Source: Kineosporia sp. NBRC 101731
GTDB lineage: Bacteria; Actinomycetota; Actinomycetes; Actinomycetales; Kineosporiaceae
Assembly (NCBI RefSeq): GCF_030269305.1
Contig: NZ_BSTC01000028.1
Span: 1 to 41,696 of the forward strand
Reading direction: 5' to 3'
Length of the DNA stretch: 41,696 bases
A program made the translations under genes and the position numbers. Position 1 is the first letter of the stretch; each line of letters opens with the position of its first letter. Positions 1 to 41,696 of this stretch are shown piece after piece. The notes under the pieces were generated by a model, which did not search any database, had not been told where the DNA came from, and was given only the letters and a program-made list of their open reading frames with translations.

Positions 1-19
1 GGCATCGGTTGTTCAGATG

Positions 20-38
20 CGCTGTTGAGTTCTCAAGG
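20..38 (-). promoter_or_regulatory. rRNA operon leader box (upstream of 16S rRNA)
   Basis: Read on the minus strand this is CTTGAGAACTCAACAGCG, matching the conserved leader element that precedes 16S rRNA genes in actinobacteria (TTTGAGAACTCAACAGCGTG type), which is linked to processing or antitermination of the precursor. It implies that a 16S-23S-5S operon lies just left of position 1 and is transcribed leftwards. The rRNA gene itself is outside the window, so this rests on the leader alone. Confidence 0.75.
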
Positions 39-92
39 AGCGGACGCTCAGAACTTCTTGCCTTTCGGCGTTCCGTCCTGGCGACGTTGTAA

Positions 93-122
93 ACAGTAGA
101 CCCTGTGTTGCTCGCCGGTCAA
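93..122 (-). promoter_or_regulatory. rRNA promoter, proximal
   Basis: On the minus strand there is a -35 box TTGACC (122-117), an 18-base spacer and a -10 box TACTGT (98-93). This fits the housekeeping-sigma consensus TTGAC-N18-TAnnnT seen at actinobacterial rrn promoters. It lies about 55 bases before the conserved leader box, so transcription would start near position 86 and enter the leader. Confidence 0.65.
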
Positions 123-299
123 ATCCGCGTTTCGCGGTTATTACCGACGATGTTGCATTTCCTTCGGGGCTCGCGAAGTCTGTGGCGCGTTCTCCGACTG
201 GCGGAGGCACGTCACTTAGTTTCGTGTGCCTTGGAGGAGGTGTTGGACCCTTGTTCCGGCCACTTTCGTGTCCGTTTCTCGCGTTCCCAACGGGACAGA

Positions 300-329
300 A
301 CATTACGGATCACGGCCACGCTCCGTCAA
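300..329 (-). promoter_or_regulatory. rRNA promoter, distal
   Basis: On the minus strand there is a -35 box TTGACG (329-324), an 18-base spacer and a -10 box TAATGT (305-300). It has the same architecture and spacer length as the proximal promoter about 207 bases downstream. Tandem promoters are usual before actinobacterial rRNA operons, so I read these two as a pair driving the leftward operon. Confidence 0.6.
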
Positions 330-1121
330 ATCGCCACGCCGCACCCCGATCGCACGCCGTTCACCTGCGGTTTTCCCAGCCGCAGCACGTCACGAGGGTC
401 GGGAATCGCTCATGGGGGTCTTCGATGTGCTCCCGGTCACCCACCATCGACCCTGGTCGGGCCCCCGCAGCCGGCTTTCGTGGGCTGCCTCCCCGCTCTT
501 CGCAGGAAGCCAATCCGCCACCCTGAGTAACCAGACGCGACCGTCCCACCCGGGACGGTCAGCAGCCGGCCCCAGGGCGTCAGTAGTCCCGTTCCAGAAA
601 AGCAGCCGTCCCAGGAATCGGGACGAACAATCTCCTTGCACGGAACCAGACGCTCTTGCCGATCCTGCTGCGGCGACCACAGCGTCCACACACACTCAGC
701 CGCCTCCATGTTTGATCAGGCGATCCTCAACTGCCGGCCGGACAGGTGGCTCCGCCCCCTAGAAGGTCCACCTGTAGGAAGTCGGACGAATTTGGGAATG
801 AGGGGCGATCTCCTGCTCACGAAGGACGTGGACCGACGAGCGGGCCGGATCTCCCAGGCGCGGAGCGGGTAAACCCCTTCCCGGGGTCCGTTGCGAGGTA
901 ACGAACGGTGCGGGATGACGCCGGGAACACGGCAGGAGGCTGGTCCAGGCATCCAGGAGCCACCGTCACCCCAGAATCCAGCCACGACGCACCGTCCGAG
1001 CCCGACCAGACTGCCGGCATTCGTGCAGGTCACGGCCCCTACAACGGAAAGATCCGGCGAGCTCGGTGGAGGGGTCCGGTCCGGGTGGACATCCGCGTGG
1101 CGGGAGTCCTCAGACAGCAGA
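330..1121. other. Long upstream region without a supported gene
   Basis: About 790 bases lie between the distal rRNA promoter and the terminator of the next gene. Frames are open on both strands, but none has a good ribosome binding site together with consistent codon bias. I saw no tRNA T-loop signature. The region contains a strong hairpin at 539-560 and a weaker one (CGTCCC/GGGACG) at 607-625. I see no other organised signal. Confidence 0.4.
539..560. terminator. Hairpin, possible terminator
   Basis: A perfect 9-bp stem GACCGTCCC/GGGACGGTC encloses a 4-base loop. No T-run follows on either strand, so it could equally be an RNA or DNA structural element in the rRNA upstream region. No gene ends near it. 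Confidence 0.35.
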
Positions 1122-1153
1122 AGAGCTCCCCGGCGACACCGACGGGGAGCTCT
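1122..1153 (-). terminator. Terminator of the small zinc-ribbon-like gene
   Basis: An 11-bp perfect stem (AGAGCTCCCCG and its complement) with a 10-base loop begins 20 bases after the stop codon at 1174 on the minus strand. It fits a GC-rich actinobacterial terminator with little or no U-tract. Confidence 0.65.
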
Positions 1154-1173
1154 GATCGACAAGAACGTGGTGC

Positions 1174-1458
1174 TCAGGGGGCCGGGGGAAGCGGCGGGCG
1201 GTGCATGGCGATGCCGTGCTGCATCTGCTCGTGGATACGCAGCAGGTGAGCAGCCTCTTCACGGCTGAACGGACCACCGGTGAGCTCGCACTGCGAGCAG
1301 ACCATGACGGTGCGCGCAGTAGTTCTCTTCAGCACACGCTGGGCGAACGTGCGGGCACGCGCCCCCAGTGGACGGCGCGACACAGCACCGGCCGGACCGG
1401 ACACGTGCCCCGGTTTTTTCTCCGAACCGCTGCGAACAGCCAGATCCTTGGAACTCAT
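1174..1458 (-). CDS. Small cysteine/histidine-rich protein, function unknown
   Basis: A 94-residue basic protein. The N-terminal half is rich in Arg, Lys, Gly and Ser and probably disordered. The C-terminal half holds CxxC in MVCSQCELTGG followed by spaced histidines (AAH, RIH, MQH, AMH), which looks like a small zinc-binding module followed by a short helix. I place the start at ATG 1458 (MSSKDLAV); an in-frame upstream ATG at 1518 gives a less protein-like extension. The ribosome binding site is weak (GGTGG). A clear hairpin terminator lies 20 bases downstream, so it is probably a single-gene unit. The family is not recognised; a nucleic-acid-binding role is a guess from the charge and the CxxC. 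Confidence 0.6.
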   Translation of the reverse strand: MSSKDLAVRSGSEKKPGHVSGPAGAVSRRPLGARARTFAQRVLKRTTARTVMVCSQCELTGGPFSREEAAHLLRIHEQMQHGIAMHRPPLPPAP

Positions 1459-1580
1459 CAGGCCACCATAGTCCTCTCGCGAACCTGTTGGGCAGGTCCG
1501 AAAACCGTTGTGTAACAACCCTCACGGCTACATCGGGACATGTCGTCACGCTCCGCGTTCTTCATTTCAATAGTGCCATA

Positions 1581-1889
1581 TCACCTACTGGCACAACGAG
1601 GAACAGCATAGAGCCACCCGAACGGCACAGCCATACCTCCGGGATTCTGCGTAATTTCGCGCAAAGAGTGGTAAGGAACCCGCTTCGGGTGTACGCGCGG
1701 CACGGAACGGAATTTCACCATCGGCGAAAACGTCGATCGGTGGTTGAGAATGGGCCTGAGGTCGACCATCCCGGCGCCGACCTGGACAAATACGATGGTG
1801 TCCCGGAGCACGGCCACCGACATCCGTCGGTCACTGAGACTCTCCACGGTCGGCCCGGTTCCGGTCAGGCGCCGCAGCACGAGGGCCAT
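1581..1889 (-). CDS. Possible small protein, unrecognised
   Basis: A 102-codon frame beginning MALVLRRLTGTG. It has a good GGAG nine bases before ATG 1889, and GC-rich third positions for roughly the first 45 codons. After that the bias fades and the protein looks random, so the true gene may be shorter, degraded or absent. The frame stays open upstream (reading LSVPLPDGSALHRYG) back into a terminator-like hairpin at 1959-1989, so this could also be the remnant of a longer gene. No family was recognised. Confidence 0.3.
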   Translation of the reverse strand: MALVLRRLTGTGPTVESLSDRRMSVAVLRDTIVFVQVGAGMVDLRPILNHRSTFSPMVKFRSVPRVHPKRVPYHSLREITQNPGGMAVPFGWLYAVPRCASR

Positions 1890-1958
1890 GGCAGTGATCT
1901 CCGCAGACCGGCAGCCATACCGGTGCAGCGCCGAGCCGTCCGGAAGCGGGACCGAAAG

Positions 1959-1989
1959 CCGCCCGGAAGCGAGAATCGCTCCCGGGCGG
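1959..1989 (-). terminator. Strong hairpin, probable terminator
   Basis: A 14-bp stem with one mismatch (CCGCCCGG outer part, AGCGA/TCGCT inner part) and a GAA loop. On the minus strand it is followed by CTTTC, weakly favouring termination in that direction. The transcript it ends is unclear, because the nearest minus-strand gene upstream (the chemotaxis gene) already has a closer hairpin. Confidence 0.5.
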
Positions 1990-2175
1990 TGAATCTCTTC
2001 GCACCAAATGATGCACGTGATCGGTGTCGGTACGCCCCGCCCGTTCCCTGCTGCCGGGCGAGAAGACTTGTTCGGCCAAGTTTCTCAGCGCCGTCACCAG
2101 GAGAATCAGCCCAGGACGAGGGTGTTCTCCTTCATCACCGCGATGAGGACCAACCGCTTCCCTCACTCATGGGAC

Positions 2176-2206
2176 GCCCGCCGGCTCCGGTCATCATCCG
2201 GCGGGC
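2176..2206 (-). terminator. Terminator of the chemotaxis gene
   Basis: A perfect 9-bp stem GCCCGCCGG/CCGGCGGGC with a 13-base loop, starting about 75 bases after the stop codon of the chemotaxis gene on the minus strand. There is no clear U-run. Confidence 0.55.
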
Positions 2207-2282
2207 GGTCTGCGCGCCGGCGCCCGTTCTCCCAGCGGAACAGCTGATTCCACCGTGGCTGCCGGCTCCGCCGCCCGACGAA

Positions 2283-3869
2283 TCAGAATCTGAATCCCGC
2301 CACCAACCGGGACAGTTCGTCACTCATTCCGGCCAGTTCCCGGGCGCTCTCCTCGGCCTGACCGATGGTCGCCGTGGTGGTGTTCGCCGCACTGGCCACA
2401 CCGGAGATGTTGCGGGCGATCTCACTGGATCCGTCGGCCGCGGTCGCCACCCCGGCGTTGATGCTCTGGGTGGTGGCTGTCTGCTCCTCCACCGCGGAGG
2501 CGATCGTGGTCTGGAACTCGTTGATCTGCGCAATGACGTTCGCGATCTCGGTGATGGCCGAGGTGGCGCTGTCCGCGTCGTCCTGAATGGTCTCGACGCG
2601 CTTGGAGATGTCCTCGGTGGCCCGGGCGGTCTCCTGCGCCAGCTGCTTGACCTCGTCCGCGACCACCGCGAAGCCCTTACCCGCATCACCGGCCCGCGCC
2701 GCCTCGATCGTCGCGTTCAGCGCGAGCAGGTTGGTCTGCTCCGCGATCGAGGTGATCAGCTTGACCACGTCGCCGATCTCCCGCGAGCTGTCACCGAGCT
2801 TGTTCATCGTTCCGGTGGTCGACTCCACGGCCGACACCGCTCCGGTCGCCACCCGGGCCGCTTCCTGGGCGTTGCGGGCGATCTCGGCGATCGAGACAGT
2901 CATCTCCTCGCCCCCGGCGGCGACGGACTGCACGTTGGTGGACACCTCGTCCGCTGTTCGCGACACCACTTCGGCCTGCTGCGACGTCTGCATCGCCGAC
3001 CGGCCGACCTCGGCGGCGACCGCGGTCAGACCTCCGGAAGCGCCGCGCAACCGCTCAGAGGTGGATCCGATCGAGGTGAACACCGTGCGGATCCGTGCCG
3101 TGGCCTCGTCGAGGGCATCGGAGATGTCACCGATCTCGTCATTGCCGTGATCGCCGATCTGCTGCGAGAGATCACCGGCGGCAACGGCCTTCGTCACCTG
3201 GACGGCCTTGGTGGCCCGCCGGGAGATCGCCCGGGAGAGCGCCAGGGTGGATACCACCACGATCACCGCACCGACCACCAGAATCACCATGGTCAGGACG
3301 TTCATCGTGCGGGAGGTGCTCGCGGCCTCGTCATCCAGTGCGGAAGACGCCTTCTCGAGCAGGTCGGCGGCGTTGCCCACAGCCTCGTCGGTGGCGTCGT
3401 TGGCGGTCTGGATCGCCTCGTAGTTGCCCCGGGCCGCGGCCTGGTCGCTCACCGCGTCGTCGATCACGGTGCCGATGGCCTTCACGTAGTCGTCGAACGC
3501 CGTACGGACCCCGGCGATCATCGGCTCGTCCTCGGCCTCCAGCGCGAGCGCGTCGAGGCCGGCGAAGAGTTCGTCGACCGTCGCGCTGTCGTCGGTGAGG
3601 TCCTGCTTGAGGTCGGCCGGTGTCTCGGAGAGCAGCGCCTTGTAGCCGTCCACCTTGAGCTCGCTGGCCCGGGTGTCCAGCTGTTTGATCAGCACCAGGG
3701 CCTTGAGGTGCGTGCGCTCCTGCTCCTGGAGATCGTTGACCTGTGACGAGAGCATCAACGCCGCGACGTTGCTGACGATGGCCACGGCAAGACCGATGCC
3801 GCCGAGCAGTGCCAGTCTCCGACCGATCGTGAACCTGAATCCGCGCACCGCAGCAGCCTCCGACACCAT
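2283..3869 (-). CDS. Methyl-accepting chemotaxis protein
   Basis: A 528-residue membrane chemoreceptor. TM1 is about residues 19-40, followed by an extracytoplasmic four-helix-bundle type sensor (about 41-188), TM2 (about 189-211), a HAMP linker and a long signalling coiled coil. The signalling tip reads [19 protein letters not shown] from residue 377 and ends in DEVKQLA, the diagnostic motif that contacts CheA/CheW. No CheA, CheW, CheR or CheB gene is in the window, so this is an orphan receptor and the sensed signal is unknown. The start is ATG 3869, with GGAG seven bases upstream; the frame is open further upstream but lacks such a site. It is divergent from the F420 oxidoreductase gene. 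Confidence 0.95.
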
Positions 3870-4040
3870 TCGGCCTCTCCACCCTGGCGAGGTGAGTAGT
3901 TCGTCGGCACCGGGAGCCGGTCCCTGAACCGTTGACCTTTTCCAGTATGGCGAAAAGTCCGTTTCGAGAACGATCTTCGATATCTGCCCGCGGTGGCACC
4001 TGCGTGTGCGGCCCTTCGCTGCCGGTGCCAGGGTCGGAGC

Positions 4041-5024
4041 ATGGTGAACATCGGATACACCCTGATGTGCGAACAGACCGACCCTCGCAGCCTGGTGCGT
4101 GACGCGGCCGCAGCGGAGCAGGCCGGCTTCACGCTGGCCGTGATGAGCGACCACTTCTTCCCCTGGCTCGACGCCCAGGGCCACAGCCCCAACGCCTGGG
4201 CCACGCTCGGGGCGGTGAGCCAGGTCACCTCGAGCCTCGAGCTGATGACCTACGTGACCTGCCCGATCGGCCGCTACCACCCGGCCGTGGTGGCTCAGCA
4301 GGCCGCGACGGTGGGCCTGCTCAGCAACGGCCGGTTCACCCTCGGCCTGGGCTCCGGCGAGAACCTGAACGAGCACGTCATCGGGGGCGGCTGGCCGGGC
4401 GTCAACACCCGGCACGAGAAGCTCGAAGAGGCCGTCGACATCATCGGAGCACTGTTCGACGGTGGCTATGTCACCTATGCGGGAAAGCACTATCACGTCG
4501 ACTCGGCCAAACTCTGGGACCTGCCCGAAGCCCGGGTGCCGATCGGTGTCGCCGTCAGCGGGGCGCAGTCGGTGGCGGCCTTCGCCCCCAAGGCCGAGGT
4601 GATGATCTCGACCGAGCCGGACCCGGAGCTCGGCCAGGGCTGGGACGCCGCGAGCGCTTCGGGTTCACCGGCCCGCAAGGTGGGTCAGTTGCCGATCTCC
4701 TGGGACGCCGACCGGGACGCCGCGGTGCAGCGGGCGCACGAGCAGTTCCGCTGGTTCGCCGGTGGCTGGAAGGTGAACGCCGAGATTCCCTCGACGGCCG
4801 GGTTCGCGGCGGCCAGCCAGTTCGTCCGTCCCGAGGACGTGGCCGGGCAGATTCCCTGCGGCACCGACATTGACGCCGTGGTGAAGGCGCTGAAGCCTTT
4901 CGCCGAGGCCGGTTTCACCGATGTCGCGCTCGTGCAGATCGGTGGGGACCAGCAGAAGTCTTTCCTGGAGGCGGCCGAGAAGGAACTGCTCCCGGCGGTG
5001 CGCGCGGTTTTCGGTCAGAAGTAG
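4041..5024 (+). CDS. F420-dependent oxidoreductase, G6PDH-like (LLM class)
   Basis: A 327-residue luciferase-like TIM-barrel enzyme. Its N-terminus ([15 protein letters not shown], then VMSDHFFPW and GHSPNAW) matches the actinobacterial F420-dependent class resembling glucose-6-phosphate dehydrogenase (the TIGR03557 group, from memory). [13 protein letters not shown] fits the cofactor phosphate-binding segment. Enzymes of this class move hydride between a substrate and coenzyme F420; the substrate cannot be named from sequence. I chose ATG 4041; GTG 4044 is an alternative that gives the upstream GGAG better spacing. It ends 10 bases from the convergent YbdK-type gene and appears to be a single-gene unit. 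Confidence 0.88.
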
Positions 5025-5034
5025 TCAGGCGGGC

Positions 5035-6132
5035 TCAGACATGGTCGACCGGCCCGGACCGGACCGGCCGGCCCCGTTCCACCGCATCGAGCACGACATC
5101 GCTGAGCGACTCCCGCCGGGCGTAGGCCGCCCGCTGCCGTTCCGCCCCGGTGCCACGTTCGAGCACCTGGTGCAGTGCGGTTTCGACCCGGTCCAGGTCG
5201 CCGTTACGGATCAGGGCTGGCCGCACCCGGTCGACGAGCTGTTGCACCCGGTTCGGCGCCGGAACCGGTTGTCCGGTCATCGGATCCACCAGATCACCGG
5301 TCAGCCCGTAGCGGGAGGCCCGCCAGGCCGCGCCCCGCAGCACCTCCGGCCGGGCCGACGGCCAGGGGGTGCCGGACACGGCGGAATCCACCAGCGCCCG
5401 GCACAGGGCCGCCAGCGCCACGGCGCTGTCCGGTTCCGTGCCGACGTCGGCCACCCGGATCTCGACCGTGGGGTAGCGCGCGGAGAGCCGGGCGTCGAAA
5501 TAGATCATGCCCACGTCGAGGATGACCCCGGAACGGATCAGGGTGTCGACCAGTGCCTGGTACTCGTCGGGGTCGTGGAACGCCCCGGTCGGGCCGGAGA
5601 TGGGCCAGCGGTCCTGGACCTGGCGCCGGTAGCTGGCGTAGCCGGTGTCCGTCCCGTGCCAGTACGGCGAATTGGCGCTGAGGGCCAGCAGGACCGAGAG
5701 CCAGGGCTGGATGCCGTTGATGACGGCGATGCCCTCCTGCGGTGATCCGATGCCGACGTGTACGTGACAACCGCAGGTCAGCACCTCGGCGGCGGTGGTG
5801 CGGTAGTCGGTGACCATGCGCCGGTACCGCTCGTCGGGGTACAGGGTCGGCTCGGCGTTCACCGGGCTGGTGCCCAGACCGGCCACGTGAACTCCGTGGT
5901 CGGCGGCGAGCCGGCCCAGCCCGTCACGGCGGGTCTCGAGATCCTCCGCGAGCTGGGCCAGCTCGGTGCGCGGCAGGGAGCCCGTCTCGGCCTGTTCCTG
6001 CTGCAGTTCGTGCTCGATGCCCTCGTGCGCCCCGGCCGTCACCTGGGATGCGGCGGGACTCGGAACACCGTGATCGTCCACCAGGAGGAATTCCTCCTCC
6101 ACCCCGACCGTGCGCCGTCGGCTCAGGCTCAT
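5035..6132 (-). CDS. ybdK: YbdK-type carboxylate-amine ligase (glutamate-cysteine ligase 2 family)
   Basis: A 365-residue ATP-grasp-like ligase of the GCS2 family. The N-terminus has the family motif VGVEEEFLLVDD, and CGCHVHVGI is the conserved His motif of the active-site region. Length is typical. Members ligate an amine to a carboxylate of glutamate-like substrates with weak glutamate-cysteine ligase activity; the physiological role is unclear, especially in actinobacteria that use mycothiol. The start ATG 6132 has a weak GGCGGA directly before it. The DUF3072 gene ends 19 bases upstream, so cotranscription is likely. Confidence 0.9.
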   Translation of the reverse strand: MSLSRRRTVGVEEEFLLVDDHGVPSPAASQVTAGAHEGIEHELQQEQAETGSLPRTELAQLAEDLETRRDGLGRLAADHGVHVAGLGTSPVNAEPTLYPDERYRRMVTDYRTTAAEVLTCGCHVHVGIGSPQEGIAVINGIQPWLSVLLALSANSPYWHGTDTGYASYRRQVQDRWPISGPTGAFHDPDEYQALVDTLIRSGVILDVGMIYFDARLSARYPTVEIRVADVGTEPDSAVALAALCRALVDSAVSGTPWPSARPEVLRGAAWRASRYGLTGDLVDPMTGQPVPAPNRVQQLVDRVRPALIRNGDLDRVETALHQVLERGTGAERQRAAYARRESLSDVVLDAVERGRPVRSGPVDHV

Positions 6133-6151
6133 TCCGCCAGTGTGACGACGA

Positions 6152-6394
6152 TCAGCTCTCCACGCGCGGGGAGCGTTGGCGGTACTCGTCGATCAACTCG
6201 GAGGCGTGGGCCTTCGTCAGCGACTCAGGAAGTTCCTCGTCGACCTCCCTCGCCAGCGTCTGCAGGTAGCTGAGCTGGGCTCCTGTGGCCGGTTCGTCAC
6301 CGGTGACCCACTCTTCGGGCGGCTTGCTGGTACTCGCCGCCACGGCTTCGTCATCTGCGGCAGCGGCCGAATTGTTCGACGTGTTCTGGCTCAT
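6152..6394 (-). CDS. DUF3072 family small protein
   Basis: An 80-residue acidic protein. The N-terminus is Ser/Asn/Ala-rich and low in complexity. The C-terminal half, TGDEPATGAQLSYLQTLARE followed by LPESLTKAHASELIDEYRQ, is the DUF3072 signature: a short helical domain common in actinobacteria, with unknown function. The start ATG 6394 (MSQNTSNN) has no clear Shine-Dalgarno site. A TAGTGT hexamer ends nine bases before it, so a leaderless mRNA is possible. An in-frame ATG at 6418 is the alternative. It sits between the DUF2993 gene and the YbdK-type gene on the same strand. Confidence 0.8.
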   Translation of the reverse strand: MSQNTSNNSAAAADDEAVAASTSKPPEEWVTGDEPATGAQLSYLQTLAREVDEELPESLTKAHASELIDEYRQRSPRVES

Positions 6395-6423
6395 GTCCGC
6401 AGACACTAGGTAGGACAAGCGTT

Positions 6424-6435
6424 CGACGCGCGTCG
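6424..6435. promoter_or_regulatory. 12-bp perfect palindrome CGACGCGCGTCG
   Basis: A perfect 12-bp palindrome in the short gap between the DUF2993 and DUF3072 genes, about 30 bases before the DUF3072 start. It could be an operator or chance in high-GC DNA; only position and symmetry support it. Confidence 0.25.
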
Positions 6436-6445
6436 AGAGGGCCCC

Positions 6446-7279
6446 TCAGGCGAGGCAGTTACGCCCCGCTGCACCACTTTTCCCGATCTGTGCCGGATCG
6501 ACGCCGAGATCCAGGTCCAGGCCCTCAGACTGCACCTTCACTGTCTCCAGGGTTGTGCCCTGGGGCAGATTCAGGTCGATGACGCGCGGTTCGAGCCTGC
6601 TCTCACCGTTCTCGTCCTTCAGCAGGTCGCCGGTCAGCAGGGAGACGAGCCCGATCCCGATCTGGCGGCCACCGATGATGACCGACTCGGGTGTCACCGT
6701 CAGGCTGTCTCCGTCGGTCCCGAGACTCACCAGGGCCGTCACCTGCTCTCCCGCGACCTTCTGGGGAAGTGCGACCGCGAGCAGCCCGTCCTTCTCGGCG
6801 AGCGTGGCCCCGGTCAGGTCCGCCTCCGAGTCCAGCCGGTCGCCCAGACCGCCCCAGGGCAGGTGCACCGACGCCTGCGCCGATTCCACCGAGTGCGGCT
6901 TGCGGACTCCGAGACCGTCCAGGGTGACGCTGAGGGTGCCTTCCGGCACCGAAACCGGTTTCCGGGAGTCCAGACCGGAGACCGCTGTGGTGGAAAGCCC
7001 ACCGATGGTGACCGTCCGGACCTCGCCGGAGACCAGCCCGAACAGCAGCGGGGTGCTGCCCAGGGACACCGTGGGGTCAAGGGTGTCGTCGTCGGTGGCG
7101 CAACGCAGAACCCGCACCACCTGGTCCTTCACGTAGCGGGTGACCATCACGTTCGCGACGACCGCGAGCACGGCGAGCACCACCAGGCCGGCGGTGATCA
7201 CGACCAGCCGACGGCGCCGGAACCACGGGGTCCCGCTCGGCGTCACGTTCACGCGGGCCTGCAGATCTTCTGTGTGCAC
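6446..7279 (-). CDS. DUF2993 (LmeA-like) membrane-anchored protein
   Basis: A 277-residue protein with an Arg-rich stretch (FRRRRLVVI), one N-terminal membrane anchor (about residues 24-45), and an extracytoplasmic beta-rich domain of DUF2993 type: repeated short strands such as RTVTIGGLSTTAV, and the conserved C-terminal GLVSLLTGDLL. The characterised relative, mycobacterial LmeA, is a periplasmic phospholipid-binding protein needed for lipomannan elongation; a lipid-binding role here is inferred from the family. I chose GTG 7279, which has AGGG just upstream; an in-frame ATG at 7294 lacks any binding site. It is the first gene of a probable three-gene group with DUF3072 and ybdK. Confidence 0.75.
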   Translation of the reverse strand: MHTEDLQARVNVTPSGTPWFRRRRLVVITAGLVVLAVLAVVANVMVTRYVKDQVVRVLRCATDDDTLDPTVSLGSTPLLFGLVSGEVRTVTIGGLSTTAVSGLDSRKPVSVPEGTLSVTLDGLGVRKPHSVESAQASVHLPWGGLGDRLDSEADLTGATLAEKDGLLAVALPQKVAGEQVTALVSLGTDGDSLTVTPESVIIGGRQIGIGLVSLLTGDLLKDENGESRLEPRVIDLNLPQGTTLETVKVQSEGLDLDLGVDPAQIGKSGAAGRNCLA

Positions 7280-7342
7280 GTAGCCCTCACACATCGGGAT
7301 GACCGGGCGGACGAGCTCCCATCGAACACCATGACGCGCAGG

Positions 7343-7362
7343 TCGCGGGCCCGGTCCCGCGA
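7343..7362 (-). terminator. Hairpin after the kinase gene
   Basis: A 7-bp stem TCGCGGG/CCCGCGA with a 6-base loop, about 100 bases past the kinase stop on the minus strand. No U-run follows. The rest of the gap 7280-7463 shows only short TTCGGA repeats and no gene. Confidence 0.3.
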
Positions 7363-7463
7363 GAACCCCACTCTTCGGAACAGGTTCGGATTCGGAAGAC
7401 GGCAGCTTCGTCTCCTCGACGTCCAGGTCCGGTCACCCCCGCAGACCTCATGGAGGACGCCTT

Positions 7464-8899
7464 TCAGCCCGCCTTCGGTGGGGTGCCCGGGAGCCGGATG
7501 GTCACCGTCGTTCCCCGCCCGGCCTGCGACTGCACGCCCACCGAGCCACCGTGCGCCACGACCACCGCCTCGACGATGGCCAGTCCCAGGCCGGAACCGC
7601 CCTTCGCCCGGGTGCGGCTCTCGTCGGCCCGCCAGAACCGCTCGAACAGTTTCGGTAGCTGCTCCGCCGGGATCCCCTCCCCGTGATCCCGGACCGCGAC
7701 GGTGACCACGTCGTCCTCTGCTTCGACCCATCGGATGGACACCTCGACCCCGGTGCCCGGCGGGGTGTGCTGGACGGCGTTGCCGACAAGGTTGCGCAGA
7801 ACCCGCCGCAGCCGTTCCGGATCCCCGTGCACCGTGAAGGGCTGCACCGGGGCGTCGAGGGTGAAGCGGCGATCGGCCGACACCACCCGGGCGTCGTCCA
7901 GCACCTCCTCCACCAGCGGACGCAGGTCGAGGTTCTCGAGGTCCAGGGGCACCTGCGCATCCAGCCGGGCCAGCAGGGACAGTTCCTCCACCAGGAGACC
8001 CATCCGGCCGGTCTCGGCCTCGACCTTCTCCATCGCCGCCTGGATGCCTGCCTCACCGCCGAGACCGCCCTGCAGGTACAGGTCCACCCAGCCCCCGATC
8101 TTGGTGAGCGGGGTGCGCAGCTCGTGCGAGGCGTCGGCGACGAACGTGCGCAGCCGGTCCTCGGCCCGGGCCCGGGCGGTGAAGGCGTCCCGGGCGGCCC
8201 GGGCCACCTGCCCGGTCTCGGTGCTGCCCGTCATCGGGATGGTGTCCGGCTCCCGTTCGCCCCGCCCCACTGCCTGCACGGCCGAGGCCAGCTCGGTCAG
8301 CGGACGCAGCCCGGCCCGCACGATCAGGGCCACCAGGACCGCGAGCAGGGCCAGCGCCATCAGGCTCACCAGCAGCCCGATGCGGAGCAGACGGCGCACG
8401 GTCTGCTGGTCGTCGGCCCGGCTGACGGCGAGCACCAGCGCATCGACCTCCACGACCTGGCCTCCCGGGTCCAGGCGGAACCTCAGGCCCTTGGTCGGCA
8501 CCGCCAGAGTGGCCACCGGGTCGTCGCCATCTACCAACACCACCCGGCCGGGTGAGGCCGACGCCGTCGCGATCAGCTGTTGGGCGGGCACGTCGGGCAG
8601 GTCGACGGCCAGGCCAGGCTTGCCGTCGACCACCAGAATCAGGCCGCTGTTGTCGCCCAGCAGCAGATCGAGCTGCTGCTCGTTCACCACGAGCTGGCCA
8701 CGGTTCGCCACGTTCAGCGCCACGACCCGCTGGATCTGCCCGCGAACGTTCTCCATCCGGCGCGAGACCCGTTCGTCCAGGTAGGAATTCAGACCCCAGA
8801 CGGTGACCGCCGCGCTGCCTGCGAGTACCCCGGTCATGCTCAGAACGACCGCCAGGACGAGGCGCCCCCGGATGGTTCCCGGCCAGAGCCGACCGGCTC

Positions 8900-8903
<4 letters not shown>
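7464..8903 (-). CDS. Sensor histidine kinase (HAMP type)
   Basis: A 479-residue two-component kinase. TM1 is about 15-37, an extracytoplasmic sensor about 38-173, TM2 about 174-195, then HAMP. The H-box FVADASHELRTPL places the phosphorylated histidine at His260. It is followed by the N-box NLVGNAVQHTPPG, G1 DHGEGIP, F-box LFERFWR and G2 GGSGLGLAIV of the ATPase domain. All catalytic motifs are intact. The start is GTG 8903, overlapping the response-regulator stop by four bases (GTGA), so translation is probably coupled. The layout resembles Trc/Tcr-type kinases of actinobacteria; the signal is unknown. Confidence 0.95.
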
Positions 8904-9607
<704 letters not shown>

Positions 9608-9766
9608 GCGCACATCCTCCCATCTCATGATTCACAGCCATCTCGACCACATGACGTGTCATCACCTTGCACACTGTCCAGCGAAGGTACGCGGCCCGAC
9701 GGGTGCCGGACGGGTGAGCGCGCACCGGAACCGTCAGACGCCTGTACCCGTGACCGATGGAGAGAC

Positions 9767-12085
9767 GTGACGCAGCCCCGGTACGCCACCGGAGCCGGGC
9801 GATGGATCCGCAGCGCCTCGGTGGTCGGGCTGATCCTCTCCGCCCTCACCCTGCTGGGCGCCCTCGGGGCGGCAGCCGCCACGGTCGATGCCCCGTTCGC
9901 ACTCGCCGAGGCCGCGAACTGCCTGCTCGCGACCTATCTGGCCGCGGTCACCGGTGTGCTCCTGCGGCGCAACCGGCGCCGGCCCGAGGCCGGGGCGAAC
10001 GAGATCCAGGTCTGGCGCTACCTGCTGCTGGGGGCGCTGATCCTGACCGTGGCCGTGTTCGCCGGGCAGGGCGCGGCCCTGCTCGCGCACGGTCCCTACC
10101 CTCCCGGCACCGACCTCGGCTGGATCGTGTTCACCGTGGGGTGCATTGCCGCCGGACCGTTCTTCTACAACGGGCTGGTGGGCTGGAAGCAGGTACGCAC
10201 CACACTCGCCGACCCGAATGACATCCTCAACGGGGTCGGCGCCTGGATGGTGGTGGTCGCCATCGCCAACGCCGTGCACCAGCCGGTCCTGGCCGACGAC
10301 CCGGCCGGCTTCTGGCGCACTGAGGCCGGGTACGCGCTGCTCGGCACCGGGGTGGTGCTGTTCGGCTCGGCGGTCGCCATCGCCAATCTCACCGGCCTCG
10401 CCTCCGACGCCCGGGCCTGGCTCCTGACCGGGGCCATGGCCACCCCGCTGATGGTGGCACTGGCCCCTCTGGTGCTGAGTACCGGCCCGCACGCGCACGG
10501 GGCCGCCGCCGCCCAGGGGCTGGTCCTGGTGGCCGCGGCATTGATCGGCCTGGCCCACCAGCGCCCGGTGGAACGCACCGAACTGCTGCCCGCCATGACC
10601 GAGACCACCACGGCCAGCGCTCTGACCGTGCTGACAGCCGGCCTGTTCGTCCTGATCCAGCAGGCCCTGTCGGACCAGCAGAACGTTCTGGTCACCGGTC
10701 TGGCCGCCGCCGCGGCGCTGGGTGCCTGCTACCGGTTCGTGACCGTGGTACGCGACCTGGCCGTGTTGGCCCGCGCCCGGCAGGAGGCGCTCACCGACGA
10801 GCTCACCGGTGCGGCCAACCGCCGGGCCATGGTGACGGCCATCGACCAGGGCCTGGCCCAGAACACCCCGGTCGCGCTGCTGCTCATCGACCTGGACCGA
10901 TTCAAGCTGATCAATGACCGTTACGGGCACCCCGTCGGTGACCGGCTGCTGCAGGACGTCAGCACCAGCTTCGCCCGGCACGTGCCACCCGGCGGCCTGC
11001 TGGCCCGCCTCGGTGGTGACGAGTTCGCTGTGCTGCTCACCGGGGCCGCTGTCAGCCACGTCGAACAGACCGCCCACGACCTGGTCGAGGCCGGGGCCAC
11101 CTACCGCAGCCTGGACGGGAGGCCGCTACGCGTCTACGCCAGCGTCGGGGTGGCCCTGAACGAGCCCGGCATGCCCGGCGTCGAGCTGATGCGCCGCGCC
11201 GATGTGGCGATGTACCGGGCCAAGAACGCCGGGGCGGGGGTCGGTCGCTACGACCCCGACCTGGACGCTGCGGCCCAGGAAGAGCTGGAACTGGCCGAGG
11301 ACCTGCAGTGGACATTCTCCCAGCCGGCCGCGGTCGCGGAGCAGATCAAAGTGTTCTTCCAGCCCCAGGTCCGGATCGGTGACGACCGGGTGGTCGGTGC
11401 CGAGGCCCTGGCCCGCTGGGAGCACCCGCGGCACGGCCTGCTGGGTCCCTCCCGGTTCATCGACCTGGTCGAGAACCAGGGCCTGATGGGTGTCCTCACC
11501 GAACGGGTACTGCACGAGTCGGTCACCCAGTGGCAACGTTGGCGGGCTGCGGGCCAGCGGCTGCGGGTGTCGGTCAATCTCTCGGCGGGCTTCCTCGCCG
11601 AGCCCCGGTTGCTGGAGATCCTCGACGACGTGCTCGAGCGGGACATCGACCCCGCCCAGTTCGTCATGGAGATCACCGAGACCGGCTTCATGGCCGATCC
11701 GCAGCTGGCCGGCACCATGATCCGGGCCATGGCCGACCGGGGCTTCGCCATCAGCATCGACGACTACGGCACCGGGTACTCGTCGCTGAGCTACCTGAAC
11801 GACATCCCGGCGACCGAGCTGAAGATCGACCGCACCTTCACGCAACGCATCCTGCACGACGAGCGCACCGCCGCGATCGTGGCCGGCACCGCCCAGATCG
11901 CGCACCGGCTCGGGATGCGGCTGCTCGTCGAAGGGGTGGAAGACCCGGACACGCTGGCCCGGCTGGGCGACCTGGGCTGCGACGAGGCACAGGGCTACCT
12001 GTTCGCCGCGCCGCTGCCCAAGGACGCCTTCGTCACCTGGCTGACGCGATACCCCAGCCTGGTGACACCGCGCGTTCCCGTCTGA
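9767..12085 (+). CDS. Membrane GGDEF-EAL c-di-GMP turnover protein
   Basis: A 772-residue protein with about nine hydrophobic segments in residues 1-330, then a diguanylate cyclase domain and a phosphodiesterase domain. The cyclase site RLGGDEF is intact at residues 416-420, with DELTGAANRR and LIDLDRFKLIND upstream. No RxxD inhibitory site stands at the usual place. The phosphodiesterase domain keeps AEALARW (EAL at 546-548), VNLS, EITETG, IDDYGTGYSSL, LKIDRTF and EGVED, so both activities are possible. The start is GTG 9767, with GGAG four bases before it; the frame is open upstream but only antisense to the response regulator. It ends three bases before the convergent hydrolase gene. Confidence 0.93.
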   Translation: MTQPRYATGAGRWIRSASVVGLILSALTLLGALGAAAATVDAPFALAEAANCLLATYLAAVTGVLLRRNRRRPEAGANEIQVWRYLLLGALILTVAVFAGQGAALLAHGPYPPGTDLGWIVFTVGCIAAGPFFYNGLVGWKQVRTTLADPNDILNGVGAWMVVVAIANAVHQPVLADDPAGFWRTEAGYALLGTGVVLFGSAVAIANLTGLASDARAWLLTGAMATPLMVALAPLVLSTGPHAHGAAAAQGLVLVAAALIGLAHQRPVERTELLPAMTETTTASALTVLTAGLFVLIQQALSDQQNVLVTGLAAAAALGACYRFVTVVRDLAVLARARQEALTDELTGAANRRAMVTAIDQGLAQNTPVALLLIDLDRFKLINDRYGHPVGDRLLQDVSTSFARHVPPGGLLARLGGDEFAVLLTGAAVSHVEQTAHDLVEAGATYRSLDGRPLRVYASVGVALNEPGMPGVELMRRADVAMYRAKNAGAGVGRYDPDLDAAAQEELELAEDLQWTFSQPAAVAEQIKVFFQPQVRIGDDRVVGAEALARWEHPRHGLLGPSRFIDLVENQGLMGVLTERVLHESVTQWQRWRAAGQRLRVSVNLSAGFLAEPRLLEILDDVLERDIDPAQFVMEITETGFMADPQLAGTMIRAMADRGFAISIDDYGTGYSSLSYLNDIPATELKIDRTFTQRILHDERTAAIVAGTAQIAHRLGMRLLVEGVEDPDTLARLGDLGCDEAQGYLFAAPLPKDAFVTWLTRYPSLVTPRVPV

Positions 12086-12088
12086 TCC

Positions 12089-12919
12089 CTAGTTCTCCAG
12101 GAAGGCCAGCAGAGCCTCGTTGAACTCCGCGGGGTGAGTGGCGTTCATCCCGTGCGGGCCACCCTTGATCACGTGGACCTGGGCGCCGGGAACGGTCTCG
12201 GCCACCCGCTTCCCGCTCACCTCGAACGGCACGATCGAGTCGCTGTCGCCGTGGATGACCAGCGTGGGCACGTCGATCTTGGCGACGTCGTCGCGGAAGT
12301 CGGTCGTGCCGAACGCCAGGATGCACTCCAGAGTGCCCTTGGGCGAGGCGAAGGCGGCGATCTGCCGGGCGTACTGCTGCTGCGCGTCGCTCACCAGAGC
12401 CTTGCCGTCCACGCTGAAGAAAGTCTCCACGAACCCTTCCAGGAAGGCCAGGCGGTCGGTGACCACACCGTCCTGGAACTGCTTGATGGTCGCGTCGTCC
12501 AGACCACCGTCCGGATTGCCGTCGGTCTTGTACAGGTACGGCGGCACGGCCCCGGCGAAGACGGCCCGGGCCACCCGGCCGGTGCCGTAGGTGCCGATGT
12601 ACCGGGCCACCTCACCACCCCCCATGGAGAACCCGACCAGCGTCACCTCGTTCAGGTCGAGAGACGTGATCAGTGCGTTCAGGTCGGCGGCGAAGGTGTC
12701 GTACTCGTAACCGTTCCAGGGCTGCGATGATTCACCGAATCCCCTTCGGTCGTAAGTGATCACCCGGTACCCGGCAGCAACCAGGGCGGGCACCTGGTTC
12801 TCCCAGGAGCGACCGGAGAGCGGCCAGCCGTGGATCAGCACCACCGGGCGGCCTGATCCCTGGTCGGTGTAGTGAAGTTCGGCGTTCTCGACATCGCTGC
12901 TGACAGTGAGTCTGGGCAC
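12089..12919 (-). CDS. Alpha/beta hydrolase, non-heme chloroperoxidase/perhydrolase type
   Basis: A 276-residue soluble alpha/beta hydrolase. Visible motifs are the oxyanion HGWPLSGRSW (30-39), the nucleophile elbow GFSMGG with Ser98, Asp227 in HGDSD and His256 in GGPHGMNATHP. GFSMGGGEVARY with this spacing is typical of cofactor-free haloperoxidases and perhydrolases, which are usually esterases in the cell. The start is GTG 12919 behind a strong GGAGGT. It lies 39 bases after the last sugar permease gene on the same strand, so it could be the final gene of that operon or have its own promoter. Confidence 0.9.
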   Translation of the reverse strand: MPRLTVSSDVENAELHYTDQGSGRPVVLIHGWPLSGRSWENQVPALVAAGYRVITYDRRGFGESSQPWNGYEYDTFAADLNALITSLDLNEVTLVGFSMGGGEVARYIGTYGTGRVARAVFAGAVPPYLYKTDGNPDGGLDDATIKQFQDGVVTDRLAFLEGFVETFFSVDGKALVSDAQQQYARQIAAFASPKGTLECILAFGTTDFRDDVAKIDVPTLVIHGDSDSIVPFEVSGKRVAETVPGAQVHVIKGGPHGMNATHPAEFNEALLAFLEN

Positions 12920-12958
12920 GTTCCTACCTCCAGATGAAGACGTACGCCGAGCCTAGGC

Positions 12959-13837
12959 TCACCCCTTCACCGCGCCACTCAACCCGGCCCCACGCAGGAA
13001 GAATCTCTGAAAAACCAGGAACAGAACCATCGGAATCAGGGTCGAGATGAACAAAGCGGCCAGAAGGACGTCCAACTGGATGGTTTCGGCCAGGATCGGC
13101 AGCCGTACCGAGAGCGGCTGTTTGTCCGGGTCGGGCAGCACGAGCAACGGCCAGAGAAAGTCCTTCCAGGCCGCCACCACCGCGAACACCGACACCACGC
13201 CGAGAATCGGCCTGGACATGGGGAGAACGATCGACCAGAACAAACGGAACGGCCCGGCCCCGTCGACCATCGCGGCCTCGAACACCTCCCGGGGCAGATT
13301 GTCGAAGAAGCGCTTGACCAGGATGACGTTGAACGGACTGGCCGCGGCCGGCAGCCAGACCGCCCACCACGAGTTGATCAGCGAGATGTGCAGCCCGGGC
13401 ACGTCCAGCGCGGTCAGGTAGAGCGGCACGAGCAGCACCACCGCCGGCACCAGCATGGTGCCGAGTACCAGCCCGGTGAGCAGTTTTCCGTACCGGGGCC
13501 GCAGCACCGACAGCGCATAACCCGCCGTCGTGGCCACCAGGAGCTGACTGGCCCACGAACCGCCCGCAACGGCCAGCGTGTTCAGGAAGTACCGATCCAG
13601 GTGCTCGTGGTTCCAGGCCGTGGACAGATTGGCGAAGTCGAAACCGTTCGGCCACAGCGCCATCGGCTCACGCAGCGTGTCGCGGGTCGGAGTGATCGCG
13701 GCCTTGGCCAGCCACAGCAACGGGCCCAGCCCGATGACCACCAGCGCACCCAGCAGACCCACTTCCGTCAGTGTGAGCGTCTTTCGTATCAAAGGTTTAC
13801 GGCGCTCGTTGCTCGAGACAATGCTGCGATCCGTCAC
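12959..13837 (-). CDS. Carbohydrate ABC transporter permease (MalG type)
   Basis: A 292-residue inner-membrane permease with six predicted helices. The cytoplasmic EAA loop reads EAAMVDGAGPFRLFWSIVLP, which docks to the ATPase. It belongs to the CUT1 sugar-uptake family. I chose GTG 13837, which overlaps the stop of the upstream permease as GTGA and has GGAG six bases before it; GTG 13849 is an alternative. The palindrome GAGCCTAGGCTC (12949-12960) overlaps its stop region. It is the last transporter gene of the GH13 operon. Confidence 0.93.
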   Translation of the reverse strand: MTDRSIVSSNERRKPLIRKTLTLTEVGLLGALVVIGLGPLLWLAKAAITPTRDTLREPMALWPNGFDFANLSTAWNHEHLDRYFLNTLAVAGGSWASQLLVATTAGYALSVLRPRYGKLLTGLVLGTMLVPAVVLLVPLYLTALDVPGLHISLINSWWAVWLPAAASPFNVILVKRFFDNLPREVFEAAMVDGAGPFRLFWSIVLPMSRPILGVVSVFAVVAAWKDFLWPLLVLPDPDKQPLSVRLPILAETIQLDVLLAALFISTLIPMVLFLVFQRFFLRGAGLSGAVKG

Positions 13838-14787
13838 GACTGGCTCCACGATCGGGTGAGACGGTAATAGAGGGCCGAGAGCAAGGCCAGCACCACGGCG
13901 AGCATCACGCTGAGAGCCGTCGCGGCGCCGAAGTCACCACTCAGACTGGATCCGAACGCGTAGTCGTACACGAGCAGCAGCAGAGTCAGCGTGGCCTTGG
14001 ACGGACCACCGCCGGTGAAGAGGTACGGCTCGAGGAAGACCTGCGCAGTACCGATGAGCTGCAGGATCATGGTCACCAGCAACACCCCCCGCAGCTGGGG
14101 AAGCGTGACGTGCCAGATCTTCTGACGGATCGAGGCGCCATCCACCTCAGCCGCGTCGTAGAGCTCCGGCGGCACTGCCGTGAGGGCTGCCAGGTAGATG
14201 ATGACCGTGCCGCCCGCCGCGGCCCAGGTGGCCTCCAGCACCAGCGAGGGCATGGCCAGCGACGAGGAGTTCAGCCACGGGTAGGGCCCCAGCCCGATCC
14301 AGCCGAGCACGGTGTTGAACACCCCGGTCGGGCCCCCGTCGTAGAAGAACTTCCAGAGCAGCACGGCCACCACCGGCGGCACCACCACCGGCAGGTAGGC
14401 CAGTGCCGTGTAGATGCCCCGCCAGCGCCGTACCTCACTCATCACCACCGCGAGCAACAGCGGAATCGGGTACCCGAAACCCAGTGCCAGACCGGCGAAG
14501 TAGCCGGTGTTACGGATCGCCGTCCAGAGGTCGGGGTCATGCAGCACATAGACGTAGTTGTCCAGCCCGACGAACGTGGCCGGGGTGACCAGATTGGTCT
14601 GCTGCACGCTCATCACCAGTGCCCGCCCGATCGGGAACCAGCTGAACACCCCGAACGCGATGAGCATGGGCAGCAGGAAGACGACGGTGGCGAGGCCGTT
14701 GCCCCGGACCTTGCGCACCGTGGCTTTCCGGGCCCTCCGGGCTTTGGGGGAATGGGCAGGCACGACCGGACGGTCGATCACGCTCAT
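13834..14787 (-). CDS. Carbohydrate ABC transporter permease (MalF/UgpA type)
   Basis: A 317-residue permease. A basic cytoplasmic N-terminus (KARRARKATVRKVRG) precedes six predicted membrane helices, and the EAA loop reads DAAEVDGASIRQKIWHVTLP. It pairs with the MalG-type permease to form the membrane channel. ATG 14787 lies four bases after the stop of the binding-protein gene, with GGAG inside that gene's end as ribosome binding site. No ATPase gene is in the operon; actinobacterial CUT1 importers commonly share one MsiK-type ATPase encoded elsewhere. Confidence 0.93.
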   Translation of the reverse strand: MSVIDRPVVPAHSPKARRARKATVRKVRGNGLATVVFLLPMLIAFGVFSWFPIGRALVMSVQQTNLVTPATFVGLDNYVYVLHDPDLWTAIRNTGYFAGLALGFGYPIPLLLAVVMSEVRRWRGIYTALAYLPVVVPPVVAVLLWKFFYDGGPTGVFNTVLGWIGLGPYPWLNSSSLAMPSLVLEATWAAAGGTVIIYLAALTAVPPELYDAAEVDGASIRQKIWHVTLPQLRGVLLVTMILQLIGTAQVFLEPYLFTGGGPSKATLTLLLLVYDYAFGSSLSGDFGAATALSVMLAVVLALLSALYYRLTRSWSQS

Positions 14788-14791
14788 CCCG

Positions 14792-16159
14792 TCAGCTCCG
14801 GTCCAGCACGGTCTGCACCTCGGAGTTGGCCTGGGACAACAGGTCGTCCACATTCGCGTTCTTGTCGGTCAGTACCTTCTGCACCACCGGGTCGAGCGCG
14901 GCGTAGAGATCCTGGGTGGCCACCGGCGGCTCGGGCACCAGGGGCTGCTGGAACGCGGCACTGGTGTAGTTCGTCATCTGCTCCAGCGGTACGTCCACGT
15001 AACTCTTGATCCACCCCAGTCGCTTCTGCTCAGTGGCCTGGTCGAACACCGGCAACTGCGGGGTACCCACGGGCTGCTTGTCGGCCTGCCGGTTCTGCGC
15101 GTCGCGCACGGCACCCTCCTGCGTGATCAGCTTCTGCATGTAGAAGAAGTCGATCCACTTCACCGCGGCGGCCTTCTGCGCATCACTGGCCTTCACGCTG
15201 ACCGCAGCCAGCGTGCCGCCACCCAGCACCCCGGCGTCGGTACCCTGCAGCGGCAGCACGGTGAGTCCGTAGTCGGCCGGCTTGATCTCATTCTGCGACA
15301 CCAGGTTGTCGTAGGTCCCACCGCCGGTGACGAACATACCGATCTTGCCCGCGGCGAACGCCTGGTTGATCCCGTTCCAGTCGTAGCCGAAGTTCGAGCC
15401 CATCGAGTCGTCCTGCCAGCGCATGTCCTGCACCAGCTTCAGGGCCTCCTTCGCCCCGGCGTTGTCCACCGTGGCCTTCTGCTCGTCGCCGTTCGCCTGG
15501 GTCATCCGTCCACCCATCGCGTAGGCCTCGGTCGAGAGGATCCAGCCGCCGGTGTTGCCCTTCGTCATCACCGCATACCCCGCCTGACCGGTCTTCTCGG
15601 CGATCTGATCGGCCGCCGAGCGGATTTCGGCCCACGTCGTCGGGGGCTTGTCCGGGTCCAGCCCGGCCTCCTCGAACAGCGCCCGGTTGTAGTGCAGCGC
15701 CTGGCCGTACGCCGCGATGGGCACCAGTTCGACCGCACCGTCGTCACTCTTCCCGGCGGCCACCACATTCGGGTTGAAGCTGTTGGCATACGACAGTTTC
15801 GCGACCTCGTCGCTGATGTCGGCCACCTGCCGGCGGGCGATCAGCGTGCGGCCGTCGGTGAACGGCAGGGTGAACACGTCGGGCAGCGTGCCCCCGGCCA
15901 GCTTCGCCGCGAAGGTCGGTCCGGTCCAGGTGTACTCCTCGCGCTTCACCTCGATGTTCGGATATTTCTTCCGGAAGCTCGCGATCTGCTGGTCGTACGA
16001 GCTGATCGCCTCGGGCGTGAGCCCGGCATCGCTCGCCACGGTGATCGAGACCTTGCCACCGGCGCTCTCGTCGCTGTCGGAATCACCCCCGCACGCGGTC
16101 AACAGGGTGAGGCCGGCCAGGCCGGCGATGGTCAGTGCTGTCGTCGATCGGATGGACAT
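14792..16159 (-). CDS. Extracellular sugar-binding lipoprotein
   Basis: A 455-residue solute-binding protein of the CUT1 family. The signal peptide ends in the lipobox LLTACGG, so the mature protein is lipid-anchored outside the membrane. The body shows the usual pattern (FRKKYPNIEVK, LAGGTLPDVFTLP, YNRALFEEAGLDP, PPTTWAEI). The neighbouring alpha-glucosidase suggests an alpha-glucoside ligand such as maltose, trehalose or isomalto-oligosaccharide; this is inference. GAGGAG lies eight bases before ATG 16159. ATG 16162 and GTG 16168 are alternative starts, and the last would overlap the GH13 stop. Confidence 0.93.
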   Translation of the reverse strand: MSIRSTTALTIAGLAGLTLLTACGGDSDSDESAGGKVSITVASDAGLTPEAISSYDQQIASFRKKYPNIEVKREEYTWTGPTFAAKLAGGTLPDVFTLPFTDGRTLIARRQVADISDEVAKLSYANSFNPNVVAAGKSDDGAVELVPIAAYGQALHYNRALFEEAGLDPDKPPTTWAEIRSAADQIAEKTGQAGYAVMTKGNTGGWILSTEAYAMGGRMTQANGDEQKATVDNAGAKEALKLVQDMRWQDDSMGSNFGYDWNGINQAFAAGKIGMFVTGGGTYDNLVSQNEIKPADYGLTVLPLQGTDAGVLGGGTLAAVSVKASDAQKAAAVKWIDFFYMQKLITQEGAVRDAQNRQADKQPVGTPQLPVFDQATEQKRLGWIKSYVDVPLEQMTNYTSAAFQQPLVPEPPVATQDLYAALDPVVQKVLTDKNANVDDLLSQANSEVQTVLDRS

Positions 16160-16164
16160 CATTG

Positions 16165-17817
16165 TCACTCCTCAATTTTCACCATGGGCAGATGTATCCA
16201 GACGGCGGTGTCGGGCGGGACCTGATCGCCGTCGAGAGGTCCACTGACCAGGAGCACCCTGGCCTGCTCGGGCAAGGACGTGGCCTCGGCCCCCAGATTC
16301 ACCACGCAGGCGAACCGGGTGCCCCGGCGGAAGGCGATCACCCCAGAGGACGCCGGCAACCAGTCGATCGTGTCTGTCCTCAGATCAGTCTCGGATCGCC
16401 TCAGACGGAGCGTCTCCCGGTAGAGGGTGAGCATCGACTGCGGGTCGTGCTGCTGCGCCTCCACACTCAGCCCGGGCCAGGTCGCCGGCTGCGGGAGCCA
16501 GGGCTGCGCGTGGGCATCGTCCGGACCGAACCCGGCGCCGGTCTCCGCCTTCGTCCACGGAAGCGGTACCCGGCAGCCGTCCCGGCCAGGATCCACTCCC
16601 CCGGAACGGAAATGCATGGGGTCCTGGAGATTGTCGAGCGGAATGTCCTCCACCTCGGGCAGCCCCAGCTCGTCGCCCTGGTAGATGTAGAGACTTCCGG
16701 GCAGGGCGGCCACCAGCAGCGCCGCCGCCCGGGCCCGGCGCCGCCCGAGATCCACATCCGACGGTGTACCGAACCGCTTCGCGGCGAAGGCGAACGACGA
16801 GTCGGACCGGCCGTAGCGGGTGACCGGCCGGGTCACGTCGTGATTCGAGAGCACCCAAGTGGCTGGTGCATTCACGGGCTCGTGGGCGGCCAGGGTGGTC
16901 TCGATGGAGGCCCGCAGTTCCTTGGCCTCCCAGGGCCGGGTCATGAAGTCGAAGTTGAATGCCGTGTGCATCTCGTCGGGCCGCAGGTAGCGGGCGAACC
17001 GATGGGCATCGTCCAGCCACAGTTCCCCGACCAGGATGCGCTCGTCGTCGTAGGAATCGGCGACCGCCCGCCATCCCCGATAGATGTCGTGCAGCTCGTC
17101 CCGGTCGATGAACGGGTGCTCGCCCGGTCCGGGCCGGGCCGGCACCTCGGGCAGGAGCGGGTCTTTCACCGGCATCGCCGCCGAGTCGATACGCACCCCG
17201 GCCACACCGCGGTCGAACCAGAACCGCAGAACGTCTTCATGTTCGGCCCTGACCTGGGCATTCGACCAGTTCAGGTCGGGCTGCTGGGGTGTGAACAGAT
17301 GCAGGTACCACTCGCCCGGACTGCCGTCGGGGTTCACCGTGCGGGTCCAGGTGTCTCCCGAGAAGCTCGAGACCCAGTGAGTCGGCATCTCGTCACCGTT
17401 CTCACCCAGCCCGGGCCGGAACCAGAACCGCTCCCGGGCCGGCGAGCCGGGCCCGTCCGCCAGCGCCTGCTCGAACCACGGGTGGACGCTCGACAGATGG
17501 TTGGGCACGACATCGACGATGGTGCGCAGCCCCAGGTCACGGGCTTCTGCGATCAGCTGCTCGGCCTGCTCGAGGCTGCCGAAAAGGGGCTCGATGTCGC
17601 GGTAGTCGGCCACGTCGTAACCGCCGTCAGCCATCGGCGACGGGTACCAGGGGGTGAACCAGATCGCGTCCGCCCCGAGATCGGCCAGGTACTCCAGCCG
17701 CGACCGCACCCCCTCCAGATCACCCACGCCGTCGCCGTTCGCGTCGGCGAAACTGCGCACGTAGACCTGGTAGATGACGGCATGGCGCCACCACTCAGGG
17801 TCGGTTCGGGTGTGCAC
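16165..17817 (-). CDS. GH13 alpha-glucosidase (oligo-1,6-glucosidase-like)
   Basis: A 550-residue cytoplasmic glycoside hydrolase without a signal peptide. It has the GH13 regions DVVPNH (102-107), GVRIDSAAM with nucleophile Asp211, VGELW with acid/base Glu265 and LSNHDVTR with Asp327. WWRHAVIYQVYVRSFAD at the N-terminus is typical of alpha-glucosidases and oligo-1,6-glucosidases, which release glucose from short alpha-glucosides. The start is GTG 17817 behind AGGAGGT. It overlaps or abuts the binding-protein gene and is the first gene of the sugar operon, downstream of the LacI-type gene. Its likely operator lies at 17960-17971. Confidence 0.93.
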   Translation of the reverse strand: MHTRTDPEWWRHAVIYQVYVRSFADANGDGVGDLEGVRSRLEYLADLGADAIWFTPWYPSPMADGGYDVADYRDIEPLFGSLEQAEQLIAEARDLGLRTIVDVVPNHLSSVHPWFEQALADGPGSPARERFWFRPGLGENGDEMPTHWVSSFSGDTWTRTVNPDGSPGEWYLHLFTPQQPDLNWSNAQVRAEHEDVLRFWFDRGVAGVRIDSAAMPVKDPLLPEVPARPGPGEHPFIDRDELHDIYRGWRAVADSYDDERILVGELWLDDAHRFARYLRPDEMHTAFNFDFMTRPWEAKELRASIETTLAAHEPVNAPATWVLSNHDVTRPVTRYGRSDSSFAFAAKRFGTPSDVDLGRRRARAAALLVAALPGSLYIYQGDELGLPEVEDIPLDNLQDPMHFRSGGVDPGRDGCRVPLPWTKAETGAGFGPDDAHAQPWLPQPATWPGLSVEAQQHDPQSMLTLYRETLRLRRSETDLRTDTIDWLPASSGVIAFRRGTRFACVVNLGAEATSLPEQARVLLVSGPLDGDQVPPDTAVWIHLPMVKIEE

Positions 17818-17959
17818 GCGGCGCCTACCTCCTGCGCCAGGGGCGCGGCAGACGGCAACAGGCGCCGGAGCACCGGGCAACGACGCTGTGACCGGGATCG
17901 GGAACTGCGCTCAGGGCCGGAAGGCCTCGAGGTGCGATCACCGTAAGGTCGGCAACAGC

Positions 17960-17971
17960 CTTTTGCAAGAG
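17960..17971 (-). promoter_or_regulatory. Probable LacI-type operator of the sugar operon
   Basis: On the minus strand CTCTTGCAAAAG, a 12-bp palindrome with one mismatch around TTGCAA, about 143 bases before the GH13 start. A second TTTGCAGCAGTAAA element lies just upstream (around 17977-17991). The same TTGC/GCAA half-sites occur in front of the LacI-type gene, which makes it a plausible site for that regulator. Confidence 0.5.
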
Positions 17972-18090
17972 CCGTATTTACTGCTGCAAATATTCGACAT
18001 CAGGCGGAAGAAACACGCTGATTCACGGCAACGTTGTCGATGTACGCAACGCGCGCCATCCGTTTGCGCCCACCAAGAACCCCTCCCAAC

Positions 18091-18180
18091 CTTCCGTGAT
18101 CATGCAAAGTGTCCCCGGAGTTCTAGAACTGTCGGGCTCAGAGTTCTAGAACGCTGGGGACACTTTGCATGATCACGAAG
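18091..18180. repeat. Dispersed GCATGATCAC repeat, copy A (two arms, long hairpin)
   Basis: Two inverted arms, 18091-18129 and 18143-18180, form a stem of more than 30 bp with few interruptions. The arms share GTGATCATGCAAAGTGTCCCC-type sequence, and an inner TTCTAGAA palindrome occurs in each arm. The right arm ends 10 bases before the stop codon of the LacI-type gene (read on the minus strand, just downstream of it), so a terminator role is plausible. The rest of the gap 17818-18090 carries the GH13 operator region and no gene. Confidence 0.85.
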
Positions 18181-18189
18181 GGGTGGGGG

Positions 18190-19197
18190 TCAACGGCGGG
18201 GGACGGCTCCGGTGGACGAACGCACGACCAGTTCGGGCTCGAAGAGCAGTTCGCGGTCCATGGTCATGCCACCCTCGATCTGGTTGATCAGGAGGGTGAG
18301 GGCAGCTCGGCCCATCGACTCGATCGGCTGGCGGATGGTGCTCAGCGGTGGGTCGGTGCAGTTCATCAAAAACGAGTCGTCGAAGCCGACCACGGAGAAG
18401 TCGTCGGGCACTCGGAGCCCGGCTCGGCGCACGGCTTTCACGCCGCCGAGCGCCAGGATGTCACTGGCGAAAATGGCCGCGGTAGCGCCTCGTTCGACCA
18501 GCTTGGACGCCGACAGCTGGCCGCCCTCGACGGTGAACATGGTGTGCTCGACCAGGCCTTCACTCTCCAGACCGGCCCCCGCCACCAGCTTGCCGAAGGC
18601 CTCACCCTTACGCCGCGACGGCACGTGATCGGGAGGCCCGAGCACCAGGCCGATGCGCTCATGCCCCAGTGACCGCAGGTGGGCGAAGGCCAGACCGACA
18701 GCCGCCGTATCGTCGGTCGAAACCGTCGGGAAGTCGAGACCTTCGACCGCCGCATTCATCAGAACCACGGGAATGCCGCGGTTCTCGAGCTGCTCGAAGT
18801 GATCGTGCGCGGCATCGGCCTCGCTGGACGCCCCGCCGAAGAACACCACCCCGGAAACCTGCTTCTCCAGCAGCATCTCGACGTAGGCCGGCTCGCTCAT
18901 CCCGCCCGCCGAGCAGGTGCACAACACCGGCGTGAGCCCGCGGTGCACGATTCCCCCGGCCAGAACCTCGGCAAACGCAGGAAAAATCGGGTTCTGCAGC
19001 TCGGGCAGGATGAGGCCGACCAGCCGGGCCCTCTCACCGCGCAGCTGGGTGGGGCGCTCGTAACCGAGCACGTCGAGCGCAGCGAGGACCGAGCGCCGCG
19101 TGGCCTCGGAAACCCCCGGCCGCCCATTGAGCACCCGGCTGACTGTGGCCTCGCTGACGCCGACCTTCTTCGCCACCTCAGCCAGTCGTCGTGTCAC
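18190..19197 (-). CDS. LacI/GalR-family transcriptional regulator
   Basis: A 335-residue repressor. The N-terminal helix-turn-helix reads RLAEVAKKVGVSEATVSRVL and continues NGRPGVSEATR with the hinge region after it. The rest is a periplasmic-binding-protein-like effector domain (LVGLILPELQNPIF, GVVFFGGASSE, VGFDDSFLMN). It probably represses the adjacent alpha-glucoside operon and releases it on sugar binding. The start is GTG 19197; upstream in-frame codons read through the operator region, so they are unlikely. No clear Shine-Dalgarno site precedes it. TTGC/GCAA palindromes directly upstream suggest autoregulation. Confidence 0.93.
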   Translation of the reverse strand: MTRRLAEVAKKVGVSEATVSRVLNGRPGVSEATRRSVLAALDVLGYERPTQLRGERARLVGLILPELQNPIFPAFAEVLAGGIVHRGLTPVLCTCSAGGMSEPAYVEMLLEKQVSGVVFFGGASSEADAAHDHFEQLENRGIPVVLMNAAVEGLDFPTVSTDDTAAVGLAFAHLRSLGHERIGLVLGPPDHVPSRRKGEAFGKLVAGAGLESEGLVEHTMFTVEGGQLSASKLVERGATAAIFASDILALGGVKAVRRAGLRVPDDFSVVGFDDSFLMNCTDPPLSTIRQPIESMGRAALTLLINQIEGGMTMDRELLFEPELVVRSSTGAVPRR

Positions 19198-19219
19198 AGC
19201 AAGAAGAGTACGCCCACAC

Positions 19220-19247
19220 GCAAGCAGCTTGCATCTCTTGCGCAAGA
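19220..19247 (-). promoter_or_regulatory. Two adjacent operator-like palindromes before the LacI-type gene
   Basis: GCAAGC-A-GCTTGC (19220-19232) and the perfect TCTTGCGCAAGA (19236-19247) stand side by side, 23-50 bases before the regulator start. They share the TTGC/GCAA half-site with the element upstream of the GH13 gene. LacI-family sites usually have this form with a central CG. Confidence 0.55.
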
Positions 19248-19344
19248 AGCCGCCCGGGGAGGGCGACTGACGGCCGAAAAAAGAGGCCCCCTTAACGCCG
19301 AGTAACGGGAATGGCACGGCAATGGAAGGAGTGGGGCAATCCGA

Positions 19345-19389
19345 GGAGCGAGCAGGGGTGAGCCAAGGAGCGAGCGGAACGGGAGCGAG
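19345..19389. repeat. Three GGAGCGAG repeats
   Basis: GGAGCGAGC occurs at 19345-19353 and 19367-19375, and GGAGCGAG at 19382-19389, inside the gap between the LacI-type gene and the DUF5317 gene. This gap (19198-19443) holds no gene. Short repeats of this kind are common in intergenic DNA of high-GC actinobacteria. Confidence 0.45.
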
Positions 19390-19399
19390 GAGGGATACC

Positions 19400-19424
19400 G
19401 GGGAGGTTTTGCATGATCACGAAC
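19400..19424. repeat. Dispersed GCATGATCAC repeat, copy B (single arm)
   Basis: A single arm, identical over 25 bp to copy D at 39465-39489. It carries GGGGAGG, then TTTTGC, then ATGATCACGAAC. It lies 20 bases beyond the stop codon of the DUF5317 gene. An ATG in this arm (19413) opens only a short frame antisense to that gene, so it is not supported as a start here. Confidence 0.85.
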
Positions 19425-19443
19425 GAAGGAATAGAGGGCTTCC

Positions 19444-19983
19444 TCAGGCTTGGGCTGTTTCGGGCTCTTTCGAGTGGCTGTTCGCCAGCACCAGCACCGC
19501 CACGCCGGCCAGGACGAGGATGTCGCCCACGCTGAAGACGTTGGCGAAGGGGAGGCCTTCGGGGATGGCGAAGATGTCGCCGAGCCAGGGCAGGATCGGG
19601 TGCTCCAGTACGCCTGAGTTCGAAAATCCCTCGTCTGCAGGTAGTCCGGCCGTGCGGACCGCCCATTCCGAGGCCGGTAGCGTGCCCTGGTTCAGGGCGA
19701 TCGTCACTCCGTTCAGGGCCGCGCCCAGGGCGATCAGGGGCACCCCGCGAACGGCGCGGTTCCGCCACAGGAACACCGCGGCCAGTCCGTAGGTCAGCAG
19801 ATGCACCGGAAAGCCCAGCCAGGCAGGCACATCCGAGAGCACCGAGAAGAGCAGCACCTGTAGCAGCAGGGCGATCGGCAGCAGTCCCCAGGCCCGTACG
19901 GAGATCTCGCCCAGTCGCTGGAAACTGCCGCCGGTGAGCGGAACGGCCAGTACCAGCAGGAGGGCCACGACGCCCACGATCAT
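19444..19983 (-). CDS. DUF5317 family membrane protein
   Basis: A 179-residue protein with four to five hydrophobic segments. The C-terminal stretch GDIFAIPEGLPFANVFSVGD is the recognisable DUF5317 signature. Function is unknown. The start ATG 19983 overlaps the stop of the upstream GGDEF-EAL gene as ATGA, so the two are translationally coupled and may act together at the membrane. A repeat arm (copy B) lies 20 bases after the stop. Confidence 0.85.
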   Translation of the reverse strand: MIVGVVALLLVLAVPLTGGSFQRLGEISVRAWGLLPIALLLQVLLFSVLSDVPAWLGFPVHLLTYGLAAVFLWRNRAVRGVPLIALGAALNGVTIALNQGTLPASEWAVRTAGLPADEGFSNSGVLEHPILPWLGDIFAIPEGLPFANVFSVGDILVLAGVAVLVLANSHSKEPETAQA

Positions 19984-22136
19984 GCGGGCTTCTCCTCGCG
20001 CGCGTCACGACTCTCACGGATCGGCAGTGGGGTAGGCGTTCCCAGCCGCTCCACCGTCCCCATCGATACCGGACGCGCCCTGGCCAACCCACTCACCACC
20101 TGCTCACACCGGTGCGACTCCCAGTCCGTGAGCCAGGCGTCGAACTCGGTGGCGGACAGCGGTGCCTGCACGATGAACCCCTGGATCACGTCGCATCCGA
20201 GAATCTGTAGATGCCGCCAGCTCTCGACGTCTTCGACGCCCTCCGCAACCACCCGCAGGCCGAGGTTGTGGCCCAGGTCGATGGTCGACCGGACAATGAT
20301 CTGGTCGTTGTCGTCGCTGGTCATGCCGGTGATGAAGCTGCGGTCGATCTTCAGCTCGTCGACCGAGAGGCGCTTGAGATAGGCGAGGGACGAGTAGCCG
20401 GTGCCGTAGTCGTCGATGGCGATGCGCACCCCTGCGGCCCGCAGCATGGCCAGCACGGCCACGGCGCGGTGCGGATCGGTCATCACGGTGTTCTCGGTGA
20501 CCTCGAGCGTGAGCAGTGCGGGAGGCACGCAGTAGCGCTTGAGCAGGGTGTCGACCTGCTCGGGCAGCCGTACGTCGGCCAGGTGCCGCACCGAGAGATT
20601 GACGGCCACCCCGAGGTGCCGGCCCTGGTCCAGCCAGACCCGGGTCCGGCTGATGGCCTGCTCCAGCACGACCAGGGTGAGCTGGGTGATCAGCTCGGTG
20701 GTCTCGGCCAGCGGGATGAACTGGTCGGCGCCCAGCAGACCGCGATGCGGATGCTGCCAGCGCACCAGGGCCTCGGCGCCGACCACCCGGCCGGACCGCA
20801 CGTCGCACTTCGGCTGGTAGTAGACGGTGAGCTGGTCGTCGGCCAGGGCGTCGTGCAGCTGGGTGAGCAGCAGCAGGCGCTCGGTGGTGTTCTCGTCCTT
20901 ACTCGGGTCGTAGACGGCCACACCGCCCCCGTTGCCCTTGGCCAGGTACATCGCGATGTCGGCCTTGGCGAGCAGATCGGCACTGCTGCGCGCGTGCTGC
21001 GGCGCCAGGGCGATACCGATGCTGGCGCGTACCTCCAGGCGGATTCCGGCCACGCTGACCGGGTCGTCGAGGGTGGCCGTGAGCCGCCCGGCCAGGTCGG
21101 TGGCCTCGGTCAGGGGATCGGCGCAGGAGAGGCGGCTGAGCACGGCGAACTCGTCGCCGCCGAGCCTGGCCACCGTCACGTCGTCGGACATGGCCGAGCG
21201 CAGACGCTGCCCGATGTCGCAGATCAGGGCGTCGCCGGCGTCGTGACCGAGGGTGTCGTTGATTTCCTTGAAGTGGTCGAGGTCGATGAACATGACGCCG
21301 AGCACGGGCTCACCGGCAGCCTTCTCGGCGAGCATCCGGTCGAGCTGGAGCAGGAAGAACGAGCGGTTGGGCAGGCCGGTGAGGGCGTCGTGCTGGGCGC
21401 TGTGGCGATGTTCCAGGGCCAGCTTGGAGATCTGGTGCACCGCGATGACGGGCATCAGCACCAGCGGTACGAGCCAGAGCGAGAAGTTGGTGACGGCCAG
21501 GCAGATCGGGGCCATGGCCACCATGGGGCCCCAGGTGGTGATGTTCTGGCGCACGTCGATCCACAGGCGAGCTCCCTCGATCCGCCGGCTGGCCAGGGCG
21601 ATCACCGTCACCACGAGGCCGTTGTTGACGAGGAAGTAGGCCCCGGAGGCGAGGATGGCCGGGCCCACGTCGTCGCGCTGGAAGTGCTCGGGCACGAAGA
21701 ACGACTGATGGGCGACCAGGCTGAAGATCCAGCGGCCGGCCGCGACGGCCAGAACGTACTGTCCGAGGTTGAACACCGGCCGGGACCAGTGCCGGCCCTG
21801 TTTCAGGTCGTCGATGAGGAGCGGCACGCACTGGGCCAGGATCACCAGGCCGAGCGGGGCGGCGAAGATCAGGGCCACGATGAACGTGGTGGAGAGCGTC
21901 ATCAGGTAGGTGCGGCTGTCGTGCAGCACGACCTCGACCGAGGTCAGCTCGCCGATGATCACGCCGAGCAGCAGGAAGACGATCACCAGGCGATCGACGC
22001 CGAACTGTCGTGGCTGCAGCAGCAACGCCGCCAGTGACCAGACGAGGATGGGAAGGGCCGCCACGATGACTGCTGTGACGAAAAGGCCGAGCGGTGTGAC
22101 CCGTGGGTGCGCCACGCCGGATCCGGTGTCCGTCAT
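19980..22136 (-). CDS. Membrane GGDEF-EAL c-di-GMP turnover protein
   Basis: A 718-residue protein. Residues 15-235 form six to eight membrane helices, followed by a cyclase domain with ARLGGDEF (GGDEF at 326-330), and a phosphodiesterase domain with AEALVRW (EAL at 455-457), VNLSVRH, EVTENT, IDDYGTGYSSL, LKIDRSF and EGVED. Both catalytic sets look intact and no RxxD inhibitory site is visible. It differs from the other GGDEF-EAL protein in its membrane part. The start is ATG 22136 with AGGGGCGGG just before it. A strong hairpin at 22160-22197 separates it from the small peptide gene upstream, so its promoter is probably within 22137-22227. Confidence 0.93.
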   Translation of the reverse strand: MTDTGSGVAHPRVTPLGLFVTAVIVAALPILVWSLAALLLQPRQFGVDRLVIVFLLLGVIIGELTSVEVVLHDSRTYLMTLSTTFIVALIFAAPLGLVILAQCVPLLIDDLKQGRHWSRPVFNLGQYVLAVAAGRWIFSLVAHQSFFVPEHFQRDDVGPAILASGAYFLVNNGLVVTVIALASRRIEGARLWIDVRQNITTWGPMVAMAPICLAVTNFSLWLVPLVLMPVIAVHQISKLALEHRHSAQHDALTGLPNRSFFLLQLDRMLAEKAAGEPVLGVMFIDLDHFKEINDTLGHDAGDALICDIGQRLRSAMSDDVTVARLGGDEFAVLSRLSCADPLTEATDLAGRLTATLDDPVSVAGIRLEVRASIGIALAPQHARSSADLLAKADIAMYLAKGNGGGVAVYDPSKDENTTERLLLLTQLHDALADDQLTVYYQPKCDVRSGRVVGAEALVRWQHPHRGLLGADQFIPLAETTELITQLTLVVLEQAISRTRVWLDQGRHLGVAVNLSVRHLADVRLPEQVDTLLKRYCVPPALLTLEVTENTVMTDPHRAVAVLAMLRAAGVRIAIDDYGTGYSSLAYLKRLSVDELKIDRSFITGMTSDDNDQIIVRSTIDLGHNLGLRVVAEGVEDVESWRHLQILGCDVIQGFIVQAPLSATEFDAWLTDWESHRCEQVVSGLARARPVSMGTVERLGTPTPLPIRESRDAREEKPA

Positions 22137-22159
22137 CCCGCCCCTGCTTCCCGTGGCGC

Positions 22160-22197
22160 CTCCCCGGTACTGACCCGACCGGGCCGGTACCGGGGAG
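22160..22197 (-). terminator. Terminator of the small peptide transcript
   Basis: A perfect 11-bp stem CTCCCCGGTAC/GTACCGGGGAG with a 16-base loop that holds a nested CCCG/GGG pairing. It begins 31 bases after the stop codon of the 33-residue peptide on the minus strand and isolates that transcript from the GGDEF-EAL gene. Confidence 0.65.
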
Positions 22198-22227
22198 ACG
22201 CGGACGTACGGATTCAGCTGACCGCGC

Positions 22228-22329
22228 TCAGCCCCACTTGTCTGAGGCGCCCACCAGCACTGCGAGGGTGACGACGGCCGTCACGACGCCCGCAGCCTTG
22301 ACATATGCCGTTGCCTTGAACTCGTTCAT
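22228..22329 (-). CDS. 33-residue single-span membrane peptide
   Basis: A short gene encoding MNEFKATAYVKAAGV followed by a hydrophobic run (about residues 13-28) and the tail SDKWG. Support comes from a strong ribosome binding site, GGAGGG five bases before ATG 22329, GC-rich third positions, and a terminator 31 bases after the stop. It is predicted to be a small inner-membrane protein with a positively charged N-terminus. No family is recognised. It lies between a structured leader (22360-22465) and the c-di-GMP gene, and may also be a peptide encoded by a regulatory RNA. Confidence 0.6.
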   Translation of the reverse strand: MNEFKATAYVKAAGVVTAVVTLAVLVGASDKWG

Positions 22330-22359
22330 ATGGACCCTCCTCATACGTGCCCGGAACTA

Positions 22360-22465
22360 GCCAGGTGACCAACCGCTCTGGCCCGCGGGTCGAAGTCGCG
22401 GGAGGTCGGCAGTGAGCGTTCCCGTCGGCTGTTCCAGCAACCTCACCCCGGGGCGCGGCTACCTC
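22360..22465 (-). ncRNA. Structured 5' leader, candidate regulatory RNA
   Basis: On the minus strand five stems can be drawn: P1 GAGGT/ACCTC (22465-22461 with 22406-22402), enclosing P2 GTGAG/CTCAC (22446-22442 with 22416-22412) and P3 GCTG-GAA-CAGC (22438-22428). These are followed by P4 CGCGGG/CCCGCG (22402-22397 with 22387-22382) and P5 GCCAG/CTGGC (22382-22378 with 22364-22360), ending 20 bases before the ribosome binding site. I compared it by eye with c-di-GMP-I, c-di-AMP, cobalamin, TPP and SAM-IV riboswitches and found no match. The rest of the 22330-22550 gap holds no gene. Confidence 0.4.
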
Positions 22466-22550
22466 GACACAGGGATTATGTCCACAATCGTCCATTTTGG
22501 GTACTAGTCGGCACAAATATGCAGCTCGGCACCCGGCGGGGCAGGAAAAT

Positions 22551-23393
22551 CTAGAGAGCGCGACTGCGGCCCTGCGCCGTCGCGATGAGCCGGCAGACCA
22601 GGTAGATCGCGAAGGAGATGGTGGTGACGTAGGGGCTGATCGGCACGCTGCTGCCGAGGGCGAGCAGGATGCCCCCGATCATCGAGACGGTGGCGAAGAG
22701 GATGCTCAGCACGGTCGCGCCGGCGGTGGTGGAGGCCAGGCGTACGGCGGCAGCACCCGGGGTGACCACGATGCTCAGCACCAGCAGAGCCCCGACGACC
22801 TGCACCGACATGGCCACGACAAGACCGAGCAGCACCATGAAGAGCAACGAGAGCGGACCTAGCGGGATGCCTCGGGCCTGAGCCACCTCGGGGTCGGTAC
22901 TGGCGAAGGAGAGCGGGCGCCAGATCAGCAGCATCACCCCGACCACGATCACCGAGATCACCGCCAGCCAGGACAGCGCGGGCGTGTCGATGGCCACGAT
23001 CTGACCGGTGAGCAGACCGAACTTGTTCGCGGCCCGGCCCTCGTAGAGCGCCAGGAAGAGCACGCCCAGGCCCAGCCCGAACGGCATCAGCACGCCGATC
23101 CAGGAGTTGCGGTCACGGGCCCGAACCCCGAGCAGCCCGATGAGGATCGCGGCCCCGAGCGAGCCGACCAGCGACCCGGCCACCACGTTCAGCCCGAGCA
23201 GCAGGAATCCCGAAGCCCCGGCGAACGACAGCTCGCTGATGCCGTGCACGGCGAAGGGCAGGTCCCGCATCACCACGAAGGTGCTGATGAGGCCGCCGAC
23301 GATGCCGAGGATCAGACCGGCCAGCAGCGAGTTGTGCACCAGGGGCAACAGCTCGCTGTAGTCGGCGAAGTTGAAGATCTTGTCCCAGCTCAC
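22551..23393 (-). CDS. znuB: Zinc ABC transporter permease ZnuB
   Basis: A 280-residue permease of the metal ABC-3 family with about eight membrane helices. Typical segments are GLILGIVGGLISTFVVMRDL, HGISELSFAG and SVQVVGALLVLSIVVTPGA. It forms the channel for zinc uptake with ZnuC and ZnuA. The start is GTG 23393, overlapping the ZnuC stop as GTGA; the frame is open further upstream but only antisense or out-of-frame to znuC. It is the last gene of the operon under the Zur box. No clear terminator was found after its TAG. Confidence 0.93.
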   Translation of the reverse strand: MSWDKIFNFADYSELLPLVHNSLLAGLILGIVGGLISTFVVMRDLPFAVHGISELSFAGASGFLLLGLNVVAGSLVGSLGAAILIGLLGVRARDRNSWIGVLMPFGLGLGVLFLALYEGRAANKFGLLTGQIVAIDTPALSWLAVISVIVVGVMLLIWRPLSFASTDPEVAQARGIPLGPLSLLFMVLLGLVVAMSVQVVGALLVLSIVVTPGAAAVRLASTTAGATVLSILFATVSMIGGILLALGSSVPISPYVTTISFAIYLVCRLIATAQGRSRAL

Positions 23394-24253
23394 GATGGGC
23401 CTGCGCTTTCGGGGGCCTCGTCGCGGGGCTCGTCGTGGAGCTCGTCGGAAGAATGCTGGACGGGGCGGTCGGGAATCCCGACGACCACCAGTTGCCCGCG
23501 CACCCGCAGGACATCGACGGGCGAACCGTACAGCCGGGTCAGGGTCTGCGAGGTCATCACCTCGTCCACCGGGCCGATCGTGAACCGGCCGCCGGCCAGG
23601 TACAGCACCCGGTCGGCGTAGGGCAGCACCGGGTTGATCTCGTGGGTGACGAAGACGACGCCGGTGTTGTGGTCGCGCCGGCGACGGTCCACCACGGCGC
23701 ACACCTCGCGCTGGTGGTGCAGGTCGAGCGAGAGCAGCGGCTCGTCGCAGAGCAGCAACTGCGGGTCGCAGGCCAGGGCCTGGGCGATCCGCAGCAGCTG
23801 CTGCTGACCGCCGGAGAGCCGGGAGGCCGGGGCATCGGCGAACCGGGTGGCCCCGACCTCGGCAAGTGCGGCGTCGATGCGCTCGCGCCGCTGCCGGCGG
23901 TTCAGCATCGGCAGACCCCACTGGTGCCCGTCGTACCCGTAACCGACCAGGTCACGGGCCCGCACCGGGGTGAGGGGGTCGAAGCGGCGCTGCTGCGGCA
24001 CGTAGCCGACCTCGCGCCGGGCGGCAGTCGGCGTCTTGCCGAGCACGCTGATCGTGCCGGCCGACAGCGGCTGCATCCCGAGCAGGCAGCGCAGCAGGGT
24101 GGTCTTGCCGGAACCGTTCGCGCCGAGCACGGCGACGAACTCCCCGGGTCTGACGGTCAGGTCCAGGTCTTCCCAGAGTGGTTCGCCCGCGTCGAACCCG
24201 AGTGCGGCGCCGCTCAGGCGCACGAGCTGCGCGCCGTCTTCAATGTCACTCAT
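23390..24253 (-). CDS. znuC: Zinc ABC transporter ATPase ZnuC
   Basis: A 287-residue ATPase. It has Walker A GANGSGKTT, Q-loop YVPQQRRFDP, signature LSGGQQQ, Walker B LLLCDEPLLSLD and the switch His in FVTHEINP. It powers zinc import together with ZnuB. A C-terminal tail of about 30 acidic and proline-rich residues (SSDELHDEPRDEAPESAG) extends beyond the normal fold. The start is ATG 24253 with GAGGG four bases upstream; TTG 24256 is in frame. It lies 10 bases after the znuA stop. Confidence 0.95.
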   Translation of the reverse strand: MSDIEDGAQLVRLSGAALGFDAGEPLWEDLDLTVRPGEFVAVLGANGSGKTTLLRCLLGMQPLSAGTISVLGKTPTAARREVGYVPQQRRFDPLTPVRARDLVGYGYDGHQWGLPMLNRRQRRERIDAALAEVGATRFADAPASRLSGGQQQLLRIAQALACDPQLLLCDEPLLSLDLHHQREVCAVVDRRRRDHNTGVVFVTHEINPVLPYADRVLYLAGGRFTIGPVDEVMTSQTLTRLYGSPVDVLRVRGQLVVVGIPDRPVQHSSDELHDEPRDEAPESAGPS

Positions 24254-24263
24254 CAAACCCTCA

Positions 24264-25226
24264 TCATCCGAGCGCCGAGGTTACCGCCTCGACGTTCGCC
24301 GTCATCCAGCCCACGTAGTCCTGGCCCTCGGGCAGGGTCTCGGTCACGCCGACCGTCGGGACACCGTCGGTCCGGGCCTGGGCCAACAGCTTCTCGGTCT
24401 CCGCGCTGGTGGTCTGCTCGTTGTAGACGAACGCCTGCACGTCACCGCCGGAGAAGATCTTCAGGGTCTCGTCGAGCACCTTGATCGGGATGTCGTTGCC
24501 CTCCTCGACCGCCTCGCTGAAGGCCTCAGGCGTCTTGTTCACCAGGCCGATGTGCTCGAGCAGGTAGAGAGGCACCGGCTCGGTGATGGCCACGCCCTGC
24601 CCGTCGTACTTCGCCTTGGCCTCGTCCTCGAGCTTGATCACGGCGTCGAGCCGGCTGTTGAAGGCCTTGGCGTTGGCCGTGAACGTGGCGGCCTGGTCGG
24701 GCCGGGCCTGGCCCAGATCAGCCGCGATCTCGTCGGCGACCTTCTGGACGCTCTCCAGGTCGTACCAGACGTGCTCGTTGAACTCACCGTGCGCGTGCTC
24801 GTCCTCGGTGGCCGTGGTCTCTTCCAGACCCTCCAGACCAGAGACCTCGACCGCGTTGATCACCGGGGCGTCACTCTTGGCCACCTCGATCAGCTGATCC
24901 ATGAAGTCGTCGTAGTGCCCCCCGTTCTCGATCACCAGGTCGGCCTTCGAGACGGCCAGCTGGGTCCGCGTGTCGGCCTCGAACGAGTGCGGGTCCTGCG
25001 CGGCACTGCTGATGATCGAGGTCACCTTCACCGCATCGCCGCCGACCTGGGCCGCGATATCGCCGTACACGTTGGTCACCGTCACCACGTTGAGCGCGTC
25101 CTGCGACGAGGCGGTGCCCCCGTCGGACGACCCGCTGCCGCAGGCGGTCAGCCCGAGTACGCACATGCTCGCCGTGCCCAGGGCGAGTGCCCGTCCGCGC
25201 TTGTGCCCAACGTTCCACGCCATCAC
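24264..25226 (-). CDS. znuA: Zinc-binding lipoprotein ZnuA
   Basis: A 320-residue cluster A-I metal-binding protein. The signal peptide ends in the lipobox GLTACGS. Likely zinc ligands are the His in DPHSFE, the His in NEHVWYD and acidic or His residues further on. The Asp/Glu/His-rich loop TEDEHAHGEFNEH is typical of zinc rather than manganese binders. It delivers Zn2+ to ZnuBC. The start is GTG 25226 with GGAAGGA seven bases upstream; ATG 25223 follows immediately and is equally possible. A Zur box lies 50-64 bases upstream, which supports zinc as the substrate. Confidence 0.94.
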   Translation of the reverse strand: MMAWNVGHKRGRALALGTASMCVLGLTACGSGSSDGGTASSQDALNVVTVTNVYGDIAAQVGGDAVKVTSIISSAAQDPHSFEADTRTQLAVSKADLVIENGGHYDDFMDQLIEVAKSDAPVINAVEVSGLEGLEETTATEDEHAHGEFNEHVWYDLESVQKVADEIAADLGQARPDQAATFTANAKAFNSRLDAVIKLEDEAKAKYDGQGVAITEPVPLYLLEHIGLVNKTPEAFSEAVEEGNDIPIKVLDETLKIFSGGDVQAFVYNEQTTSAETEKLLAQARTDGVPTVGVTETLPEGQDYVGWMTANVEAVTSALG

Positions 25227-25275
25227 GACGCCGTCCTTCCGAGAAAGCCTGCACCCACGTGCCGAGGGAGCTACA

Positions 25276-25290
25276 TGAGAATGATCCTCA
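25276..25290 (-). promoter_or_regulatory. Zur box of the znuACB operon
   Basis: TGAGAATGATCCTCA, a 15-bp dyad close to the actinobacterial Zur consensus TGAAAATGATTTTCA. It lies 50 bases before the znuA start, in the promoter position. A neighbouring inverted repeat GTAGCG-TTCTCA-CGCTAC (25291-25308) could extend the control region. Zinc-bound Zur would repress the operon. Confidence 0.8.
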
Positions 25291-25432
25291 GTAGCGTTCT
25301 CACGCTACCACGCGTCCCCCATGCAACCTGAATGGGCGCACCTGCGTCTGAAGTGAGACGATCATGTAGGCGTCACAAGGTGATCAATCACCACCAACCG
25401 GACTAGACGGACACACAAGGGTGGAGGGCGTC

Positions 25433-26326
25433 ATGGGGCAGAAGACAACGACCAGGTCCGAGGTGTCCGGAGAGTCCGCAACCGGCTCCGGCGAGCAGGA
25501 GCGATCGCTCACCGCCAGCCCCGCGGGCGGCCTGGAGAAGGCCGAGAACGGCGCTCAGCGACGGAGCCTGGTCGGGCGCCGCAAGGAGCAGACCGAGCCG
25601 CTGCCGACCTCGGGCAACGGCGGCGACAAGCGCACCGGCGGCGACACGATCGTCTACAAGACCGAGCCGCCGCGGAAGCGCTCCGGCTTCCTGACGGCCG
25701 CGCTGGTGGTGGCCGTGCTGATCGTGTCCGGCGCGCTCGCGCTGAACCTGACGACGGGAGCGATCGACCGGCTGAACCCGTTCAAGGGCCTGGTGAAGAA
25801 CCAGACCATCGACCGTTCCGGCCCGGCCGTGCTGCAGTCGATCCAGGACCTCGGCCAGTTCGAGGCCGCCAGTGGCTACTACGAGCTGGTCGTCGACGTG
25901 GAGAAAGACGTCAAGCCGGTGCCGTCGTTCCTGGCCGGGCAGCGCACGCTGTTCATCGCGGCCGGCTCGGTGGACGCCGGGGTGAACCTCAGCAAGCTCG
26001 GTGAGGGCGCGATCGTGATGAACGACGACCGCACCGAGGCCACGATCAACCTGCCCACCCCCACGATGAGCAGCCCCACGATCGACTACGACCGCAGCTA
26101 CGTCTACAGCCGCGACCGGGGTGTGTTCGACCGGGTGAAGGGCGCGTTCACCGACGACTCGAAGGAGACCTCGGTGCTGTACGGCCTGGCCTCACAGCGC
26201 CTTTCGCAGGCCGCTGCGGAGACCGACGAGCTGCGGGAGCGGGCCGAGAAGAACACCCGGGCCACGCTCGAGGGCCTGCTGGAGCCGCTGGGCTTCACCA
26301 AGGTCACGGTGAACTTCGCCCGGTAA
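25433..26326 (+). CDS. DUF4230 family membrane-anchored protein
   Basis: A 297-residue protein. About 85 hydrophilic, low-complexity N-terminal residues precede a single membrane helix (GFLTAALVVAVLIVSGALAL), then an extracytoplasmic DUF4230 domain: GPAVLQSIQDLGQFEAASGY, YELVVDVEKD, and a helical end with RAEKNTRATLEGLLEPLGF. Function is unknown; the family is widespread. ATG 25433 has GGAGGG four bases before it; GTG 25421 is in frame but lacks a site. It is followed by a strong terminator. The gap before it (25227-25432) holds the Zur-controlled promoter on the other strand and, presumably, the promoter of this gene. Confidence 0.85.
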   Translation: MGQKTTTRSEVSGESATGSGEQERSLTASPAGGLEKAENGAQRRSLVGRRKEQTEPLPTSGNGGDKRTGGDTIVYKTEPPRKRSGFLTAALVVAVLIVSGALALNLTTGAIDRLNPFKGLVKNQTIDRSGPAVLQSIQDLGQFEAASGYYELVVDVEKDVKPVPSFLAGQRTLFIAAGSVDAGVNLSKLGEGAIVMNDDRTEATINLPTPTMSSPTIDYDRSYVYSRDRGVFDRVKGAFTDDSKETSVLYGLASQRLSQAAAETDELRERAEKNTRATLEGLLEPLGFTKVTVNFAR

Positions 26327-26343
26327 CCACCAGAAAAGCAACA

Positions 26344-26377
26344 ACGGGGGACGATGCACACCAGCATCGTCCCCCGT
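26344..26377 (+). terminator. Terminator of the DUF4230 gene
   Basis: A 13-bp perfect stem (ACGGGGGACGATG and complement) with an 8-base loop, 18 bases after the stop codon. Confidence 0.8.
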
Positions 26378-26402
26378 CGTTCTGTCGGACCCACCGTCTA
26401 TC

Positions 26403-26882
26403 GTGACGGAGGTGGCCATCGAACCTTCCAGACCCAACCGCCGCCTGACCACCCCGGCCATCGGCCTGATCGCGCTGGCCGTCATGCTCATCCTCTTCGC
26501 CGTCATCCGCTCGCACGGGTCGAAGGACGAAGGGGAAGGCGTCCCGGCCGGGGTGAAACAGCTGGTCGGCTCCCTCGATTTCGACGGGAGCACGGTTGTC
26601 GCCCCGGTGACCTGGGTGAAGGTGACCGAGAACAGCGCCTGGAGTGACGGCCTGAAGCAACAGGTCCAAGACCGCGACAACCTGGACTACGTGGTGCAGA
26701 CCCCGCTCCGGACCGAAGACGGCGACACGAGCCACCTGGTCTGGCCGGTCCGGACGACGGAGAGCGGAAAAAGTTCCGGCATGATCCAGTTCGAGATGGG
26801 TTCCGAGATGGGTTCCTTAGATCTGAGCGGTCTCGGCGAGGTGCACACCATCGGTCAGAAAGACCTCGACTCGCTCGACTGA
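26403..26882 (+). CDS. Small membrane-anchored protein, unrecognised
   Basis: A 159-residue protein with one N-terminal helix (PAIGLIALAVMLILFAVIRS), a charged linker and a C-terminal extracytoplasmic part that looks like a small beta domain. No family is recognised. The start is GTG 26403, which has no Shine-Dalgarno site and follows the preceding terminator by 25 bases, so initiation may be leaderless or at GTG 26412. Consistent GC-rich third positions and a terminator 13 bases after the stop support it as a real gene. The duplicated EMGSEMGS near the C-terminus is a small internal repeat. Confidence 0.7.
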   Translation: MTEVAIEPSRPNRRLTTPAIGLIALAVMLILFAVIRSHGSKDEGEGVPAGVKQLVGSLDFDGSTVVAPVTWVKVTENSAWSDGLKQQVQDRDNLDYVVQTPLRTEDGDTSHLVWPVRTTESGKSSGMIQFEMGSEMGSLDLSGLGEVHTIGQKDLDSLD

Positions 26883-26895
26883 CAGCAAAACAGAA

Positions 26896-26921
26896 CGGGG
26901 GACGACTCCCGTCGCCCCCCG
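26896..26921. terminator. Bidirectional terminator between convergent genes
   Basis: An 11-bp stem with one mismatch (CGGGGG outer, CGAC/GTCG inner) and a TCCC loop, placed between the stop of the small membrane protein gene and the stop of the aminotransferase gene. It can serve both. Confidence 0.65.
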
Positions 26922-26934
26922 CGTCCGCTGTTGG

Positions 26935-28212
26935 TTACTGCTGCTTGATCTTCTGCTCGTAGCCGGCCAGCTTCACGCAGGTGGTGAGCGCCAGCACGGC
27001 CACCTCGAGGTCGGCCAGGGTGGGGAAGGTCGGGGCGACGCGGATGATCGAGTCGGTCGGGTCCTGCCCCAGCGGGTGGGTGGCACCGGCCGGGGTCAGC
27101 ACGACGCCGATCTCGGCGGCGCGGGCCACGATGTCCGACGCCGTGCCCTCCGGCACCTCCAGGGTGATGAAGTAGCCACCCTTGGGCTCGGTCCAGGTGG
27201 CCAGACCGGTGCCGCCGAGCTGCTCGTTCAGGATGCGCAGGGTGGCCTCGAACTTGGGCCCGATCAGGGCGCGGTGCTTCTCCATGTGCGCCAGTACGCC
27301 TTCTGCGCTGCCCAGGAAGGTGGCGTGACGCAGCTGGTTGACCTTGTCCGGCCCGATGGAACGCTTGCTCAGGCCGGCCAGCCACCACTTGATGTTGGCC
27401 TCGGACGCCCCGAAGAAGCCGACGCCGGCCCCGGCGAAGGTGATCTTCGAGGTGGAGCCGAACACGAACACCCGGTCGGCGTTACCCGCGGCGGTGGCCA
27501 GGCCGAGCAGGTCGGCGATCTCGACCCGATCGTCGGTGAGGTGGTGCACCGAGTACGCGTTGTCCCAGAAAATCCGGAAATCGGGCGCGGCGGTGGGCAT
27601 CTCGGCCAGCTGACGAACCGTCTCGTCGGAGTAGACGGTGCCGGTGGGGTTGCTGTACTTCGGGATGCACCAGATGCCCTTGATCGAGGCATCCTCCGCG
27701 ACCAGACGCGTCACCACGTCCATGTCGGGACCGGTCTGCGTCATCGGCACCGGGATCATCTCGATACCGAAGCGCTCACAGATCGAGAAGTGCCGGTCGT
27801 AGCCGGGAACCGGGGCGAGGAACTTGATCGGGCCCTGGTCGGCCCAGCGGGACTGCGCCCCCGGCACCTGGCCGAGCAGAGCCTGCACGAAGGCGTCGTG
27901 CATCAGCTCGAGGCTGGAGTTGCCCGCCGCGAGCAGCTGCCCCACCGGCACCTGGAGCAGGCCGGCGAAGATCTGGCGCAGCTCCAGCAGACCGTTCAGG
28001 CCACCGTAGTTTCGCGTGTCGGTACCGTCGGCCGCCTGGTGCGTCTTCGTGCCGGGCAGCGTGAGCAGCTCGTCGGCGAGATCCAGCTGATCCGCCGCCG
28101 GCTTGCCCCGGGTGAGGTCGAGCTTCAGGCCGCGACCGGCCAGTTCCGAGTAGTCCTGCCGAGCGCTGTCGAGGAGCGCAGTGAGGTTCTGCGCGCCCAA
28201 GTCGGTGGTCAT
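26935..28212 (-). CDS. Aspartate aminotransferase, MocR-like class
   Basis: A 425-residue PLP enzyme of the class often annotated as aspartate aminotransferase in corynebacteria and other actinobacteria (Aminotran_MocR family). Visible motifs are RNYGGLNGLLELR, IPKYSNPTGTVYS, FWDNAYSVHH and the PLP lysine Lys256 in FGSTSKITFAGAG. It probably converts aspartate and 2-oxoglutarate to oxaloacetate and glutamate. The start is ATG 28212, with GGGAGAGAG upstream; the frame extends further but without support. It appears to be a single-gene unit that converges on the small membrane protein gene. Confidence 0.9.
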   Translation of the reverse strand: MTTDLGAQNLTALLDSARQDYSELAGRGLKLDLTRGKPAADQLDLADELLTLPGTKTHQAADGTDTRNYGGLNGLLELRQIFAGLLQVPVGQLLAAGNSSLELMHDAFVQALLGQVPGAQSRWADQGPIKFLAPVPGYDRHFSICERFGIEMIPVPMTQTGPDMDVVTRLVAEDASIKGIWCIPKYSNPTGTVYSDETVRQLAEMPTAAPDFRIFWDNAYSVHHLTDDRVEIADLLGLATAAGNADRVFVFGSTSKITFAGAGVGFFGASEANIKWWLAGLSKRSIGPDKVNQLRHATFLGSAEGVLAHMEKHRALIGPKFEATLRILNEQLGGTGLATWTEPKGGYFITLEVPEGTASDIVARAAEIGVVLTPAGATHPLGQDPTDSIIRVAPTFPTLADLEVAVLALTTCVKLAGYEQKIKQQ

Positions 28213-28308
28213 CGTCTCTCTCCCGGGAGCTGCTGAGTGGCATGTGCCAACCCCGACTTTACAAGTGTCTGCTGTCGGTACCGCCATTCGATACTCCGGG
28301 AACGACCC

Positions 28309-28343
28309 CCATCGGTCGGTGATTTACGGCCACCGACCGATGG
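28309..28343 (-). terminator. Terminator after the CYTH-CHAD gene
   Basis: A perfect 13-bp stem CCATCGGTCGGTG/CACCGACCGATGG with a 9-base loop, starting 17 bases after the stop codon of the CYTH-CHAD gene on the minus strand. No U-run follows. Confidence 0.65.
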
Positions 28344-28359
28344 TTTCGCAAGATTTCCG

Positions 28360-30039
28360 TCAGCCCGGCCAGACCGCGAGAGCAGCGCGGGTCTGGTCCC
28401 ACGCGGCGGTGAACAAATTCTCGTCGTGCTCAGCGGCGGCGGCGATCCGGCCGTGCAGCAGACCGAACGTGAATCCGTTCTCGCCCGCACCGTGGGCGCG
28501 CACCCCCAGATCGCGCAGCCACTGCCGCTGCACCACGCCGTCCTGGTGATTGCCCAGGGTCTCGGTGATGCTCTCCATCCCCTTCGCGACCTGCTTGGCC
28601 GGCTTGCCGATCACCGGCCGGGCGGCCTCGGTGGCGTAGCGGGCGCGCTTGGCCTTGATCCGTACCTCGTGCAGGTGGAAGTCGTGCTCAGGGCTTCCAA
28701 CGGTCTCACCGGCGAGCACGTCGACGTGCTGGCTCACCCGGCCGGCGGCCTTGCGCACCACCTTGCGCAGTTCGTCGGCCGCGGGGTTACTGGCGCGCAC
28801 GCTGAACGGCGGGGCGGCGACGAACGCCTCGAGTTCGTCGATCAGGGCCAGATAACGGTCGCCGTCGAGTTCGGCGACCGCCGACTCGTGAGCGCTCCGG
28901 TACTCGGCGCCCATCTCCAGCTGGATGCGCCGGGCCACCGGACCCAGCACCAGCTCGGCGGGCAGCGCGGCGACGTCCGCGAGCAGCTTCTCGCGGATCA
29001 CCTCGGCGTCACGCACCGGGCCGAGCACGTCGGAACCCAGCCACTTCAGCTCCTCGCGCAGCGACGTGACCGCGTCCGGGGCGAAGAACGGCCGGAAGGT
29101 GGCCAGAGCGGTGCGCAGGCGGCGTGTGGCCACCCGCATCTGGTGCACCGCGTCGTCCTTGTCCAGGCGCACCCGCGGGTCCAGGGCCACGAGCTGGGCG
29201 AACTGCTCGGTCAGGTAGTCCTGCGCCACGTCACCGGCGGCCACCGGAGCGACGACCACCGTCTCGCGGGGCTGCTCCACCCGCACCGTGCGCAGAGCGG
29301 GGCCGCCCTTCTTCTTCCCGCCCTTCTTCGGCGGCAGCGGCTCGATGAGGAGATCGTCGACCGTCTCCACCACACCGTCGAGCCCGTCCGCCTCGAGTTC
29401 GGCCGGCTCGGCGGTGAGCAGGCGCCCGGCCAGCGCGCGGCCGATCTTCGACTGCACGTCGGAGGGGCGGGCACCGTTCGCCAGCAGGAGCTCCCGGGCC
29501 ACGGTGAGCAGCTCCAGATCACCGTCGACGAGCTCCACCTCGATCTCGCGCCAGGAGACGGCCGTGGTCTCGTGCCCCAGCGAATGCGCCGAGACCAGGT
29601 CGTCGGCCACCTCCGCGAGCACGGTGCCGTCTTTCGCGAGGAGGTTACGCACGGTGCGGGTGGTGGAGATCAGCGCGACCGGCGACACCTGGGCGCCGCG
29701 CAGTTGCACCCGCACCAGTCCGAGCAGCGAGGCGGGAACCGTGCGCACGCCCCGGCCCAGCGGCTCGTGGATCTCCAGGCGACTGTCGGCGGCTGACCCC
29801 TTGATCGGCTGCTTCAGCTTGAGGTGCCAGCCGGCGTCGTTGCCCCCGGTCCGGCGGCGCAGCGTGGTACCGCCGCGGATCAGCCGGAAGTCTTCGCTGT
29901 CCAGGTAGGTCGCCTGGAGACGGTGCTCGTCGGCCGGGCCGACCGAGGCGACCCCGGGCAGAGCGCTCAGATCGGGCAGGGCGAACTCCGGATCGGCGTC
30001 CAGCTTGATCTCGATCTCGGTATGAGTTGCCGCTACCAC
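28360..30039 (-). CDS. CYTH and CHAD domain protein
   Basis: A 559-residue two-domain protein. The N-terminal CYTH domain has the ExExK motif EIEIK (8-12) and basic tunnel residues (TTLRRRTGG, WHLKLKQPI). The C-terminal CHAD domain, from about residue 290, contains the conserved His/Arg helix VHQMRVATRRLRTALATFRP and a second HLHEVRIKAKRARYATE. CYTH binds triphosphate compounds and CHAD binds polyphosphate, so a role in polyphosphate metabolism or granule association is likely. A Lys/Gly-rich linker (PPKKGGKKKGG) joins them. The start is GTG 30039 with AAAGGA seven bases before it. Confidence 0.92.
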   Translation of the reverse strand: MVAATHTEIEIKLDADPEFALPDLSALPGVASVGPADEHRLQATYLDSEDFRLIRGGTTLRRRTGGNDAGWHLKLKQPIKGSAADSRLEIHEPLGRGVRTVPASLLGLVRVQLRGAQVSPVALISTTRTVRNLLAKDGTVLAEVADDLVSAHSLGHETTAVSWREIEVELVDGDLELLTVARELLLANGARPSDVQSKIGRALAGRLLTAEPAELEADGLDGVVETVDDLLIEPLPPKKGGKKKGGPALRTVRVEQPRETVVVAPVAAGDVAQDYLTEQFAQLVALDPRVRLDKDDAVHQMRVATRRLRTALATFRPFFAPDAVTSLREELKWLGSDVLGPVRDAEVIREKLLADVAALPAELVLGPVARRIQLEMGAEYRSAHESAVAELDGDRYLALIDELEAFVAAPPFSVRASNPAADELRKVVRKAAGRVSQHVDVLAGETVGSPEHDFHLHEVRIKAKRARYATEAARPVIGKPAKQVAKGMESITETLGNHQDGVVQRQWLRDLGVRAHGAGENGFTFGLLHGRIAAAAEHDENLFTAAWDQTRAALAVWPG

Positions 30040-30233
30040 TGGCGTTCCTTTCGTCGGGGCCCGGTTCGGGCCGGTCGTACGGGACCACCGTGCCCTGTTC
30101 ATCAACCAGATGAAACCCGTTCAGATTCCGTTTACCGGGGAGAACGCCGGCCTCCGTGGTCCCGGATCACCCATCGTGACCCGGGAAGGACAGGTGCGCA
30201 CGGCGTCTCCCCTTCGTGCGGTCGGCGAATCCC

Positions 30234-30239
30234 TACACT
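30234..30239 (+). promoter_or_regulatory. Possible -10 box for a leaderless RNase H mRNA
   Basis: TACACT ends seven bases before ATG 30246, which would put the transcription start on the A of the start codon. There is no Shine-Dalgarno site, which fits a leaderless message. The -35 region is not convincing. The 30040-30245 gap has no other recognisable element. Confidence 0.35.
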
Positions 30240-30245
30240 GGCTCG

Positions 30246-30896
30246 ATGCCGATGACCGCCCGCTTCCCCACCACCTGCGCCCAGTGTTCGGGCCGCGTCA
30301 TGCCCGGCGAGGAGATCTCCAAGGCCGGCGGAAAATGGGTGCACTCCACCTGTGCGGTGGCGGCCAGCGAGAACGACTCGCTGCTGCCCGGGGTGGGCAG
30401 CAGCACCATCGCCGCGAAGCAGGGCGCCGCGAAGACCGCCAAGGCGCGCAAGCCCGACATGGCCGCGATCGACGGCGCCCTCGAGGTATGGACCGACGGC
30501 GCCTGCTCGGGCAATCCCGGGCCGGGCGGCTGGGCCTGGGCCACGAAGGACGGCCGGCAGGGCAGCGGCGGGGAACCGAAGACCACCAACCAGCGCATGG
30601 AGGTCAGCGCCGCGCTCCGGGCGATCCAGGCGCTGGAGGGCCCGCTCGTCGTGGTGAGCGACTCCACCTACGTCGTGAACTGTTTCCGGGACGAGTGGTG
30701 GCGGGGCTGGCTGGCCCGCGGCTGGGTGAACAGCCAGAAGAAGCCCGTGGCCAACCGGGACCTCTGGGAACCCCTGATCGAGGCGTTCCGCGACCGGGGC
30801 GACATCTCGTTCCGCTGGGTCAAGGGGCACTCCGGCGACGAAATGAACGATCTGGTCGACCAGCTGGCCGTGGAGGCGGGCAAGACCCAGGTGTGA
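30246..30896 (+). CDS. Ribonuclease HI with N-terminal zinc finger
   Basis: A 216-residue protein. Residues 11-36 form a putative zinc finger (CAQC at 11-14, then His33 and Cys36). A Lys/Ala-rich linker follows, then a complete RNase HI domain: WTDGACSGNPGPGGW (Asp84), QRMEVSAAL (Glu119), VVSDSTYV (Asp139), VKGHSGDEMNDLVDQLA (His195, Asp205). It cleaves the RNA strand of RNA-DNA hybrids. The start is ATG 30246 without a ribosome binding site; ATG 30252 is also possible. The N-terminal finger is not part of the minimal enzyme and may help bind nucleic acid. Confidence 0.9.
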   Translation: MPMTARFPTTCAQCSGRVMPGEEISKAGGKWVHSTCAVAASENDSLLPGVGSSTIAAKQGAAKTAKARKPDMAAIDGALEVWTDGACSGNPGPGGWAWATKDGRQGSGGEPKTTNQRMEVSAALRAIQALEGPLVVVSDSTYVVNCFRDEWWRGWLARGWVNSQKKPVANRDLWEPLIEAFRDRGDISFRWVKGHSGDEMNDLVDQLAVEAGKTQV

Positions 30897-30962
30897 CCCG
30901 GGCGCGACCCGGATAGGGACCGGATGTGACCGGTAGGCCAATCGACGGGGAGGCGCCACCAG

Positions 30963-33527
30963 GTGTCAGGGATCTCGCTCGGACTGCAGAGCCCGTACGG
31001 CTACAACGGCGACGACCTGACCAGCCCGGCCCAGGCCGCACGGGCCGGGGCGCTGGTCGACCAGCAGTGGGAGGACGAGCCCGACCTGCCGCTGGAACTG
31101 CGCATCCACGGAGTGTCCGGCAGTACCGGCCCGGTGATCCTGGAGCACCCGCACGTGCTGCAGGTGGGCGGCACCCGGCCGACAGCGTTCTACCGGCGCT
31201 GGAGTCCGGACGGGGTGGGCCGGCCGTCGGTGCCCTGGCCCCTGGAGGCCTACGTCTGGGGCGGTCTCACGGCGCGGGCCCTGGCCTCGGCGTCGTGGCT
31301 GCTGCTGTTGCCGTTCATGCTCTACAACGTCGCCTACTACATGCTCCCGGCCGGTCCGGCCAAGGGCCGCGGGCGGCGTCTGCTCAGCGCCCACGCCCTG
31401 GCCCGGATCGTGGTCCGGTTGCTGGCCCTGGCCTCGACCGTGCAGTTCGTCGGCAGCCTGGTCACGCTCTTCCACTCCACCATCGCCTGGCAGAACGGCG
31501 TAGAACGGCTCGGCGCCTCGTGGTGGTGGCTGAGCTGGTACACCGGCGCCTCGACGGCGACCCGGATGTCCCTGGCCACCCTCGCCGTCGCCTCGGTGAT
31601 CGGGGCGCTCTGGTACGCCGGGGCCGCGACCGCCAGTCACTACGAGGCGTTCAGCACCGGTCGGGGCAGCTACGCGCCCGGCGTGCAGGTGGACGGCGAG
31701 AACCGGCGTGACCGGCTGCCCTCGGGCCGGCTGACGCTGCGCGACCGGGGCTTCTGGCGGGGTGCCGCGGCCGCCGCCCGGCTGCGCAACACCCACATCG
31801 CCGCCGCCTTCGCCACCATCTCGCTGGCCCTGGCCGGATGCACCAGCACACTCGGCTCCTGGCAGAAGGCCCAGATCGCGGTCTCCGGCACCATCCTGCT
31901 CGCGGCCGTGGTGCTCGCCGGGTTCGTTGCCGACCGCGACACCGTGGGTGGCAACGACGACGTGGCCCGGTTCGCCACCGCGTTCAAGGCCCTGGCCTGG
32001 GCCTCGGCCCTGGTCCTGCTGGCCGGGGTGGTTGCCTCGCCGTGGGTGATCGAGGGCGCGCCCGCCGACCCGCGGCACGCCGCGCCGTACGGACTGCTCG
32101 GCGCGATCACGGTTCTCACCGTGGTGCAGTTCGGCCTGCTGGCCGTGCTCGCGGTGCTGGTCGCCTGGCTGCTGCTGCGCTCGGGAGACGAGCAGCCGCA
32201 CGGCTGGAGGCCGTTCCTGCGGGGCTACGCCTCACCGGTGACCGCACTGCTCGGGGTGATGCTGGGCGGGGTCCTCACCGCGGCGCTCAACGTCTCCGTG
32301 GCACGGGTCTTCGGCGAGCCGAACGGCTTCTCGCTGCACAAGGTGGACGCCGACTGGGACAGCAGCATCATGCTGCCCGACTCGATGTTCGCCTACTCCG
32401 CCGGCGCGGTGTTCAACCTGATCACGATCTTGATCCTGCTCGGCCTGCTGTACCTGCGTTACCGGCGGCTGATCAAGCGTTTCACCACGGGCAAAGCCGG
32501 GTCCGCGCCCCTCGACGGCGGGCCGGACGCGGTGACCGACTGGTACCCGGCGGAGGAGCGTGACGCCCCGCGGGCGGCCGTCACCAAGGTGGCGAAGCAC
32601 TGGGCCGTGGCCGCGCTGACCGACGACGTGGCGGCCGTCCTGGGCACCATCACCCTGAGCTGGGCGCTGCTGTTCTGGGTCTTCGAGGGTCTGGCTCTCC
32701 ACACCACGCAGTCGTTCTCCGGGGTGGCCGGGATCGTGCCGACGATCGGCGTGTTCATCGGCGGGCTGCTCGCGGCCTCCGGGGTGTGGGTGCTGCGGGC
32801 GCAGATCCGCTCGCCCAACGCCCGCAAGACCGTCGGCATCATCTGGGACATCGGCACGTTCTGGCCGCGCGCCGTGCACCCGCTCGCCCCGCCCAGCTAC
32901 GCCGAGCAGGCCGTGCCCGAACTGGTCGACCGGATCTGGGTGCTCACCGGCTCCCGCCGTTCGGGCCCCCACACCACGCCGGTACCGGGCGAGATGTCGG
33001 GCGCGATCGAGGTGATTCCCCGGCACGTCCTGCTCACCGGCTACAGCCAGGGCACCGTGATCAGTGCGGCCGTGATCGCCCAGCTGCCCGAGGACGTGCT
33101 CAGCCGGGTCTCCCTGCTCACTCTCGCCGCACCGCTGAGAAGGCTGTACGGCCGCGCCTTCCCGGCCTACTTCGGCCATGCGGCCGCGGTGGCCCTGCGG
33201 GACCTGCTCAGCGGGCCGGGACCGGCCCCCGCCGGCGACGATCCCTCGGAGGTCGAGCCGGCACCGCCCAGCGTGCGCGCCCCCGAGCCGCCGAAACCCC
33301 GCTGGCGCAACGTGGTGCGGCGCAGTGACTACATCGGTGGCTGGGTGTTCGGCCTGCCGCGGCCCCAGCAGCGGGTGCCCGGCAGCCAGCAGGTCGACGT
33401 GATCAGTCTCGACCCGCCCTCGCTGGAGCCCGAGCACGGCACCACGCTGGCCCCGACGCACTATCACTCGGCCTTCTGGCAGGACCCGGTGGTGATCCTT
33501 TACGCCCGGGAACTCGGAAAGCGTTAA
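30963..33527 (+). CDS. Large membrane protein with split alpha/beta-hydrolase motifs
   Basis: An 854-residue protein. The N-terminus has ELRIHGVSGSTGPVILEHPH (HG at 49-50), resembling an alpha/beta-hydrolase oxyanion strand. About ten membrane helices follow (residues 100-620). The C-terminal soluble part has HVLLTGYSQGTVIS, a nucleophile elbow with Ser695, then DVISLDPPS and THYHSAFWQDP with possible catalytic His833/His835. I recall similar uncharacterised integral membrane proteins in Streptomyces and Frankia. A membrane-embedded lipase or esterase is plausible, not shown. GTG 30963 has GGGGAGG nine bases upstream. The stop codon lies inside a 38-bp palindrome. Confidence 0.8.
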   Translation: MSGISLGLQSPYGYNGDDLTSPAQAARAGALVDQQWEDEPDLPLELRIHGVSGSTGPVILEHPHVLQVGGTRPTAFYRRWSPDGVGRPSVPWPLEAYVWGGLTARALASASWLLLLPFMLYNVAYYMLPAGPAKGRGRRLLSAHALARIVVRLLALASTVQFVGSLVTLFHSTIAWQNGVERLGASWWWLSWYTGASTATRMSLATLAVASVIGALWYAGAATASHYEAFSTGRGSYAPGVQVDGENRRDRLPSGRLTLRDRGFWRGAAAAARLRNTHIAAAFATISLALAGCTSTLGSWQKAQIAVSGTILLAAVVLAGFVADRDTVGGNDDVARFATAFKALAWASALVLLAGVVASPWVIEGAPADPRHAAPYGLLGAITVLTVVQFGLLAVLAVLVAWLLLRSGDEQPHGWRPFLRGYASPVTALLGVMLGGVLTAALNVSVARVFGEPNGFSLHKVDADWDSSIMLPDSMFAYSAGAVFNLITILILLGLLYLRYRRLIKRFTTGKAGSAPLDGGPDAVTDWYPAEERDAPRAAVTKVAKHWAVAALTDDVAAVLGTITLSWALLFWVFEGLALHTTQSFSGVAGIVPTIGVFIGGLLAASGVWVLRAQIRSPNARKTVGIIWDIGTFWPRAVHPLAPPSYAEQAVPELVDRIWVLTGSRRSGPHTTPVPGEMSGAIEVIPRHVLLTGYSQGTVISAAVIAQLPEDVLSRVSLLTLAAPLRRLYGRAFPAYFGHAAAVALRDLLSGPGPAPAGDDPSEVEPAPPSVRAPEPPKPRWRNVVRRSDYIGGWVFGLPRPQQRVPGSQQVDVISLDPPSLEPEHGTTLAPTHYHSAFWQDPVVILYARELGKR

Positions 33528-33544
33528 CGCTTTCCGAGTTCCCG
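33507..33544. terminator. 38-bp perfect palindrome centred on a stop codon
   Basis: A perfect palindrome with no loop; its left arm begins CGGGAACTCGGAAAGCG. The TAA stop of the membrane hydrolase gene (33525-33527) sits at the centre. It probably acts as a terminator, but the coding sequence for the last residues (ARELGKR) forms one arm. The following gap, 33545-33764, is less GC-rich than its surroundings and holds no supported gene. Confidence 0.75.
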
Positions 33545-33764
33545 TGACTTCCAGAATGAAACAAACCAATATGTGACCAGCATTGCCCGAAGGAACCTTT
33601 CAGGGAATTCATTCGCTTTCGGGCTTGATTCTTTGCGTTGCATCACGGCAATCTGATTTCGGGCCACCCGAAGGCCCGATTCTCCGAACGTGATCAAGGC
33701 AGGGGATGCCCGCTCCCTCCCCTCCTCTGCGGCCGACCCCGGCCACTGACAAAAGGGGCGCGCG

Positions 33765-35117
33765 ATGAACGGTGACTCGTTCCTTTCCGCCGAAGCTCTG
33801 GTATCGCATTCGCCCGGCGGAAGAATCGACCGGATTCTCTGGTTCCACCGCACCGATCGCTGGTACTTCGGCGATTTTCTGCGGCACTCGGCCTGGCTCG
33901 CCTGGGCGCGGGAATCCTTTCCCGCGGCCGTCATCGACCTGGCCTCGCACGCGGCCTACCTGCCGCTGTTCGCGGACGACCGGTTCGGCCGCCACTTCGA
34001 TTCCCGGCAGGGCGCCCCCGCCGGCCCGTACGACCTGGTCATCGAACCGGGATCGTTCGAGCCGGAGCCCGCCGACGGCCTGCGGCTCGTCTCCTGGGAC
34101 TCCGGCTGGGCCCTCCGGCACGACGGCCAGGTGCTGCTGGAGGGCCGCAAGCAGGAGCTCAACTACTTCCGGGCCGCGCATCCGGGCTCGGTGACCGGGC
34201 ACCGTTCCGTCACACCGACCCGGATCCGGTTCACCCCGGCGGAGCTCGACCACGCGAACTCCCTGATCGAGCGGGCTTTCCCCGGCCAGGCACCGGTCGT
34301 GGTCTACAACCCCTCGGCCTCCAACGCCTTCACCCGGGAGACCGGCGCCCGCAAGGAGGTGGACAACTCCCTCACCCCACACGAGCACGCCACCGTGCTC
34401 CGCCAGACCCTGAAGCTGATGCCCGACCACCGTTTCATCGTCGGCGCCTCGGTGAAGATCGGTGACCGGCAGAATGAATCACTGATCACGACGCTGGCCC
34501 GGACGTATCCCAGCAACCGGGTCCGGCCGGTCACCAGCCTCGGGGGCGGCCTGACCCTGCGGGGCTTCGCCGGACTGCTGGCAGCCTCACGGGTGCGCGG
34601 CATGCTGGGCACCGGAACCGGTACGAACACCCATCTGGCAGCGCTTCTCGGCCTGCGGGCCCTGTCGGTCGAGCGCGGCCACGACGAGGAGATGCAGGCG
34701 AACTGGTCAGGCCCGGGCTTTCAGATGGGCTCGTTCAGATGGCGAAACCCTTCGGTGCAGACGGAAATCCATACTATGAACCGATCTCGCCGCGGCGAGA
34801 CGAATCTTCTGGCGGTGGCCGGAATCTTCGCCCTGGGCGAGATGGCAGCGGAGCCGTTGCCGGTCTTCGACAAACAATGGGACTGCGACCCCGCCGCCGC
34901 GGTCCGGTCCGCCGCCGCACTCCTGCGGTCCATGCCCCCGCAGGCCGCTGCCCACTACGGCGACTTCACCGACGAGGCAGCCTATCTCGGGTCCAAGGCC
35001 GATGGCCTGCAGGCCGTCGTCACGGCTCTCGAATCACCCGATCCACAGATCGCGCGCATGCTCTTCGAAGACTCGAATCTCTTCAAGCTCATCACCCGTC
35101 CCGGCAGGAGCATGTGA
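33765..35117 (+). CDS. Glycosyltransferase family 9-like protein
   Basis: A 450-residue protein with two-domain heptosyltransferase-like features. The N-terminal half has GRIDRILWFHRTDRWYFGDF, and the second half begins VVVYNPSASNAFTRE (about 177-190) with SLTPHEHATVLRQTL, as where GT9 enzymes bind the nucleotide sugar. GMLGTGTGTNTHLAALLGL later resembles the loop before the GT9 C-terminal helix. The match is by fold and motif only, so the acceptor and sugar are unknown. ATG 33765 has AAGGGG six bases before it. Its stop overlaps the start of the APH-like kinase gene, so the two proteins probably act together. Confidence 0.6.
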   Translation: MNGDSFLSAEALVSHSPGGRIDRILWFHRTDRWYFGDFLRHSAWLAWARESFPAAVIDLASHAAYLPLFADDRFGRHFDSRQGAPAGPYDLVIEPGSFEPEPADGLRLVSWDSGWALRHDGQVLLEGRKQELNYFRAAHPGSVTGHRSVTPTRIRFTPAELDHANSLIERAFPGQAPVVVYNPSASNAFTRETGARKEVDNSLTPHEHATVLRQTLKLMPDHRFIVGASVKIGDRQNESLITTLARTYPSNRVRPVTSLGGGLTLRGFAGLLAASRVRGMLGTGTGTNTHLAALLGLRALSVERGHDEEMQANWSGPGFQMGSFRWRNPSVQTEIHTMNRSRRGETNLLAVAGIFALGEMAAEPLPVFDKQWDCDPAAAVRSAAALLRSMPPQAAAHYGDFTDEAAYLGSKADGLQAVVTALESPDPQIARMLFEDSNLFKLITRPGRSM

Positions 35118-36175
35118 TGACCCAAGATCTGTCACTCCGGGTACGACACGATGCCCGGACCGCTCTCGACCACCTGGGCCTGAAACCGCTGGGCCCGCTC
35201 CGCAGCCTTCCGACTCCGTGGGACCGGCCGCAGCGCCAGGTGCTGCACACCCCGGTCGCCGGGTCACTGCGGGGCGAGGTGGCCGTCAAGGTCCTGCTCG
35301 ACCCCGACCCCGCGGCCGCCGCGGCGTTCGCCCAGGAGCACGACCTGCCCCGGGTTCTCAGCCCGATCGCCGACTCCCTGGTGCGCAGCGGCGAGATCCC
35401 GCACAACCCGATCGTTCAGCTGCTGCACCGCGAACCGGTACAGCTGGCCGGCTCCCTGGTGGCGGTGACCCGCTTCGCCCGCGCCGTGGGCCCCCTGGAC
35501 GCCACCACCTGGGGCCGCACCCTCGGCATCCTGCACCGCATCGGGACCACCCCGTCCGCCCTTCGGCGACTGACCGGTGTGCCGGGCAAGACGCTGGCGG
35601 GGTTGCACGCGCAGACCCTCGTCGAGGCGTTCCAGCGGCCCGGGCACCCGTTCCACGACCGGGCCGACCTGGCCCTGCGTTTCGCCCACGTCCTGCGGGA
35701 ACGGGTCGCCCGGGCACTGGAGCTCGACCCGGAACCGCTCCTGGCGCACCGCGACTTCCACGCACTCAACTGCGTGCACGCCCGTACCGGGGCCGTGGTG
35801 CTGGACTGGCAGGAGGCCGGCTGGGGCAGCCGGTCGGACGACTTCGCCTGGCTGTACCTCACGGTGAGCCGCTTCGGTGGCCTGCCGCAACTGCTCGACG
35901 AGGCGAAGACCGCCTATCGGCAGGCCAGTGGCGGAATCTGCCCCAGCGACGAGCAGATCCGGGCCGCCGGGCAGGTGCGTGAGCTGCTCTGCCTCGGATT
36001 CTCGCTGGCCAAGGCCGATCACAGCCCTCGGCACCGGCGGGAGGCTCTCAACCAGCTGCCGATCCTGCGCGATCCACAGACCCGCACCCGACGCTGGCGC
36101 ATGCTGCACAACCCGGCGATCTTCAGCCCGGGAATCATCCCGTCGCGGCGCACGACGGCCGCCTGGTCGGCCTGA
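35117..36175 (+). CDS. APH/choline-kinase-like phosphotransferase
   Basis: A 352-residue member of the aminoglycoside phosphotransferase/choline kinase fold. The catalytic loop reads LAHRDFHALN (Asp213, Asn218), followed by the metal-binding VLDWQEAGWGSRSDDFAWLYL (Asp230). The ATP-binding N-lobe is divergent (EVAVKVLLDP supplies the usual lysine). Such kinases phosphorylate small hydroxyl compounds, sugars or choline; resistance is not implied. ATG 35117 overlaps the preceding stop by one base (TGATG), with AGGAG six bases upstream, so translation is coupled to the glycosyltransferase-like gene. Repeat copy C follows the stop by 17 bases. Confidence 0.8.
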   Translation: MTQDLSLRVRHDARTALDHLGLKPLGPLRSLPTPWDRPQRQVLHTPVAGSLRGEVAVKVLLDPDPAAAAAFAQEHDLPRVLSPIADSLVRSGEIPHNPIVQLLHREPVQLAGSLVAVTRFARAVGPLDATTWGRTLGILHRIGTTPSALRRLTGVPGKTLAGLHAQTLVEAFQRPGHPFHDRADLALRFAHVLRERVARALELDPEPLLAHRDFHALNCVHARTGAVVLDWQEAGWGSRSDDFAWLYLTVSRFGGLPQLLDEAKTAYRQASGGICPSDEQIRAAGQVRELLCLGFSLAKADHSPRHRREALNQLPILRDPQTRTRRWRMLHNPAIFSPGIIPSRRTTAAWSA

Positions 36176-36192
36176 CCTCCCGAGCTCTTCGT

Positions 36193-36238
36193 TCGTGATC
36201 ATGCAAACTTTCCCCGGGGAAAGTTTGCATGATCACGA
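36193..36238. repeat. Dispersed GCATGATCAC repeat, copy C (46-bp perfect palindrome)
   Basis: A perfect palindrome with no loop, formed by two arms of the repeat meeting at CCCC|GGGG. Each arm reads TCGTGATCATGCAAACTTTCC inward. It starts 17 bases after the stop of the APH-like kinase gene and could terminate that operon. Confidence 0.9.
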
Positions 36239-36292
36239 CGATTGAGGACGATCACGAGGGCGCGCGGGTCAGTCGCCACGGTGAGGGCACCT

Positions 36293-36335
36293 GCATGAAG
36301 GCGCTGGCATGAAGGCGCTGGCATGAGGGCACCGA
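36293..36335 (+). repeat. 14-bp tandem repeat upstream of thiM
   Basis: GCATGAAGGCGCTG occurs twice in tandem (36293-36306, 36307-36320), followed by a partial third unit GCATGAGGGCAC. Each full unit contains a five-codon frame MKALA whose stop overlaps the next ATG as ATGA. The repeat lies about 100-140 bases before the thiM start. Confidence 0.6.
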
Positions 36336-36376
36336 TGTGAAGGCACAGTTAAAGCCATCGCCAGCTCATAGCCACG

Positions 36377-36408
36377 CCTGCATGTAGCTGCATACAGTGG
36401 CATGCAGG
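36377..36408 (+). promoter_or_regulatory. Inverted repeat before thiM, possible operator
   Basis: CCTGCATG (36377-36384) and CATGCAGG (36401-36408) are perfect inverted arms 16 bases apart, with further TGCAT between them. The element lies 28 bases before GTG 36436. It could be the operator of the GntR-type regulator encoded at the end of the cluster, or an RNA hairpin. Confidence 0.45.
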
Positions 36409-36435
36409 ATCCGCCGCCATCGAGGAGACGTCACC

Positions 36436-37215
36436 GTGCAAGAGATCAGCTGGCAGGACGAGGACATCCGCAAGGGCTTCGCGGCCATCGCCCAGGCGTC
36501 CCCCTTCGTCTACGGCCTGACCAACTACATCGCCGCCAACCTGAGTGCGAACGTGCTGCTCGCGGTGGGCGCGGGCCCGGCCATCGGTGCGGCGTCGGAC
36601 TGGACACGCACCTTCCCGGCCGGGGCCGGGGGCGTGTGGATCAACAGCGCGGGCCTGATGAGCAGCAGCGAGGAGAGCTTCACCGAGGTCGCGCGCACCG
36701 CGCAGGCCGCCGGCACGCCGTGGGTGCTCGACCCGGTCGCGGTCGGCGCCGGGGCGCCCGAGTACGACGCCTTCGTGAAGTCACTGCTGGAGTTCAAGCC
36801 GGCGATCATCCGGGGCAACGCCAGTGAGCTGATCGCCCTGGGTGGCGGCGCGGCCCTGGGCAAGGGGGTGGAGACCACGGCCAGCTCGTCCGAGGCCGTC
36901 GACGCCATCGCCGAGATCGCCCGCAACACCGGCGCCGTGGTGGCGGTCAGCGGTCCGGTCGACTACATCACCGACGGCACCACCACGGTCTCGGTCCCGG
37001 GTGGGGACGTCCGTCTCACCAAGGTGACAGGTGCCGGTTGCAGTCTGGGTGCCTTCTGCGCCGCCGCGGCCGCCGCCGGCAACTCCCCCTTCGTGGCCGC
37101 CCAGGTCGCCCACGCCGCCTACGCGGTCGCCGCCGAGCGGGCGGGTGCGCGCACCCAGGGCACCGGCGAGTTCGCCGTCGCGCTGGTGGACGAGCTGTCG
37201 CTGCTGACGGCCTGA
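36436..37215 (+). CDS. thiM: Hydroxyethylthiazole kinase ThiM
   Basis: A 259-residue kinase of the ribokinase-like fold that phosphorylates 4-methyl-5-(2-hydroxyethyl)thiazole in thiamine salvage. Motifs are GLTNYIAANLSANVLLAVGA, WINSAGLMSSSEE, LDPVAVGA, IIRGNASELIAL and VTGAGCSLGAF with Cys202. It fits ThiM length and order well. The start is GTG 36436 with GAGGAG eight bases upstream; a longer in-frame ATG at 36397 runs through the operator-like repeat. It is first in a rightward cluster with a flavin monooxygenase, a sulfurtransferase and an amidase. No TPP riboswitch is seen. Confidence 0.88.
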   Translation: MQEISWQDEDIRKGFAAIAQASPFVYGLTNYIAANLSANVLLAVGAGPAIGAASDWTRTFPAGAGGVWINSAGLMSSSEESFTEVARTAQAAGTPWVLDPVAVGAGAPEYDAFVKSLLEFKPAIIRGNASELIALGGGAALGKGVETTASSSEAVDAIAEIARNTGAVVAVSGPVDYITDGTTTVSVPGGDVRLTKVTGAGCSLGAFCAAAAAAGNSPFVAAQVAHAAYAVAAERAGARTQGTGEFAVALVDELSLLTA

Positions 37216-37240
37216 ACCACCCCCGCGACCGGAGCCCGAC

Positions 37241-37294
37241 CGCGTCCTCAAAGCCGCGTCCTCAAAGCACTGCCCGGCAAGAAGCACTGCCCGG
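37241..37294 (+). repeat. Tandem duplications between thiM and the monooxygenase gene
   Basis: CGCGTCCTCAAAGC occurs twice back to back (37241-37254, 37255-37268), and AAGCACTGCCCGG then occurs twice with 17-base spacing (ending 37277 and 37294). This looks like recent slippage or duplication in the short leader of the monooxygenase gene. Confidence 0.6.
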
Positions 37295-37305
37295 AAAGGA
37301 AACCG

Positions 37306-38646
37306 ATGCACCTCGCCGCCTTCATGAACGCAGGCCCACAGGGAACCGTGGGCTGGCGGCACCCGGAGGCCGGCAACGGCTTCCTGACCACCGCCCACTA
37401 CGCGCACATCGCCAAGGTTCTCGAAGCCGCCTGCTTCGACCTGGTGTTCATCCCGGACGCCATGGCCGTGCCGCGCAGCCTGGGCAACTCGTTCGAGCCG
37501 GCCGTGAAGTGGGGCTCCGGCACGCCGCGCCTCGACCCGATGCCGGTGATCACCACGATGGCCGCGGTGACGACGCATCTCGGCGTCGCGGCGACCATCT
37601 CGACGGGTTACCAGGAGCCGTACAACGTGGCGCGCGGCCTGGCCACCCTCGATCACCTGACCCAGGGCCGGGCCGGCTGGAACGTGGTGACCAGTTTCCA
37701 GGACGCCGAGGCGCAGAACTTCGGCCAGGACAAGCTCCCCGACCGCGCCACCCGCTACCGCCGGGCCGAGGAGTTCCTCGAGGTCAGCACCCGGTTGTGG
37801 GACAGCTGGTCGGACGACGTGATGATCCGGGACAAGGCGACGGGAGTGTTCGGCCGGCCCGAGGAGGTCGAGGCGGTCGACCACGAGGGCGAGTTCTTCA
37901 AGGTACAGGGGCCGCTCAGCGTGCCCCGGCCCCCGCAGGGCTACCCGGTCATCATCCAGGCCGGTGCCTCGCCGGCCGGCCGGGACTTCGCCTCGCGCTG
38001 GGCCGACGTGATCTTCTGCTCACACGAGTCACTGGCCTCGGCGATCGACTTCTACGCCGACATCAAGCAGCGGGCCGCCTCCTTCGGCCGTGACCCGGCA
38101 CAGGTCAAGATCCTGCCGGCCGCCACGATCGTGGTCGGCACCGATGTCCGGGACGCCATGGCCAAGCACGAGGCCTTCGCCGACCTGGTCTCGGTGGAGG
38201 CCGGACTGTCCCGGCTGGCCTACCACGTGAACGTCGACCTGACGAAATACGATCTGGACGGCCCCCTTCCGTCGCTGGAAGTGGTCGGCGTGGAGGGCCA
38301 CTACCGCGAGGTGGTCGAGTTCGCCGAACGCGAGAAGCTGACCGTGGCCGAGATCGGCCGGTGGTACGGCGCCCGCACCGAAGGCAACATGATCGGCTCG
38401 GCCCGCGACATCGCGGACACCATGGAGCAGTGGATGAAGGCCGGTGCCGCGGACGGTTTCATGATCCAGGCCACGCACGTGCCGGGCGCTTTCGAGGACG
38501 TCGCCCGCGAGGTGGTGCCGGAACTGCAGCGACGTGGGCTGTTCCGCACCTCCTACGAGGATGGCACCCTGCGTGACCGGCTCGGCCTGGACCGGCCCGC
38601 GCGGGGTGAGTGGCGCAACCGGGCCGCGTCGGTGGTGAAGGCGTGA
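37306..38646 (+). CDS. NtaA/DszA-family FMN-dependent monooxygenase
   Basis: A 446-residue luciferase-like monooxygenase of the NtaA/SnaA/DszA/SoxA group. Motifs are AHYAHIAKVLEAACFDLVF, LDPMPVITTMAAVTTHLG, GRAGWNVVTSFQDAEAQNFG and the family end AREVVPELQRRGLFRTSYE. These two-component enzymes use FMNH2 from a separate reductase to oxidise or cleave N- or S-containing compounds such as nitrilotriacetate, sulfones and pyrimidines. The substrate here is unknown; the ThiM and sulfurtransferase neighbours hint at a sulfur compound. ATG 37306 has AAAGGA upstream. Its stop overlaps the sulfurtransferase start as GTGA. Confidence 0.9.
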   Translation: MHLAAFMNAGPQGTVGWRHPEAGNGFLTTAHYAHIAKVLEAACFDLVFIPDAMAVPRSLGNSFEPAVKWGSGTPRLDPMPVITTMAAVTTHLGVAATISTGYQEPYNVARGLATLDHLTQGRAGWNVVTSFQDAEAQNFGQDKLPDRATRYRRAEEFLEVSTRLWDSWSDDVMIRDKATGVFGRPEEVEAVDHEGEFFKVQGPLSVPRPPQGYPVIIQAGASPAGRDFASRWADVIFCSHESLASAIDFYADIKQRAASFGRDPAQVKILPAATIVVGTDVRDAMAKHEAFADLVSVEAGLSRLAYHVNVDLTKYDLDGPLPSLEVVGVEGHYREVVEFAEREKLTVAEIGRWYGARTEGNMIGSARDIADTMEQWMKAGAADGFMIQATHVPGAFEDVAREVVPELQRRGLFRTSYEDGTLRDRLGLDRPARGEWRNRAASVVKA

Positions 38647-39461
38647 GCTCGCTGGTCACAGCCTCCTGGCTGGCCACTCACCTCGAGGAGGTGGTGCTGC
38701 TCGACGCCAGCATCCGCCGCACCGAGACCGGTTACGTCAGCGGACTTCCCGAGTACGAGGCCGGTCACCTGCCGGGGGCCCGGTTCGCCGATGTCTTCGA
38801 GCAGTTCTCCGACCCGGCGGCGGGTTTCGCGTTCGGGGCACCCGGGAAGAAACAGATTGAGGACGCGGCGCGCTCGGTCGGGATTTCCGGTGACACCACG
38901 GTGGTGGTGTACGACCGGCTCTCCGGCGCCTGGGCCGCCCGGCTGTGGTGGGTGTTCCGGTCGTTCGGGATCGAGCGGGTCTTCGTCCTGGACGGCGGGC
39001 TCTCCGCCTGGACCGCAGCCGGTTTCGATCTGGTCACCGGTCCGGACCAGGGCCCGGTGCAACCCGGCGACGTGACCGCGGTTGCCCAGGAGGGCTTCTT
39101 CGTCGGGCTGTCCGAGGTGCAGGCGCTGTCCGAGAACCCCTCGGCCGGCGACCCGGTCGTGTGTGCCCTGCGCGGATCCGAATACGACAGGGGCCACATC
39201 CCGAACAGCTCGAGCCTGCCCTACCCCTCGCTGCTCGCGCCGGACGGCACCGTCGACCTGGACCAGGCCCGCCGGGCCGCCCGGGAGTACGACGCCGCCG
39301 ACCAGGTGGTGCTCTACTGCGGCGGCGCGATCAACGCCGCCGGGCTGGCCCTGGCCCTGACCGAGGGCGGTCTGCCGATCGGGCGGATCACGCTCTACGA
39401 CGGCTCACTCAGCGAGTGGAAGTCCGACCCGGCCCGCCCGCTGACCACTGATCAGTCGTGA
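38643..39461 (+). CDS. Two-domain sulfurtransferase (rhodanese)
   Basis: A 272-residue thiosulfate/3-mercaptopyruvate sulfurtransferase type protein. The first rhodanese domain is non-catalytic (VVYDRLSGAWAARLWWVFRS). The second carries the active-site Cys226 in VVLYCGGAINAAG. It moves sulfane sulfur to cyanide or other thiophiles. The start is GTG 38643, coupled to the monooxygenase stop; a frame open further upstream is antisense-like. Within this cluster it may process sulfur released by the monooxygenase; that is inference. Repeat copy D begins four bases after its stop. Confidence 0.9.
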   Translation: MSSLVTASWLATHLEEVVLLDASIRRTETGYVSGLPEYEAGHLPGARFADVFEQFSDPAAGFAFGAPGKKQIEDAARSVGISGDTTVVVYDRLSGAWAARLWWVFRSFGIERVFVLDGGLSAWTAAGFDLVTGPDQGPVQPGDVTAVAQEGFFVGLSEVQALSENPSAGDPVVCALRGSEYDRGHIPNSSSLPYPSLLAPDGTVDLDQARRAAREYDAADQVVLYCGGAINAAGLALALTEGGLPIGRITLYDGSLSEWKSDPARPLTTDQS

Positions 39462-39464
39462 TCG

Positions 39465-39489
39465 GGGGAGGTTTTGCATGATCACGAAC
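39465..39489 (+). repeat. Dispersed GCATGATCAC repeat, copy D (supplies amidase start)
   Basis: Identical over 25 bp to copy B. GGGGAGG (39465-39471), TTTTGC and ATG (39478) form a well-spaced ribosome binding site and start codon for the amidase gene. A short GTGATC (39458-39463) can pair with GATCAC in the repeat. Confidence 0.88.
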
Positions 39490-40860
39490 AGGGAAATGGG
39501 TACGGGCGCTCAGCTCGTTGCCGGGTATGCCGCCGGCGACTTCACGCCCCTCGACGTCACCAGGGTCTCGATCCGGGCGGCCGAAGCCGACCAGCTCAAC
39601 GCGATCGCCAGCATTGATGCCGAAAAGGCCCTTGCCGCAGCAGAGGAAAGCACACGGCGCTATCAGCACGGTGAGCAGCTGGGCCCGCTGGACGGGGTTC
39701 CGATCACCTTCAAGGACTCCTTCCACATCACCGGGCTCCCCCGGTGGCACGGCACCGCCGTGAACCCGGGCGCCTCGTCCGTCATGGATGCGGCACCGGT
39801 GCGCCGCGCCCGCGAGGCCGGGATGATCGTGGTCGCGAAGACCACCATGCCCGACTTCGCCATGCTGATGGCCGGGCAGAGTTCCCGGCACGGCGTAATC
39901 CGCAATGCCTGGGACAGCAACCTCAGTCCGGGTGGTTCATCTTCCGGCGCACCGGGTTCCGTGGTGACCGGAGTGGCCCCGATCGCGGTCGGCACCGACA
40001 TGATCGGCTCGGTGCGGCTGCCGGCCGCCCTGAGCGGCCTGGCCTCGATCAAGCCGACGCAGGGCCGCATCGCCTACGACCCGGCGGGTGACTACCGCAG
40101 CGCCGGGCCGATGGCGAGAACCGTCGAAGACCTGGAGCAGGCCCTGGCCGTGCTGGGGCAGCACGACCCGGTCGACCTGTTCGCGCTGCCCGGCCGGTTC
40201 CAGCCGGTCCCTCCGCCGGAGCACCTGCGGGGCCGGAAGATCGGTGTGCTGCGCTCCGTGGGTTGGGGTACCGCGGTGGACGAGCCGACCGATCGGGCCG
40301 TGCGCACCCAGGCCGACGTGCTGGCCGATCTCGGGGCCCAGGTCACCGAGATCCCCGAACTCCCGGTCACGGACGATGATTACGAGACCGTCTACTGGTT
40401 CATGATCTACCACGGGCTGCCCGACTACCTGGGCGCCGAACCGGCGCGACGAGGGGCCGTCCACCCGGTGGTGGGCGCCATGCTCGAAGAGGCGTTCGGG
40501 CACTCGGCCGTGCGGGCCGCCCTGGACGCCCGCCGGATGGCCGCCGCCATCGAGCGGGTGCGCACCGTCTTCGCCCCGTTCGACCACGTGCTCTCCCCCG
40601 CCCTGCCGATCCGCTCGTTCCCCGCCGATCAGGCGTCCCCCGATCCGCTCCATCCGGTGGGTCACATGGGTTTCGCCTGCTGGCCGAATCGCTTGGGGAC
40701 GCCGGCGGGCACCGTTCCCGTCGCCCCCGGCCCGGGCGGGCCACCGGTGAGCGTGCAGGTCACCGGGCGACGCTTCGACGACGCCGGGGTGCTCGGCGTG
40801 CTCCGGCGGCTGGAGGACGCCCGAGGGTTCGACGTCGGTTATCCACCCGTTCCTGAGTAG
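39478..40860 (+). CDS. Amidase (amidase signature family)
   Basis: A 460-residue amide hydrolase. The Ser-cisSer-Lys triad is visible: Lys79 in TFKDSFHITG, the cis-Ser in PGGSSSGAPGS (about 155) and the nucleophile Ser178 in GTDMIGSVRLP. The glycine-rich loop deviates from the common GGSSGGSA and GTDTGGSIR, so substrate preference may differ. Amidases of this family cleave amides, carbamates or allophanate. The start ATG 39478 lies inside repeat copy D, and the first residues MITNREMG are repeat-encoded; ATG 39496 (MGTGAQL) is another possible start. It closes the enzyme cluster before the GntR-type gene. Confidence 0.9.
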   Translation: MITNREMGTGAQLVAGYAAGDFTPLDVTRVSIRAAEADQLNAIASIDAEKALAAAEESTRRYQHGEQLGPLDGVPITFKDSFHITGLPRWHGTAVNPGASSVMDAAPVRRAREAGMIVVAKTTMPDFAMLMAGQSSRHGVIRNAWDSNLSPGGSSSGAPGSVVTGVAPIAVGTDMIGSVRLPAALSGLASIKPTQGRIAYDPAGDYRSAGPMARTVEDLEQALAVLGQHDPVDLFALPGRFQPVPPPEHLRGRKIGVLRSVGWGTAVDEPTDRAVRTQADVLADLGAQVTEIPELPVTDDDYETVYWFMIYHGLPDYLGAEPARRGAVHPVVGAMLEEAFGHSAVRAALDARRMAAAIERVRTVFAPFDHVLSPALPIRSFPADQASPDPLHPVGHMGFACWPNRLGTPAGTVPVAPGPGGPPVSVQVTGRRFDDAGVLGVLRRLEDARGFDVGYPPVPE

Positions 40861-40898
40861 ATTGAGCACGACAAATCCCCCTGGAAGGGAGGCCGGGA

Positions 40899-41561
40899 AT
40901 GGCCAGCGCCCGTGACACCATCTACGCGACCCTGCGGTCCCGGCTGACCTCCGGCCACTACCCGGAAGACGCCTCGCTGATCCCGCAGGTGCTGAGCGAA
41001 GAGTTCCAGGTGTCGCGCACCCCCGTCCGCGAGGCCCTCGGCCTGCTCGAGCGCGACGGCCTGCTGGTGTCCACGCAACGCGGTTTCGCCCTGCGCCGGC
41101 GCAGCGACGAGGAGATGCTGGAGATCTTCGAGGCCCGGGCGATCCTGGAGTCGTCGGCCGCCTACGCCGCTGCCCTGCGGCGCAGTCCGATCGACCTGGC
41201 GAGGCTCGACGACCTCCTGGCCCGGACCCGCACCGAGACCGAACCGGCCGCGATCCGGAGCTGTTTCAACCTCTGGCACGAGGCGGTGCGGCAGGCCGCG
41301 CACAACCAGACGATCGGTGCCCTGCTGCACACACTCGACGCCCAGGCCAAGCTGAGCGCTCCGTGGAAGACCCCTCTGGCTGAGGGCACGTTCGACGCGA
41401 GCATCGCCGAGCACGAGCAGATGACCGAGGCGATCCGCAGCCAGGACGGCGAACGGGCCCGCACGCTGATGCTCGAACACCAGGCGCACGATCGGGACAC
41501 CCGCATCCTGCAACTGGTTTCGGAGATGGCCCAGACCTCACCGACATCGCCGGCGAACTGA
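40899..41561 (+). CDS. GntR-family regulator, FadR/FCD type
   Basis: A 220-residue repressor. The N-terminal winged helix-turn-helix (residues 5-65) includes PQVLSEEFQVSRTPVREALG and GLLVSTQRGF. The C-terminal helical FCD domain (about 72-210) has ILESSAAYAAA, FNLWHEAV and a final EHQAHDRD, with acid and His residues that could bind a metal and a carboxylate effector. It probably controls the ThiM-monooxygenase-sulfurtransferase-amidase cluster, 38 bases upstream on the same strand. ATG 40899 has GGGAGG well spaced. A terminator follows at 41661. Confidence 0.92.
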   Translation: MASARDTIYATLRSRLTSGHYPEDASLIPQVLSEEFQVSRTPVREALGLLERDGLLVSTQRGFALRRRSDEEMLEIFEARAILESSAAYAAALRRSPIDLARLDDLLARTRTETEPAAIRSCFNLWHEAVRQAAHNQTIGALLHTLDAQAKLSAPWKTPLAEGTFDASIAEHEQMTEAIRSQDGERARTLMLEHQAHDRDTRILQLVSEMAQTSPTSPAN

Positions 41562-41660
41562 GAGACCTGAGCCCGGATCCGCCGACCCGGTTTGAGTGGC
41601 CGAGTGCGGTCATTTCCTGATCGTGATTTCAGGTATTTCCTGGCGTGGGCGTGAGTGATG

Positions 41661-41680
41661 ACCCGGTCTGCCCGGGTTTT
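41661..41680 (+). terminator. Terminator at the end of the cluster
   Basis: A 6-bp stem ACCCGG/CCGGGT with a TCTGC loop and a TTTT tail, about 100 bases after the GntR-type stop. The stretch 41562-41660 holds two ATTTCCTG repeats and no gene. Confidence 0.6.
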
Positions 41681-41696
41681 CCACTTCGGTTCCTGG

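Follow-up and report, generated by a model that had tools for sequence, protein, structure and literature searches.

The window, i.e. the whole stretch of 41,696 nucleotides from the genome of the soil bacterium Kineosporia sp. NBRC 101731 that was analysed, carries six arms of a repeat at four places, here called copies A to D, see Table 1. With up to three mismatches allowed, six matches are found, as the initial annotation had claimed; shuffled sequences give a mean of 0.39 and a maximum of 3, and none of 100 reaches six. Comparison of repeats within the window also confirms that copies B and D are the same over 25 bp. Copies A and C, described as hairpins formed by inverted pairs, fold as RNA with -63.2 and -32.4 kcal/mol. 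Copy A in addition holds two GTTCTAGAAC motifs, absent from the earlier description, and its pairing continues into the flanks (18085-18187). Copy C sits after the stop of a gene on the plus strand that ends at 36175; at the corresponding site of Kineosporia mesophila the left arm is kept and followed by module-like sequence in place of the right arm. No part of the window matches Rfam 15 at the gathering score.

All copies had been placed within 20 bases of a stop codon and outside genes. Taken as the coordinate difference between the 14-mer and the nearest predicted stop codon, the distance is 13 for A, 19 for C and 12 for D, and the limit is slightly generous for B because the difference there is 23. 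Copy D interrupts no gene, but its sequence apparently includes the next gene's start codon.

Table 1. Repeat copies and associated features in the window.
Feature	Position	Strand	Remark
Copy A	18095..18177	.	full 83-bp element
Copy A, left arm	18095-18108		CGTGATCATGCAAA, then triplet GTG, then TCCCC
Copy A, inner motif	18120-18129		GTTCTAGAAC
Copy A, loop	18130-18142		13 nt
Copy A, inner motif	18143-18152		GTTCTAGAAC
Copy A, right arm	18156-18160		GGGGA, then triplet CAC
Copy A, right arm	18164-18177		TTTGCATGATCACG
Copy B	19400..19421	+	single arm GGGGAGGTTTTGCATGATCACG, past stop of minus-strand gene ending 19444
Copy C	36194..36237	.	short paired element, 44 bp, without inner motif
Copy D	39465..39486	+	single arm, between rhodanese-domain gene (stop 39459-39461) and amidase gene
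Segment of copy D missing from K. mesophila site	39464..39483	+	20 bp, alignment by eye
Amidase gene (PF01425)	39478..40860	+	predicted start codon inside copy D

The K. mesophila site corresponding to copy D runs straight through as TGATCAC, and the 20 bp present here are flanked on both sides by TGATC, which suggests joining at a pre-existing GTGATCAC. By eye, the segment supplies GGGGGAGG, six bases and then the ATG at 39478 in the amidase frame. With the direction of change that we infer, copy D appears to provide a new start for the amidase gene, and it is a concrete case of a repeat arm apparently taking over the translation start of a gene.

Further copies had been expected elsewhere in the genome. 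TTTGCATGATCACG, with at most one mismatch, occurs at 453 places in the 8.26-Mb genome of NBRC 101731 (G000), against none for the reversed control, so the objection that copies are few fails. K. mesophila (G002) has 435 places and four other congeners 0 to 5, i.e. both sister species carry an expanded family that four congeners almost lack. At least one arm is kept in the other species at 36 of 42 comparable loci of NBRC 101731 and at 38 of 41 of K. mesophila. Among the six loci found only in NBRC 101731, K. mesophila by eye carries an unrelated perfect hairpin instead at locus #22; at locus #27 its terminator-like hairpin has a counterpart beside the element in NBRC 101731. The expansion in two species and the absence of copy D from its K. 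mesophila site leave unsupported the earlier statement that the repeat does not stem from mobile insertion. A search of plasmids and phages with copy A gave no match.

Elements were studied in 1.24 of the 8.26 Mb of NBRC 101731 (about 15%) and in 80 of 120 stretches of K. mesophila, 64 after removal of overlaps, with genes called by a home-made codon-usage finder. Stretches of NBRC 101731 past the opening 400 kb of contig C1 were picked with knowledge of the hits, and the same is true of G007 and four further genomes; this affects density and leaves placement within gaps unaffected.

In full, the element is a palindrome of 83 bp made up of the foot CGTGATCATGC, paired with GCATGATCACG, a covarying triplet, GGGGA, two GTTCTAGAAC motifs and a variable 13-nt loop. 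The base profile of 129 arms gives CACG at the end of the foot, followed by A or G and, in 76%, by A, and the conservation covers the sequence itself, beyond pairing alone. Single arms make up 21 of 83 groups; terminal inverted repeats are present. The covariation of the triplet, claimed earlier for copies A and C, is general: both arms agree in 34 of 57 paired copies, with z between 6.3 and 6.7 per position against re-paired arms. Among elements with a module in one arm, the 98-spaced type, only 1 of 11 shows the match. Covariation does not reach past the foot's outer edge. Complementarity past the foot is no higher than in re-paired flanks except at +22, +23, +36 and +51, where it is weakly raised, and it is weakly lowered at other positions; the flanks were rejected as part of the element. 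Strand-specific wobble cases among the elements are few.

Comparison of 15 orthologous full elements shows that the stem is 96-100% identical (outer core 326/330, GGGGA 75/75, inner motif 289/300), the flanks 77-82% (217/266 and 204/265) and the central loop 55% (58/105), where the identities of the arms are inflated, since only arms that could be recognised on both sides were counted. Gene conversion among copies could be a source of this stem conservation: some orthologous loci show an altered triplet in the two arms alike, or a loop that resembles its counterpart no more than unrelated loops do. All 34 loops in NBRC 101731 differ from each other, and so do the 62 in K. mesophila save one pair. 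A deliberate barcode in the loop was rejected; fast drift, inversion or replacement is enough, since the 15 orthologous loops share 5-12 of 13 bases and unrelated pairs 6.67.

The enrichment after stop codons that had been expected is clear. Placement was analysed for 83 groups minus 6 in a gene-poor stretch and 9 overlapping predicted genes (9 of 77 outside that stretch), and distances to stops additionally without 7 groups in divergent gaps. At gene 3' ends, 54 of 61 groups lie at most 30 nt from the stop, against 31.4±2.8 (maximum 40) in 500 random placements within the same gaps, and the median distance is 15 nt. Convergent gaps hold 31 groups where 9.0 are expected from their bases, and divergent gaps 7 where 22.7 are expected. 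In tandem gaps the upstream stop is the nearer one for 29 of 30 copies. Of 139 arms outside the gene-poor stretch 100 are perfect, compared with 0 of the 9 inside it (p 2e-5). Covariation, stop enrichment and stem conservation together back the description as a maintained, REP-like 3'-end element.

The earlier idea of a terminator family is plausible in that T-runs are enriched: TTTT within 25 nt outward accompanies 20 of 126 arms, about fourfold the background (3.8% of random intergenic stretches). However, most arms lack a T-run and element gaps keep other hairpins. These have a mean of -20.9 in 41 element gaps and of -21.3 in 360 length-matched gaps (p 0.60) and are thus equally strong, so there is no visible sign that the element takes the place of terminators.

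No target-site duplication was found in 122 paired copies from the two species, orthologs included, and their edges bear direct repeats (2-9 nt) no more often than shuffled pairs do. Mobilisation by a RAYT was rejected, as Y1_Tnp (PF01797) is absent from seven hairpin-rich genomes (G000, G002, G007, G013, G016, G034 and G759). G743 has no match to it either; two matches occur in G994, which carries one hairpin, and one in G005, where feet are few. In the part of the genome read, about 15%, one gene lies between two half elements; it matches AbiEi_4 above and REase_MTES_1575 below the cut-off and is not a known transposase. As an autonomous mover it is a doubtful candidate: each species has one full-length copy at the same site, inverted, and G000 one further weak partial match.

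The foot extends beyond Kineosporia. Ten letters of it are shared and the stem differs by lineage; the foot is also found in other genera and outside the order. Hairpins of the form GTGATCATGC...GCATGATCAC with other stems are present in 7 of 394 genomes of the class, and 12 of 21 examined lie at most 30 nt after a stop. In G007, from another genus, 22 of 26 copies beside a gene end lie within 30 nt of a stop, and 19 of 28 placed intergenic copies are convergent. From sequence, the repeat in the window appears to belong, as one branch, to a broader family of actinomycete repeats with a common foot.

We suggest, as a somewhat favoured reading, that the four sites are lineage-expanded, REP-like dispersed palindromes acting as RNA 3'-end hairpins that end transcription and/or protect the end. 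A conserved paired foot would bear a lineage-specific stem and a fast-changing loop, and with elements just past genes, transcripts from both sides would fold into one long hairpin. This hairpin would end transcription and/or shield the mRNA 3' end in both directions; judged from sequence features, the RNA probably acts as a two-way terminator or a 3'-end stabiliser. Selection would keep the stem and let the loop drift, and new copies would be rare, arising by copying into gene ends without a Y1 transposase. Transcription through the elements, termination or protection and the copying mechanism are what we infer. An unlikely alternative is a selfish miniature element that inserts or survives past stops, its stem being the recognition site of a mover or the result of converted copies, with no use to the host. 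The patchy, lineage-specific expansions, a copy D found in one species only, orthologs that were replaced in place or may have an inverted loop, and the gene between two half elements would fit it, and tolerance alone predicts depletion from divergent gaps. However, elements sit closer to stops than random placement in the same gap would put them, most comparable copies are common to both species and yet stems outlast flanks, copies in the gene-poor stretch are decayed, and both target duplication and Y1 transposase are absent from the sets above.

It is rather improbable that the repeat is a DNA-level site where a nucleoid or regulatory protein might bind the foot and/or GTTCTAGAAC at gene ends. 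Upstream of trpB, the NBRC 101731 genome and G004 carry two GTTCTAGAAC motifs 12 nt apart and without arms, which is operator-like, and such binding would also agree with sequence conservation beyond pairing and with the foot in other genera and outside the order. The location at 3' ends and the depletion from divergent gaps speak against it, as do the covarying triplet, which favours a folded structure, and the inner motif pair, present in just 3 of 297 genomes of the order with the foot occurring on other stems. DNA-uptake words, as in Neisseria, build up by transformation and may form inverted pairs after genes. A tag of this type, short words accumulating via transformation, is hardly credible here: the 11-mer does occur in hundreds of copies, in inverted pairs past genes and in lineage dialects, but the repeat is far longer than a word and homogeneous within a lineage, and few groups overlap predicted genes.

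MITEs are short, dispersed, non-coding elements with palindromic ends and species-specific expansion. The element shares all of these features; it differs in the lack of target-site duplication and in that an autonomous partner was not found in the roughly 15% of the genome read. Intrinsic (Rho-independent) bidirectional terminators are stable hairpins shortly past stops, with T-runs, between convergent genes. Here too the hairpin is stable and soon after the stop, with convergent enrichment and some T-runs; however, one sequence is repeated at hundreds of sites, most arms have no T-run and the gaps hold other hairpins. REPs of the GTAG and CGTC superfamilies are, according to PMC3733652, high-copy intergenic palindromes in which a shared tag is joined to stems that differ by lineage, and they lie mostly near gene 3' ends in convergent and unidirectional gaps; dimers occur, a stop codon is sometimes provided, and CGTC families are apparently without a dedicated transposase. 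The Kineosporia element is likewise a high-copy intergenic palindrome biased to gene 3' ends, but it measures up to 83 bp or more, against 20-40 there (PMC3733652), and shares a paired foot of 10-11 bp instead of an unpaired tag. No GTAG or CGTC tag appears in the base profile of 129 arms. The element is REP-like and not a known REP: it has no such tag and no target duplication, and the seven hairpin-rich genomes have no Y1 transposase. Neither "actinomyc" nor "actinobacteria" occurs in the text of PMC3733652. According to PMC12306157, REPs of E. coli are reported to lower translation when they lie about 15 nt or less from a stop codon; the median distance here is alike and the sequence unrelated.

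More tentatively, and with some doubt, the elements may represent a third REP-like superfamily, so far in actinomycetes, with a paired foot GTGATCATGC and swapped stems, spreading without a Y1 transposase, perhaps by joining at GTGATCAC near stops, and rewiring genes through its own ribosome site and start codon. That the foot is met again beyond the order while its stems change points to a putative factor that recognises it specifically. Near-identical 3'-end hairpins exist here as a large natural collection, with orthologous pairs in the two close species, and they make mRNA-end definition in high-GC actinomycetes and RAYT-free spread of REP-like repeats testable. Among viral contigs, four stretches carry the footed pair.

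The window corresponds to contig C28 of G000, a genome of 8.26 Mb, and the positions that the initial annotation gave for the six arms of its dispersed palindrome proved correct. A close relative is Kineosporia mesophila JCM 16902, in which aligned pieces of at least 1 kb are mostly 90–95% identical to G000. Genome G002 was equated with K. mesophila (species or strain) from a 100% match at 4 of 10 3-kb loci, full length at two. Further copies exist beyond the window: allowing at most one mismatch, TTTGCATGATCACG has 232 + 221 matches in G000 and 222 + 213 in G002; the reversed motif used as a control has no match in G000. Four other congeners contain 0, 1, 1 and 5 occurrences. Across the phylum, TTTGCATGATCACG is present in 4 of 396 genomes including G000, with a single copy in each of the other three.

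The 1.24 Mb of G000 that was read contains 148 arms, i.e., halves of the palindrome, in 83 groups. These comprise 57 '-+' pairs, 21 single arms and five other arrangements. The pair spacings cluster at 69–70 (21 pairs), 29–31 (14) and 97–98 (10), corresponding to three types of element, see the table. At the 98-type loci #2, #8 and #20 (numbered G000 loci), K. mesophila is shorter by exactly 29 bp, and alignments at #2 and #76 reveal that the module is absent from it. Copy C of the window is the converse, with module-like sequence in K. mesophila only. All but one of 16 module matches are no more than 120 nt from an arm; the exception is between diverged arms. The central loop, mostly of the form T-S-T-N7-A-S-A, measures 13 nt in 32 of 34 G000 copies and 61 of 62 K. 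mesophila copies.

Element types and coordinates of features (L-numbers, genome stretches read; C1, another G000 contig; G004, a congener; G007, another genus)
Feature	Location	Description
69 type		CGTGATCATGCAAA, triplet, TCCCC, GTTCTAGAAC, 13-nt loop, then mirror image
30 type		Without the inner motif
98 type		69 type plus a module in one arm
Gene-poor stretch	G000:C1:258535-277208 (L173-L174)	About 19 kb, about 61% GC, one predicted gene, six groups of decayed copies
Gene in loop position	L210:3645-4828 (G000:C1:1543645-1544828); L077:962-2086	Lies between two half elements
Armless GTTCTAGAAC pair	L161:11044-11075 (G000:C1); L303:7884-7915 (G004)	Just upstream of trpB
Copy D	Window 39464-39483	20 bp extra in G000, TGATC at both bounds, plus three bases further on (by eye)
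Stops within the foot	L319-L338 (G007)	TGA inside the foot is the predicted stop of seven genes
Extended copy	L331:6687-6770 (G007)	Bordered by at least 32 nt of additional perfect inverted repeat; long palindrome or assembly artefact

Of the comparable loci, 36 of 42 in G000 and 38 of 41 in K. mesophila have an arm at the corresponding site of the other species. Across 15 full elements compared with their orthologues, identity is 98.8% in the outer core, 100% in GGGGA and 96.3% in the inner motif, values that are raised because the arms had to be recognisable; it is 81.6 and 77.0% in the adjacent flanks and 55.2% in the central loop. The triplet and the remaining arm covary across both sides of a copy, and the covariation ends at the outer edge of the foot, the outer paired part. 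Perfect arms number 0 of 9 in the gene-poor stretch versus 100 of 139 elsewhere. The simplest reading is that selection on the stem accounts for its conservation. An alternative is gene conversion: the triplet in the arms of #2 differs between the two species, and several orthologous loops resemble each other no more than unrelated loops or match better as the reverse complement.

Placement was counted for the 68 groups in gaps between predicted genes outside the gene-poor stretch; nine further groups overlap predicted genes. Convergent gaps contain 31 groups (9.0 expected by bases), tandem gaps 30 (36.3) and divergent gaps 7 (22.7). The enrichment after stop codons suggested in the initial annotation is evident, as 54 of 61 groups beside a gene 3' end lie within 30 nt of the stop, compared with 31.4 for random placement in the same gaps (sd 2.8, largest 40, 500 runs). 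In tandem gaps the upstream stop is the closer one for 29 of 30 groups.

We lean towards the element being a two-way 3'-end hairpin in RNA. This role is favoured by where the elements lie, their symmetry, the hairpin energy and the T-run enrichment, and also by locus #22, at which the element's place in K. mesophila is taken by an unrelated perfect hairpin. Against it, other hairpins are equally strong in gaps with and without the element, a similar additional hairpin exists in both species at #27, and T-runs are absent from most arms. The main rival is a selfish element whose copies are tolerated where genes end. No match to a Y1 transposase was found in seven hairpin-rich genomes, no target duplication at the element edges, and no clean empty site among nine loci where one species lacks the arm. 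Construction and placement resemble those of the REP families of Di Nocera and colleagues (PMC3733652), but the Kineosporia repeat fails their tag test and lacks a RAYT (REP-associated transposase); we therefore call it REP-like. No earlier description was found in the open-access library searched.

The gene flanked by half elements (single sides of the palindrome) is inverted between G000 and K. mesophila. Its product matches AbiEi_4 above the cut-off, and REase_MTES_1575 and AbiEi_1 below theirs. Several other half elements also start at the loop, which is where a hairpin nuclease would cut.

The armless GTTCTAGAAC pair is placed like an operator. Its gap is 12 nt, versus 13 nt in the repeat, and the adjacent trpB matches TIGR00263 above the cut-off in two Kineosporia genomes.

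Copy D, a single arm between a rhodanese-domain gene and an amidase gene, reads ...CAGTCGTGATCGGGGGAGGTTTTGCATGATCACGAACAGGGAAATGGGTACGG in G000 and ...CAGTCGTGATCACCGGGGAAGCGGGTACGGG in G002. It is probably a gain in G000, which is favoured because the arm is nearly absent from four congeners. The K. mesophila site has a GTG that overlaps the upstream stop and from which MITGEAGT would begin; the amidase frame of that species is inferred across about 300 bases between the stretches read. In G000 the frame of this GTG is broken, and the arm gives GGGGGAGG, six bases and an ATG, leading to MITNREMGT in the amidase frame. Copy D appears to replace the stop-overlapping GTG start of the amidase by a ribosome site and an ATG that it carries itself.

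A wider family is found in other lineages. The 11-mer GCATGATCACG has 151 copies in G007, 39 in G004 and 31 in the genome G003 (reversed control, 0). Several copies in G003 and G004 are hairpins with other stems, some immediately after stops. Of 394 genomes from the class, seven contain pairs of GTGATCATGC...GCATGATCAC, with copy numbers of 48, 42, 12, 11, 6, 1 and 1 (control, 0). Three of these seven genomes lie outside the order, and the stems vary by lineage. Among 21 such pairs in four of the seven, 12 have a stop 0–30 nt outside, four more reach one only via a TGA within the foot and five do neither, stops here being ends of open frames (at least 240 nt, GC3 >0.75) rather than gene calls. 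In the stretches read from G007, pair spacing is mostly 31, with the stem ACTTTCGA. Placed gaps account for 28 of the 30 pairs there, with 19 in convergent gaps, and for 22 of the 26 pairs beside a 3' end a stop is no more than 30 nt away.
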